Shown here in pieces: positions 1 through 64,000 of a DNA stretch of 64,000 nucleotides (position 1 is the stretch's first letter; every line of letters starts with the position of its first letter). The DNA is taken from positions 93,465,001-93,529,000 of the forward strand of contig NC_072800.1 of the NCBI RefSeq assembly GCF_028583425.1, in the 5' to 3' direction. The position numbers were made by a program, and so were the translations under genes. A model generated the notes under the pieces. The model had not been told where the DNA came from. It was given only the letters and a program-made list of their open reading frames with translations, and did no database searches. Source of the DNA: Eublepharis macularius (lineage: Eukaryota > Chordata > Lepidosauria > Squamata > Eublepharidae).

Positions 1-345
1 ACTGAGTCCGACCCTTGGGCTATCAAGGTCCGTATTCTTTATTCTGATAGTCGAGAGTCCAGTAGCACCTTTAAGACGAATCAACTTAATTGTAGCGTAA
101 GCTTTCGAGAACCATAGCTCTCTTGGTCAGATGCGTGGAGGGTATGAAGAAACTGACCAGAGAGATATAGATGGGGAGGGGAGTTGATTGATTAGACCAA
201 TGGCTCGTGTGCAGAGTCCTAGTGGCTCTCCAGGGTCTCAGGCGGAAGTCTTTCACATCACCGGCTACCTGATCCTTTTCACTGGGATCAAACCTGAGAC
301 CTTCTGCATGCCAAACACTAAGCCACGGCTCCACCCCTTGTAACC
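1..345 (-). repeat. tRNA-derived SINE (type 3) split by a PLE insertion
   Basis: Read on the minus strand, 345-204 carries a tRNA-like head (a 'gtggcttagtg' A-box region, 'catgcagaaggtc', then a B-box-like 'ggtttgatccc'), followed by a conserved body ('gtgaaagac', 'gagaccctggagagcc'). The expected tail resumes at 52-1 ('tgatagcccaaggg'). The two parts are separated by the PLE piece at 53-203, so the SINE is older than that PLE copy. The left end is cut by the window. Related copies lie at 3793-3925 (+), 22818-22895 (-) and perhaps 27115-27170 (+). Confidence 0.6.
53..203 (-). mobile_element. Penelope-like element 3' end, inserted in a SINE
   Basis: It starts with the family's reverse-complemented 3' terminus (gagtccagtagcacc) and runs through one hammerhead-like unit into 'gatgcgtggagggta' and a pyrimidine-rich stretch. 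That stretch matches the sequence just upstream of the unit in the longer copy at 32460-32550. It is therefore an ordinary 5'-truncated copy in minus orientation, not a foldback. Confidence 0.7.
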
Positions 346-492
346 GCTCCCTCCCACATAACAGTCAGGCCAAAAAAGATCAGGGTTTAAACTAGTGTTG
401 GACATAGCAGCACAGACCGTGTTGCTTGGCAATAAGTCCCACCCAGTTCAGGAGGTCTTGTTTCCTAATAATTCACTCACTCTCCAATAAAG

Positions 493-731
493 AGCCAGTT
501 TGGTTAAGAGTGCGGGACTCTAATCTGGAGAGCCAGGTTTGATTCCCCACTCCTCCCTTTGAAGCCAGCTGGGTGACCTTGGGCTAGTCACAGCTCTCTC
601 AGAGCTCTCTCAGCCCCACCCACCTCACAGGGTGCTTTATTGTGGGGATAATGGTAACATACTTTGTAAACTGCTCTGAATGGGCATTAAATTGTCCTGA
701 AGGGTGGTATATAAATCTATTATTATTATTG
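493..731 (+). repeat. tRNA-derived SINE with L2-like tail (type 1)
   Basis: The tRNA-like head contains 'ggtttgattcccc' as B box. A conserved core follows ('gccagctgggtgaccttgggctagtcacagctctctcag', given here only as a landmark, about 553-605). The tail resembles the L2 3' end ('aaactgctctgaatgggcattaaattgtcctgaagg', then 'tatataaatct') and ends in (ATT)n. This is the commonest SINE here. Other copies: 3033-3292 (-), 4074-4312 (+), 12781-13018 (+), 19075-19348 (+), 35619-35892 (-), 52987-53175 (-), 53242-53505 (-), 59009-59520 (-). Confidence 0.75.
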
Positions 732-889
732 TAGCATAAGCTTTCGAGAATCACAGTTCTCTTCGTCAGATGCAGATGAGAACTGATTCTCAAAAGCTAA
801 TGCTACAATAAAGTTGGTTAGTCTTAAAGGTGCTACTGGACTCTTTGATTTTGCCACTACAGACTAACACGGCTAACTCCTCTGGATCT
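731..889. mobile_element. PLE foldback copy in a SINE tail
   Basis: A short minus arm (from 'ttgtagcataagctttcgag') meets a plus arm that ends in the complete 3' terminus 'gctaactcctctggatct'. The copy sits in the (ATT)n tail of the SINE at 493-731. The flanks share 'ctattattatta' on both sides, which would be the target-site duplication, although the target is itself repetitive. Confidence 0.75.
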
Positions 890-1394
890 ATTATTATTAC
901 TCACCGACTGCCCTAAAGCTGGCCACATTTTCCCAGCTGAAATATGAATGTAAAACTTGCACTGTTTAGAAGCAGAGTTCAATGAAAATCGAGGCTTATT
1001 GCTCCTGTCCTGCACAAATGGTGTTTGCCCAGGAATTGTTTGCACGAGGCCCAAAACGGCTTTTGTGAAAATACTCGGAATTGCAGCCGGCACTGAGTTC
1101 TCTGGCGATATACCAGTCATTTCTAGCAGTCCTATCTTGTAGAGGCAGTCTTCACCTAGAGTTTGTGTGCCATGCCTTTGTGGGTGCAAAAAACATTTAC
1201 AGTCCTGTTTCCTGTGGTTTGTGTCTCTTCTGCAGGCACTGTGGCCAACCGTCTTGCTGGCATGCTGCGTGAGAGCCTTTTTCCTCGTGGGCACATCCAG
1301 GAGCGCCCAGTCTTCAGTGCAGCTTCTCGTGGGAGAACATTCCACCCAAGGTGTGACTTTCCACCTGCTGAGCCACATCCTGGCTGCTCTTTCT

Positions 1395-1700
1395 CTTTTA
1401 TTGCTGTATTGTGATTTTAGATTTTTTTGTAAACTGCTTTGAGTTCTGCTTTACAGGGAAAAAGTGGGATAAAATATTTAAATAATATTGCCCAAAGCAG
1501 GAAATAAACAGTACCTTTTCCCAGCATGGTGGAGTGGTTAAGAGAGTTGTATTAGAATCTGAAGAGACCCACGTTCAGAGCCTAGCTTGGCCATGGAAGC
1601 TCACTGGGAGAGCTTGGGCCAGTTACACACTCTTAGCTCAGCCTTCCTCAAAGGGTTGTTGTGAGCTTAAAATGAAGCAAAAGTGTGTTGTCTGTGGCAA
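1395..1700 (+). repeat. L2-like 3' tail followed by tRNA-derived SINE (type 2)
   Basis: About 1395-1495 looks like an L2-type LINE 3' end ('tgtaaactgctttgagttctgctt', then AT-rich 'ataaaatatttaaat'). About 1524-1680 is a divergent tRNA-derived SINE ('ggtggagtggttaagagagttg', 'ccatggaagctcactgggagagcttgggccag', 'gggttgttgtgag'). Other type 2 copies lie near 6310, 12365, 26893, 28108, 31190, 56118 and 63668, all in plus orientation. Confidence 0.5.
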
Positions 1701-1982
1701 ATAGCCAATAAATCCTGTCTGATATTTAAATGGTTCCTGCAGCTGGATTGTCCAGGCCTGTTACTGTCTTCTCCTTGGCACCTTTCTAAGATAAGGAACA
1801 GGTCTTCCCCGTGCACGGGTATGTGCGTGTTGGGGTGGTATTCAGGTATCAAATCCTCTGCCTTCATCAAAGGGTGCCTATAGTAATTGGGATGCTTTTC
1901 CTAAATTTTCAGATGCACCCGTTGGTTGACTTGGTCATTCTCCAGCAGCAGTTGGCAAGATAGCGCTGACAATCCCAGAGTT

Positions 1983-2302
1983 AAATAGTAAAGAGTCCAG
2001 TAGCATCTTTAAGACTAACCAATTTTATTGTGGCATAAACTTTCAAAAGCCACAGCTCTCTTCGTCAGATGCAACTTTATTGTAGCATAAGCTTTCGAGA
2101 ACCACAGCTCTCTTCGTCAGATGCATCTGACCAAGAGAGCTGTGGTTCGCGAAAGCTTATGCTACAATAAAGTTGCATCTGACGAAGACAGCTGTGGTTC
2201 TCGAAAGCTTATGCTACAATAAAGTTAGTTAGTCTTAAAGGTGCTACTGGACTCTTTACTATTTTGCAACTACAGACTAACATGGCTAACTACTCTGGAT
2301 CT
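1983..2302. mobile_element. PLE foldback with four hammerhead-like units
   Basis: The minus arm starts at 'taaagagtccagtagc', then come two minus-strand units (about 2030-2075 and 2079-2130) and two plus-strand units (about 2130-2170 and 2172-2225). The plus arm ends in 'ctactctggatct'. The flanks are 'aatcccagagtt' (1971-1982) and 'aatccctgagtt' (2303-2314), a 12-bp target duplication with one mismatch. Confidence 0.85.
2083..2120 (-). ncRNA. Hammerhead ribozyme core match in PLE
   Basis: On the minus strand this reads CTGACGA, then stem II GAGAGC / loop TGTG / GTTCTC, then GAAA, then a tiny stem III GC-TTAT-GC, then TA. All catalytic-core positions of a hammerhead (C-U-G-A-N-G-A, G-A-A-A and U-H at the cleavage site) are present. 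Stem I cannot be drawn convincingly from the adjacent bases, so cleavage activity is uncertain. Confidence 0.55.
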
Positions 2303-2551
2303 AATCCCTGAGTTGTCCTCCAACCTTTCACTCACATTCACTATTTCTTTGCTTCCAGGGCTCTTCGGGATGAGGCTGTGTGATTCCAGGGCAGGCCTGT
2401 AACCCTTCCCCACCAACAGCATCGAATAAGTCCACATGACTTTGGGTCTGCAGCCAGGACTGATTTTTGAACCTTTCTATTGCCGCCGCTGCTGAAGAGT
2501 CAGCTGTTCTGGCTTCAGCTTCCCCCGGCTCCTTTTGGCTCAGGGACCCCG

Positions 2552-3023
2552 ATGTTTTCCTCGGGAGCGGAGAGGGAGAGAGACAAATGGGGACCTCGGT
2601 TTGACTCTCCCCCCTCCACTTCGGCCGCTGCCTCTCAGGCCAATGCGACTGGCCGGAAAAGGAAGGCCAACTTCTCCAATGACGAGACGGAGACTCTGGT
2701 CTGGAATGTAGTGCGGCACTTCAGCGCCCTGTATGGATCCGAGTCCTTCCGGGCTCACCCCGTCCGGCGGAAACAGCTCTGGACGCAAATCCAGAGCCGG
2801 GTCAACTTCCTGGGCTACACCGAACGGTCCATCGATGACCTCAAACACAAGTGGCGAGACCTGAGGCTGGACGTGAAGAAGAAGATAACGGCCAAGAAGC
2901 CCCCTCTTGTACACCGGCCGGGGCCCCCCCACAAGCCGCGCCTCACTCCGCTGGAGAAGATGGTGGCCTCCACCTTTCTGCAGCCCACCCATGATTCAGA
3001 ACCGGAGATCGTCCTGGATCCAG
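2552..3023 (+). CDS. Myb/SANT-like DNA-binding protein, exon 1 (MYPOP/NAIF1-like)
   Basis: First coding exon of a three-exon gene (2552-3023, 5543-5746, 7912-8993; 585 aa). The ATG at 2552 is the first in frame. Residues about 39-112 form a Myb/SANT-like trihelix domain of the type in MYPOP and NAIF1, with the spaced tryptophans W51, W77 and W101 and a basic 'KHKWRDLRLDVKKK' helix. This implies sequence-specific DNA binding in the nucleus. A basic GRKRK at 34-38 could serve as a nuclear signal. The exon ends with a GTGAGC donor in phase 1. A possible acceptor at about 2358 (cttccag) hints at an upstream non-coding exon. The product name is by family resemblance; the exact orthologue is not identified. 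Confidence 0.8.
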
Positions 3024-3032
3024 GTGAGCTGA

Positions 3033-3292
3033 GGAATAGTAATATTAATAATATCATTCGATTTATATACTGCCCTTCAGGACAACTTAATGCCCACTCA
3101 GAGTGGTTTACAAAGTATGTTACTATAATCCCCACAACAACAATCACCCTGTGAGGTGGGTGGGGCTGAGAGAGCTCCAGAGAACTGTGACTAGCCCAAG
3201 GTCACCCAGCTGGCTTCAAGCAGAGGAGTGGGGAATCAAACCCGGCTCTCCAGATTAGAGTCCTGCCACTCTTAACCACTATACCAAACTGG
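3033..3292 (-). repeat. Type 1 SINE next to a splice donor
   Basis: A near full-length minus-strand type 1 SINE, read from its (ATT)n tail ('aatagtaatattaataat', from about 3033) to the head ('ccaaactgg', 3292). It begins about 10 bases into intron 1 of the Myb-like gene, straight after the GTGAGCTGAGG donor. Confidence 0.8.
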
Positions 3293-3792
3293 AAGTAGCA
3301 TTGATGCCCCTGCGCAGGGGTAGCTGTGACTAAGGAGGTGCTAAGAGGATTGTGCCACAGACAATAGACTAGGCAGGCTCACCCTGTCCAGCAGAAGTCG
3401 CTCTGGACACAAATCTAAAGCCGGACCCAGAGCTCTGTCCTCGAGGCCTTTATTTGCCTGTTCGTTTTCCTAGGAAAGATCCTTACAGGTCAAGAAAGTT
3501 TGGAGATATGTAGCCCTTGATCTCTGCAGCACAGGTCAAGGCTGTTCTGGGGCCTGAAGCGTAAAATCCCAAACAGCTCTCCCCTCCCCAATCAAGGCAG
3601 GGCATGCACACGGTGGGGTTGGAGGGGGGTCGCTCCACCTTGCTGCTGCCAGGCCGAATCCTCTCCTTCAGGCAGCTGCTTCTCAGAGTAGAGCTGCCTC
3701 ATTTATAAAACCATTTTGATCCAAGACTCCCGAGTTGGTTCTGCTGATGTGCGGTTTTTCCCTCATGTGTAGAGATGGGGGGGGGGGCATAA

Positions 3793-3925
3793 ATCAAAGG
3801 CAGAACCCCCTGCTTTGTATGCAGAAGGCTCCGGGTTCAGTCTCTCTGGCATCTCTACTAAAAGACTCTTGGGCAGGAGTGTTGTGAAAGACGCTCTCCT
3901 GCCTGAAGGCTCGAGTGGAGCAGAC
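3793..3925 (+). repeat. tRNA-derived SINE (type 3)
   Basis: The sequence contains 'tttgtatgcagaaggctcc' with B-box-like 'gggttcagtct', then 'gtgaaagacgctctcctgcctgaag'. It matches the SINE at 1-345 in the opposite orientation. It lies in intron 1 of the Myb-like gene. Confidence 0.5.
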
Positions 3926-4073
3926 CATCAGCAGATCTAAAGGGACCAGCTCCTTGGGTGCAGATTTCCTTCTCTGTAACTTAACCAAACATCTTGCTTA
4001 CTTTGCTAATGTTTTGCTAATTCTGTCTCTTCCTTCAGGGGCATTGGAGAGCCTTTCCCCATCCTGTAAATAT

Positions 4074-4312
4074 TTGGTGCAGTGGTTAAGAGCGGCAGGA
4101 CTGTAATGCGGAGAGCCGGGTTTGATTCCCCACTCCTCTGCTTAAAGCCATCTGGGTGACCTTGGGTCAGTCACAGCTCTCTCAGCCCCGCCCACCTCAC
4201 AGGGTGATTGTTGTAGGGACAATAATAGCACACTTTGTAAACTGCTCTGAGAGAGGCGTTAAGTTATCCTGAAGGGCAGTATATAAATTGAATGTTGTTA
4301 TCATTATTGAAA
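4074..4312 (+). repeat. Type 1 tRNA-derived SINE
   Basis: It runs from 'tggtgcagtggttaagagcgg' through the B box 'ggtttgattcccc' and the core, to 'tatataaattgaatgttgtt' at the tail. It is intronic in the Myb-like gene. Confidence 0.75.
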
Positions 4313-4830
4313 ACTCTTCTCTCCCTGCTGTGGTCTGCTTTTCTCCACTGCCCTGTTACAATTTTGTTTTATTTTAACATGATGGATCTTGATGCAGGCA
4401 TTTTTCCACCATATGTGGTGATTCCGCCCCCCCCCCCAAATGAATGGTGCTTCATTTTTTAAAAAAGTCCTTTCATGAAAATGAGGTGGCGAACTTGATC
4501 ATCTCGAATGGATGAGCAAATTGGTCAGCTAAGATGGGTTCTTGAGGCCCTAAATCAGATTGGTGGTGTTGCTCAACATTTTCACCCATAGTTTTAAATG
4601 ACGGTGGACAATTCTCGAGTACAGGCGATATTGTGTGTAGGCACAATATTGGCTCTTTTTCTCTAAACTCAGCAGGGGAGGCAAGGCCTTTGCAATCTCA
4701 CTGCTCTGCTCAACATTTTATGGAGCTTTAGGTCCTATAAAGACTGAGGAACGCGCCACAGACTTTGTGGATATTGCAAAGACGGGGAACTAGATGCTTC
4801 TGGTGGTCCCATGCTGCAAAGCGTTCCTAG

Positions 4831-5125
4831 AATTATAGAATCATGAAAGGAACCTCTAGGGGTCATCTAGTCCAACCCCCTGCAGAATGCAGAAAATTCA
4901 CAAATACCTCCCCCCGCCCACTCTCACCCAGTGACCCTTACTCCGTGCCCAGAAGATGGCAAAACACCATCAGGATCTCTAGCCAAACTGGCCTGGGGGA
5001 AATTGCTCCCTGATTGCCAAAGTGGCAATTGGCATTACCCTGGGCTTGTAAAGGGGGCCACAAGAACTAAGGACTGATGGAACCCTTTTTGCTCTCCCTC
5101 TCATGATCTGCCTAGGTCCTCTACC
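4831..5125 (-). mobile_element. CR1 LINE 3' end fragment
   Basis: In minus orientation it ends in 'attctatgattct'-type repeats, here seen as 'agaattatagaatcatg'. It carries the CR1 landmarks 'ggggtcatctagtccaacccc', 'cccagaagatggcaaaac' and 'caattggcattaccctggg'. Other pieces of the same subfamily: 11270-11605, 23690-23925, 43646-43872 and 46262-46640, all minus. Confidence 0.75.
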
Positions 5126-5542
5126 GTTTAATTACGCAGAATGACTGAAAAAAAGAAATCTTTTGTTTTGCAATCTTCCAGGAATAAATCGTGTTTGTGG
5201 ATTAAACTGTTGTCCTCCTGGCAGAGACTCAGGGAGCTAATTCATTTTGGCTAATGTGTGTGGGGAGACTGGTAACTTATGTTCAGGAAATGGTTTATAG
5301 AGTCCCTTTGCGGCATTCAGCTCTATGTCAGCTCAGATGCATTCGACTAACAGCGGTACTCTGCTCCGGCACAGGAACCATCCACCGATGCAAGAGGCTC
5401 CTCTGCTGCACGTGGAAGCGCTTCGTGCGTGGGCAGAAGCCTCCTACCCCCAGAGCAAAGCGCCGCTGTTAGTGGGATGGTCCCTTGGGACAGGCAGCGC
5501 TTAAGAAAGAGTCCTGAAACCGGTGGTTGTCTTTCCCTGCAG

Positions 5543-5746
5543 AGATTTTCTTCCCGGGGGCTTCCAAGCAGTCCTTCATGCCCCCGCAGCCCGGAGCCAG
5601 CCACCCCGGCATCTACATCGACACCAACGGGCAGCCCTCCTCCCTGCCGGCCATGGAAGGCTCCACGGTCCCACGGCTGGCTGGCCAAAGCCCTGATCCG
5701 TCCATGATTTGTGACTACAGCAGAGGGGAAGGGCAGAGTAGTTCAG
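5543..5746 (+). CDS. Myb/SANT-like protein, exon 2
   Basis: The acceptor ccctgcag precedes the exon and the donor GTAGGGG follows it. Both boundaries are phase 1 and the exon is 204 nt, so skipping it would keep the frame. It encodes a proline/serine-rich linker, residues about 158-225 (starting EIFFPGASKQSFMPPQPG), with no recognised domain. It joins exon 1 to the large exon 3. Confidence 0.75.
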
Positions 5747-6015
5747 GTAGGGGTAGCAATACATGGCGCAGGAGCCGCTGGGGAGAAGGAAATCAAGAGA
5801 CAAGAGGGTGGGGGGGCGCTCTGTGGTCTTTGTTCTGGGCTTTCTTCGGGCCAGGTAATTGCCTTTTTTTGTCTGGCGCTGTCAGGACTTGGAAATGGGA
5901 AAGCGCGGAAGAGACTGGTCTAGCAGATGAGAGTCGAAATGAATCTATATTGCTAAAGCAAACTCCATTTCTGAGAGGGTGGGGGGCAGAGCAAGAGTGG
6001 GCAACTAGCGTAGTT

Positions 6016-6288
6016 GTAAAATAGTGAAGAGTCCAGTAGGACCTTTAAGACTAACCAACTTTATTGAAGCATAAGCTTTTGAGAAATACAGCTATCTTTG
6101 TCAGATGCATCGTCAGTTTTCGAGAACCACAGCTCTCTTCATCAGATGCATCTGACGACGCACATGACGAAGAGAGCTGTGGTTCTCCAAAACTTATGCT
6201 ACAATAAAGTTGGTTCATCTTAAAGGTGCTACTGGACTCTTTACTGTTTTGCAACTATAGACTAACACAGCTAACTCCTCTGGATCTA
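6016..6288. mobile_element. PLE foldback with 10-bp target duplication
   Basis: A minus arm (gaagagtccagtagg) and a plus arm (ending ctcctctggatcta) flank central hammerhead-like units. 'tagcgtagtt' (6006-6015) and 'tagcatagtt' (6289-6298) flank the copy and differ at one base. It lies in intron 2 of the Myb-like gene. Confidence 0.8.
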
Positions 6289-6309
6289 TAGCATAGTTAC
6301 GTAATGGCC

Positions 6310-6440
6310 AGGATGTCTGAGTAGGACTGGAGAAATGCGGGTTCATATCCCTACTCTGCCATCCACCGCCTTGGGTCAGTCGATCTCTCTCTCTCGGCTT
6401 AGCCTTCCGTGCAGGGTTGTTGAGAGAATAAAGTGGGGAA
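6310..6440 (+). repeat. Divergent type 2 SINE
   Basis: A weak tRNA-like head with 'gggttcatatccc', then 'ccttgggtcagtc' and 'gcagggttgttgagagaataaagtgggg'. This matches the type 2 SINE layout but is badly decayed. Confidence 0.4.
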
Positions 6441-6571
6441 AGGAGAGCTGTACGTGCTGCACTGAGGAAGGGAGGGAAGGGTCAAAATGCACTCTTGCCT
6501 TCAGGCCCCCACTGTGGGTTCTCTGGAGGCATGTGGTCGGCCCCTGCAGGAAATAGGATGCCCGTCTCAGA

Positions 6572-6862
6572 ACTGAATTTCACAAGACGAATTACTCGGG
6601 ACGCTCAAGTGAAGGGAAAGATCACTCCTCAGAGGGTTTGTTAATTTCCTCTTTGCCTCCCCAAAGGCGCTGTCAATTATTAACAAACCCTCTGTTAATT
6701 TCACCTCTGTAGGGAGGTGAAATTAACAAGCCCCCTGAGGAGTGATCTTTGCCAGCTCTGTAGAGAGAGGTGAAATTCAAACTACGCTTCCCAGCTAACA
6801 TTGCGTCTCCCTTCACTTGAGCGTCCCCGTGTAATTCGTCTCGTGTAGTTTAGCTCTCAGTG
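6572..6862. mobile_element. Palindromic MITE (gagacgaattacac family)
   Basis: The two ends are inverted copies: 'acaagacgaattactcggga' on the left and 'cccgtgtaattcgtctcgtg' on the right. Inner inverted parts around 'gaggtgaaattaacaa' and 'gagggtttgttaatttcctc' also match. It encodes no protein. Relatives: 18532-18905 and 60472-60680, and a decayed half at about 61798-61965. Any target duplication is at most 2-3 bp, unlike the PLE foldbacks. Confidence 0.7.
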
Positions 6863-7911
6863 GCCTTCGGTCCAGTGCAGCAAGGTGCTTCTTGCGTCCT
6901 CAAGGAATAGTTTCCTTTGCCGCTGGTCCTCTCTTACTGACCCTCCGTGGACCTTCTGTAATCTGGCTTTGGCAGTCAACGTAGGCCGTTTCCGTGCAAT
7001 GGTAATTCCTGGATCGGCCAGTCAGGGCTGGAGTTAGAGCTGAGGCGCTCACTGACATTTATCCTGAAGTCCCACCAGGCCAAATTTTGTTTGGCGCTTC
7101 CTTGTTCCCGAGCCACTGCAGTTCCACCCAATCCTCTGCCGGGCGCTTAAGCCCACCGATTTCAAAGGGACGAGGCACAGCTAGACCTGCAGAGGTCTGA
7201 GCTATTCGTTGCACCAGCCTCTGCATTGCTAAGCAATTTGATGCAAATCACTGAAATTCCTTGCGGTCCTGGGAGAGGCTGTGGTTTGGGGTAGAGCCCC
7301 CCTGAATTTGCTTGCAGAGGACTCATCAGTTGAAGGATCTCAAGTGAGCAGGGGGCTGAGAAGGCCGTTCTCTGCTGCCGATCAGAATAGATAATACTGT
7401 GGCAGGGGGAACTAAGGGTCTGTCTCTGTAGATTGCACAGGACGCTTTGCTGTTTATATGGTTTGATCTCGCAACAAAATGGTGAGCTACGACCATTGAG
7501 GCGCTGAGAGACCGAATCCTTCATCCTTCTACAAGAAGTCTAGACCGGGATGGGCTGTGATTGGGCTCTTCAGTTGCCTGATGGGCTGTTAGATGGAAGA
7601 GAGCAGAGACTCGGTCTCGGCTGCTCCAGAGAACAAGGCTCCATCAAATGGGCTGAAGTTTCAGAGAAGCGGGAACGAGAGCCATACTTGTGCATAAGGG
7701 GAAGGCAGACTTGGGTGGAACAAGAGGAACGTCTTAACAGTAAGAGCATTTTGACAAAGGTACCAGCGACCTTGGGCACACGGGGTTTCCAGTACTGAGC
7801 AAGGAGCTAGACTAGACAGCCTCTAGGTTCCCTTTACACTCTGGGATTCTGGGAGTGCTGGGCTTGCCTGAGAACCTGCACTGAGTGCCTCTTCCCTTGT
7901 TTCTGTTTCAG

Positions 7912-8993
7912 CAGAGTCTGGAACGGAGCTGCGGACCCCGGAAATGTCAGCCGTTTCTCCTCCTCTGAGAAATGAGTCCCTGGTTTCCTACGCGTCCATG
8001 TCCGAGGAGGAGGAACAAGACGCTGCAGAGGTAGAGGGTGGGATGGGCTTGCAGCCCGGCCTCGAGTCGCAGCTGTCCGCTGAGGAAAACGGGAAGGCGT
8101 CTGGCCGGCAAACCATGCTGATCCGCAGGTCCAACTCACAGGGTTCGGTGACATCCCTGCCGGAGGACCCCCTCAACCCTGCGGATGCCCATTCAGACTG
8201 GGGCCACGACAGGCCCTCGGACCTCCCGGCCCTGGGCCGAGTGCTTGGCCCCTCGCAGCCGGAGGAGGAGGAAACCGCCAACCAGAGTGCGGAGATGGGC
8301 TCCTTCCCCCGGATGCTGATGGGGCCCACGTGGGAGAAGCAGGATGGAGAGCAGCAACACTCCCGGTCCCCGCTCCACGTCGGGGCGCTCACGGAGGAAT
8401 CCTTGCCCTCTTCCGAGTCCCCCCAGGCAGACCGGGTGCCGGCTTCGCAGCCCCTGCCACGGAGAATGGGGTGCTCGCGCCTGCGAGAAGGCAGGCGAGA
8501 AACATGGAGGACTAATATCCACTGCTTGCTGGACATGGAGGACCAGTGGGACCAGCTGTACCACCAGGAGCTGGCCATGTGGCAAGAGGAGCGGGCGCAA
8601 CAGCGTGAGGAGCGGGCCCGGGACAGGGAGCTCCAGTTCCGGCTGCTTGCAGTCCTCACCGACATCCGTGACGAACTGAGGCACTTGCGGCAGGAGAGGA
8701 CGGCGGCCCGGCAGGAGAGGGCTTCCCAGACCACCGCACCAACCACTGTGCCAGCAGCCACCGCCTCACCTCCACGGTCTGACACTGCAGCCGCAGAGAC
8801 TTCCGCCGATCCTATCCCCCTCTTCTTCCCCCTCAAAAGCGAAGAAGGCCTCTCTGGGCCACCCCCAGTTAGCGCTGGCCGGGGAGAGGCAGCCACAGCT
8901 ACGAGAAGCCCTCGTGGCACTCCTCGTCGAGGTAGGGGCCGCCCCCGGGGCTCTACGTCCAAACACAGGAGGTTGTTCGTGACCAATAGCTAG
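7912..8993 (+). CDS. Myb/SANT-like protein, exon 3 (coiled coil, AT-hook-like tail)
   Basis: Last coding exon, residues about 226-585, stop TAG at 8991-8993. The acceptor reads ttcag|cag|ag, so two acceptors three bases apart are possible. An acidic, serine-rich region (for example 'SMSEEEEQD') is followed at about 430-490 by a charged heptad-like coiled coil (LLDMEDQWDQLYHQELAMW, then repeated QEERAQQREERARDREL), typical of dimerising Myb/SANT-like factors. The C-terminus has an AT-hook-like core 'RRGRGRPRGS'. All three exons sum to 1758 nt, an exact open frame with no internal stop, so the gene looks functional. No clear AATAAA was found in the first 1 kb after the stop. Confidence 0.8.
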
Positions 8994-10039
8994 GAGCAGA
9001 CCGGGCTCTTGCTTGCTTCGACCAATCGGTACAGACTGTGCCTGTGTGCGTGTACAGAGCCTCGGAATTTCCTATACGGGGGTACATGGAGGCCTGGGAG
9101 TGTGTGTGGTGGCAGTGGGTGTGAACATATAAAATATATTGCACGCTTTGTGAGAAAAGGACACGGGGGCACTCGTGCCTGCTCTCAGAGGAGGACCATT
9201 TAAGATCATGCTCAGGTGCTCGGTGATGCAAGAAGGCAAATGGCCATGTGATCAATACGGTGCAAGAACTGGTTCACGCCCAAAGCCTTAAGCCAAATGG
9301 AGCCACGCAGAACAGTAAGACATGAGCCCGTGGCCATGCTGTTGCCCAATGGACTCTCCTGTAAATGAGCGTAAATTCTGAAAGGTTTGTGGCAGGACAC
9401 TTCCAGTGCTGAAACACAGCAGGTGGCATCAGCCAACATTACATTCAGCTGTTCAGGTTGCTCAGCCTGGGCATGTCTGATGTACACATGGTTAGTGCAG
9501 ACATGGGAACAGAAGGGTGTGAGCGTGGAGAGCCATACTTGTGCATAAGGGGTGTGCGCGTGCGTGCCTGTGTGAGAAAGAATACAAAACCTGTTCATGT
9601 GAGTTGGATTGCTACTGTTGGAGGGTCAGAGGGGGAATTCAGCGTTCTTAGTTGCTGTTGGTCAAGCATTTTATGCAAATCATTTAATGAACTAATTTAC
9701 ATGTATATCTATAAACTTTTTTTAAAAAAAACAAACCAAAGTATGGATTTCAGCGCTGGCTCCATAGTCTTTTTATCCATAGCAGGTGCCTTCTGAGAAA
9801 ACCACACGCCCATCTTTTTGCTCCCACAGTTTCCCCCACAGAAACCATGTTCATCCTGATATCTTCAGGTCCGGGGGAATCTCTTCTCCACCTTCATCAG
9901 GGCCACAGAAAGCCTGGCAGAAATGAGTCCAGAGAGAGTGGCCACCGCCATTGCCATCCTGTTTGTGGGAAGTGCACGCATGTGCCAGGAGGAACATCCC
10001 ATCTTCCTCCCCCCTTGCCGCCGCAATTTCTCTCTCTGA
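8994..10039 (+). other. Probable 3' UTR and downstream flank of the Myb-like gene
   Basis: No further coding exon, SINE or LINE was recognised here. There are TG/CA-rich short runs near 9040-9130 and 9530-9570. A-rich patches with TATAAA (9129, 9711) are the only poly(A)-signal-like motifs. The transcript end is not determined. Confidence 0.35.
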
Positions 10040-10056
10040 ATTATGCCTTAAAGTTT

Positions 10057-10393
10057 TAGATCCAGAGGAGTTAGCTGTGTTAGTCTGTAGTCGCAAAATA
10101 GTAAAGAGTCCAGTAGCACCTTTAAGACTAACCAACTTTATTGTAGCGTAAGCTTTTGAGAACCACAGCTCTCTTCATCAGATGCATCGTGGTTCATGAA
10201 AGCTTATGTTACAATAAAGCTGTGGTTCTCAAAAGCTTATGGTACAATAAAGTTGCATCTGACAAAGAGAGCTGTGGTTCTTGAAAGCTTATGCTACAAT
10301 AAAATTGCATCTGACGAAGAGAGCTGTGATTCTCAAAAGCTTATGCTACAATAAAGTTGGTTAATCTTACAAGGTGCTCTCGAACTCTTTACT
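10057..10393. mobile_element. PLE foldback with tandem hammerhead-like units
   Basis: The left arm starts with the complete family terminus (agatccagaggagttagctg) in minus orientation. The centre then carries several plus-oriented units, two of them about 52 bp long and starting 'gcatctgac'. The right arm stops at 'ggtgctctcgaactctttact'. 'attatgccttaaagttt' (10040-10056) and 'attatgcctaatagttt' (10394-10410) look like a 17-bp target duplication with a few mismatches. Confidence 0.8.
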
Positions 10394-10594
10394 ATTATGC
10401 CTAATAGTTTGATGCTGCTTCAGGTTGTACCTGAACTCTTTTTTTCTCCCCAGTCTGCATACGCACAGACAATGTCCTTAACTATGTATTTGACAAATTG
10501 TAACGTTTTGGCAAATGTGGGACATCCTCTTGCTTTGGCAGAGCTCAAAATTGTAGTGGAGCCTGGCGGTGGGGGTGGCGACGCACCTACTAGA

Positions 10595-11270
10595 TCAATA
10601 TTTTATTTACATTTAAATACTGGCACCCTGCTTTTCTCTCTGAAAGAACCCAAAGTGGCTTTCAAAAATGACAAAAAAGTATAAATAAAGCAACAAATAA
10701 TGTCCTGGGCTGATCCCACGTTTGGTGGCTGGTTCCTCCAGAGGCACAGGCCTCCAGCCACCAAAGGCCCAAGAGCTTTATACCTGCAACGAAGGGAAAA
10801 GCAAAGCCTCAGCAAAGACGTTAGATCTTGCCAAGGGGTTCCTCGAAGTCAGTCCCTCATGAAGATAAACAGGTGCCAAAAGGCTGAAGCAACGGCTACT
10901 CCGGCTCTATACCTCGCCTGTATCGGAGCGTGTTGGGGGTTCCTCTGTAAAGCCCAGTTTAAGTATATACTTGTTGCTGGCCTGGAGTGGAAAATGAGAA
11001 AAGAAGTGCCCCCCTCCCTTCCACACACATTGTTCTTGTCCCAGGTTAAGAGGCATATTTAAAGGGCTTACCTACATGGGTGCTGCTAACTCAGAAACCC
11101 ATGGGCTCAACCTCTGCCCAGCAGGTTTGGCTATGGGGGGGGGGCACTATGAAGGTGCCCTTCTAGCCCAATACCAAAGAAACAGGGTGGAAACCCTAGA
11201 AAATACCTTATAGCTACCATGTAGTGCCTGGGTGACCCAGCACATAAGGAAGAGATTCAGAGGAATATCC
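10595..11270. other. Intergenic, weak LINE-tail similarity only
   Basis: About 10595-10690 resembles a reversed L2-like 3' tail ('ttttatttacatttaaatac', 'aaagtggctttcaaaaatg'). The remainder to 11270 shows nothing recognisable apart from a G-run at 11136-11145. Confidence 0.3.
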
Positions 11271-11605
11271 CAGAGAAATGACCCCTCCAGGGTCATCCAG
11301 TCCAACCCCCTGCACAGTGCAGGAAATTCACAATTCCCTCCTCCCACACACACCCAGTGCCCCCTGCTCCATGCCCAGAAGATGGCAAAACACTGCTAGG
11401 ATCCCTAGCCAAACTGGCCTAGGGAAAATTGTTTCCTGACCCCAAAGTGGCAATTGGCATTACCCCGGGCGTATAAGAAGGGGCCACAAGAACGAAGCAC
11501 TGCTTTAGTCCTTCCTGCCCTCCCCCTCATGAGCTCCCCAGGTTCACAGAATCAGCATTGCTGTCAGATGGCCATCTACCCTCTGCTTAATAAACAGAGT
11601 AAGGA
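11270..11605 (-). mobile_element. CR1 LINE 3' end fragment
   Basis: It carries the same landmarks as 4831-5125: 'agggtcatccagtccaacccc', 'cccagaagatggcaaaac', 'caattggcattacc', and 'cacagaatcagcattgctgtcagatggcc' at about 11540-11570. No CR1 coding domain is included. Confidence 0.75.
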
Positions 11606-12364
11606 AGCCAAAATGTTTTTATAGGTTGTTTTAAAAAAGGGGGAAATTGTGGATGGATTCAAACAGGGTAGGGAAGGGGACAAAATTCAAAACGGGGAAG
11701 AGTACACCAATACACATCACTCAGCAATACCGTTGTCCGACTGCTGTGTACACTTTACCTAGGTTGTAGCAGTCCCCAATCCAGATAAAAATTCCTCAGA
11801 AAACTGCTGTAAATTCTGTTGAAACTAGTGGAATTTAGTTGCTCCTTGCTCACCCCATTGATTTCATACTTTGGACTCTCTTGGGAGTGGAGGTCCTCTG
11901 CCTAAGGCACTTGATTGTTAAAGGGCAAAAAGTCTGGAAATCCCTATATGGTACTGTTACTTTGGAAGAAACAGACTCTGAGCTCATTTGTTTGAGTTTT
12001 CTGTTCCGCTAGTCACTGCTAAACATTTATTTAGGGAAGATTGGCAAGGTGCGGTACGCACACCACGTCACAGACGGAAGGAAACAAAGCCAAGAGGCGA
12101 AAAACACAGTGAGATCTGGATCGCTTCCCATCAGTGCAGGCCTCACAAAGAACAGATGAGGCTACCAACCCTGGGCCAGGAATGTACAACTTCAACAAAA
12201 TGCCCTGTGTTTAAATGCTGGATGTCTGGGAGAAAGGTACTACCGTAAGCCTTGCTGTCTTCATGACTCATTTGGCAAGGATGGGGAAAATGGTACTGGC
12301 CAGAAACAGTTTATCCCCTTTACTGCTTTGCCAGAACCAGGTTCAAGCACGATATAGTATCCCA
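11606..12364. other. Intergenic, nothing recognised
   Basis: No splice-flanked coding exon, SINE head or LINE landmark was seen on either strand. Reading frames are short. Confidence 0.3.
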
Positions 12365-12530
12365 TTAGGATCTGAGACTCAAGCTTGAATCACCCCTTTA
12401 CCACGGGTGACCTTGGGCCTGTCGCACCTTCCGCTCCTAACCTACCTTACAGGGTTGTTGAGAGGAGAACGATGTAACCTGCTTTGAGTCCCCCCCTGAG
12501 AGAAAAGCAAAGTATAAACCCAACAAGTCT
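12365..12530 (+). repeat. Divergent type 2 SINE
   Basis: 'ctcaagcttgaatcaccc' in place of the B box, 'gggtgaccttgggcctgtcgcacc', 'ccttacagggttgttgagaggag', and an L2-like tail 'aacctgctttgagtccc...agtataaaccc'. Confidence 0.45.
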
Positions 12531-12780
12531 AGGTAGGAAAAGGGCCCAGATAGTAAGGGAGCCCAGCTTGCCAGAGCAATACGTGTTTGGGAGGGGGGAA
12601 AGTAAACAACTGCTGCCAGGAAAAATAAGATACCACAACCTTGTTCTCTCCCTGAAAGCCAGCCTCTTCTTGTGGATGTCTATGAAAGGCCACCGAGCTG
12701 AGAAGCCATTTTTCATCGGCAAACCTCCCAATCTAATGCCGTAAGAAAAATTTAACACACAGGAGTGAAAGGAATTGAGA

Positions 12781-13018
12781 ACCAGTTTGGTGTAGTGCTT
12801 AAGTGCGGCAGGACTGTAATCTGGAGAACTGGGTTTGATTCCCTGCTCCTCCACTTGAAGCCAGCTGGGTGACCTTGAGCTAGTCACAGCTCTCTCAGAG
12901 CTCTCTCAGCCCCACCCACCTCGCAGGGTGTTGGGATAACAACATATTTTGTAAACTGCTCAAAGTGGATGTTAAGTCGTCCAGAAGGGCGGTATATAAA
13001 TCAAATATTATTATTACT
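12781..13018 (+). repeat. Type 1 tRNA-derived SINE
   Basis: Complete from 'accagtttggtgtagtgc' to the 'tatataaatcaaatattattatt' tail. Confidence 0.75.
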
Positions 13019-13589
13019 GATTTTGGATGCGGGAATAGACCCTGAGCAACATCTAATTCATATGTTACATGGACAGCAAACTCAGATTACCATAAACTTG
13101 TTTGTGATGTTGACACTGCTGAAAAGGCCGGTGGGGGGTGGGAGCTCTCTCTGGACCTGACACGTTTCGCCCAGAACAGCAGGCAGCCAGGTTGGGGTTC
13201 AACATTCACCTTACTCCAGTACCTGATGAATCATGACCCCCGGCCAAAAAACCTGCCGACGCTGTGGCACCAGGCGAGTCACGAACCATAAACTTGCCCG
13301 CATTACATCCCCCCTCCCTTCTTGAATCAATTTCTGGCCTTTGCGGCAAGCCTTAATTACTGACTTCATTTATATACTACTTTTCTCCCCAAATGGGAAC
13401 CCAAAACAGCTTGTATCGTTTTCTCCATTTTATCCTCCAGAATGTGGATTCGAATCTGGGTCTTCCAGATACTAGTCTGACAGTCTAAGCACTATTTCAT
13501 GCTGGCACATGTCTTGTTTTAAAAACAGAACATCCCGTCACGACTCGTTCCCCTCACAAACACTACCAGACAACCATTTTTTGACAGGG

Positions 13590-13860
13590 GCCTTCAGAGT
13601 CGAGTCAGCTGCAAAGAGGGACTCTATTTAAGTATTAGCAATGACTGGCCATTTCACCACGTCTTAAAAACAGTGCCCCATTCACGGAACATTGGTGGCT
13701 TTTCCGCGTGATTTCTGACCTCACCAAAAACGGAATCCTAACTGCTTGTCTCTGTTTCGGAAACGGTGAGGTCAGAAATCGCGCGGAAACGCCGCCAGTG
13801 TTCCATGAGTGGGCCGCTGTTTTTAAAACACGGGGAAATGGCCACTGTTTCCAAACCATC
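13590..13860. mobile_element. Palindromic MITE (tggccatttc family)
   Basis: 'tggccatttcaccacg' on the left mirrors 'cacggggaaatggcca' on the right. Inner segments ('ttccgcgtgatttctgacctcacc' against 'ggtgaggtcagaaatcgcgcggaa') are also inverted copies, so the whole could fold into one long hairpin. A related palindrome is at 37371-37575. No coding capacity. Confidence 0.65.
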
Positions 13861-14329
13861 TGCAGAGGGAAAAGATACCCAAATTTCTGTTCTGTTCCTA
13901 ACCAAATCTATCCAAACTAAGTTCTTGCTCATGACTCATTTGTGTACATGTGAAGCAAAAATGAACGCCCCCTTACAGGGGGGGGGGCCCTTCTCTGGGC
14001 ACCTGAGAACAGAACGGCAACACAAACACAACAAACACAAAAGCTACTCCCTTCGGTCTGCTGTCAGCTTCTGCGAGATCCTGTCTTTCCCGGGACCTTT
14101 CACCAACTTGGCCACAATTGTTATTTGGCTGAATGTGGTTCCTGCAGTGTTAGTAGAACCAACAGCAAACACAACAAGGACCTAAAGAAGGCCACGGCAG
14201 AATGGTTTTTAAGAAGTTAACTACTGTCCAAGGTGCGAAAAGCAGTCTTAATTCATGAGCCACTGGGAGTTTTTAGGAGAGAATGCGGTGGCTCAACAAA
14301 GGTGTGAGAGATGTTGTGTATGGACAACT

Positions 14330-14625
14330 TCAGAAAAGCCCTGCTGGATTCCATCAGCGGTCTATCTAGTGTCACGCTTTGGCCAACCTGCTGCCCTGGA
14401 GAGGCCCAACAAACAGGGCCCGGAGGCCAAGGCCTCCCCCCGATGCTGCCTCCGAGCCCAGGTTCGTGGAGGCTCCCTTGACGGACTTTGCCTCCGTGAT
14501 TCTGCCTAACTCCCTCTTAAAGCTGTCTATTCTTGTGGCCAACCCGACATCTGCTGGCAGTAAATTCCACAATTCAATTACTCATGGAGTAAAGAAGGGC
14601 TTTGTTTTCTCTGTCCTGAATCCGT
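14330..14625 (-). mobile_element. CR1 LINE 3' region fragment
   Basis: Minus orientation. The landmarks are 'ctcttaaagctgtctattcttgtggcc' and 'ctgctggcagtaaattccacaattcaatta', which on the reverse strand is the conserved 'gtggaatt...ctgccagcag' CR1 3' ORF2 tail. It abuts a plus-strand CR1 copy at 14627. Confidence 0.6.
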
Positions 14626-14626
14626 A

Positions 14627-15335
14627 ATACCCCTGTATAAATCAATGGTACGGCCTCATTTGGAATACTGTGTACAATTCTGGTCACCACACCTCAAAAA
14701 AGATACGATAGCACTGGAAAAAGTGCAGAAAAGGGCAACTAGAATGATTCAAGGGATGGGACACTTTCCCCTATGAAGAAAGGTTAAAGCGCTTGGGGCT
14801 CTTTAGCTTGGGGAAACGACAACTGAGGGGTGACATGATAGAGGTTGACAAGATTGTGCATGGGATAGAGAAGGTAGAGAAAGAAGGATTTTTCTCCCTT
14901 TCTCACAATACAAGAACTCGTGGGCACTCAATGAAATTGCTGAGCGTTCGGGTTAGAACAGATAAAAGGAAGTATTTCTTCACCCAAAGAGTGATTAACA
15001 CATGGAATTCACTGCCACAGGAGGTGGTGGCAGCTTCACGCATAGACAGCTTCAAGAGGGGATTGGATAAACATATGGAGCAGAGGTCCATCCGTGGCTG
15101 TTAGCCACAAGGTATAGATGGAGCTCTCTGCCTAGGGCAGTGAGGCTCTGTATTCTTGGTGTTTCGGAGGGGGGGGGGGCAATCAGTGGGAGGGCTTCTT
15201 GTGTCCCTTTCCCACCAGCAGGCCTCCTGAGGACACCTGGTTTTTGGCCGCTGTGTGACACACAGTGATGGACTGGATGGGCCATTAGCCTGATCCAACA
15301 TGGCTTCTCTTATGTTCTCTTATGTTCTTATCGCC
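14627..15335 (+). mobile_element. CR1-type LINE, ORF2 end and 3' UTR
   Basis: In plus orientation it carries the conserved end of CR1 ORF2: 'aatactgtgtacaattctggtcaccac', 'gggcaactagaatgattcaaggg', 'ttcacccaaagagtgattaacacatggaattc', 'gacagcttcaagaggggattggataaa'. The 3' UTR ends in 'tctcttatgttctcttatgttctta' repeats. The copy is 5'-truncated and decayed. A further minus-strand CR1 scrap lies at about 15336-15440. Confidence 0.8.
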
Positions 15336-15440
15336 CATCAGACTCACTGGGCATCCCCTCGAGGAAGAACACGTTCTCTCTCCACATCGTGCATAATTTT
15401 ATAAACCTCCATCATGTCCTTTCCCACCCCCACCCCCAGG

Positions 15441-15944
15441 TTCAAATGGTCGCTCAGCCAAGACATGTGGACACAGCGAAGTCTCTCACTTTGCATGCGT
15501 TTACTGTGATTCTGACCCATGTAATCCCCCCCCCTCATTGCACAGACATGTTTGAAACGAACCTCTCCAAACGTTTATATTTGAAGGAGGGGGAACCACA
15601 GTTCCTTTCCTCCTGGATATCTGAACAAAAAGAATAAAACATACATGAAGAACCCGGAGCTCCCAACCAGCATGGCCAGACTAGTAACACTTCAGTGCCT
15701 GTAGAGAACCTCCCCCCTACCTGCTGGTGCTGATATGAGCCTGCAGGCCTCCTTCCTAGGGGGCACGCTTGTCTTCCCTTGCTTCGCCCCTCTTCCCATG
15801 CAGCCATCTCAAGGCCTGCAACAGCTAGCCCCCACCCTTCCCCTCCATCCTCCGTCACCAGCCCCATCAGTACATCCCACATCCTCTCCTCTGGCAGGCC
15901 AACGTTCAAGCCTGGCTCTCTCTCTCACACACACACACGCTCTT
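15441..15944. other. Flank downstream of the KRAB-ZNF gene
   Basis: No gene or clear repeat was recognised. A short (CA)n run is at 15919-15937. This may be the 3' flank or 3' UTR of the minus-strand zinc-finger gene, but no clear AATAAA was seen on that strand. Confidence 0.3.
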
Positions 15945-16203
15945 CAACATGTATCTTCCAGTGCAAGTTGAGGTAGCTCTTGTGGATAAAACTCTTGCCG
16001 CATTCGGTGCACTGGAACGGCTGCTTGCCCGTGTGAGACCTGTGAGGCATTATCAGACGACTCTTGCAGGCAAAGTCCTTCCCACACTCCATGCGCTTGA
16101 AAGGCTTTGGGTAACTTTTGCAACAGGGTTTGGGCTTCTGCTGCCCGCAACGGTCCTTTTCGCTCTCCGCTCACTTGCCCTGCTTTGTTCCCAAGAGGAT
16201 GTG
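15931..16203 (-). pseudogene. Stranded C2H2 finger units beyond the stop of the KRAB-ZNF gene
   Basis: In the same minus-strand frame as the 16204-17957 exon, but past its stop (16206-16204) and a second stop shortly after, the sequence still encodes a zinc-finger linker and two finger units. One lacks its first cysteine (FKRMECGKDFACKS...MPHRSH). The last is complete: 'FQCTECGKSF' with 'LNLHWKIH'. The frame then runs into a (CA)n stretch near 15931 and stops. The array therefore seems once to have been longer, with the present stop newer. A recent sequencing error is possible, but two separate stops make that less likely. Confidence 0.65.
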
Positions 16204-17957
16204 CTATTTGTAGCTGTCGGGAGAGATGCGTTTTCCACACGAGTCCTTGGTGGGCCGACTCATCTCTTCTTGACTGCCAGGAGGTGGCCGTGGCTTCTGC
16301 TCAATATAAATTCTTTCTAACAGGCAGAAACACTTCTTGGAGGCATCTCCATTCCCACATTTGGGACAGGTGAGAAAATCACCCTTGTCCCTGTGGTGCT
16401 GGAGGTGACGGTAACCCGTACTCTTGAAGCTAGACAGTTTCCCGCACCAAAGGCACCTGTACCTCACCCCCGCATGCCACGCCTTGTGGGCCGAAAAGTA
16501 GGACTGGGTGAAGCTTTGGCCACATTCGGCACATACGTGGAGTTTCTTCTCTCCTTGCTTCCTCCGTTTCATGGCAAGGGCCGGCACGCCAAAGTCCTTG
16601 CGGCGCTGACCGCTACGTGACCTTTCTTTCAGATGCATCCGAAGGTGCTTCCAAATGCTGCCTCTGCAGCCGAAACTTTCTCTGCAAAAAGGACACGGGT
16701 AGCAGTTGTCTTTTGCATGAGTTTTCACATGCATGACCAGCTGCCACTTGTACACAAACCTCTTCCCACATTCCAGGCACTTGTGCAGCTTCTTTGTCAC
16801 GCCAACCGCCACGCTGCCCCCAAAGACGCTCGTCGGGTGGACGCTTTTGTTGAGCCCTGCAGCACTCCAGTGCTCCTCCGCTCTGTGCCTCCGCTGATGT
16901 TTGCAGAGGCTTTGCCTAGAGGTGAAACGCTTCCCGCAATCTGAGCAAGCCCACGGAGCACAAGATGCTTGCGAAGGGGGGCAGGAGCTGTTCCCACTGG
17001 CCCTCGGGACCGATGTGTTATGTGCCTTTGTGTCAGAAGCCTTTTGGTGCTCTGCTGGGGTCCCGCTATATCTGTATTTCTGCAGCCTCGCCTTAAGGCA
17101 GTATCTGTAGTGCACCTTCAGGTTCGTTTCTAATCTAAACCGCTGCCCACACTGAAGGCACGAATAGGGCTTCTCCTGCATGCCCTTCGCTTCCCAGTGC
17201 TGGCTCTTGTCCTCCTGCAAACCCGCCCCGCTGCTCTCCACCCTCTTTCCAAGGTGAGGTGCAAAATGGAGCAGGAGCGAAGGTTCGCAGACGCAGTTTT
17301 CCCCACACGGAGCACAGCTATACAGCGCTTCATCCAAGTGGCGTTCTTCATGCATCTCAAGGTCACTCTGGTATGGAAAAGTGACACCACACTGGATGCA
17401 CAGCCAGCGCCTCACCTCGCCATGGGTTTTCTGGTGCTGCAAAAAGCCAAGGTACCTGTGGAAGCTCTCCCCACAGCCTGCACAGAAGTACCACCTCTCC
17501 TCCGACTGGCTCCCGCGGCACGTACCCAAGCCGTCGGCACCCCCGCTGTCCACACGTGTACGACTGTGGATCCTCTGATGGCTCCTTAGATACCGGATGC
17601 CAGGAAAGCAAATGCTACACTTGGGGCAAGGAAGGGACAACTTCCGCAAACTGACCCTCTGATGTATACGAAGCAGCCCTTTCATCCGGAACCTCTTGCC
17701 ACATTCTCTACACTGGTACGGCTTTGGTGCCTCCTGGGAATAGGTGGAGCTGGCTTTCGCAGGCACAGCCTTTTCCAGGGGTGGACGGTGCTGGTCTCGC
17801 CTCAGGCTACCCTGCTGCATTACTGGCACTTGCTCAGGCGGTGGTGCCCCCAGATCACCATATTGAGCTCCCTCTTCCTCGGATCTGCCGCCCACCATCT
17901 TGGGAGGTTCCAGCATCTCGGCATGTCGTTTAGAGGTTACCTGTCTAAATCTTTCAT
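16204..17957 (-). CDS. KRAB C2H2 zinc-finger protein, zinc-finger exon (ZNF425/ZNF786-like)
   Basis: Third and last coding exon of a minus-strand gene (28581-28558, 22117-21991, 17957-16204; 634 aa). The acceptor ccagcag precedes it, phase 1, matching the KRAB exon. After an acidic linker it encodes about twelve C2H2-type units from residue about 130. Good ones include 'LPCPKCSICF', 'WYFCAGCGESFHRYLGFLQHQKTH', 'WACSDCGKRFTSRQSLCKHQ' and 'HKCLECGKRFVYKWQLVMH'. Several are degenerate: the first lacks a histidine, one is C2HC, and the last lacks both histidines. Linkers are long and irregular rather than TGEKP-like. This suggests an old, poorly constrained array. Predicted role: nuclear DNA-binding regulator. 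Confidence 0.8.
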
Positions 17958-18439
17958 CTGCTGGATTAAAGGGAATATGAAATTATTACCAATCTAGGAA
18001 AACAGGTCAAAGGATACCAAGACACTGGGGAAAGAAATGAGAATGCCTCTCGTTTGGTTAAGCACAATTATGCCCCCCAGCCCATTAAGACTTTATCTCC
18101 AGTAATTTTGGAACTGGTGAGACTCTCCTAACCTCCGGGAATGCTTAAGGTTTTATCTATGCATATGGCTTCTGCATAACCAACCAGGGGTGCCCGGGAA
18201 AGGTACTGCATTTTTATTTAGAATCACTTCCTTCCCCAACGGTATCAAGAAAGCAAACAGAATCATGCATGAAAATAAGACGGGGGGGGGGAGTTTTCCC
18301 ACTCCCTGACTATTAGAATTCAGCGGCATCCAGATGAGGAAGAGACAAAAGGAAGCAACTCTTTATGCATCAATCACTGCCTCAAGATGGAGTGATGGCT
18401 TATTGAAAGCCCAGGTAACTTTAAAAGGGGTTAGAAGTT

Positions 18440-18531
18440 TCATGGCTAACAGTTGAATGGGAGGGAACCTCCACGTTCAGAGGCAGCAGACCTTTGTACA
18501 CCTGTTGCTGGGAAGGCAATTACGGGAGCAG
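18440..18531 (+). mobile_element. CR1 3' UTR piece interrupted by a MITE
   Basis: 'ttcatggctaacagttgaatgggagggaacctccacgttcagaggcag' (18440-18487) matches the CR1 tail seen at 39455-39515 ('aatggctatcagccac...ggaacctccacgttcagaagcag'). The palindromic MITE at 18532-18905 begins directly after. Confidence 0.5.
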
Positions 18532-18905
18532 GCGTTGTCTCTATGAGCCAAGCTGCAAGAGACGAAGTACACGAGGAGGAGCACGTGAAGGGAGTCGCAA
18601 TGTTAGCCGGGAAGCTGAGTTTGAAAAGGGATCGGACGGCTTTGTCAATTTCCCCTCTCTACAGAGCCAGGGAGATGGAGGCTCAGAGGGTTTGTTAATT
18701 TCCTCTTTGCCTCCCCTGTCAGTTTCGCCTCCCCTTCTAAGAGGTGAAGAGGAAATAAACCCTCTGAGCAGATCTCCCCAGCTCTGTAGAGAGGGGAAAT
18801 TCACAAAACCTTCCCATCTCTTTTCAAACAAAGCTTCCCAGCTAACATTGAGACTCCCTTCACGTGCTCCTCCTCGTGTAATTCGTCTCTTGTAGCTTGG
18901 CTCTA
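18532..18905. mobile_element. Palindromic MITE (gagacgaattacac family), most complete copy
   Basis: The ends are 'gagccaagctgcaagagacgaa' and 'ttcgtctcttgtagcttggctc', near-perfect inverted copies. Inner arms share 'gtgaagggagtcgcaatgttagc' against 'gctaacattgagactcccttcac', and matching 'ttaatttcctcttt' and 'gaggaaataaaccctc' blocks. The copy is about 374 bp, inside intron 2 of the KRAB-ZNF gene. The bases 'tat' occur on both sides, a possible 3-bp duplication. Confidence 0.75.
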
Positions 18906-18937
18906 TGTCCTGCTTTAGGCCTTCTAAGGACTTCACA

Positions 18938-19070
18938 GCAGCCGAGTTGGATCAGACCAAGGGTCCAGCAACCAGAAGGTCTGCAGGCAGGGAATGGAGG
19001 CTCAAACGCTACTGATGCCCCTTAGTATTAAACAACCGTATTCAGAAGGCTACTGCCGCTGAGCATGGAG
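18938..19070 (-). mobile_element. CR1 3' end scrap
   Basis: 'gagttggatcagaccaagggtcca' reversed resembles the 'ggaccattggcctgatccaac' CR1 tail found at 15285-15300 and 39640-39660. It is short and decayed. Confidence 0.4.
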
Positions 19071-19074
19071 GTCC

Positions 19075-19348
19075 CATTGGTTTGGTGTAGTGGTTAAGAG
19101 CAGCAGGGTTTGATCTGGAATCAAATCTGGAGAGCCAGGTTTGATTCCCCACTCCTCCGCCTGAAGTCAGCTGGGTGCCCTTGGGTCAGTCACAGCTCTC
19201 TCAGAGCTCTCTCAGCCCCACCCACTTCACAAGGTGATTGTCGTAAGGAGAATAATAACACACTTTGTAAACCGTTCTGAGTGGGTGTTAAGTTGTCCTG
19301 AAGGGCTGTATATAAATTGAATGTTGTTGTTGTTGTTGTTGTTATCAT
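19075..19348 (+). repeat. Type 1 tRNA-derived SINE
   Basis: Complete from 'ttggtttggtgtagtggttaag' to a (GTT)n tail at 19325-19343. It lies in intron 2 of the KRAB-ZNF gene. Confidence 0.75.
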
Positions 19349-19670
19349 CTAGCACTACGGCATATAGCCACTGATCCACCTCCCCTCCTTGAAACAGCCT
19401 GCTCCTCTTTTAAGGCCAACTGAAGTAACAGCCATCTAGGGGCAACTAGCTGGCCACCGGGGTAACAGGATGCTGGACTAGAGATGCCATCTGATTTAGC
19501 CCTGATATTCTAAAGCAAGAAGTTGTCTCACGAAGACAATCAATCACACCCCATAAACAATTCCATATTTTTGCACGCAATATAAATTGCCAGCCAGAGT
19601 CCTCCTTTCAGCAACTGTTATATGCAACGACGTGCTCTCAGTCTGAGAGCAGCTGCATAGATTCTGGCTC

Positions 19671-19967
19671 ACAGAACCAGAGGAGTTAGCCCTGTTAGTC
19701 TGTAGTCGCAAAATAGTAAAGAGTCCAGTAGCACATTAAAGACTAACCAACTTTATTGTAGCATAAGCTTTTGAGAACCACAACTCTCTTCATCAGATGC
19801 ATCTGATGAAGAGAGCTGTGGTTCTCGAAAGCTGACGATGCATCTGACAAAGAGAGTTGTGGTTCTCGAAAGCTGACGATGCATCTGACAAAGAGAGCTG
19901 TGGTTCTCAAAAGCTTATGCTACAATAAAGTTGGTTAGTCTTAAAGGTGCTACTGGACTCTCTACTC
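19671..19967. mobile_element. PLE foldback with exact 13-bp target duplication
   Basis: The minus arm opens with 'aaccagaggagttagccctg' and the plus arm ends 'ggtgctactggactctctactc'. Three plus-oriented hammerhead-like units follow the centre. 'tagattctggctc' occurs at 19658-19670 and exactly again at 19968-19980. Confidence 0.9.
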
Positions 19968-20444
19968 TAGATTCTGGCTCTCATTCTAAGGCACAAATTC
20001 TTTTTTATTTTCACTTACTTGAAGAGGGATCCACGGCTCTGGATTCCTGGCTTTTTATGCAGCTCTGCTGTTCAAACCATGCTATAAAGTCAGACCTCGT
20101 AATTGGATTCCCTGCTCACAGAGAAAAAGGGAGCAATGTGGCAAAGGACACAAAAATTGTGACAAAGCAGGGAAAGAAAACTTTGATTCACAGTTTACAC
20201 ACATTCTTACTCCCTCCTCTCCAATTCCACTTTCAGAAATACAGTGAATTCTAAGGCTGCAAGCCCTCTCCGCAGACAGAAATCCACCCACAGAAATGGT
20301 TTCTTGGATCCAAGTCTAAGATAGTTAAAAACTGCAGACTTGGGCTTCTCGTGGCCAGAAGCAGCTCTGTCTTCCCTCTCCCCTAGTTTCCATCTAATCT
20401 AGATTTTTGGAGAATTTGCACACTACATTGTGGTATTTTAGTTG

Positions 20445-20665
20445 GCCTTACTGCCCTGACCTGGATAGCCCAGGTGAGTCTGATCTCGTCAGAAGCTAAG
20501 CAGGGTCAGCCTTGGTTAGTCACTGGATGGGAGGCCTCCAACGAAGACCAGGGTTGCAGAGGCAGGCAATGGCAAACCACCTCTCTTAGTCTCTTGCCAT
20601 GAAAACCCCAGCAGGGGTCGCCATCAGTCAGCTATGACTTGAGGACATGCTCCGCCACCACCAGT
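20445..20665 (+). repeat. 5S rRNA-derived SINE with Bov-B tail
   Basis: The head reads like the internal promoter part of 5S rRNA: 'tctgatctcgtcagaagctaagcagggtcagccttggttagt', then 'ctggatgggaggcc' (about 20480-20535). The body 'aggcaatggcaaaccacctct' and 'cttgccatgaaaaccccagcagggg' follows. The tail 'tcgccatcagtcagctatgacttgagg' matches the Bov-B/RTE 3' end. Intron 2 of the KRAB-ZNF gene. Other copies: 29880-30085 (+), 32935-33145 (-). Confidence 0.8.
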
Positions 20666-21990
20666 TGATGTCAGATAAGCCCTGCATATCTGCCATGCCG
20701 TTAATTGTATCTGTACTGCTTGTCGTAAGGGGTCTCTGAGTAAGTGCAGAGTGAAGCTGTTTTCTACTGTGCTATGACTAATGATCTTACAGGAGAGGTG
20801 TTTTCGTTTTGAGTTCCTGCCAAGCTGCTGGGAATTCGACCTTGGAGAAATTGAGCTCCGTTTTCCCTCCTCCCTTCTTCCCTAGGCCTCTTCTCAGACC
20901 TTACCCACCAAAATTCCTCATGAACTGTTTCTCCGTCGGGAGGTGGGGACTTCATCCTACAACTATCTGTATTCTATCACCTTTGGGCATGCCAGCCAAT
21001 CCCACTGTCTGAGCTACTTGATACTGGTATTAATCCTGAATAAAACCTTTTAACTCTTTCGCACAAGTGATGCAGTGAAGTGTTTGGGGAATTACCTGGC
21101 AAGACCTGACAGTTGGCCTTGCTAAAGGTATTAGCCTAGTGATGCTAACACGCTTTGCGGGAGAAGAGAAACAGGTTCCGACAATTAGAACACGACCCAA
21201 CGGATGACGCTCATGCGTCTCCCTCCATCTGCAAAACCCCAATTGCAGGCGTGTGGTGCCTCAGTTTGCCTGAGGGCTGTGCAGGGAAGGGAAAGGGGTT
21301 TTAGCCCTGCAGCTACCTGCCAGTTTTGCTGCCCATCCCCAATATGCTATTAGCAATGTAGCAAAAAAGGAGCTTAAAAATGTTTTCCCCTTAAAATAAT
21401 TACTCAACACAGAGTGAAAGAAGCTCCAGTGCTTTATTTAAGCAGCTGCTGTTGTACCCAAATGCTGCAAACTTCATTGGCAGCGTACAATTCTGACGGC
21501 TGTTTATGTGCTGCTTAATACTTTGTCACAAGAAAGGCCCAGAAAGGGAAAAGCAGCAGCCCTACCCCTGCTTCTCTCTCTCGTGCTGCTATCGAGGCGA
21601 CTTTCTCTCTCCCCTTTCCATGAAATGGCTACTTTCTAATAGATTGTAAAATGGCTTCTACAACGCTAACACAAAACACAGAGGCAGGTTTCAAACGGCA
21701 AAACTGAGTGCGGCCTGAAGGGTAAACCCCTTTTTTCCCTTCTCTGCATGGCCCTGAGGGAAACTGAGGCTGCATGATCGAGTCCACCTGTGTCAGGTTT
21801 GCTAGTGCCGTTAGAAGAATGAAATTCTAGGGCAAGTTTTTCTAGATCAGTTGTGGAAGCGGTTGCGTGCTCTGTGTCTGGAGCAATCTCAGTTCTATTA
21901 TACAAAAGAGAGAGAGCTTGGAAACAGACAGGTTTGCAATTTCAAATTTATCAGACCTGAAAGTCACTTGAGTTCTAGAGTTCTCCTTAC
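20666..21990. other. Intron 2 sequence without recognised features
   Basis: No extra linker exon of the 'KPDLIS' type could be found on the minus strand here, although the phase-1 junction would allow one. No clear repeat family was seen apart from short homopolymer runs. Confidence 0.3.
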
Positions 21991-22117
21991 CCACGACAAT
22001 CAAAGACTCGTAGTTGTCCTTCACGACATCCCAGTACAGTTCCTTCTGCCACTTCTCCAGCATCTCCCACTCCGCCTTGGAGAAATAAACAATAACGTCC
22101 TCAAATGCCACCTGCAT
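21991..22117 (-). CDS. KRAB-A exon of the ZNF425/ZNF786-like gene
   Basis: 127 nt, the canonical size of a KRAB-A exon, between acceptor cgtttcag and donor GTAAGG, ending in phase 1. It encodes residues 9-50: 'MQVAFEDVIVYFSKAEWEML' followed by an 'EKWQKELYWDVVKDNYESL' helix. The layout matches KRAB-A, with FEDV, the EW of the first helix and the YE-L end. KRAB domains usually recruit the TRIM28/KAP1 silencing complex. The usual VMLENY segment is replaced by DVVKDNY, so the strength of recruitment is unknown. The 'EMLEKWQK' wording resembles human ZNF425. Confidence 0.9.
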
Positions 22118-23689
22118 CTGAAACGAGAAACATCCATTTTAAAAGCTGGAGGAATTCTTCCGCCCATCAACCAGACGTTACAAGCCACAGATTTTAAGTA
22201 AAGACATCCACAATGGAAAGGAGAAATTCAGTCCTCAACCCGGCTGCAAGTAACCTACGTGAGATTCCGCTTTTGGATTACAGTAACTGCTTAAAATCAA
22301 CGTTAGGAGCAATTAACATCCCCACTGCCAAACAGCATTACAGTTTGTAACTTTTGCACGAGCAACAGGGGATGGGGGTAAAATTTTCAAATTGGGGAAG
22401 AAATCAGGTTGTCATGAAAATGATTGCGTTAAGTTTTAATTAGCTGCATCTTCTCCAACAACGGGCATGTCTGTACTCCTCCCCGCACAAGAACTCTAGC
22501 ACATCAGGGAAAGTGCTTGCAGTTCTTTTAAAGGCACAAAATATATCTTCCTCCTATGGTTGTGCAAAGGGTAATTTTCAACCTGCAGTCTAAAGTGCGC
22601 CCCCCCCAAAAAACTTGACCACTTCATTGGCTGTTTATGTGAACTGGGCCTTATACATGATCTAAGGCAAGGATCCAAAAACCATGACAGTTGCAATTCT
22701 ATGAACTGCCGGACACAAAATCCGATCAGCAGCCTGTCTATCTCCGTATTATTGGCTGTGCCTGGCAGCACTTGTCCTGAGCTCCAAGCAGAGAAAAGAC
22801 CCTCCCAGAATCTACAACCTACCTGAAATGTGCCAAGGACTGATCCCGGGTCCTTCTACATGCCAAGCAAGGCATTTACCACTGGGCCAGCGCCTCTGCT
22901 CCAAATTCTCTAATACCAGCCCCCCTTCTCCAAAGCCACGTTGCAGGCTCCTTTTAAAACCTGAAGGGAGCTTCAAAATGGGGGTGGAGGTGGGGCGGGA
23001 CTGTGCAGTAAACAAACAAACAAACAAACCCATATATTCTTCTTTGGATCCAGGCTTACTCACAATGCAACTGTAAGCCGTTTTCAATGGGCTTAGACTG
23101 AAGTAACTCTGTTTAGGATTGCGCTGCCAGAGATGTAAAATTCCTGGAATTTTTGAAGCCACAAGGGGAAAAAAACCACTCACACCACAGGAAAATGGAG
23201 ACTTGAACAAAAACTGAAACATGGGCAATATTTATTTTCTTATCAGATCTTTGGGAACATAAAACGCCTATGCATAATGCAGGACACACAAAATGGTACT
23301 GCTTGGTATATTTATGCATTTGTTCTATTCAGTTTCAATTGCATTGGAGAAGAGGTGGCTAAATGCTCCTACCTGTACCCAAGCATCTTTTAATATATGG
23401 CAGGCCAGAAAACAGGAAAAAATTTAAAGCTTAAGAAACAGGGAATTTATATTACCTGCCTTTAGAAACACTCTCGATTCAGAAAACCTTATTGGGAAAC
23501 AACATAAAGCCTCCATCGCTTGCTTAGCAAAGGTGGCAGCAGGGCTTGTATACACACCATACGAAACAATCCCAATTAAAGGGCTTCCATTTGGCACTAA
23601 ATTGTTCTCTCTAAGATGAGATAAAAACGGTCAGACCATCATAGAAGGGCTAAAGGCATCAAGTCTCTGAATCTACTTTGCCTCTGTTC
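22118..23689. other. Intron 1 of the KRAB-ZNF gene, few recognisable parts
   Basis: A reversed type 3 SINE head is at about 22818-22895 ('ctacatgccaagcaaggcatttaccactgggcc'). A short (AAAC)n is at 23010-23028. 'gcttagactgaagtaactctgtttaggattgcgctgcc' at 23090-23130 recurs at 29640-29670 and may be the end of a MITE. Otherwise nothing was recognised. Confidence 0.35.
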
Positions 23690-23925
23690 TTAGAATCACG
23701 AATCCTAGGGTTGGAAGGGACATCCAGGGTCATCTAGTCCACCCCCCTGCACAATGCAGGAAATTCACTGAGCGCTGATGCAACCCTTCCTGCCCTCCCT
23801 CTCATGATCTGCCCAGGTTCACAGAATCAGCATTGCTGTCAGATGGCCATCTAGCCTCTACTTAAAAAACTCCAAAGAAGGAGAGCCCACCACCTCCTGA
23901 GGAAGTCTACAAAAGTTTATCACTA
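23690..23925 (-). mobile_element. CR1 LINE 3' end fragment
   Basis: 'agaatcacgaatcctagggttggaagggacatccagggtcatctagtcc' (23692-23740), then 'cacagaatcagcattgctgtcagatggcc' and 'gagagcccaccacctcctgagg'. It is internally shortened relative to 46262-46640. Confidence 0.75.
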
Positions 23926-24094
23926 TTGCACGCAGCTCTAAGAATGGCCCAAAACGTAAACACCTCTGCACCATGGCTATGCTCTAGAAAGTGATGGACT
24001 AAAGCAGCAACGCTTTATTTAATTGTCTTCTGCAATACGTACGCTAAGTTTCCTCAAGGTTTTGCCAGCATGCCACTTATCACAAGGACATTTA

Positions 24095-24330
24095 ACAATA
24101 TTTTTATTATTTATTTACATCAAAGTCCTCCTTTCCCATTGAGATTCAAGGTGGATTACGCTTTGCAAGTCAATGCAATTAAACATTTAAAAACACTGCA
24201 ATAGGGCTATGGATGAAATCTCAATACAAGCAGAATCAGGTACAGAGCTGAAGAAAACGTTGAAACGAAGCATAAGCAGTTTAACATATTAAACAACGTA
24301 GAACGACTCAGTAGTTACAAAACAGGGTAG
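24095..24330 (-). mobile_element. L2-like LINE 3' tail, reversed
   Basis: 'tttattatttatttacatcaaag', 'cctttcccattgagattcaaggtggattac' and an A-rich stretch follow the pattern of reversed L2-like tails. Similar pieces: 13365-13510, 48285-48420, 49535-49640, 54230-54440, 54815-54960 and 57920-58080. Confidence 0.45.
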
Positions 24331-24361
24331 TCCAGAGTCCTTGGCCCTTTACCAGCAAGAC

Positions 24362-24515
24362 CAGAGTTGCCAACCTCCAGGGGGAAACTCGTGATGTCCC
24401 AGAATTAGAACTGATCTCCAGACAGAAATACCTGCTGATGTCACTCCGCTGGCTGCATTCCCAAATCTCCAGGAATCTTCCCACCTGGAGTTGACAACCC
24501 TAGCCAGACCCCATT
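24362..24515. mobile_element. Short inverted-repeat MITE (gttgccaacctccag family)
   Basis: It starts 'gagttgccaacctccag' and ends 'cacctggagttgacaaccctag', so the ends are inverted copies. The internal 'aactgatctccag' and 'aaatctccaggaat' are shared with the copies at 55843-56062, 58662-58880 and 61148-61352. Half copies lie at 36186-36238. Confidence 0.6.
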
Positions 24516-26204
24516 TCTTAAGCGGAGTAGACAGGGCTAGGTCTCTGGCCAAATCACTCAAGCAACCGGTTGGGGTGGCACAATAAGGAGGGGGCTACTG
24601 ATACCCAAGCAGGGGCTCGGCTCACTGTCAGCCATCAGCTGCGCGGGAGAGAGAACTGCCTGGCAGCAGCAGGTGCCGAGGAAGAGACGGGGCACCTTGC
24701 TTGGGGCCACCCGTGGGAGTGCAGGGGCCAAACATTTCAGGACCGCAGTTCGTAGGGTTGGAAGGGATCTCCGGGTCATCTAGTCTAACCCATGCAGGAA
24801 ATTCACAAATACCTCCGCCCGTTGGCCTCAGCTGAGCCTTGGCACTGCCCAGCTGTGGCAAATCGCCCACACCAGCCCCAACGGCAAGCACCCCCCCCCC
24901 CTTCAGGGATGTGGCTACAAAGCCAGACAAGGGGCTGAGCCGTGAGCAGGAAGGGCCTCTCTATGACCCACTCAAGCCACAGGAACTAATCTGGAGGCAC
25001 GACCCTGGCTGGCCTTGCTCTGATTTCGGTGATCTGCAGGTCCTTCCAGTTTCACAGCGGACACAGCCAGTTTGTGCGCGGGAGTTTGTTTTCGTTATTA
25101 ATTCCAAAAGGGAATATTTCATTACCGGATTGTTTCCTATGGTTTTGCTTTGTTATTGTTTCTTTCATTATTGTTGTTTCCCTTTCCTAGTTCTAGTATT
25201 ATTTCGCACTGGTCTCAGTGGAAGATTCCCATGCCTTTCTTTGGGGCTGTACCTTCATTTTTTAAAATCCAAACTAGACAAAACTGAGGAGGACTGGCGT
25301 ATTCCACTAGGGAGGGCACCCACCCTGACAAATTTCAGACAAACCAAAATACCATCACCCCTTTGGAGGCAATGAAAAGTCCCCAGGGTCAGGGGGTTTT
25401 CCAGGAAACCCAATTCTGGGATACCCCCCGGGCCTGAGGCTTATCTGGGAGGGCGAAGAAACTACTCAAGGCTGTAAGCTGGCGAAGCAGACACATTTTA
25501 TGCAGAAAGCTCATTCAATGTAGCCAGTCAAAGCAGGCTTACGTCAACAGGGATAACAAGGTCTTTCACTTTTCTAAAGACTAGCTAGGCAAACCACCCT
25601 GTAACAAAAAGTCTGCCAAGAAAAGTCCCTGGTCTCCCATTGTTGGGAGTCATTAAGTTGTCAATTGTGCCCTTCCTCTACCTGTTATCAATACTTTTAT
25701 CTCAAAGATGTGTCGAGCTGGCACCCTCCGTCCTGCATATCACCAAAAGAGATAAGGAGAGACAAAGGGGAGAGCCTCTCCTATTGTCCAGGGAAGGTCA
25801 CTTAAGGTTCCGACATTTAAACCTATAGCAGGGTCGGTAGAGCCAATCTAGCCTCACCCATAAGCCTTTACAAGAAAAAAAGCAAAATAAATAGTTTTGC
25901 TAACCTAATATTTCTAACACCCACCCATGTTTAAACTTGAAGTCACTGGGAGAATGGAGAGGGAAGGTTCCAAAGAATAACACAGGCAGCCGCTGAGCTT
26001 GAAAACCAGGGTGCACAAGGAGTAGGCAGACTGGCAATATGTGGTCATTCAGTGGTACAATGAAGCTAAGGCAAAACAGGCAGGCGGCGGTAGGAGAACC
26101 TTGAGCTAGATGTGAACGAGGGATAAGATTTGGAGAGCAGCAGGCAAGCAAGGGAGCGCGGACTGATAAGGAAAGTTTGGCACAGCAAGGTTGGCAATGG
26201 GAAG
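24516..26204. other. Intron 1 sequence, nothing firm recognised
   Basis: 'agggttggaagggatctccgggtcatctagtctaaccc' at 24755-24790 is a CR1 scrap (minus). The rest, including an open frame at 24839-25375, shows no domain, splice pattern or known repeat. Confidence 0.35.
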
Positions 26205-26369
26205 AGAACCATAGCTCTCTTTGTCAGATCCATGTGACGCATGCAGGACTCTGACAAAGAGAGCTGTGGTTCTCGAAAGCTTATACTACAATAAAGTTTG
26301 TTAAGTCTTAAAGGTGCTACTGGACTCTTTACTATTTTGCAGCAACATAGTGAACTCCTCTGGATCTAT
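26205..26369. mobile_element. Short PLE foldback
   Basis: A small minus part ('agagaaccatagctctctttgtcagat') joins a full plus arm ending 'gaactcctctggatct'. No clear target duplication was found. Confidence 0.65.
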
Positions 26370-27814
26370 CACAGGCGTGTGTAATCCTAGTGGCTACAGC
26401 CTGCTGTCAGTCAAGAAAGCCCAGAGCCCGTCTCCTCCCTTCCGCTGAGAAACACTTGAGTTCCTCTCTACGCCCTTATTAGGGAAAGGCTGGCTGGTTG
26501 TAAAAATGAAACCAAGAGAGGAAGAGAGGGAAATAATGAAAGAAACCACAACAAAATGAAAGAAAAGAAGATCATGGGTTCCCCCCCCACCCCATTTTCA
26601 CGTAAGTTCCAAAAAAACCCACCATTTTTATAGTTACTGTAATTAATAATGAAATAAATACTGAAGTCTACATATGCAAGCATGGAGAAAGTATTTTGAG
26701 CATGCCTGCTTTATTTGTGCCCGTCTGCCCCAGACTGCAAGATTTGCTGTTGCAAACTTTATACAATTATTGCAGAAGTGACTGGAACCCCAAAGTGCAT
26801 TATTTCCTATATTTTCGTCAGCACCCCTGCTCCTATCTATGTCTTTAACAGCAGCCTAACAGGTGGGAATTAAGCAAGCTTTCCTTGCTCCCCTTGAAGG
26901 CAATTTGGTGCAGTGGGTACAAATTCACATCCAACGATGAAACCTTCATCTCCTTGGACCAGTCACTGTCTCTCAGTAGACCCACCTCGCAGGATGGTTG
27001 TGAAGAGGAAAGAATCACTTATCTCACCTCAAGCTCCTTGGATTAAGGCCAGGATAAAAAAATGTAATGATTACAATTAACAAATTAATAAACCTCTATC
27101 TGTGAGAAGAGAGAGTTCAGTGGTAGAAAGTCTGGAGGCCCCACGTTCAATCCTTGGTGCACACACACCAGCATTATCTCCTGCTAAAATGTGATGAGAA
27201 AGACACAAAGACACGATCCTGGCCTTGAGACACCAAAGGAGGAGGCGGGCGTCTGACTCAGCATCCGGCAGCTACTAGGATATTATTTGAAAGGCAAACA
27301 AGCACTTTTCTTTAAAATGGTGGGTTTACTCTGGACTTTTAAAAAAGTGTATTACTTTTTAAAATTATACTGTACAGCATTTTCTGTAAGCATAACCATC
27401 AGTAACCATAACACTAGAAGCCCTGAGCATTTTCAGTTACACTGCCAGAGGCTGTCTAAAAACCACATTTGCCGCTCAAGTTACTTCCTTTTTTTTGAAC
27501 AAGGACCGCCCATTTCAGCAACTGCATTCATCTCCAAGCACCCAAGCAAGCAGCCATCTCCCAGCAAAACCCAACTGCAAACTTTCCCCGACTTCCTCCC
27601 TGCTTCCCTCTGCTCCCCAGATCCCCATGTGGCCAAGAGTACTACAGACTCACTCCTAGTCCACAGCGTGAGGCAGAAAAAGGTTCTAAATATTCTAAAG
27701 GGGACTGTAATACTTCACACTGCAGCGGGAGGAATGCTATTTTTTCCATACTGCCTCTCTTCCTGGAGACAGAAAAAAATCCCTGCAAGAAGAAAGCCAG
27801 TTCTTGGGCAAAGT
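26370..27814. other. Intron 1 sequence with decayed SINE pieces
   Basis: About 26893-27068 looks like a decayed type 2 SINE ('caatttggtgcagtgggtac', 'acctcgcaggatggttgtgaagagg'). About 27115-27170 is a possible type 3 SINE head. No other feature was supported. Confidence 0.35.
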
Positions 27815-28066
27815 AGTAAAGAAGAGTCCAGTAGCACCTTTAAGACTAACCAACTTTATTGTAACAAGTTTTCAAGAACCACAGCTCTCTTCATCAGATG
27901 CATTTGACGACGAGAGCTGTGGTTCTCGAAAGCTTATGTTATCCGCCCTGAGCCTGCTTGCGGGGAGGGCGGAATATAAATATGATTAAATAAATAAATA
28001 AAATAAAGGTGCTACTGGACTCTCTACTATTTTGCGACTACAGACTAACACGGCTAACTCCTTTAG
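27815..28066. mobile_element. PLE foldback carrying an L2 3' tail
   Basis: The minus arm (27820-27900) and one plus hammerhead-like unit (ending cttatgtt, about 27947) are followed abruptly by a complete L2-like terminus, 'ccgccctgagcctgcttgcggggagggcgg' then (AAAT)n, at 27948-28010. The PLE plus arm then resumes with 'aaaggtgctactggac' to 28065. About 21 bp of the expected PLE sequence is absent at the join. 'gttcttgggcaa' before and 'gtccttgggcaa' after may be the target duplication. Confidence 0.7.
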
Positions 28067-28107
28067 TCCTTGGGCAATAATCTAGCGGCCTCCATGCTGT
28101 GCTGGGG

Positions 28108-28245
28108 GGCCAGTGTTGTGTGTAGTGGTTAGAGAGCTGGACTAGGATCCGGGAGACCCAGGTTCGAATCCCCGCTCTTCCATGGAAGCTCACACACACT
28201 TGCAGCCTAACCCACCTCGCAGGGTTGTTTGAGGGGCTTACATGG
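28108..28245 (+). repeat. Type 2 tRNA-derived SINE beside a CpG island
   Basis: 'gtgttgtgtgtagtggttagagagc', B box 'ggttcgaatcccc', 'ccatggaagctcacac' and 'acctcgcagggttgtttgagggg'. It is the best preserved type 2 head in the window and abuts the CpG island of the KRAB-ZNF gene. Confidence 0.7.
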
Positions 28246-28249
28246 AGGC

Positions 28250-28770
28250 GAGGAGGGCGAGGCAAGGGGCTTTGGGGAGAAAGCCGGGGGATACGTGAAG
28301 CAAAATAAAAGCGCGCTGTTTGTCGACTGGCAGCCCCTCCTGCAAAGCGGCCCGTTTATTCCGGCGGAAAGGGCGTCTGGGCGCAGCGCGCCAGATCGGG
28401 GGCAGGAGCCGCGAGCAGCAGCGCTGCCTGCCGCCCCTCCGGCCTCCCTCGCCGGGGGCAAGCCCGAAAGCCCCGCGCGGAGCAGGCGGACCCCCGCCCG
28501 CCGCTGCCCCGGAGCGGCCGCCCGCCCGCCCGCCCAGCAAGGCAGCCCCTCGCCTACCTCGGGCGCGCCGGCCCCGGCCATGGCGCTTCCAGGCCGGACT
28601 TCGCTCCGCCTCGTCCGGCTTCCCCTCCGCCGAGCCCGCCGGGGTGGGGCTTGCGCGGCGCTGCGGGGCGTGGGGACCTTCGCGCCGCCCGGAGAGCCCG
28701 GAAGGGGGGAGGGCGCCTGTGGCAGGCAGAGGGTGCCGCGGGATTACGTGGCGCTTACTCCGAAGTAAAG
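28250..28770 (-). promoter_or_regulatory. CpG island and promoter of the KRAB-ZNF gene
   Basis: About 500 bp of very GC-rich, CpG-rich sequence, including a (CCCG)n run near 28515-28530, surrounds the first coding exon. There is no TATA box. This is typical of a vertebrate zinc-finger gene promoter. The long open frames on both strands here are a by-product of base composition. Confidence 0.75.
28558..28581 (-). CDS. First coding exon of the KRAB-ZNF gene
   Basis: Eight codons, MAGAGAPE, then a GTAGGCG donor in phase 0. The ATG sits in the CpG island with 'gcgcc' before it, an acceptable Kozak context. Short MAE/MAG-type first exons spliced in phase 0 to the KRAB-A exon are the norm in the human ZNF425/ZNF786 group. 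The total of 24+127+1754 nt gives an exact frame, which supports this choice. Confidence 0.75.
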
Positions 28771-28813
28771 GTGCCCCGGACTTACCACGCAATCCTAAAC
28801 GGAGTTTCTCCAG

Positions 28814-29110
28814 TAGAAAAGTAACGAGTCCAGTAGCGCCTTTAAGACTAAGCAACTTTATTGTAAAATAGTATAGAGTCACAGAATCCCAGAGTTGGAA
28901 GTGGCCATAGAGACCATCTAGTCAACCCCTAAAGCAGCCCTGACCAATATTAATCCAGCCTCTTCTTGAAAACTGCCAGTGAGGGGGAGCTCACCACCTC
29001 CCTCGGCAGCTGATTCCACCTTTGAACTACGCTGACCGGGAAAAAGTTTTTCCTAATACCCAGCAAGTACCTTTCTGCATGTAATTTAAGCCCATGCTTC
29101 GAGTTCTATC
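28814..29110 (-). mobile_element. PLE scrap followed by an older CR1 3' region
   Basis: 28814-28868 is a single minus arm of the PLE. 28870-29108 is a CR1 copy of a different subfamily in minus orientation: 'cagaatcccagagttggaagtggcc', 'cttcttgaaaactgccagtgagggggagctc', 'ggcagctgattccacc'. It pairs in content with the plus copy at 37910-38530. Confidence 0.65.
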
Positions 29111-29408
29111 CTCTGCACAAGCTTTCGAGAACCACAGTTTTCTTTGTCAGATGGTTCTCGACCAGTCTTAAAGGTGCTACTGGACTCTACACATTTGCTA
29201 CTACGGCTAACTCCTCTGGATCTACAACTTTATTGTAGCATAAGCTTTCAAGAACCACAGCTCTGTCAGATGCATCATCAGCTTTCTGACAAAGAGAGCT
29301 GTGGTTCTCAAAAGCTTATGCTACAATAAAGTTGGTTAGTCTTAAAGGTGCTACTAGACTCTACTATTTTGCAACTACAGACTAACTCAGCTAACCCCTC
29401 TGGATCCA
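29108..29408. mobile_element. Cluster of two PLE foldback pieces
   Basis: 29108-29222 has a truncated minus unit joined to a plus arm ending 'ctcctctggatct'. 29222-29408 has a further minus unit and a plus unit with a complete plus terminus. They lie back to back with a third foldback at 29405-29607, which suggests repeated insertion into the same family. Confidence 0.65.
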
Positions 29409-29607
29409 GTAGAAAAGAGCAAGAGTCCTGTAGCACCTGTAAGACTGACAAAATTTGTGCTGGGGTAGCAGCTTTTGTGAGTCACAGCTCACTTCTTCAG
29501 GTATCTAAAGCTCCTACCCTACCACAGATTGTTAGTCTTATAGGTGCTACTGGACTCTTGCTCCTTTCTGCTGCTACGGGCAGACAAACAGGCTACCCAT
29601 CTTGATC
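29405..29607. mobile_element. Diverged PLE foldback (subfamily C)
   Basis: Left arm 'gagcaagagtcctgtagcacctgtaagac' and right arm 'gtcttataggtgctactggactcttgctc' are inverted. On the minus strand the unit reads 'ctgaagaagtgagctgtgactcac', keeping a GTGAG/CTCAC stem where the common family has GAGAG/TTCTC. The terminus 'gggcagacaaacaggctaccc' also differs from the common family. Confidence 0.65.
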
Positions 29608-29879
29608 TATCTCCATGAGAGTTACTCCAGTGGACTCAGACTGGAGTAACTCTGCTTAGGATTGCATTCTTAGAGCAGGACCCCCTAAGGTGCTTTGGAA
29701 ATAGGGCCGGTATGTGGGAGGAGCACTGGAGGCAAAGCATAAGAGAAATCCCCCCTTAAGATTCTGGCCACGCTTGACGTCCGTGTGGGGTGCCATGTGG
29801 CCAGCTCAGAAAGGGCATGTCTGTGCCTGGCCCATCTTCTTGCAGAGCAGTCACAGGAGGCCAGCATGCGACCCAATGT

Positions 29880-30085
29880 GCCAGCGCATTAATTCACAAC
29901 CTGTTAAAAGCCTGATGTTGTCAGAAGCTAAGCAGGGTCGGCCTTGGATAGTAATTAGATGGGAGATCTCCAACAAAGACCAGGATTGCAGAGGCAGGCA
30001 ATGGCAAACCACCTCTGGTAGTCTCTTGCCATGAAAGCCCCACCAGGGGTCGCCATATGTCAACTGTGACTGGAGGGCAGGAGTT
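29880..30085 (+). repeat. 5S rRNA-derived SINE with Bov-B tail
   Basis: 'gtcagaagctaagcagggtcggccttggatagt' and 'gatgggagatctccaac' (5S-like), then 'gcaggcaatggcaaaccacctct' and the 'gggtcgccatatgtcaactgtgac' tail. It is more diverged than the copy at 20445. Confidence 0.75.
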
Positions 30086-31189
30086 CATTTACCTGATCTT
30101 GACCATTCTGAACAGAAAGGCGTTAACTTTTTTTTCACAAGGAGAGCGTTCAGATGAGATCATCTTGTTGTCTTGAGTCTTTAAGAGGATTTCCTATTTG
30201 GTGCAAAGCAGTGGATAGTGGGTTTGGGGCCAGTTTTAATTGGTTGGACAGATTATAAGAGTGTGCTGTTGGACCCGATTTCCGCTCTTTTGTAAACTGC
30301 CCTCAGTGCAGTATGAGTGAGGCACAGTTTTCAAAATGAATACAATGACTAAGTAAGATAGATTGAGGTCCACCACCGCTACTCTTGGTTGCCTCCCAAG
30401 ATAACTACTTGGGAAAACACCCAAACTTGCTTCTTGGCCAACCCTTTATCAGTTGTTAGTCTGAAATCGGTCTCGGCTGTCTTGCAACAGAGTTTTCCAG
30501 CAACTTTAAGCCACCGAAACAAGAAATGAATAGTATTCTGTTTTAATTAAGATTTCATTGTTTGGTGTTTTTAATTAAATCCGGGGAAGTGCCTCTTAAA
30601 TACCTCTGAAGTTGTAATGTTTTACTCCTGTTCTGTTTTATTTTAGGCCTATCTTATATTTTTGCATTCATAATGTTATGCGTAAATAAACATATGCATT
30701 AATTGTCCATTTCATTTGGACTAAAACATTAGAACGGAAGTGTCCTTCATGGAAAATCCTGTTCCTTTGCCGTCCCCATAGTCACACACATTGCTCAACA
30801 CAACTTTGATTGTCTATTGTACCTCCTCAATAAACTATAACCAGACAGAAAATGTCACAGTTGAAAATAATGGTTCCAGCTTGGCTGTATGATGTCAAAA
30901 ATAACTGGTGATACATCAGCAGTGTCAGTTTAAACTAACTATACAGGATACGCGAGTGAAAACATATTGATGGAGACAGGCGATCATTCAGCCACATTGT
31001 AACCAACCACATGCTCAACCAATTGCCTGGCCTGATTTAAGCAGCTGATACCACTGATGCCAAAGGACTGCCCTGTGAGATTTTGCACTTCACCCGTTTC
31101 CCCCCACAAGCTCAGTGTTCCACGAGGGAGCGTCTGTGGCCCCTGAACATCCCATCAAAGCTAACCGTTCAGCTTCATTAGATCTGGTG
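30086..31189. other. Intergenic, nothing recognised
   Basis: A weak L2-like tail lies at about 30285-30360 ('tgtaaactgccctcagtgcagtatg'). The remainder is moderately AT-rich, with no exon or repeat landmark on either strand. Confidence 0.3.
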
Positions 31190-31410
31190 TAGTGTGGTGG
31201 TTTGAGTGTCGGACTAGGATCTGGATCAGGTTCGAATTCCCACTCTGCTGCGGAAGCTTGCTGAATAACCCTGGGCCAGTCCCAATGCAGTCTAACCTAC
31301 CTCACAGGGTTGTTGTAAGGATAAAGTGAAGCAGATGGGAATGATGTCAGCCACTTTGGGTCTCCATGGGGAAGAAAGGCAGGGTATAAGTGAGGCAAAA
31401 TAAAACCAGT
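31190..31410 (+). repeat. Type 2 tRNA-derived SINE
   Basis: 'gtggtttgagtgtcggactaggatc', B box 'ggttcgaattccc', 'aacctacctcacagggttgttgtaagg', and the L2-like tail 'gccactttgggtctccatggggaag...gcagggtataagtg'. Confidence 0.65.
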
Positions 31411-31459
31411 GTGAATTTTCTTGTTGCAGATCCTTATGCAAAGGAAGGGAAAGGCAGTG

Positions 31460-31501
31460 TATGAATGAATGAATGAATGAATGAATGAATGAATGAATGA
31501 G
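31460..31501 (+). repeat. (TGAA)n microsatellite
   Basis: About ten perfect tandem copies of a 4-bp unit, directly after the SINE tail region. Confidence 0.95.
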
Positions 31502-31942
31502 TTCCAATGCAGAGCAAAAATGCAGTAAGATTTTCCTCGCCAATGACAATAATGCTTGCAACCATCAGCTTAGTGATGTGGGGTTCTTCTTGGGGATTTA
31601 CCACTTGCTGAGGGTTGTTTGTACTCACTTAGGGGCAAGGCGGCAGAAGAAGAAAAACAGAGGAGGAAAACAGAGGAACGTATCACGTTTCAGAACAGAA
31701 AGATCAGCCGAAGTACTTTTCACTGCACCAATTTGCTGCTTTCGAGGTGACGTGAACTGGCCCTGCAAATATTATCATACTGCTACGGATCCCACAAAAT
31801 CAAAGGCAACTTTCCAGCTCTGGATTCTGAGAAGCAAACCGTTCATGCATGAGTTCTTTGGGGGCACTTGAGGAAGAGACGAGGGAATGCCACCTCTTCC
31901 TCACCTGGCCATGGCTGCATTCAGATGTCATAAACAAGACTG

Positions 31943-32654
31943 AACCATGAATCGGCCAGCAGAGTCACCAGCACAGGTACCAGACCCTGCAACAGACCCA
32001 GATGCCAGCTCTGCCCCTATATCTACCCAGGGAATACAATTACAGGACCCAATGGCATCAACTACACTGTCTCTGGCTCTTACAGCTGCTCATCCTCCAA
32101 TCTGATATATGCCCTCATGTGCCAACAATGTCCATCTGCTCTGTACATTGGACAAACCAGCCAACCTCTGGGCAAAAGAATAAATGGACACAAATCTGAC
32201 GTTAAAAATGGCAACATCCAGAAACCAGTGGGAGAACACTTCAATCTACCAGGACACTCCATCTAGGACTTAAAGGTCACTGTAGTTCAACAGAAGCCTT
32301 TCAAAACCAGAATCCAAGGGGAAGCTGCTGAATTGGAATTCATATGTAAATTTGATTCAGTCAGGCTTGGATTGAATAGAGACTATGAATGGTTATCTCA
32401 TTATCAGAAGTAACTGACTTCATTATCAGAAGCAAACTGATCCCATTATCAGAAGCTACTGATTGCATCTACTCCCCCTCCCCTCTCCACCTATATCTCT
32501 GACCAGTTTCTTCTTACCCTCCACGCATCTGACGAAGAGAGCTGTGATTCTCTAAAGCTTATGCCACAATAAAGTTGGTTAGTCTTAAAGGTGCTACTGG
32601 ACTCTTTTCGATTTTGCTACTACAGACTAACACGGCTAACTCCTCTGGATCTAC
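31943..32654 (+). mobile_element. 5'-truncated Penelope-like element with GIY-YIG domain
   Basis: This is the copy that identifies the family. About 32090-32400 translates in plus orientation to a PLE GIY-YIG endonuclease: 'LIYALMCQQC', then 'ALYIGQTSQPLGKRINGHKS', 'PVGEHFNLPGHS', and a C-terminal 'LEFICKF...LGLNRDY'. After it come tandem 'cattatcagaag' repeats, a C/T-rich stretch, one hammerhead-like unit (about 32525) and the shared 3' end 'ctcctctggatct'. 'aaacaagactg' flanks it at 31932-31942 and 32655-32665. It is a broken, 5'-truncated copy without reverse transcriptase. Confidence 0.85.
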
Positions 32655-32934
32655 AAACAAGACTGGGCCTGATTTATTCTGAGGCTCATAAAAATAATCC
32701 CAATTTGTCAGATCAAACTTGGTAGGCAAGAAACAAACCCCACTTTGTTACAGCACCACATTCTGATGTCACAATAAACGGAGGTTAGCTTGACGACTTT
32801 CTAAACCTGTAAGTCTTCAATCTTGGCACTGAATGTGAGGGAAAAGGTGGAGCGTTCTGGTCACGAAGCTGTGTCCTTTCCCATGATGTCTCAATAGATG
32901 CTCAGCCCACTGAATGATAATTCCCGGGGCATTT

Positions 32935-33145
32935 ATATTTTGTAATTGCTCATAGCTGACTTATAGCAACCCCTGCTGGGGTTTTCTAGGCAAGAAGCTA
33001 ACAGAGGTGGTTTGCCAGTGCGGTCTCTGAAACCCTCGGCCTTCTTTGGAGGTCTCCTATCCAAGGACTAACCAAGGCCGACCCTGCGCAGCTTGCAAAA
33101 TCTGATGCGACTGGGCTGGCCTGAGCTATCCAGGTCAAGGCATCT
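32935..33145 (-). repeat. 5S rRNA-derived SINE with Bov-B tail
   Basis: Reverse-strand reading gives 'tacctggatagctcaggcc', 'gggtcggccttggttagtccttggataggagacctcc', 'ggcaaaccacctctgttagc' and the 'gggttgctataagtcagctatgag' tail. The 5S-like box lies at about 33060-33110. Confidence 0.75.
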
Positions 33146-33607
33146 TTTCTCTATCCAGATCAATAATCTCCAGGAAGTCGACTGCACGGTTACAGTTACG
33201 GACTGGAAACTGAGGTACGAAAGCAAATCAAGGCTGGATTGACCGGGTCTGCTGCCGTGTTCCAAACTGGACATATTTTCTCATTGGAGGGTTACCATTG
33301 GAACGGCACCCTCCCCTTTAACTTGCACTGGTTGCTCAAATCACATCCATAATCTTAGGCACTGAGAAATTTGAAATCTGAACATGTTAAGTATCTGTAC
33401 GCAAACCAGCAATGCCTTTTGGGGGACAGCAGTTCATTGTTCTACACAGCAACACACAAGTCACCGTGTCCTCATCTTTTCAAACCATGCTTGTCTAATC
33501 CTGCACTCGTCGCAATGTTTACATTCACGTGACAGCATTTCAATGAGGGCTAAATTTATGCAGCCTGTTCCTCTTTTCTCTGTCGCCATGCCAATAAGAA
33601 ATGGGGT

Positions 33608-33968
33608 AACCAACCAGAAGGCACCCCCAGTATATGAAACCAAACAACTCGGTGGTGAAACCACAACTGATTGCAGATTTCTCTTCGGCTTCAGTTATTT
33701 CCGAAAGAAATAGGAAAAGATATTGACTTAATATTAGAGAATCGGTGAACTCTATTTATGCGGCGGGCACCGACATCAAGCATCTTTGTTGTAACTATTT
33801 ATATATATTGGAAAATCATATTTGTATGAATATTTATTAGGAGGATATAAGTATTTATTTATAAGCACTAGTCACTTTACACTTGAATACACTTTATATT
33901 TATAGATATTGAGTTTTGTATTTTTGTATTCCCTCCAGTTGTGGTTTCACCACCGAGTTGTTTGGCTT
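33608..33968. mobile_element. Second foldback retroelement family with exact 15-bp target duplication
   Basis: 30-bp perfect inverted arms at 33640-33669 and 33936-33965 (key core 'tcggtggtgaaacc') enclose an AT-rich centre. 'aataagaaatggggt' occurs exactly at 33593-33607 and 33969-33983. The left side has about 30 bp outside the arm, the right almost none, so it is an asymmetric head-to-head arrangement of one 3' end. No coding region was seen. The family is not recognised by name; the structure matches the PLE foldbacks. Confidence 0.75.
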
Positions 33969-33983
33969 AATAAGAAATGGGGT

Positions 33984-34980
33984 GGCTGGCCTGTATTCCT
34001 AGGCTGGCACGGGTACAACAGCCTTTAAAGGGATGCTGTACTGAACCAGCTGTGTCTCAGGAGACAGAGGTGCTTACTCTGAATTCCAGAATGTTCCAGA
34101 CTCCCTCCTGGCTGCTTTTTCTCCTGGAATGCCCGGAACACCCAGTGATAAATAAATGGCTAGCTACTGCGTGCTGATACTGTTTGCTCTCTGCCCTGGT
34201 AGGGGACGCCTCAGGCGGGCAGGAGGTCCAACGGCAAACCATCACCCATGTCTTGTTCTCCATTCATAGATTAAAGTTTTGAGGCAATGCGAGCAGGGTG
34301 GGTTTTATCAGGCTGGCTAGGTGATCTCAACTAACCCAAGAAACCGGAGGAGCGAGCCACTATCTTTACATTTTGGGGCCTTGCCTATACACTCAGTAGT
34401 ATTCCATCAAGTATTGACCTTGTGGCTCTGTGCAATGTCTGTGCTACATATTTGCACCATGAAAAGAATTGTGTGCATCATGTATTTTAGCTGGTTTTCC
34501 TGAGTGGCTCTCTTATCAAGCTGAGCAACAAGCAGAAGGTTCTGTTAATAATCGAGCTGCCGGTTAGTTATTGGGGAAGCTGAAGAGCGTGCTGCACTGC
34601 AGAGGAAAGCTTTGTTTGGTGAGATTAGCTCAGTCCAAACAAGGGAGTTGAAATCAAGGCTTTGATTGCATCCCTGGGCCAGGCCGCTCAGCCAGTGCCG
34701 CGCACACAGGTTCGATGGCCGCTTTTCAGCTCAGTTGAAGAACGGCAGCCATTTTGGGATCTCAACCGTTGCTCAAGAGAAGCACAGCGTCCATTTTGTG
34801 ACCAGAGGCTGTCAGAGGGAGCTGGAGAGAGGTCCCTCCTCAGCCTATGCAAAGTTCGATCCTGGCCCCAGCCTGGTGGAACTGTCTCCTGAAACCGGAG
34901 CCCGGCAGGATCTGCTGTTCTTCCGCCAGGCCTGTAAGACAGAGATGTTCCGCCAGGCGTGTGATTGAGGGTGGGCTAGG
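33984..34980. other. Intergenic, nothing firm recognised
   Basis: Open frames around 34660-34970 lack any domain or splice context. A G-run is at 34996-35006. Confidence 0.3.
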
Positions 34981-34984
34981 CCTC

Positions 34985-35258
34985 CGCCAGCCGTGGGGGG
35001 GGGGGAGTTGATGAATGCTAAAATGCCCCCCACCAGATGTTTTTAGCACCATTCTGTTTTAAAACTCTGTTTATACTGTGGTTTGCCGCCCTCTTGATAC
35101 CTTTTTAAATTATTTATTATGTAAACTGTGATTTTAATATGTTTTTATGAATTTATAAATTCTCGTCATATTGTGACGATGTTTTTAACTGATGTAATCC
35201 ACCCCGAGCCTGGCCATGGGGAGGGCGGAATAAATATAATGAAATAAATAAATACTAC
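34985..35258 (+). mobile_element. L2-like LINE 3' UTR
   Basis: An AT-rich 3' UTR ends in the L2-type terminus 'ccaccccgagcctggccatggggagggcgg' followed by (AAAT)n at 35240-35255. The same terminus is embedded in the PLE at 27948-28010. Similar ends: about 36040-36185, 38780-38945, 59800-59905. Confidence 0.6.
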
Positions 35259-35618
35259 TCCAAGCACTCCAGTCTTGATCTACTGGGAGGTGGCACTTCA
35301 CTGTCTTCGTGCCACCTCCGCCTGGGCTTTCCACCACCACCACCATTCTTGCAGAATGGGGGAGGGTCCTAAGGGGCTACAGGCCCAAATTCGTCCTGCC
35401 TGGAGGCCTCGTGGCTACCTCATGGGCTGGTGGCACAGCTTCCCTTGCAGGCTCTGGCACGGTGGCCCTCGGTGGTGCTGCTTCATCCTCAGCAGGGGCC
35501 TCTGAGTGCTGGCCCCTCTCTAGTCCTGCTAGTCCTCCTCAGCCCCTGCCTGGGCTCCTCCCCTGAGATTTGTGAGTTGGAATCACTCAGATGGCCGGAG
35601 AGGGACGTGACAGGCTTA

Positions 35619-35892
35619 ATAATAATAATAATAACAACAACAACAACAACAACAACATTCGATTTATATACCGCCCTTCAGGACAACTTAATGCCCACTC
35701 AGAGCGGTTTACAAAGTATGTCATTATTATCCCCACAACAAAACACCCTGTGAGGTGGGTGGGGCTGAGAGAGCTCCGAAGAGCTGTGACTGACCCAAGG
35801 CCACCCAGCTGGCTTCAAGTGGAGGAGTGAGGAATCGAACCCGGTTCTCCAGATTAGAGTCCCATGCTCTTAACCACTACACCAAACTGGCT
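35619..35892 (-). repeat. Type 1 tRNA-derived SINE
   Basis: Complete reversed copy, from an (ATA)n(ACA)n tail at 35619-35657 to 'ccaaactgg' at the head. An L2-like tail (about 35895-36185) follows. Confidence 0.75.
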
Positions 35893-36238
35893 TTCTTGGT
35901 CATGGCACCAAAACTTTGGAACTCCCTTCCCAATGAGACTCATCAGTCTCTCTCTATCATTGCTTTCTCCCAGTTGATGTACCCAAGTAACTTATTAGCT
36001 CTCCTCCCTGGCCGTGTTAAGTGTATGTCTATGTTTTTAATGAATTTTAAAAATATTTTATATATGCCTTATTTTAAATGCTGCTTTACTGATTTAAATG
36101 CTTTAATGTTTTTGTGAGTGCCACCTCAGGAACCCTATTCGGATGGAAAGGCAACGTAGAAATTGTTTTAAATAAATAAATAAAATGTGTAATTCTGGAA
36201 GATCTCCAGGCGCCTCCTGGAGGTTGGCAACCCTCTTC

Positions 36239-37370
36239 ATGGAGGCGACCCCTACTTACCCACCCACCCATCCTTGTGCCGGTTGCTCTCCAGACCCTCA
36301 CTGACCTATTCTGGATCCTGGAGGGTTTTCAGTCTTTGTACAATCCCTCGGGCTGAAAGCGCAGCGCACTTCTGGGCTCTCCATGCTGGGCTGAGCATTT
36401 GGCAGCTTGGAAATCAGATCATCTACACAAGGAAAAGCACATCAAGAAATATCAGGTGTCATTCATATTACTCAGACCATTGATCTTTACATATCAAACC
36501 GGATCTCCAATCGACTGTTCAGGTGAACTTTAAGTATCACTGCAATTCCATCTTGAAAACATTCCTATTTTATTTCTTGCAACGCCATGCCGAGCGAAGC
36601 AGAAAATGGCTACTCTTCTCCTTTCTATGGAAGCTGTGCAGGGACTCCAAAACGTTCAGTTTCATAAAAACTCCCTTTCAGCCCATCTTCTCTTGCTATG
36701 CCATAGCCAGGCTGCGGTGACTGCAGGACAAGCTTAATAAAGCAGCCAACAAATGCTGGTTAACCCACAATTTTATTTTTACTGGTCTGCCCATAACTAG
36801 AATAAAATAATCCACTTCTATTAATATTCCCCTACCTTGGTCACCGGGAGGGATTTCCTTGTCCCCACAAACAGGTGGGACAGTGGCTGTGAGTGGCTTG
36901 ACACACACCAAATTAATTAAATTGGTCATAGCAAAGTTTCTGCAGAATTATTTACCGTTTCTCTCCATATGAGAGGCATTTCTGTTGAATATGCCATTGT
37001 GTGATAAGACCTGCTATTTACCTTGGACCTGCTCCACCACAAATTCTCTGGCACAAGCTCCTCAAAATAGTGGCAGGTTTGCAGGGACAAAACTTCCTGG
37101 TGGACGGGTACCCCTGGATAATGAGTCAACCCCATGGAAGCCAAAGCCAATTCTGGCTACCCCCACCCATCTGACTGTGTGAAAGTGTGTTCCAGTTAAA
37201 AAGGCAGACAAGCCTCCATTTCCACAAGGATCTGGCACCCAAGGTGAGTAATCAGGCCAGAGGAGGAAACTATCATTGATGAACAGACCAGTATCTTATA
37301 GAAGCAACATTTCAATCAACCAAGATTCATTCAGATGTGGCACGTCCATACAGAAAGTTGGTAGATAATG
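36239..37370. other. Intergenic, nothing recognised
   Basis: A half copy of the gttgccaac MITE lies just before it (36186-36238). No gene or repeat was supported in the rest. Confidence 0.3.
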
Positions 37371-37575
37371 GCCGTTTCTGCACGTCTGACCTGCATCGCC
37401 CGAAAGTCCCAGGAGGCAGCGTCTTCTCACGTGAAATCGCACCAGGAAGACGCTATTTCGCGCAAAACTCCCAGATAACAGCGTCTTCCTGGTGCGATTT
37501 TGTGTGAGAAGATGCTGTCTCCTGGGAATTTTGCACTATGTTTCGCAGGCAAGTAAGACATGTGGAAACAGCCCA
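37371..37575. mobile_element. Palindromic MITE (ggccgtttc family)
   Basis: 'ggccgtttctgcac' on the left and 'gtggaaacagccc' on the right. Inner 'gcgtcttctcacgtgaaatcgcaccaggaagacgct' is mirrored by 'agcgtcttcctggtgcgattttgtgtgagaagatgct' (37420-37510). Probable relative of 13590-13860. Confidence 0.65.
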
Positions 37576-37909
37576 AATCTGGAACATTTTCTTGGTTCTT
37601 GGGGAAGTGTTCAAAGTCAGCTTCTGCGATCTGTAAGGGCAGCTTCAAGACCCTTCTTTTTTGTGGATTTCAGCTGCAAGTCACCAGTGCAAACTCATCA
37701 CTGGTGTGGTTGCCTTTGCAAGCTGACAGAAATGGCACAGCAGTGAGACCAAACCTTTGGCTTTACCATCCGTATAGGGAAGAAGCAAAGCCAGGGGATG
37801 TGGCAACACTCCTCACCCTCGGGAAGGCAGCTGAAATCCAAGCCTTGGCACAGTCCAGATATTGTCTCTCTACACACATATACATCTCTACTTTTTAAAA
37901 ACATAGGCT

Positions 37910-38530
37910 TTTAGCATGGAGTGCGGTGGCAAAAAAGGCTAATTCAATCCTGGGTTGTATCAAAGGGGCCATAGCATCGAAATCGCAGGAGGTCATAGCC
38001 CCTCTCTATACTGCCTTGGTCAGGCCACACCTGGAGTATTGTGTGCAGTTCTGGAGGCCTCACTTCAAAAAGGATGTGGACAAAATCGAGAGGGTGCAGA
38101 GGAGAGCGACAAGAATGATCAGGGGTCTGGAGACTGAGCCCTACGAGGAAAGGCCGAGGGCCTTGGGAATGTTTAGTTTGGAGGAGGTTGAGGGGGGACA
38201 TGATTGCTCTCTTTAAGTATTTGAAAGGCTGTCATTTGGAGGAGGGCAAAGAGCTGTTCCAGTTGGCAGCAGAGGGTAGGACGCGAAGCAATGGGCTAAA
38301 ACTACACGCACAAAGGTACCGGCTGGATATTAGGAAAAAACTTTTTCACAGACAGAGTAGTTCAAAGGTGGAATCAGCTGCCTAGGGAGATGGTGAGCTC
38401 CCCCTCACTGGCAGTTTTCAAGAAGAGGCTGGATGAATACTTGTCAGAGATGCTTTAGGCTGATCCTGCACTGGGCAGCGGGTTGGACTAGATGATCTGT
38501 ATGGCCCCTTCCAACTCTATGATTCTATGA
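37910..38530 (+). mobile_element. CR1 LINE, end of ORF2 and 3' UTR
   Basis: Well preserved. The frame at 37926-38216 reads 'KANSILGCIKGAIASKSQEV', 'YTALVRPHLEYCVQFWRPHF', 'DVDKIERVQRRATRMIRGLE', the conserved tail of a CR1 reverse transcriptase. The 3' end has 'ttggactagatgatctgtatggccccttccaactctatgattctatga'. It is 5'-truncated, so not autonomous. Confidence 0.9.
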
Positions 38531-39394
38531 GTTAATTTAGTTATACATTTGAAATCTGGGGGTTATATTTTTAAAACAGCTGTTTTGAATGCTGGCACTG
38601 TCCAACAGGAGACAGAGTGTCCTGAGAGGCAGAGGCTTTCTGGTGGTGGTACCCTGCTTAAGGCACTTGCTCCAAAGAGTCTTAGCAGGCATAAGGGGAT
38701 GCTTCAGGAGGTGAATGAAGTTCATTCTGTACCAATAAGCAACAGGAAGTTTTTGATTTTCTAGTTGGTTTTGGAAAATTTCTTATTTCAGCTGCTCTCG
38801 TGACTCTTACGTTTTCCATTTTATGGATTTTATTGTTGTTTTCTCCACACTGATCCTCCGTTTTTATATTTTATCGATATTGTATGTTGCAAGCCGCTCT
38901 TGCAAGCCACCTTATGTTGATGTGTTTAAAAAATGTAAATAAAAGCATCACATTGCATCCCAGCCTGACACTAGGAGATTGAACAGAAGAAAACATGCAA
39001 CTGAGAAATGAATGCACATGTCTATCAATGCACACACACACACCCAATGGTTGGGAAGGGCTAGTTTCTGTGAAGTGCAGACACTTATGACTTATGGATA
39101 TAAACACTGATAGTGAAATGGGTCAGAAAGCCACAACAGGCGCGGTCCAATGGTCAATGGGCATCATGCAACCCCTTTTAACAAGCTTTCAATCATCTTG
39201 GTTTTGGGGGGGAAGAGATTTCAGCACGTGAAATCAATGGAATGAAACGCTTAACTGTGGCTGAATCAGCATCACGCATTCTTTTCATCACCCTTCTGCA
39301 ACTTAAAATGTGAGCACTGAGCAGACTCGCCAGATGGAAATGTGCCCTAGCTCTTCCCTGCTAAGCCTCGTCTCGAAGGCAGGTGAACTGTGGC

Positions 39395-39675
39395 TCACAG
39401 CGGACTTACAGAGCAGACGAACGTTTGGCTTTGACAGACGTGCTCACGGAGAACAGATCCATCAATGGCTATCAGCCACAACGGTTCAATGGAACCTCCA
39501 CGTTCAGAAGCAGTGTACCTTGGAATATCAGTGCTCGAGGGGCATCCTCAGGAGGCAGCTTTGGCCTCCATGCCTTGCTCACAGGCTTTCCAGGGTCATC
39601 TAGTTGGCCACTGCATGAAAGGAGATGCAGGATTAGATGGACCACTGGCCTGATCCAGCACAGCATGAAGGCAGG
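39395..39675 (+). mobile_element. CR1 3' UTR fragment
   Basis: 'aatggctatcagccacaacggttcaatggaacctccacgttcagaagcagtg', 'ggccactgcatgaaaggagatgcaggattagatggaccactggcctgatccagcac' (landmarks at about 39465-39515 and 39605-39662). A decayed relative is at about 58545-58650. Confidence 0.65.
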
Positions 39676-41858
39676 CCAAGGGGACCAGGGCTGGATAGGC
39701 CTCAGCTGCTGTAACGATGGGAGAATCGGGCACCGCTTGGCAGCCTGATGTAGGGAACCTCTTAGGCAGATCCCAGGGGCTGCATGGTCCGGCCTCCGGC
39801 TGGCACGCTGGGCGCATTAGGCTTGCTTGACAGTATCCTGAGCACCTGTGGGCCATATGTGGAGTCTTGAGAGTCTTTGTTCCTTTTGAAAGCAAGTGCC
39901 TAGTCCTCTTGGTGGGCCAGACAAGACTTGTAAGGCTTAGACGCCAGAGGACCGGGCGGGGCTTCCAGTAGCCAGGGAAATGGGCTTTTCAGCACTCAGC
40001 TTGGCGCAGGGGTGGGTGGGGAGAGCAGCCAACTAACACAAAAAGATGGTGGTTGTGGTACCACCTGAGCCCCTCCATCCCCTCCCCCTGCATTAGCGCC
40101 ACCTCTGGTCTTCTGAGCTAACAGCTGTCTACTAGCCCTGAGCCTTTCTTGGGAGTCCCCCTTTAACGCCCAACTCTCTGTTCAAACACCCTCTAACTGT
40201 GCAACATCGCTTAAACACAGGATGGCACACTTCCGGCTCCTGGGGAGGAATGGGGGGGGGCTGGGCCCAGAAGGGTGTGCCTTTTGGCAGAGAACACCCG
40301 GTCGAGGGTGTTCTACATCTTGACTGTGCCGGGCTTTAAAAGACTGATTGGACCGCCTACAGCCAGCAGAATGCAGTGTGAATGGGCCACGTCACACTCC
40401 CAGGTTGGCCACAATCAATCCCAGCTCTTCCAGGGCCAAACCAGACATTACTTGCGAGTTTCATGCTTGGAGTGCCTGTTGATTTTTTTAAAATCCATTT
40501 TTCAGGTGCACAGAGGCCAAATTAAGACTGGGACTGTCTGGGTGTGAGTGAGGGCGGGAGGGTAAAGCCTCCCCTTATGCAAGAGCCTGAACTTCCCTCC
40601 CCACAGCCCCAATCTGAATCTGGCCCACCGTGAACCTGAAAATGCAGCTTTAGAAATTGCCGAAAGTGTCAAAATGGAACTCCCCGCACACATTCAGTCT
40701 GGCCCCGAAACGCCTACCTTTCGGAAAGGGTGTTTGCAAACACTTGTTCATCATGTTCACAAATTACATTTTGAGCTGAATACTTCAAGGGGGGGGAAAG
40801 GCTTTTAGAAAACATAAGGCCAGGCCTGCAGAAAATGGCTGCCAAGCCTGGCTCAGCGCGACTCTTTATGCCGAAAAACGCAACCTGCACAATGGAGATT
40901 TTCCTTTTGTTGGTCTTTATTTCCATTGCACCCTGGATACAAAACTACACCTGGAAATACTTTTTTTTTTTCTTAAACAGAGCTGGACTGCATCTTCATG
41001 AGATTAAAAAGAATTTTAAAATAATCGCTGTGGCATGGGAGAAAGGCAGGGCAAAGAAGAATAAATATATATGCAAGAGGTGGGGCGCAGAGGAGGAGAA
41101 GAGCAGAAGGTGCGTGCAGCCAAAGTGTTTCGAGGCCAGGGATGGAGGCAGGCACAGCGGGATGAGGAAGCCAAAGGCCATGGCAGAAAGGAGTCCCTTG
41201 GAGTGTGTGAGCTGAGCAACTCAATACGGTTTACCCGGGGCAGGCAGGAGACGGTCTTGCTCGTGGATGCGGTAGGCAAAAGAAGAACCATTTTTAACCA
41301 TCCCACCCCAAAGCTATCCAGGTATGTCCTGCCAGACTTGTGATCGATCCTTTTGAAACTGTCAGGAAAGAGAACGGATTACAAATGTGGAGTGGGTGGG
41401 TTTGGAATTTGGTTTCTGAGCCGCCACGTTTTCAACCCTTCCACGAGGGCTAGAAACGCTCTTAAGTAAGATTCTCAAATGTTCGTCTCGAGTCTGGCGA
41501 TTACAGCGCACAAAGATGAGAACTGCCACCTCTCCAGTCCCCAGCGGGTTTGTGGGTTAGTTTGGCTAGGGGCTGTGGTGGAGGGGGGAGAATCCGCTCT
41601 TGATTCCCCCAGGCGGTACGTATTTGGTACAGTGTGGCAGGCCTCACTGCCTCTGCAGTGCCCACCTTGACTTCCCACTCAGGCCACGGCCTCATGAAAC
41701 ACCCCCTTCCACATCCAGCAGTCTTTGTAGTGGTTTCCCCCCCACATCGGGCAGGTCTGGCGCTCTGGACTTGGCCACGGAGGGGGAGCAACAGAGGGAA
41801 CGGAGACGAGAAACCCTTGGCAGAGCTAGAACTGTTCCTTTCCCTACGTTGTGTGGTG
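39676..41858. other. Intergenic and probable 3' UTR of ZNF282
   Basis: No coding exon was found. On the minus strand an AATAAA lies at 40922-40917, about 940 bases past the ZNF282 stop, and is the best poly(A)-signal candidate. No clear repeat was recognised between 39676 and 41858. Confidence 0.35.
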
Positions 41859-42577
41859 TTAAGGGAGCGGGTCCCCAGCCAAGGAGGGAAGGAGACGCTG
41901 GGAAGGGGGCCCAGCCTCCGTGCTGTGAGTTCTCAGGTGGTCCTTGAGGGACTCCTTGTAGCGGAAGCTGCGCCCACACTCCGCACACTGGTAGGGCCTC
42001 TCCCCCGTGTGGATTCTCTGGTGCTTGAGCAGGTTCTGTTTGCGGATGAAGCGCTTGCCGCAGACGGGGCACTGGAAGGGCCGCTCCCCCGTGTGCAGGC
42101 GCTGGTGGTTCTGGAGATGCTCCTTGCGGCTGTAGCACTTGCCGCATTCCTCGCACTTGTAAGGACGCTCGCCCCGGTGGGTCATCTGGTGCCGCACCAG
42201 CCCCGAGTGGCAATTGAAGCTTTTGCGGCACTCGGCGCACTCATAGGGACGTTCCTGGCCGTGGTGGCTCCTCTGGTGGACTTTGAGGCTCTTCTTCACC
42301 CCAAACATCTTGCCACACTCGCTGCAGCCGTGTGGCCTCTCAGCTGGCCCTTGGGGTGCAAATATGCTTTGCAACTCGCTGTCTAATTCAAGAGATTTAC
42401 CCGGTCTGCTCCTGGCCGGGCTAAGGGGCTGTGAGATGGGGCCGCATGGACCCACGTAGGCTTCCACTGCTGCAGCAGCTGCTGGTGGTTCCCCCTGGAA
42501 CAAAGGCTCCCCAGGCCTTGCTGGTTCTTCTGGGCCCTGGCGCTGTTCTTCTGCTTTGACCGCCATGCCATCACCGG
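41859..42577 (-). CDS. ZNF282: ZNF282 (HUB1), zinc-finger exon
   Basis: Last exon of seven; acceptor tcttccag, phase 1, stop at 41861-41859. Residues about 303-541. After an acidic alanine/proline-rich linker with a SUMO-type site (MAVKAEEQ) it has five C2H2 fingers at about 385-522 joined by TGERP-type linkers: 'HGCSECGKMFGVKKSLKVHQ', 'YECAECRKSFNCHSGLVRHQ', 'YKCEECGKCYSRKEHLQNHQ', 'FQCPVCGKRFIRKQNLLKHQ' and 'YQCAECGRSFRYKESLKDHL'. I recognise the same order and wording as human ZNF282, a nuclear DNA-binding factor first found as a repressor binding the HTLV-I U5 element. All cysteine and histidine ligands are intact. Confidence 0.92.
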
Positions 42578-42763
42578 CTGGAAGAAAGAAAGGAACAGGC
42601 CAGAGTTATTCATCCCTTGGGAAAAAATAAGCCAATTCTATGGAGAAACTGGTCAAGAGAGACAGCATCAAGTAGTGAAGAGATCCAACTTCAAATCCCT
42701 TCACAGCCACCTTCAAGTAGCCTAACCTATTTTGTAAGAGCCCCGTTCCCACATTATAGTGAG

Positions 42764-43298
42764 CAGGGGTGTGTATCCGATTCAGGTATTTCGGGTATCC
42801 GATTCGGCCCAATTTGGAAATACCGAAACAAAGCTTCCCGAAGTATTCGGGAAGCTTTGGGGGGGCTGGGGGTTAAGTTTAAAGGGCCCTGTTGCAAGCA
42901 GATGGGCCCTTTAAACTTTTCCATTCCCACCCTTTCCTCCCCACCCCCACTTACCTGGCACCGGCTGGAGGAGGAGGCCCTCCCATCTTCCTGCTGGCCT
43001 CCAGCGGTGGCGGCCCTCTCTGCTGGCCAGCTGCGCCGGCCGCAGTGGCAGCAGGGAAGGCCCTCTCCGCTGGCCATCTGGCCAGCACGGCATTGGTGGC
43101 TGGAGCCTGACCAGGTAAGTGGGTGGGGGGATAGGAGTTTAAGGGTGGGAGTGGCCTCCCCCCCTCCCCCGTCATTTCAGAGCATACTGAAACGACTTAG
43201 AAACCCGAATCCGAAGCGAGTTTTTTTCCGAAGCTTTTCCACCGCTTCGGGTAAACCCGAAGTGGGAAACCTGAATATTTTTCGGGTGCACACCCCTA
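42764..43298. mobile_element. Non-autonomous hAT-like transposon
   Basis: Ends CAGGGGTGTGTATCCGA and TTCGGGTGCACACCCCTA are inverted copies of hAT type. Flanking 'atagtgag' (42756-42763) and 'atagtgaa' (43299-43306) give an 8-bp duplication with one mismatch, the hAT length. Inside, both flanks carry 'ttcggg'/'cccgaa' blocks round a GC-rich core; no transposase. About 535 bp, in the last intron of ZNF282. Confidence 0.85.
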
Positions 43299-43616
43299 AT
43301 AGTGAATGCACATAGAATCTATGAACAGTGTACGTTTCATTTTTTAAAATACATGCATTGAGTCATTCTTATTTTACATTCAACATGTGAACAGCTGCAT
43401 GTGTGACTTAAACCCAACATTTATCCAGCTACTGATCCCCAATTTCTTTGTAAAGAGAATGTGCGGTTGGCTCTTTTCTTACGAATTTACATGCAGAAAG
43501 CATAACAGTTCACTGTAACAAGAACAGAACTGAGGGGGTTGTGAAGGCAAAATAGGGAAGGAAAGACCCCTGTATGCTGTTCTGAGGTCCTTGGGAAAGG
43601 TAGGAGAAGCATTTAT

Positions 43617-43912
43617 CTTAAAACCTGGCTCTCCAGATTAGAGTCATAGAATCATAGGGTTGGAAGGGACCTCTAGGGTCATCTAGTCCAACCCCCTGCA
43701 CAAAGCAGGAACTTCACAACTACCCTCCCCAACTGCCCCAGTGCCCCCTGCTCCATGCCCAGAAGATGGCAAAACACCTCCAGGATCCCTAGCCAAACTG
43801 GCCCGTGGAAAATTGCTACCCGATCACAAGGTGGCAATTGGCATTACCCTGGGCATGTAAGAAGGGCCACGAGTCTTGCTGCTCGTAACCACAACACCAA
43901 ACTGGCTCTCAG
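43617..43912 (-). mobile_element. CR1 copy inserted in a type 1 SINE head
   Basis: SINE head pieces 'cctggctctccagattagagtc' (to 43645) and 'cgtaaccacaacaccaaactggctctc' (from about 43885) flank a minus-strand CR1 3' end (43646-43872: 'ggttggaagggacctctagggtcatctagtcc', 'cagaagatggcaaaacacc'). 'gagtc' recurs on both sides. Confidence 0.65.
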
Positions 43913-44254
43913 CTGGCTCTCTTAGCACCTCACGGCCGAGACTTTGCCATGAAAGCCATTCATACATGCAGCTGAAGGAACTCCTACTTCCTGGCTGGGT
44001 CTATGTATGGGCTGCAAAGGATGCAAAATGAGGTTCACAGCAAGGTGTTTGTGGGTCACCACTTGCTATCCTGAACCAGCAAGCCCGGGAGAGGGGATTC
44101 CACAGCGCTTCAAGTGAAAGACCCCCGGCTGCTCCTCCGACCATCGCCAGGGAAGTCCACTCTGCCCACTTCCGCAATCCCATGATAAGAACCTTGAGAA
44201 AGACAATTTAAAACTAGGCTTTTGAATGAATAAAGAACCAACATGAATACAGTT

Positions 44255-44400
44255 GCAGGTGGGTAGCCCTGTTAAGTCTGTAGCAGCAGAACAAATTTCG
44301 AGTCCTGTAGCACTTTAGCATAGCTTTTAAGAGTCACAGCTCATTTCATTAGCTTTGACTCACAAAAGCTTATCCCCTGGGAAAATGCTATTGGACTCAA
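44255..44400. mobile_element. Diverged PLE foldback (subfamily C-like)
   Basis: 'ggtgggtagccctgttaagtctgtagcagcagaac', 'gagtcctgtagcactttag', then inverted 'gcttttaagagtcacagctcatttcat' and 'ctttgactcacaaaagctt', ending 'gctattggactcaaatttc'. Strongly decayed. Confidence 0.5.
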
Positions 44401-45780
44401 ATTTCTTTTCCTTTTTTTATTTTGAAAAGACAAAGTAATAGTATAGGGGGTAAAGAAAAGAGGAAAAGGGATTACATCATGGTTATATGGATCAAAATAA
44501 TTATATACAACAAAATATTTTAAACAAAAAAGTTTTCTTCCCAGCATCTCCTCCATTAAATTTTTATGATACTAAATACTGTAATACTTGCTTACGTTAG
44601 AATACATTTATAGTCAACATTTTCGGTTTCAAATTCCTATTCAAATATCTGTATTCAATATATTTCAACATTTATATTCAACATTCAACATTTTAAGTTT
44701 CCGATTTCATAGCTAATCTGTTTTACACCTATATGATTAATTTCAACCTTACTGCATATTCGATATTACACAGTTTTGCCTCTTCTACCTTGTAACGAGC
44801 TTTTGCCCGTGTCTGAAACTAAGCTTCTACTTAACCAAAAGAAAAATGTATCTTTCTCTTGGAAAGCTTTCAGCTACTAGTTCTCAGACCTGTCAAACAG
44901 CTGAGTTCTTTGAACCACCTGTTTATCAGTACATTTATTTATATAGGGTTCGATATTGTTTTGCAACTCTTTATCAAACACACAGACACCTATCTAGGGT
45001 TTATTTCACTTTATTGAAAATACACCCTAGTTTTTTAATGAAGCAAGTAATTAAAATATAAATGGTTATTAATATGAATCCTATAAAAACAGAACACAGA
45101 AAGGCAATAAGAAATAAGTTTGCTAACATTTCCTAATAAATACCATGTTTAACATAATCAAAGTTTCTATGAAATGCATAGGTAAAGATAAAATTCTCTC
45201 CTAAATTCTCTCAAGAGATTACTTCCATCAGAGCTCTGACATTCTATTTGCATTTTTATAAGTCATCATATGCAAATATCTAAGAGCTTTTCAAGTGATA
45301 GCACAAACAAACAATAATTGGTTTGATGCTTCATTGAATATTCATAGTTTCTATTGTATAACCTTCCAATTAGTAAAAAATGACGTTATACTCAAACTTG
45401 CTAAACAAAACTGTAAATCTCTGAGAAGTGTCAGAAAAAGTTAAGTTGAGAGATCACTATTGGTTGAATCTCTGATAGAGGAACATTAATCTCGATAGAG
45501 TCCACTATTTTAATTAACTGTCAAAAGATTAAAGCACACCTGTTAGAATTACCTAACACTTAGAAAAAAACACAGACGGTTCATGCAAAGTTTGAAAGTT
45601 CATCTAGAATACAAAAGCTTGGCCTAGTATTGCTCAGTATTGATTATTGTCATCTGCTTTTATCTATATTGGTGCAACAACCTAACTACTATAGCTTGGA
45701 TTCAAATTTCAATATGCATGAAGGAGTTAAAGCAGACCACATTGTAGAAAAACAGCCTCAACACAAACTGCGCAAGCAGG
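44401..45780. other. AT-rich block in ZNF282 intron 6
   Basis: About 1.4 kb far richer in A and T than the neighbouring GC-rich intron sequence. It has many short T-runs and no SINE, CR1 or MITE landmark, and directly follows a PLE remnant. It could be an unrecognised LINE 3' UTR or simple AT-rich sequence; no coding frame supports either. Confidence 0.4.
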
Positions 45781-45985
45781 AGGACTAGAAAGCTGATCTC
45801 TTCGTAGTGGGGGAACCACGGCCAGGGGTCCCTGTTCTGTAGCCTAAAGTGGATTCTGTGTGTATTTCCACAGAGCCACAGCCAAAGGGGATGTGCGGGT
45901 TTCGGGCTGAGCAGAGAGGCGACGCTCCCCCAAGGGTCCTTCCTAATAGCTTTCTGAACCTCACAGCGCTTTCAGGTGTACTCAC

Positions 45986-46105
45986 CTGGGCCAGGGCCGG
46001 TCAGCATTTCTCTCTCTGCAGGCTCCCAGTGTCCCCGGACACACGGCTCTTCCTCTTGCTTGATCCAGGACAAGAAGTCATGGGCTGACATAAGAGCCTC
46101 GGCAC
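45986..46105 (-). CDS. ZNF282: ZNF282 exon 6 (linker with SUMO-type motif)
   Basis: 120 nt between acceptor cttctcccag and donor GTGAGT, phase 1 at both ends. It encodes 'GAEALMSAHDFLSWIKQEEE' then 'PCVRGHWEPAEREMLTGPGP'. The 'SAHDxLSWIKQEEqP' wording is nearly that of human ZNF282. IKQE fits the sumoylation consensus (hydrophobic-K-x-E). It is a diverged duplicate of exon 5. Confidence 0.88.
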
Positions 46106-46261
46106 CTGGGAGAAGAGAACAGGGCGGCTGTTTCAACCAAAGGAAACAGCCCTCAAGTCTGTCAACAGGCAGAGAGGGCTGCAAGGACAGCAGACGCTCT
46201 CAGGGGCTGCTGTGGAAAAGGATGGCAGGACGGCCCATTTGAAATCAGTGCAGGAAGAGAA

Positions 46262-46640
46262 AGAGAAGACAGGAATCATAGAACAACAGGGTTGGAAGGG
46301 ACCTCTGGGGTCATCTAATCCACCCCCTGCACAATGTGGGAAATTCACAACTACCTCTGCCCCACCCCCCCACACACAGTGCCCCCTGCTCCATGCCCAG
46401 AAGGTGGCAAAACACGGTCAGGATCCCTAGCCAAACTGGCCTGGGGAAAATTGGTACCTGACCCCCAGGTGGCGATCGGCCTTACCCTGGGCATGTAAGA
46501 AGGGGCCACGAGAACTAAGCCCCAATGTAACCCTTCCTGCCCTCCACCTCATGATCTGCCCAGGTTCACAGAATCAGCACTGCTGTCAGATGGCCCTCTA
46601 GCCTCTGATTGAAAACCTCCAAAGAAGGAGAATCGTGGTC
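46262..46640 (-). mobile_element. CR1 LINE 3' end fragment
   Basis: The longest copy of this subfamily: 'cagggttggaagggacctctggggtcatctaatcc', 'agaaggtggcaaaacac', 'gcccaggttcacagaatcagcactgctgtcag', 'acctccaaagaaggag'. Intron 5 of ZNF282, 155 bp upstream of exon 6. Confidence 0.75.
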
Positions 46641-48037
46641 AACATAAACATCCTAAAAAAACTCAAGGGCGGGGGTGGGCTGGGGTCTCACCAAAACCTA
46701 ATTTAAATGCAATACTGCATGAAACAAAAAGCACTCTCCTGGGAGGACTTGTTCATTTATTTAGGAAAGTTTTTTGCCCCCTCTAAAGGGGATCCTGCCA
46801 AGGGGGCTTTGCACTCAGAGTCTCCTTGAAGCTGGGCTGCCCCGCCCCACGTAAAGCAGCAGTGTGCCATGCCTTCAGGTTTGCGGCCCAGGTTGAACGA
46901 GATGCTGCATGGATGCAGGACCTCACGTCTTTCGCCTCATGTTTCACTGAAACCTAAGGAGGCCAATGAAGCAAAGGGGGGCTAATGCTGAGTAGGCCCC
47001 GCTCGCCCGGCCCAGTTGAATTTCACTCATGAGAGGAGACACAAGCAGAAAGCGCCTCTCTCATTTCAAAATGTGAAACTCGGGGTCTGAGTTTAGCACG
47101 AATCAAGTGGGCTCGGAGCAGAAGGGGAGAGGGCTGTGCCCCGCCAAGCCTTCCAAAGGGCGGCAGTCCCAAAACGCCTGAACTGCCGAGGCCTGGAATG
47201 ATAAGGAAGAGTCGGGCTTCTGGCCTTGGCCTGGCCTAACATTTTGCTGATTGCACTTCCGTCTCCCATTTTCATCTCAGGGTGACTCAGCGCCAAGAAA
47301 GGGGTTCCTTAGACTTGCCAGGGACCCCTCGCCTCCTGTCGAGAGGGTAGGGTACCTGGGACTTACGCGTGTGCGCCCCAGAGCCAACATGATGTCACTT
47401 CCTGTAGTGATGTCACCATGCCGGCCGTGTGAACGCTCCTGCGCTCTGCACGGAACTGATTCTGCATGTTTGGGGCTCAAATCTGCCCTAAATGAAGCGT
47501 GGAAATGCTCCCTTGGGCAGCACAAAGACGTCACTACTGGTCGTGACGTCGCCACACCAGCTGGGAGTGCCCTGCACAGCACTTACTCCTGAGGTGCCTG
47601 CTGGTGGCGGGCAACCTCCGAGAGTGTGCCCCCTCCCACTGATTGCTGGGTAACTGGCAGACAAGGGGGCAAATCCCTAGGAGTTTGTCTGCCACCGGCA
47701 GGCACCTGGGAACCCTAGGGTCCCTCCCTGTGTAGATTTGGGCACTGCAGCCCGTAATTTCAGCTTAGTCCTGTCATCCTGAAACTCTTGTTCATGTCAA
47801 TAGAGCTTGGCCAGAAGAATTTCCCAGAGGACTGTGCCCTAACGCCACCAAAAATAGCGGAACATCAAACTGTCAAATTGGGTTGTAGAAATACAAAAAA
47901 ATCTTGCAAAAATTTTTTGCAACATATGCCGTCCTATGTTCTCCCAACAGAAATGCCTGGGCCGTGGAGCAGTCAGGATTGGGTTCTGGAGCAGGCTGTC
48001 TCCCCAAAAGACAGTGTCCTGTGGTTGGACCAGTCAC
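46641..48037. other. ZNF282 intron 5, little recognised
   Basis: About 47347-47720 may be a decayed inverted-repeat element ('gggtacctgggac' near the left end, 'caggcacctgggaaccctag' at the right). No other feature was supported. Confidence 0.3.
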
Positions 48038-48148
48038 CTGCGCAGGGGTCTGTCGGGATGCCCCTCTCCTCGGGGAACTGCCCTCCCCCAGCAAAGGGCT
48101 CTTCCTGCTTGATCCGGGACAAGATGTCAGGCGTCGACATCAAGGGTT
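48038..48148 (-). CDS. ZNF282: ZNF282 exon 5 (linker with SUMO-type motif)
   Basis: 111 nt between acceptor ctcctccgcag and donor GTGACT, phase 1 at both ends. It encodes 'EPLMSTPDILSRIKQEEPF' followed by 'GGGQFPEERGIPTDPCA'. It matches the 'DLLSRIKQEE...IPTDP' segment I recall from human ZNF282, and again holds an IKQE sumoylation consensus. Confidence 0.88.
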
Positions 48149-48664
48149 CTGCGGAGGAGAGAGAAGATTAGAGAAGGATTGAGGCTCACTAGAGCGGGCT
48201 GGCGTGCTTCGTTGCCGCACTCAGCCTTAAGCTCACTTGATCACGTCAAGCTTCAGACTATTTGCAGTATTGTGACTACTTATTTTATTCGTTTTATTTC
48301 TTTATTTTTAACGTTTATTAGCCACCTTTCCTCAAAGATGCTCAAGGCGCTTACAATGCAAAATATAAACAGCATAAATATATTAAGAAACAACAGTTAA
48401 CAATAAAAAAACAACAATCAAGTCCTGCCTCGCAGGGTTGTTGTTAGGAATGCTAATGAATACATTAAAGCACTGCATCAGTGACAAGAGCATTCTGTGC
48501 CATCTGGTTGCCTATCAGCTGCCTCCATATTGCGGGGAGGCTCTGGGTTCCGTTCCTGGCCTGCAGGCCCCCAGCTGCATCTGTCTGCTTACATTTTTAT
48601 CCTTCTCCAACAAGCTCAAGGTTCTCCCCTCCCTATTTTATGCTCACAACCACCACTCTGAGAC

Positions 48665-48893
48665 ACAGAATAGCAAAAAGTCCGGTAGCTCCTTTAAGAC
48701 TAACCAACTTTATTGTAGCATAAGCTTTTGAGAACCACAGCTCTCTTCGTCAGATGCATCTGATGAAGAGAGCTGTGGTTCTCGAAAGCTTATGCTACAA
48801 TAAAGTTGCATTTGACAAAGAGAGCTGTGATTCTCGAAAGCTTATGCTACAATACAGTTGGTTAGTCTTAAATGTGATACTGGACTCTTTACT
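48665..48893. mobile_element. PLE foldback in ZNF282 intron 4
   Basis: Minus arm 'aaaagtccggtagctcctttaagac' (48678-48752), then two plus-oriented units (48755-48806 and 48807-48855) and a plus arm ending 'ggactctttactatttt'. It ends about 85 bp short of exon 4. No convincing target duplication. Confidence 0.8.
48760..48797 (+). ncRNA. Hammerhead ribozyme core match in PLE
   Basis: CTGATGA, stem II GAGAGC-TGTG-GTTCTC, GAAA, mini stem III GC-TTAT-GC, then TA as the predicted cleavage dinucleotide. Every core base matches, and another unit follows directly in tandem. ZNF282 is transcribed from the other strand, so its pre-mRNA would carry the complement of this unit. Confidence 0.55.
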
Positions 48894-48978
48894 ATTTTAA
48901 AACTCCTCAGGTGGGTCTTGAGCAACACCACCACCATTCTTCCTACCCAACAACTCCCTTTGCGACAGTTTTCCTCAC

Positions 48979-49101
48979 CTGTGCAAGGATCCGGCGCGGC
49001 AACCTCCCGCTCCTTGGAGTTTGGCTGCTCCGGGATGCACGGCTCTGTGCTCCGTTCAATCCTTGGCTGCGCCTCTGGCTTCGAAACGTTGATGTCTGCT
49101 C
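48979..49101 (-). CDS. ZNF282: ZNF282 exon 4 (acidic linker)
   Basis: 123 nt between acceptor ggcctcctcag and donor GTGAGG, phase 1 at both ends, so it can be skipped without shifting the frame. It encodes 'GADINVSKPEAQPRIERSTE' and 'PCIPEQPNSKEREVAAPDPC'. It is a repeat-like relative of exons 5 and 6 with the EPC...E-RE...DP pattern, but has lost the IKQEE part. Human ZNF282 has an equivalent segment right after its KRAB box. Confidence 0.85.
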
Positions 49102-49984
49102 CTGAGGAGGCCACAGAGAGAAGCCGCTGAAGGCTGACCCAGGAAGACCCCTTTGGGTGCTGGCTTTGCAACAGGCTGTTTGTCTCGCTCAGTTTCCTGC
49201 CAGCTGTGCTGATGCTTTTTACTGATTTTATGCTGGCTTCTTATTGCTACGAGTTGGATCCTCTTGCTGTTTCAAAGACACTGCCTTGGGAGTCTTTTAC
49301 TGAGTCAGTGGTCTCTAAATATCACAATAAAATGAATGATTCAAGATTGCCCCCCCACCCCATTTTATCAATCTCATCCTCCATCACCCCAATAGCACAG
49401 GCTGCCACTTCAGAACCATGAGCACATCCCACAACGTCTTGCAGCTGCCTGGTAAAAAAAGATGGATGTTGGTGCTGGTTATATCCTCTGATGGCAGGCT
49501 TGTACAGGTGAGCTAGCTTGGTTTAGCGGCTGATTTATGTATCTGTTTGCTTGCTTTCTAGCCCACCTTTCTCACTGAGACTCAAGGCAGACTACAGAAC
49601 GAGATGCCAATGCAATAAAAACAGTACCAACAATACCAACAAAAATACATTGGACAAGCCGTGCAAACTAACAACGCTTGGATTACAAAATCACAAAACC
49701 ATGCAGTACTATTGGATTGAAAGTAGGGAGAGCTGAGTTCAAATCCCCAACAAGCCATGACGCTTGAACCGGACACTCTCCCTCAGACTTGAAATTTCAC
49801 AGATTTGTTTCCAGGGTCAAAGGGAGGGAGGCAGGCTCGTGCAAACTGTTTGGGGTGCCTTGGAGGAAGGGCAGGATCCAAATCTGATCAATAAACTGTC
49901 AGTTCAGTTTAGCTGTCAAGGCTAAACTTTGGGGGGCCCCAAGCCAGGCCCACTTTTACATTAGAAGTGCACACGAGTCAAAAA

Positions 49985-50280
49985 GACAAATAAGTGGATA
50001 CTAGATCAAATCAAGCCTGAATTCTCCCTAGAAGCTAAAACGACAAAACTGAGGCTGATCCTGGAAAAGGCAATAATGCTGGGGAAACTGGACGGCAGTA
50101 GGAAAAGAGGAAGCCCTAAAACGAGATGGTTGGACTCAATAAAAGAAGCCACGTCCTCCAGTTTGCAGGATCTGAGCAAGTCTGTTAAGGAGAGGACGTT
50201 TTGGAGGTCTTTCCTTCATAGGGTCGGCATAGGTTAGAGGTGACTTGACGACACATCACACACACACACACACACACACG
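49985..50280 (+). mobile_element. Bov-B (RTE) LINE 3' end and (CA)n
   Basis: In plus orientation the frame around 50035-50235 reads 'KTKLRLILEKAIMLGKLDGS', 'RKRGSPKTRWLDSIKEATSS', 'LSKSVKERTFWRSFLHRVG', the C-terminal tail of a Bov-B/RTE reverse transcriptase. It ends in 'gtgacttgacgacacatcacac' and a (CA)n run at 50254-50280. A second tail is at 60118-60315. Confidence 0.8.
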
Positions 50281-52623
50281 ACCATCTCTTGGGGGGTCCC
50301 CATAAGACCATTCTGAGTTGACAAAAGCCCCTTGGCATCACTGGGCTTGTGTCTGCTGCCTCCTGGGGCCCTAAAGATGGGGGTGGGCTGCCAAGCCCCT
50401 GGAAGGCTTTCTGAAAAAGCTTGGTGGCTCAGCGGCTGCACAGACCTGCTCCTCACTGGCCCTTCCATGACTGTACCATAACTAAGATCTGTATTTCTGT
50501 CCTGATATGATTTTTATCTCCTCTTCCTCCAGGGAGCTCGTCCCCACCCCAGCATTTCTGTCCTCACAACAACCCTGTGAGGAAGGTTAGGCTGAGACAA
50601 AACGACGGGGTCTAGTTGAGTATAAAGAGCCCAAGGACCGCGTGCTACCTCAAACAGGCCCACCCTCATGCCTGCAGGGACCCCTACAGTGGCCTTGCCA
50701 GACTTCCGCATGCCTTCCATAAAAATGTTCAACAGCCTTACAACCAGAATTACAATGGGGGTGGGGGGGAGGTTGATTCCGCAGACCTAAAAGTGGTGCT
50801 TTCCCCCCAGTGCACAGCTCACAACAGGGGAAGGTTCTTTGTGCAAGGGGGTGGCCTCACCGTCTCCATCGACCTGCTGTCTGGATCTCCTGCCAGTGCA
50901 GGGTCCGGGAATCTTGTCCCCCGAGCTCAGGCCTGCTCACGGCCTCCTCCTGTGCCAGCAGCAGCAAGGTGGAGGTGGAGGCCCTGCCCCTCGCCCCCTT
51001 CCTGGATGCTACTGCCCGCTGGAAGTGCACCCCTGTGTGTTGGCACCTTCCTCAACAATGAGAGATGTGGGGGAGGCGGCACAACGGGGGAAGAGCTGCC
51101 AGTCTTCTGGGCCGTGTTGCTGCCACTGAGCCAGGCCGCCTTGCAGGACTGGGTCTCAATCCAGCCCTGGTTACCTTTCAGAGTATTTGGCAGAGCCAAG
51201 AGGGCCTTCCAGGTCACATGGGCCAGCATGTCGGGTTGCCAGCAAGCCTGGAGAAAAATGTCCTGTCCCTTTAAGAGAGGCATAGACCCAAACAGCATCG
51301 CCCTCTAATAAACATCTCGTTAAGCTTCTATTAATGGGACAAGGAAGTTTTTGCTCCAGGCAGTTGGCAATCCTACCACCGTGTCCTTGCTTAATCTGCA
51401 AACGCAAGCCTAGCAAACACCGGACCGTAACCTAGGCTTCAGTGCTGCTCTGCCTCCAGCGACTGTGTGGATCCTTCCTCTCAAACCCAGTTGCTTAAAA
51501 CCAAAACTTCACAGCTGCCACAGAGACGTGATGCCCCCCTTTGTTCCCCAGGCATGTGTTAGAATGTTTATATTTAAATTTTAAACCCGCAAGTGTCAGT
51601 AGATCGTTATAGGGCTGTGTATATTGCACTGTATCCATTACTGATTTTTAACAATGGTTTTATGGTAGGAAAAAAAAACTGGGAAAACAGCAATTGCCAG
51701 AGGCTGGCTGCAGGAAAAGCGCGCTGATCTGGGCAGAACTTTTGCAGTGGAGGAAAACGCTCTGCATGCCAACTGGACAATGCGCTTTATGAGTACGGGC
51801 TGCACTCTTTCCAAAAAGAATGGAGTCAAGTCAGTTTGGGCAAGACCATATTGAGGAGGGGGGGAAACCTGGAAAGAGGACGGCTATAGTACAATGCAGA
51901 AATTGGTGGAGGGAGGAAGCGCTCCGGTTTGGAATCCGAAGCAGAGAAAAACCTACTTGAGGAAGCGCTCTAAGAGACAGCGCTGTCAGTGTGGAAGTCC
52001 CAGGTTCAAACGGTGTCTCTGCCTGGACTCAGGAAATTACGTCTTCCCCAGCTCAGCTCACCCACCTGCCATTCATGGCTGTTGCATGTGCTACCATTTC
52101 CTGATGGGTGGCAGAGCCTTGTCTGGGGTGGCCCCAAACAATTCGTGGCATTCCCTGCTTGTTGCTTTCTGCTAGGAGTCAAGGGAAGTTGTTCTTCATT
52201 CCTCCAGATCTTTTGCAATTTTAAGTTAAAATATAATCTGGGCAATTGTATCCCACATATTTTTTTTCTTCATCACAATATCTTTTAAAACCTTTTGCTA
52301 CTAAAAATTTTGTGTTTTTTTCTGATTGTTGCTGGCTGTTTTAGGCCTAGGGTTTTTTTTAGTGTGTTGGTGTTTTGTTGCCGGTTTTTTTCTTACTGCT
52401 GCTGGGGCAACTGGGTTTCTATTGCTTCTGTTTGGGTAAATTTGATTTTCTCTCTCTCTTTTGTTAGCTGGTTTGAGGGTTTGTTTTCTTTTTACTGAGA
52501 CATTAAATACAAAAATTAACAAAGATGTACAGACCTTAAAGTGTTGTTACAAGATATACAAAGATACTATGAAATGCTTTGAACTTTCTAGCGCATTAGA
52601 TAAAGATGCTACTATTATTATAC
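50281..52623. other. ZNF282 intron 3, few recognisable parts
   Basis: About 51228-51378 may be a MITE with inverted ends ('gggttgccagcaagcctgg' and 'ccaggcagttggcaatcct'). Open frames at 50616-51308 lack domains. T-rich runs lie at 52255-52500. Nothing else was recognised. Confidence 0.35.
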
Positions 52624-52750
52624 CTTGGCTGAGCAAAGATTCGTAGTTCTCCTTTACAAGGTTACTGTAGAGGTCTTTTTGCCACTCGGCCAAGTTCTTC
52701 CATTCTTCAGCAGAGAAATATACAGCGATGTCGACAAAAGTCACTGGCAT
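52624..52750 (-). CDS. ZNF282: ZNF282 exon 3 (KRAB-A box)
   Basis: 127 nt, acceptor ccattccag, donor GTATAA, ends in phase 1. Residues 143-185: 'MPVTFVDIAVYFSAEEWKNL', 'AEWQKDLYSNLVKENYESLL'. It agrees with human ZNF282 ('VPVTFVDIAVYFSEDEWKNL...LVKENY'). The LVKENY variant in place of VMLENY is shared by the DUF3669-KRAB group, whose KRAB boxes are reported as weak TRIM28 binders. Confidence 0.92.
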
Positions 52751-52986
52751 CTGGAATGGGAAAAGGATCCATGCATATTGGCAATTGGCTGCTGCCTCTG
52801 ACATCAACGCAGAGTCCTTTATAAGTGCGAAACATCGAACTGATGTTCAGGGATTTTATGAGGCAGGAAAACAGGGACACCTTAGACTTTCAAAAATAAT
52901 TATTCTCTGGCCGTCCCAAACACTCACAAAACTTTTTGGAACAGGTTGTCTAAAGACACAACACAGTCTGCGTGCACATAAAGCCT

Positions 52987-53505
52987 AACAACAACAACTG
53001 CACTTATATACCGCCTTTCTGGACAGAGCGGTGAATAAAGTCAGTGCTATTATTATCCCCACAACACAGCTGGGCTGAGAGGACGGGCTGACCCAAGGCC
53101 ACCTGCTGAGATCACGGCAGGCAGGAGAGGGAGTCGAACCAGCAGAATCTTGCATCTCAACTACTTAACCGCTATGTTATACAGCAGCTCTCTGCAGAAA
53201 ATCCTGTGAGATGGGAACACTCCTGGACAAATTCATTGTGGAACAACAACAACAACAACAACAAAATTCAATTGATATACTGCCCTTCAGGACAATTTAA
53301 CGCCCACTCAGAGTGGTTTACAAAGCATGTCATTATTATCCCCACAACAAAACACCCTGTGAGGTGGGTGGGGCTGAGAGAGCTCCGAGGGAGCTGTGCA
53401 AGACTCAAGGCCACCCAGCTGGCTTCAAGCGGAGGAGTGGGGAATCAAACCTGGCTCTCCAGATCAGAGTCTCGCGCTCTTTACCACTACACCAAACTGG
53501 CTCTC
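52987..53505 (-). repeat. Two type 1 SINEs in tandem
   Basis: 52987-53175 is a diverged copy and 53242-53505 a better one, both reversed with (AAC)n tails. They sit in ZNF282 intron 2. Confidence 0.7.
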
Positions 53506-53798
53506 CCTTTCGTTGCCTCCCTTGGGAAGCCTCGCTTTCTCCCTGGTCATTCTTTCTGCTTGGAAGTCCCTCGCAGACTTCCTGCGCGGTTCCATTTCTG
53601 CTCCTCCCCACCCGCCCCCTCCCCAAACAGTCTTCCTTTCTCTTGGCCGGTAGCATCCGCAGACCTTCAGCTGCCTTCATTCCCCCCAGTCTCACCCCCA
53701 CCCCCGCTCTCAACCTAGGCCCAGTTCAGCATCGTTGCTGCAGGTGGCCCAGTCTGACCCCTCTGACCCTTCCCCAAATGCCCTCTCCTGATGTTTAC

Positions 53799-54200
53799 CT
53801 TGGGGATTTCCCCCTTGGACCCTGGTGGCAATCTTAGGACCCAAAAGTTCCGGTTCTTGAGGAGGTTCTCCATGTTCTCCAGCCTCCTCTGGAGCAGCCC
53901 GTACTCCTGGATCAGGGTCCCCAGGACAGCCCACTTGCTCTCCAGCTGGTTCCCAAACTCCATGGCCGTCTTCTCGCAGTCCAGGAGTTTCTTCTCAGCG
54001 TTCCCAGACCGGCCCTCCAGGCTGAGCAGCCGCGTGGCCAGCAAGTCGATCTTCCTCTCCATGGCCTGGACAGTGGCCACCACGCTCCAGAGGGAGGCCT
54101 CGGCCGTGTGCAGCTGCGCTTCTCGCATGTGGCTCAGCTCAGGGACCAGCGGGGGCTGGAGGGGCATCAGGTGTTGGGCCTCGACGTTCCATTCCTGGAT
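53799..54200 (-). CDS. ZNF282: ZNF282 exon 2 (DUF3669)
   Basis: 402 nt, acceptor ccccaaacag, donor GTAAAC, phase 0 at both ends. Residues 9-142: an '[17 protein letters not shown]' lead, then DUF3669 from about 39 with '[20 protein letters not shown]', '[20 protein letters not shown]', '[20 protein letters not shown]' and '[20 protein letters not shown]'. The domain is a predicted helical bundle placed before KRAB in ZNF282, ZNF398, ZNF746, ZNF777 and ZNF783. The '[13 protein letters not shown]' lead best matches ZNF282. Confidence 0.93.
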
Positions 54201-55193
54201 CTGTTTGGGGAAAGGAGGCGGGGAAACATTAATTTTATTTATTGGATTTTTATACTGCTTCTACATCAAAAAAGGCCCAAAGCGGTTTACAACATTAAAA
54301 ACGATTAAAAGCATCGATAAATGCTGCATATTAAAACTAAAAACATCACTACAGTTCAAGGATCCCACAAACACAACCAACAGTAAAAGAACAACCAGGT
54401 GGCAAAGATTCCACGATTGATCGTGGCAGGTTAAAAGCCTGCTGAAACAATTCCACGCTGTGGAAGGGCTAGAGAAAGAGGGAGCTCCCCAAGGGTGGGA
54501 GAGCGGGCCAAAGGCTCCACCAGCTTCACAGAGGTGGAAGGCAGTTGGCGGATCATCCTGGGTGAACGGCAGGCAAGAAAGGCGAGCCCATACTTTTCCC
54601 TGGCAGAGGAGTTCATTAGGCCTTCCCCTCCTGTAAAGACTGCAGCATCCTGGGAGCAGGAGAGGGACCACTCACTCACGCTGTTTCTTTCTAATGCTCT
54701 TTCACAGACTCCTAAAAGGTAGGGTGCAAGGGAGCGGAAATCCCTTGATATCGGATCGTCAGAATGAAAGCTCCCGCAGCTGCTCCATACTGAAGGCATT
54801 GAATGGGGAGGCTCGGTTCCTTTATTTATTTACTTATTTATTTACAGCCCACCCTCCCTGCAAATGGACTCAGGGCGGGTTACAGTGATAAGAATTACAA
54901 CAGATAAAACAATAAAATCACAGACTCGATTACCACAAACACAATTTCCAGTAACCTAGATGGGCCCCCTTCCCTTTTCCTTGCATGCCATACACATAAA
55001 AAAAGGTGGAGGTCTGAGTTAATAACTCTGATCATGCATGGGGGGTGGGGAACAGATGATCATATAAATCATACCAATCCAAGAATATCAGTGTAGGGAT
55101 GCAGAGTGAAAATTGTTGGGGGGGCACTATGGCAAGGAATGTGGTTTCCGAGCAGACTTGACCAAGGCTCCTCTCTCTTTAGAAAGGGGGAAA

Positions 55194-55420
55194 TCAAAAA
55201 GAGTCCAGTAGCACCTTTTAAGACTAACCAACTTTATTGTAGCATAAGCTTTCAAGAACCACAGCTCTCTTCGTCAGAATCACAGTTCTCTGCGTCAGAT
55301 GCATCTGACGCAGAGAACTGTGATTCTCGAAAGCTTATTCTACAATAAAGTTGGTTCGTCTTAAAAGGTGCTACTGGACTCTTTCTGATTTTGCTACTAC
55401 AGACGGCTAACTCCTCTGTG
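55194..55420. mobile_element. PLE foldback with 15-16 bp target duplication
   Basis: Minus arm from 'aaaagagtccagtagcacc', plus arm ending 'acggctaactcctctgtg'. 'tttagaaagggggaaa' (55178-55193) and 'tttagaaaggggaaa' (55421-55435) flank it and differ only in G-run length. Intron 1 of ZNF282. Confidence 0.88.
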
Positions 55421-55842
55421 TTTAGAAAGGGGAAACTCTCTGCTTGGACCAAAGTGCTCACAGATTCTAAAGCAGCAATTGGGTGGGAGCGCCTAAGAGG
55501 GGACACAAGACATCAGTGGAAGGAACTTGTGCCTCTGCCTGCCCTTCCCCCCATGCCATCTCCTCCTCGCTGGTTCTGCATGGACCTCGAGAAGCAGGAG
55601 ATGTAACTAGCTCTGCTCTGCTCCAGAACTGGCTGCAATTCAGAAGAGACTGTATGCAAACACCAGGCCAGAAATGCACCGGGTTTCATCAAAACTAAAA
55701 GGTAAGCCCCTGCTCGTACCTGTTCGTCCTGGAGTCTGTGCTGTTATTAAAGATTGGAGGGGCAGTTTCCCTGGTCACAACCCATCTGTACTATCTGTAC
55801 TGGGGTTGTGAAGGACCCAGTGAGTCATGGCTCAGAGGATCC

Positions 55843-56062
55843 TAGGTTGCCAACTCCAGCCTGGGAAATTCCTGGAGATTTGGGAGCAGTGCCTGTGGAG
55901 GGGAGAATCTGGGGACGGATTTTGCCTAGAATCTGTGGTATGTCACAGCATTTGCTCCCTGAAGATGCCATTTTCTCCAGGGGACTGATCCCTGCAGTCA
56001 GGAGAGCTGTTGTAATTCCGGGAGATCTCCAGGTTCCACCTGGAGGCTGGCAAACTTGGGGG
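55843..56062. mobile_element. MITE of the gttgccaacctccag family
   Basis: 'aggttgccaactccagcctgggaaattcctggagatttggg' at the left, 'gggagatctccaggttccacctggaggctggcaaac' at the right, with 'gccattttctccaggggactgat' inside. A type 2 SINE remnant (56118-56325) follows. Confidence 0.65.
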
Positions 56063-56329
56063 TCATGTGCACAGGGCAGTGAGATCACTGCATGGGGCAC
56101 CCCTCCTAGAAGACAACTTCCAGAGGCAGTGTGGGGTAGCAGTGAGGGTGCTGGACTACGGCCAGGGAGACGGGGGCTGCATTCACACATTGGTGGGGAC
56201 CTCTATGCACAAGCTGGTCCCATTGCACAGGGCAGAGCACTGTCCAGTGATGTGGCTTGGGCTCCCCTCTCTGCCTGGGGCCAGTGCTCTGGTCCTAGCC
56301 TACCTCGCACGGGTGTTGTGAGCATAAAA

Positions 56330-57310
56330 AGGAGCTCCGCCTCCGCCCACCTGGCTCCTCCGAGGAAGGGTCAAAAGGCTCCAGGAGGGCAACCAAGGAG
56401 CATCCTCCAGCGGTCCAGAAAGTTGCCGGATCCGGGCCAGCGGCTCAGCGCAGCCTCGCCTGCCCCCCCCCCGCAGCGCATCCCCCGCCCGGAGAGTTCG
56501 GGGCCCCCTTGCAGCAGACCCGGCCCGCAAGGGGGGGGGGGGGTAGAAAAGCGCCGCCCCCTCAATCCCCGGGCCCTGCGGCCCTTTCCCTTCCCGCCTC
56601 CCGGCCGATGCAGCCCGCAAAGCAGCAGCAGCAGCGGGGGGAGGGGGCAGCGAGCCCCCCCATGAGAGCCCCCTCCTCCCCCAGGAGCACCCCGACCCCC
56701 CCCCCGGTGGCCCAACTAAGACCCCAGCCGGGGGAGGGGGCAGAGCAGCCGAGGCCCCCGCCGACCCCCCACCCCCCCACCCCCCCGGGGTCCCGCTCCC
56801 CCCGCCCAGCCCCGATCCGCGCGGGGCCGCTCACCTGGGCAGGGGCCCATTCAGCCATGGCCGGCGGCGGAGGGGCGGCGGGCGCGGCGAGGGGCGATCG
56901 CGGCTGGGCGCGGGCCGGGGGCGTCCCGGGGCGGCGGCGGAGGAGGAGGAGGCGGCAGGGGCGGCGGGCGCGCGGCGGCGGCGGCGGCGGCGGCTGGTTA
57001 CATCGGGAGGAAGCGCGCCGGACGCGACTGTAGCGATTTGGCGGAAAAGAGGCGGCGAGCCGCGGGGGCTGGGCGGAGGCGCGCCCCCTGCAGGGCCGAG
57101 GCGGCGCCGCACCCCCCGCACGCACCCCCCTCCCCCCCGGCATGCCGACGTCAGGCTCGGCGGGGGCGGGAAAAGCCCCTCGCGGCGGGCGGGTGGACGG
57201 GCGGCGACGCGCGGCGGATGCGCAGCAACGGGGCAGCCCGTCCACACGGGGCAGGCGGCGGGAGGGGAAGGGCCTGGAGAAGAGGCGCGAGATTCGGGCC
57301 CAGCAGAGAC
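56330..57310 (-). promoter_or_regulatory. ZNF282: CpG island and promoter of ZNF282
   Basis: About 1 kb of extremely GC- and CpG-rich DNA with G-runs (56531-56542) and (CGG)n tracts (about 56928-56995) around exon 1. No TATA box. The long frames on both strands are artefacts of the composition. A PLE foldback at 57367-57762 bounds it upstream. Confidence 0.8.
56835..56858 (-). CDS. ZNF282: ZNF282 exon 1
   Basis: Eight codons MAEWAPAQ, then GTGAGC donor in phase 0, leading to 'IQEWNVEA' of exon 2. Human ZNF282 reads 'MAEGMPPMQAQEWDMDA' at the same place. The seven exons total 1626 nt, an exact frame of 541 residues, which supports the whole model. Human ZNF282 is longer (about 670 aa) because of an extra N-terminus and a Gly/Pro-rich linker absent here. 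Confidence 0.88.
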
Positions 57311-57366
57311 CGGCTAGCTGATGGAGAAGCCTCCGGGAATAAGTTTGGGCGCCTCCATCGGAAGAA

Positions 57367-57762
57367 GGGAAAGAGTCCAGTGGCACCTTGAAGACTAACC
57401 CACTTTATTGTAGCATAAGCATTCGAGAACCACAGCCCTCTTCGTCAGACGCAGCGTGCATCTGACAAAGAGAGCTGTGGTGTATCATCAGATACATCTG
57501 ACGAAGAGAGCTGTGGTTCTTGGAAGCTTACGCTACAATAAAGTTGCATCTGACAGCTGCAGTTCTCGAATGCTGACAATGCACTTGACAAAGAGAGCTG
57601 TGGTTCTCGGAAACGTATGCTACAATAAAGCTGCATCTGATGAAGAGAGCTGTGGTTCTCGAAAGCTTATGCTACAATAAAGTGGGTTAGTCTTAAAGGT
57701 GCTACTGGACTCTTTACCGTTTTGCAACTACAGACTAACATGGGTAACTCCTCTTGATCATC
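57367..57762. mobile_element. PLE foldback with a long tandem array of hammerhead-like units
   Basis: Minus arm from 'agagtccagtggcacc', one minus unit, then about four plus-oriented units of roughly 50-80 bp in varying decay, and a plus arm ending 'gtaactcctcttgatc'. It lies about 510 bp upstream of the ZNF282 start codon, at the edge of the CpG island. Confidence 0.8.
57637..57674 (+). ncRNA. Hammerhead ribozyme core match in PLE
   Basis: CTGATGA, GAGAGC-TGTG-GTTCTC, GAAA, GC-TTAT-GC, TA: identical to 48760-48797 and complete at every core position. It is the last unit of the array. Confidence 0.55.
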
Positions 57763-58420
57763 TGAAGAAGGGAGCTTTGACTCACTAAAGCCTACACCCT
57801 GTGTTTTAGGTGGGCAGCCATATTGGTCTGTAGTGGAACAGCAGGATTTGAGCCCAGTAGGTACCAAGGTTGGAGTCCAGGGGTACCTTAAAGACCAGTA
57901 AGATTCTCAGGGTGTGCACTTTAATTAATTAAATTTATTAGATTTCTTGCTCAGGTTGCTGCCTGCAAGCAGCTCAGGGCAGGTTACATTATATAGTAAT
58001 ACAATAAAACAAGATGAAATACACAATTTCATAATTCAATACAAAAGTTAAAACTGCAATCTAAAATGCAGCATGTGATGGTTTAGAACATCAATGCTCC
58101 CTTTCTTCAGTGGATCTCCAAAGCTTACACCTTGAGAATATTGTTGGTGTCTAAGGTGCCACTGGACTCCAGTCATGGTATATGCCAGGCTCAAATCCTG
58201 CTGTTTGACTGCAGACCTATATGCTTACCCCCCTAAAAAAAGTCACTATCAACACGATTTCCAGGGTAAAAGCTTTCCAGAGTCAAAGCTCCCTTCTTCG
58301 GATATTAGGTATCTGGTGAAGGGAGTTTTGACTCTCAAAAGCGCCTCCTCTGAAAATCTTGTTGGTCTCTACGATGCCCCCAGACTCAAATCCTGCTATC
58401 CATAATGCAGATGGTGGGCA
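57763..58420. mobile_element. Diverged PLE subfamily B pieces
   Basis: 57763-57925 and 58085-58420 contain 'ctgaagaagggagctttgactcac', 'cttctctcgg'-type inverted partners, 'ttggtgtctaaggtgccactggactcc' and 'ctggtgaagggagttttgactctcaaaagc'. The stem II equivalent (GGGAGT/ACTCTC) differs from the main family but still pairs. A further scrap is at about 61508-61590. A reversed L2-like tail (57920-58080) lies between the two pieces. Confidence 0.55.
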
Positions 58421-58661
58421 GGAGGGTTGAGGATGGAGAAGAGGAGTCAGCCCCTCAGCCTATCCCAGGCAGTGGCTCTGTAGTTTCTCAGGTGTGGGCT
58501 TTTCGCAGCCCTGATTGCTGACCCCTGGCTTCTTTGCCAGAATTCATTGCCGGAGGATGGCTGCTAGTTTAGTTGGCTCACATGTTCGCGGAGGGCCAAC
58601 AAATGGCTATTTGTGTAGAACCTCCATGGTCAGAGGCAGTTCCCTCTCAATACCAGTTAGG

Positions 58662-58880
58662 GTTGCCAACCTCCAGATGCAGCCTGGAGTTCTCCTGAAA
58701 TGACTACTGATCTCCAGATAAAAAACAACAGTTCCCCTGGAGTAAATGGCTGCTTTGGAGGGTGGACTCCCTGGCATTATACTTGGCTGAAGTCCCTCCC
58801 CCTTCCCAAATCCTACATCCCCCAAGCTCCACCCTCAAATCACCAGGCATTTCCCAACCCAGAGTTGGCAATTCTAATAC
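58662..58880. mobile_element. MITE of the gttgccaacctccag family
   Basis: 'agggttgccaacctccagatgcagcctggag' at the left, 'catttcccaacccagagttggcaattctaa' at the right, with 'aatggctgctttggagggtggactccctggcattata' inside. The copy at 61148-61352 shares all these blocks. Confidence 0.7.
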
Positions 58881-59008
58881 CAGTACAAGGTTAGCGCAAC
58901 CAAAAAACCTTCCATGGCCTCCGGGGACCATCTGATAGGCCATAACGCACCATGGGCTTGAGCCAATGTGGCGGCTGTATTGTTCTTAAGGATATATTTA
59001 CATGCCGG

Positions 59009-59520
59009 GTGTTTAATAATAACATTTGATTTATATATAATAACATTTGATTTATATACCGCCCTTCCGGACAACTTAACGCCTACTCAGAGCAGTTTAC
59101 AAAGTGTGTTGTTATCCCCTCAACAATAATCACCCTGTGAGGTGGGTGGGGCTGAGAGAGCTCTGAGGGAGCTGTGCAAGACTCAAGGTCACCCAGCTGG
59201 CTTCAAGCGGAGGAGTGGGGAATCAAACCCGGCTCTCCAGATTAGAGTCCTGCCGCTCTTAAGTGACTGACCCAAGGTCACCCAGCTGGCTTCAAGCGGA
59301 GGAGTGGGGAATCAAACCCCGTTCTCCAGCCGCTCTTAAGTGACTGACCCAAGGTCACCCAGCTGGCTTCAAGCGGAGGAGTGGGGAATCAAACCCGGCT
59401 CTCCAGATTAGAGTCCTGCCGCTCTTAAGTGACTGACCCAAGGTCACCCAGCTGGCTTCAAGCGGAGGAGTGGGGAATCAAACCCGGCTCTCCAGATTAG
59501 AGTCCCGCACTCTTAACCAG
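59009..59520 (-). repeat. Type 1 SINE with internally amplified head
   Basis: A reversed type 1 SINE whose core/head segment is present four times in tandem. The segment runs 'gacccaaggtcacccagctggcttcaagcggaggagtgggg' to 'ccgctctt'; copies start at about 59175, 59260, 59338 and 59426, one with a 12-bp loss. Its tail (59009-59045) is also partly duplicated ('aataacatttgatttatata' twice). Confidence 0.85.
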
Positions 59521-60117
59521 GTTTCAAAACACATTCACCCCAATGCATTCGCCACCGTGAAAGCGGCAGTCTACGAGGGGCCACAAGACTCCTCCTGGAA
59601 GGCAGTCAAGCTCACAAGCCTTGTTTGTCAGGGAGAATAAGATCTTATCCAAAGAACCCCTGAGGTGGTGCAGCCCACCAACGGGTCATGGATTGGCAAA
59701 GCAAGTACAGAAAGGTTTCCTCTCTGGGTTTCGGCTCTAGGTTTATTTTCAAATTTTCTGCTACCGCCCCCTATTGTATCTCTTTCCCTGAGTAACCTAA
59801 TTGTTGCTCATTATTGTGTTTTGCTCCAAGAATGTCCTAGCACTATGTAATTCGTCTTGGTTCTCAGTGAGAAAGGGCGATTATGAATAAATAAATAATA
59901 AAGAGGAACCATCGCTTTCTTTGGTGAGCTAGCGACTCCCAGTTCCCATTGAGGCCAATCCACAGAGCACAAAACTGGCCTATGAATTTCAGCTCAGCTG
60001 CACCACAGCTAGGGGTCCATTAACACACGCAGCCTTGGAGGTGTTGCAAATGCACGTGTGAATCAGGCACTTGTACATACAGGGAAATGTTGGGGTCTGT
60101 TAGGTGTGGGTGTTTTA

Positions 60118-60315
60118 CTTTGAACAGCTAGATTCTGGTGGCAGCATGCAAATACATTTAAATCCCATTAATCCCTCATGGCTTGACTCAGTAAAGGAAG
60201 CCACATCCTCCAGTTTGCAAGATCGGAGCAAGTCTGTTAAGGGCAGGACGTTTTGGGAGTCTTTCATTCATAGGGTTGCCATAGGTCGGAGGCGACTTGA
60301 TGGCACAGAACATGC
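60118..60315 (+). mobile_element. Bov-B (RTE) LINE 3' end
   Basis: The frame reads 'WLDSVKEATSSSLQDRSKSV', 'GRTFWESFIHRVAIGRRRLD', almost the same as at 50130-50235, with the nucleotide end 'cataggtcggaggcgacttgatggcac'. Confidence 0.8.
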
Positions 60316-60471
60316 ACACTTCCTCGGCTGATCAGCTACCGCGTAGCTCTGCTGCACGCTCCTGATGTTCCTGAATGCCTCCTCTGTGTGGACTGGGTGG
60401 ATTCAAATGATAGGGGGAAACTTTGGAGCTGCACAGGACTCCTCCAGGGGCTGCACGGCCAGGTAGGGCCA

Positions 60472-60680
60472 AGCTAGAAGTGACGAATGACACTTGAACA
60501 GCAAGTGAACAGACTCACGTGTGTTCCTCCCTGTTCACTTGTGCTCCACTTGCACTCCACTCAATCACAGTGTGTATAGTGCACATAGTGATCGAGTGGA
60601 GTGCAAGTGAACAGGGAGGAATACACGCGAGTCTGTTCACTTGCCATTCAAGTGTAACTTGTCACTTCTAGCTTGGCCCA
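60472..60680. mobile_element. Near-perfect palindromic MITE
   Basis: 'gccaagctagaagtgacgaa' and its mirror at the right ('cacttctagcttggc'). The arms 'acacttgaacagcaagtgaacagactcacg' and 'gcgagtctgttcacttgccattcaagtgt' also pair, as do central 'cactccactcaatcac' and 'gtgatcgagtggagtg'. The whole 209 bp could form one hairpin. It has the ends of the 18532-18905 family but a different core. Confidence 0.8.
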
Positions 60681-61147
60681 TAGAGAATGCGGGCAGCCTG
60701 CTGAGCTGAGCTCACACCCGAGATTTCTTCACAATGTAAACATATGATAGCCCCCTCCCTTGTTCCTGCCCCTCCCCGCATGCTGCTGGGGCCTCCCCCT
60801 GCTTGAGTCCCAATCCACCCCCCCCTTCTTAAAGCCCCATGTCTCCCTCGCTGCAAGGCTGCTGCAGGTCCAATTAGAAAGAAGGTGCAGGCGCTGGACT
60901 GTTTGCTAGGATTCTTGCTCCACCTCCGCGCGGGAGGGGGGGGGGAACAGACGGCTGTGGGTCAAACGTCATCCTTTCCACCTCTTGGAAGACTCCAGTG
61001 GCTGCCGTCCACCCTGCAGTCCAAGGGACTGCTTGGGGTGGCACAGTGAGGTGGGCGCCATGCAGTGGGAAGCCTTGACTGGCTCTCCAGCAGGAGGGGC
61101 TGGGTGCACCTTAGCAGGGGCAACAAAAAAAAATCTCGAAGTAGAAC

Positions 61148-61352
61148 TGGGAGGGTTGCTATCCTCCAGGTAAGGCCTGGAGATTTCCTGGAATTGCAAC
61201 TGATTCCAAAATGACAGATCATTTCCCCTGGAGAAAATGGCTGCTTTGGAGGGGGGACTCGATAGCATTATTCCCTGCTGTGGTCCCTCCCCAGACCCTC
61301 CCCTCCCCAGGCTCCAGGAATTTCCCAACCTGGAGCTGGCAAACCCAAAGAG
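61148..61352. mobile_element. MITE of the gttgccaacctccag family
   Basis: 'gggttgctatcctccaggtaaggcctggagatttcctgg' to 'aatttcccaacctggagctggcaaaccc', with 'ggagaaaatggctgctttggaggggggactc' inside. Confidence 0.7.
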
Positions 61353-61965
61353 GAAGCCACAGGGCCCGCCCAGGCCTGCTAATAACCAGGAACTTCGGAG
61401 GGTCCTTTCTGTTTCGTTCTGCAAGAAAAAACACATAGACTTGAAAATCCTGATTAGTATTTTTAATTAAAAATTTGTGTTATCTTAAACAGCTATGTGA
61501 ATGTCATCTCCATCTGTCAAGGAGAGCTTTGAGTCCTAAAAGCTTACACCTTGGAAAGGTTTGCTGGTCTTTAAGGCGCTATACCAGATCCGCAGGTACG
61601 CTACCTGGGGCCGAAGCAAGACACTGACCCGCTGCATTGAAGCTTCAAGCAATAAAAAGGCCCTCTTATACAAGCAAGAGCTCCGCATGCAGCCTGGTTT
61701 GCTGAAGGCAGCTCTGACTCTCCAGAACTTCTACACTAGGGCAGCTCTGTCTCCCTTTCCCAAGTGGCAGCTCTGTCTCCCTTTCCCAAGTGGAGATGAA
61801 ATTAACACACTCTTTGAGGCGCCATCTCTGCCTGCTCTGTGCAGAGGTGAAAGTGACAGGATCTCTCTTTTTAAACTACCCTTGCCAGCTAACATTGCAT
61901 CTCCCTACACTTGGAGCATCCAGTGTAAGATGTCTGCGTGGAGAGACTCATCTAGTTGGTCTCTA

Positions 61966-63667
61966 AGGTGCCACTGTATGCACCCCTGCTGGTTTGCTTT
62001 TGTGGACTGCCAGCAAGGCTCTGCAGATACCTTGTGAGGAAATGGAAGTGCTGGAAATGGGGGAAACTGGAAATCCCGGGCCGAAACTCCTTCAGCTACT
62101 AACCAGGGCTACTCCACATGCCTCGTTTGCCCTGGGTTCAGTACTGTTGATACGTGGTTTCTTTTCCTGCTTCTTCACAGCATCCTGCTGCATTCATGCA
62201 CCTCCTGGGGTTTCTCCAGCATTTCTCAGGTCTTTTCCAAACCTGTTTTGCTGAGAAGTTTTGGAAAAGATCTCAGCAAAGTGCAGAAAATTTGGATCTT
62301 CCCAGAGGATCCCATCCACACGGCAGCCATTTTCATTACTTCTGTTCCCACATCAAATATTTCCTACCCCCTGTGAGGGGAGCAGGCTTTTTTTAAAAAA
62401 ATCAGCAATTGAAAATCATATTGTTGTTACAATCTGTGAAGAGCTGAATTCTCTGAATTACCAGCTTTAATTTTTTAAAAGTCTCTACCCTTTTCATTGC
62501 AGAGAAAGGCACATCTCTGTAATTAAAGGGGCTAAAGGCTTAATTTTTAAAAAAAGAAAAGCTGGGAATTATTCAACTGCTGTTTTTTCAATGAAAAACA
62601 AAAAGCCCTGGTGGCACAGGGCAGGGGAATGGCGGCTGTTGGGGAGACTGGGGCTGGGAAACGGCAAGATAACCTGCCACGTGGAAGCCCCTTTGTCACT
62701 GCGCTGTATCTGCAGCTGCAACAGCAGTGGGGAAACTAAAGGAGCCCGTCTCCTTATGGGAAAGACCTGGACAAGATCCGCTGCTTTCAGAGTGGTGTAG
62801 ACACAGCTCTTTACCAAGCTTGCATCTTTCACTGCACTGTTTCAAATGTCCCGTCGTGGGCTTGCACCCATGCGCTGGGACTCTTAGATGAGTCGTGGAG
62901 TCCCACAGGTCCCTATAGGGCCCCCATGCTGCCTTTTGGAAGCATCTTCTGCCAATGTGCCTGCCCGGAGAGCCAGGGTGCAGACTGGCATGCCTGCTGA
63001 GAGCTGAGCGGCAGGAGAGCCAGCTGAGCTGGTAGGCAGGATTCCTCTCTGGCTGGTTTCTCACTGCCAGATCCTTCCTGCTGGATGAGGTGGTATTTCC
63101 TTCCCCTGGCTCTCTTGGTCTGCTTGCAGCTCAGGGTTCCAGGTCTCGAGAGGTTGGAGACCACTCCAGTTGCATCTCTGAACTTTGCTACCAGCCACCT
63201 CTTCATTCTTATTGTACAAACAAGGGGGTGCTGTTTGAACTGGGGCCAGAGGATTTGGGGGCTCTCCAAGGCCTTTGCAAAAATATTGGCAAGTCTTTCT
63301 GGAGAAGAGCTGAATAATGCAAGGGATTGGTAAGCAGGTCTGAGCTTTGCATCTGTTCGACAGAACTCTGTTTATATTTTTAAACCTGGAACCCGGATGT
63401 AGTTCCAAGAATTGCAACTATTCTCACATCTTTAAAAGAGACGACTTAACTAGCAGCGTTATGGTGGCGCCAGGGCGCTAGGGGGCGCTCAAGGCAGGCC
63501 TGTCCTGCTACTTCCCTATGGTTGCTGCAAAGAGGCTGCCGGACCTTTTCTCGCAATACGGCAGCGCCACCTACGGACAAAAGGCGGTCAGTACAAGCGC
63601 TTAACAGCGCGACGTCTTTCAAAGCTGCCACTGCCTGGGGATGCGCGCGCATCATCTGGTCCTAGAA
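61966..63667. other. Flank, nothing firm recognised
   Basis: No exon, SINE head or LINE landmark was found in about 1.7 kb, although this stretch is less repeat-rich than the rest and could hold distal regulatory sequence of ZNF282. Short open frames carry no domain. Confidence 0.3.
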
Positions 63668-63895
63668 ATGCTGTAGCATAGTGGTTAAGCGGTTGGGACT
63701 GCAAATCCGCACTGTGCTGGTTCGAATCCCGCTGTTTCATGAGCTCAGAAGGCAGCCTTGGATAAGCCCTTCCTCACAGCCCAGCTTCTCAGCTGTTTGT
63801 GGGGGTAATAATAACATTGACTTGGTTTAGCGCTCTCAGTGGGCACTAATCTGTCTAGAAGGGTGGTATATAAATACACTGTTTTTATTGTTACT
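63668..63895 (+). repeat. tRNA-derived SINE with L2-like tail
   Basis: 'ctgtagcatagtggttaagcgg', B box 'ggttcgaatcccgc', a shortened core, and the tail 'gtttagcgctctcagtgggcactaatctgtctagaagggtggtatataaat'. The head is close to a tRNA, the tail close to type 1 SINEs, so it is a mosaic of the two types. Confidence 0.65.
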
Positions 63896-63904
63896 GTGGT
63901 GTGC

Positions 63905-64000
63905 AGGGCTTTTTTTCAGCTGGAACGCGGTGGAACAGAGTTCCAGCACTCTTGAAAATGGTCACGTGGCTGGTGGCCCTGCCCCCTGATCTCTAGACAG
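63905..64000 (+). mobile_element. hAT-like MITE, cut by the window end
   Basis: It begins 'cagggctttttttcagctggaacgcggtgg' and continues 'aaaatggtcacgtggctggtggccctgccccctgatctctagacag', a non-autonomous hAT type that I recall as common in squamates. The right end lies outside the window. Confidence 0.6.

Follow-up and report, generated by a model that had tools for sequence, protein, structure and literature searches.

The window, the whole 64,000-nucleotide stretch of DNA analyzed here, contains many copies of a short repeat unit. One of them lies about 280 nt downstream of a partial GIY-YIG endonuclease sequence from a Penelope-like element (PLE). Here, we report the arrangement of these units, their predicted fold, and the case for reading them as hammerhead ribozymes (Table 1).

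Repeat units and the accompanying retroelement

The preliminary description of this DNA had placed an exact 38-mer at 2083-2120 (-), 48760-48797 (+), and 57637-57674 (+), with further copies carrying few changes. All three sites were recovered, and with up to 3 mismatches allowed the 38-mer matched 22 times (0 expected; none in 100 dinucleotide shuffles). Iterated nhmmer searches gave 46 hits, of which 29 were aligned (24 of the main family and 5 of a second subfamily). The 17 hits outside the alignment, picked by eye, comprised fragments and variant units as well as some decayed copies of nearly full length; of these, 12 were later placed gapless (in this placement, fragment 26226 sits one base off), and the other 5 were fragments without C3, which gives 41 placeable copies. 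Exact-pattern scans of viral and genome contig collections returned 0 loci, so the DNA comparison covers the copies within the window. A literature search with literal sequence strings of the unit gave nothing matching, and a search for hammerheads in turtle Penelope elements gave literature that was unrelated, judged by title.

The GIY-YIG domain (PF01541) scored 20.8 bits (E 5e-4), below the curated 22.6. The GIY-YIG link, from which the family had earlier been called a PLE, was confirmed. A unit lies downstream of the domain at 32526-32568, the order being GIY-YIG, unit, tail in this one ORF-bearing copy, which places the unit within the repeat region of a retroelement with a GIY-YIG domain. 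The stop-free GIY-YIG piece was 61-67% identical to three proteins of the agamid lizard Phrynocephalus forsythii, among 5 hits, and this identity points to a squamate host. PLEs combine GIY-YIG with a telomerase-like reverse transcriptase (RT); no RT domain was found in the plus-strand frames of 30000-32000, so this copy looks 5'-truncated. No intact ORF was found here. The AC-rich tail of the module ends at about +118/+119 from A9 (own count).

Table 1. Units, modules, and head-to-head copies located in the window
Feature	Position	Strand	Details
Intact-core unit	48756..48795	+	Stem I 48756-48759 with 48792-48795; C3-A9 48760-48766; extra A 48767; stem II 48768-48773 with 48778-48783; GAAA 48784-48787; predicted cut 48791/48792
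Intact-core unit	57633..57672	+	Stem I 57633-57636 with 57669-57672; predicted cut 57668/57669
Intact-core unit	2085..2124	-	Stem I 2121-2124 with 2085-2088; predicted cut 2089/2088
Second tandem unit, 52 bp on from 2085..2124	2033..2072	-	Core and stem I (new fold) intact
Unit with intact core and stem I	734..773	-	C3 at 769
Copy of second, more decayed subfamily	29459..29506	-	CTGAAGA; stem II GTGAGC with ..CTCAC
GIY-YIG endonuclease fragment of PLE	32102..32245 (domain limits approximate)	+	In-frame stop follows at 32264
Module downstream of GIY-YIG	about 32525..32653	+	Unit (G12 = T), AATAAA, AC-rich tail
Head-to-head copy	48661..48906		Tail, one reversed unit, two units 52 bp apart, tail; centre 48756/48757
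Head-to-head copy	1959..2302		Two units per arm; centre 2123/2124
Head-to-head copy	19673..19966		Two 41-bp variant units; GCTGACGATG instead of GCTTATGC; G at position 17

Stems, core letters, and predicted cut site

The hammerhead core consists of C3 U4 G5 A6 N7 G8 A9, G12 A13 A14, the pair A15.1-U16.1, and H17, and the consensus of the unit satisfies these letters. The genomic unit reads CTGANGA-A-GAGAGC: an extra base separates A9 from helix II in each of the 29 aligned copies (28 with A, one with G). Unlike in the consensus core, helix II does not adjoin A9 directly; the formula given in the preliminary description had left out this unpaired base.

The same description drew a 3-bp stem III (AGC/GCU, loop UUAU) with a cut after UA and found no good stem I in the adjacent bases. 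A stem I can be drawn, on the strand that had been given to stem III: GCAU directly before CUGANGA can pair with AUGC directly after GCUU. Read as a hammerhead, the unit would then have GCAU/AUGC as stem I, immediately before C3 and immediately after position 17, GAGAGC/GUUCUC as stem II, and a stem III that shrinks to A15.1-GC-U16.1. The cut is predicted at GCUU^AUGC, 6 nt upstream of the earlier site, for which we found no support.

Three single-unit segments (starts 48756, 57632, and 32522) were folded with RNAfold, and in each the minimum-energy fold was GCAU/AUGC enclosing stem II, with no stem III of several pairs. Stem II was GAGAGC/GUUCUC in segments 48756 and 57632; in segment 32522 (G12 = T) it was shifted by one and took in the extra A. 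A single isolated G-C pair spanning the core appears in each of the three folds. Folding energies were ordinary compared with shuffles (z of -0.65, -0.90, and -1.28 for the single units; two tandem segments gave -0.99 and -1.44). CAAU/GUUG, spanning the tandem joint, was considered as another stem I and rejected by eye, as it leaves three unpaired bases before C3.

A descriptor of the new fold, composed after the sequence had been seen, matched 5 places, with C3 at 48760 and 57637 (+) and at 2120, 2068, and 769 (-). A descriptor of the earlier fold also matched 5 places (48760 and 57637 [+]; 55277, 2120, and 769 [-]), and neither matched in 200 Markov windows. At 2033..2072 (-), 2 of the 3 pairs of the earlier stem III are kept.

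Covariation within the window is weak and favors neither fold over the other. Across the 29 aligned copies, stems I and II of the new fold pair in 85.9% of cells, a value reached by 5/500 shuffles, and their covariation score was reached by 23/500. For the stems drawn earlier, 87.7% of cells pair, with shuffles reaching the pairing in 54/500 and the covariation score in 25/500 cases. Taken singly, the earlier stem III pairs in 82.8% of cells versus 79.3% for stem I, which is complete (4/4 pairs) in 16/29 copies. One stem I pair has changed on both sides (C-G to U-A), in 2/29 rows, both of the second subfamily; two stem II pairs have done so, in one row each. Each of the 5 second-subfamily rows breaks 2 to 3 of the 4 stem I pairs and retains 1 to 2 of the 3 pairs of the earlier stem III.

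Three points lead us to prefer the new fold: it provides the stem I that had been lacking, RNAfold returns it as the minimum-energy structure for single units, and it accords with the literature on Penelope hammerheads, the relevant passages of which describe them without helix III. A type I hammerhead requires a stem I, and the earlier fold leaves none beside the core; despite its five descriptor matches and the pairing of its stem III, we regard that fold as distinctly unlikely. The hammerhead call itself was probably right and the drawing of its stems probably not. In minimal Penelope hammerheads, a stem I can be taken for a stem III; this error moves the predicted cut by 6 nt and would send a 5'-RACE test to the wrong site.

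Rfam models at gathering thresholds gave no hit in the window. With E values up to 10, the whole window gave 40 matches, none a hammerhead, and 48750-48860 (111 nt) gave one weak snoRNA match (E 8.5) and no hammerhead. This check, proposed in the preliminary description, counts against the hammerhead claim; it carries less weight because the Rfam hammerhead models, run here without a control, describe three-stem hammerheads. Among the sub-threshold matches were microRNA models at head-to-head copies, as a microRNA-like or inverted-repeat hairpin element might give. None reached its gathering score, and several sat on head-to-head centres on both strands, as with any long inverted repeat; we rejected this reading as scarcely credible.

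All 11 scored core letters together with A, C, or T at position 17 were found in 8/41 placeable copies. Seven of these are among the 29 aligned copies, 6 of the 7 also having full stem I and at least 5 stem II pairs; the eighth (C3 at 27897), 1 of the 12 gapless-placed hits, keeps 2/4 stem I pairs. The earlier statement that the core rules hold at every catalytic position is true of these copies and fails for the 33/41 with a core change somewhere. G8 and G12, each part of a CpG in the consensus of the main family, were lost most often, a pattern that would be expected of methylated dead copies, and variant units carry G at position 17. The majority of the copies in the window thus look decayed.

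These losses, like the absence of an Rfam hit, favor a reading in which the unit is no ribozyme now or recently. It would instead be a terminal-repeat hairpin with AATAAA, serving as a reverse transcription or processing signal, and its hammerhead-like letters would go back to an older element that was active. Any old repeat, however, is expected to hold dead copies, and core letters and stems were met together 0 times in the 200 random windows. We consider this reading unlikely, and two further lines of evidence that bear on it are given below.

Tandem and head-to-head copies

Several units lie 52 bp apart, e.g., at 48757 and 48809 and at 10256 and 10308. When 50 module hits were grouped at gaps of up to 60 bp, 18 clusters resulted. 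In 13 of them a minus arm precedes a plus arm, with the tails pointing outward; the other 5 are single hits. This count rests on strand order, because the palindrome finder missed inexact inverted copies. The minus/plus arrangement occurs three times in a row in cluster 29115-29609, and cluster 57359-57923 ends in one more minus piece after its minus and plus arms. The sequence CAGATGCATCTG with at most 1 mismatch marks 7 head-to-head centres (exact in 5) and has two further 1-mismatch matches elsewhere, at 16630 and 48572 (0.16 expected by chance). Some arrays probably have a common source, since one variant joint is present 4 times, spread over three sites.

Since AGCU is self-complementary, a double hammerhead can be drawn in which two units would share a stem III of 4 bp. 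This fold lies 8.6-11.3 kcal/mol above the best, noncatalytic fold in three tandem stretches (12.4 kcal/mol for a consensus dimer), and two separate monomer folds are more stable than it as well. Without a helper, these predictions imply, the tandem would mostly fold otherwise. Such misfolding agrees with a need for protein, yet it also counts against activity, and the more stable competing fold is a point for the reading without a ribozyme.

Taken together, the unit is best explained as a minimal type I hammerhead ribozyme of a squamate PLE with a predicted cut at GCUU^AUGC, to which we give a probability of roughly 0.8. In the RNA, GCAU and AUGC would form stem I and GAGAGC and GUUCUC stem II, the catalytic core being CUGANGA with one extra A, and GAAA. 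With stem III reduced to A15.1-GC-U16.1, two units, in tandem or on two RNAs, may act as a pair through AGCU and cut at GCUU^AUGC, so that multimeric transcripts of the element would be cleaved. Reverse transcription, starting about 118 nt downstream within the AC-rich tail, would give new copies, as in the Poseidon element of Anolis carolinensis (PAc).

A more far-reaching picture can be drawn for the short head-to-head copies, as a nonautonomous, retrozyme-like squamate element. Tandem hammerheads lacking stem III would cut transcripts into 52-nt-periodic pieces, Penelope protein would reverse-transcribe from both nicked strands, and the two cDNAs would be joined at TGCA, the stem I edge. 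The joint would regenerate the GCAU strand, letting the ribozyme survive each inverted insertion. This scheme is speculative, and we hold it to be very doubtful.

Comparison with known hammerheads and Penelope-like elements

Minimal type I hammerheads of PLEs were reportedly described by Cervera and De la Pena in 2014 and by Lunse, Weinberg, and Breaker in 2017. In the passages concerned, reviews describe the minimal hammerheads of PLEs as having no helix III (PMC6155905) and as standing in tandem and possibly being dimeric (PMC7761336). The unit described here shares the PLE repeat region, the tandem units, the suggested dimers, and, in its predicted fold, the absent helix III, and differs in its extra A between A9 and helix II; the comparison was made through reviews and citations. 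The in vivo activity and role of minimal Penelope hammerheads were called a mystery in the 2020 review (PMC7761336, passage on these elements).

The closest layout is that of PAc, as set out in the hammerhead passages of PMC11167929. There, C3 and G8 precede the start codon, the cut falls 26 nt after it, and an AC-rich stem-loop 111-118 nt into the ORF is where reverse transcription begins. The element here likewise has GIY-YIG, presumably belongs to a squamate, and has C3 and G8 upstream; counting from A9, its predicted cut falls at base 26 (at base 25 when counted from the extra A), and the AC-rich tail ends at a corresponding distance, a likeness of layout by our own count; unlike in PAc, no intact ORF was found. 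According to the same passages, insertion in vitro persists in PAc hammerhead mutants, and a look for RNA-seq reads with ends at the cut gave none, both of which favor the reading without a ribozyme; that the PAc hammerhead cleaves in vitro, only with its protein, speaks against it (PMC11167929).

An additional A between A9 and G10.1 is also described, in the relevant passage, for the plus-strand hammerhead of CChMVd, where it moderately decreases the trans-cleaving rate (PMC3705267). CChMVd is a plant viroid, unlike the source of the unit here, and the likeness concerns the extra A. For Penelope copies of Adineta vaga, the passages on inverted copies describe, as here, head-to-head inverted pLTRs with a palindrome at the junction and name head-to-head the most frequent inverted arrangement (PMC3846280). 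The copies drawn there are larger and ORF-bearing; those here are short modules in which the junction has a hammerhead unit to either side. To the known minimal Penelope hammerheads, the units in the window probably add a family, likely squamate, with an extra core base.

Variant joint and second subfamily

The variant joint AAAGCTGACGATGCATCTGAC, allowing up to one change, recurs in the window, giving G at predicted position 17 (the core base directly before the predicted cut; A, C or T permitted) and breaking stem I pairs; it was copied despite both. A second, more decayed Penelope subfamily is also present, with CTGAAGA in several copies, stem II near GTGAGC/..CTCAC and head-to-head order in 3 of 4 regions.

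Features in the window
Feature	Position	Strand
Head-to-head cluster (example)	1959-2302	
Head-to-head cluster (example)	48661-48906	
Variant joint	6100-6120	-
Variant joint	19828-19848	+
Variant joint	19869-19889	+
Variant joint	29265-29285	-
Second subfamily	29406-29609	
Second subfamily	44256-44409	
Second subfamily	58258-58392	
Second subfamily	61511-61581	

Other matches

Over 65% of its length, the GIY-YIG endonuclease fragment shares 77% identity with a protein encoded by a 345-bp record labelled Listeria monocytogenes, which is probably contaminated with reptile DNA. The long inverted repeat at 60506-60641 (few mismatches; sub-threshold Rfam MIR3440 match) is apparently unrelated to the Penelope repeat.

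Head-to-head copies

Most Penelope repeat copies (13/18 clusters) lie head to head, AC-rich tails outward. Seven of the centres read CAGATG|CATCTG, exactly or with a single mismatch, and fall at the 5' edge of stem I. Such an arrangement would be consistent with priming of reverse transcription on both nicked strands, as reported in vitro for Anolis carolinensis Poseidon (PMC11167929), or alternatively self-priming, as proposed for Adineta vaga Penelope copies (PMC3846280).
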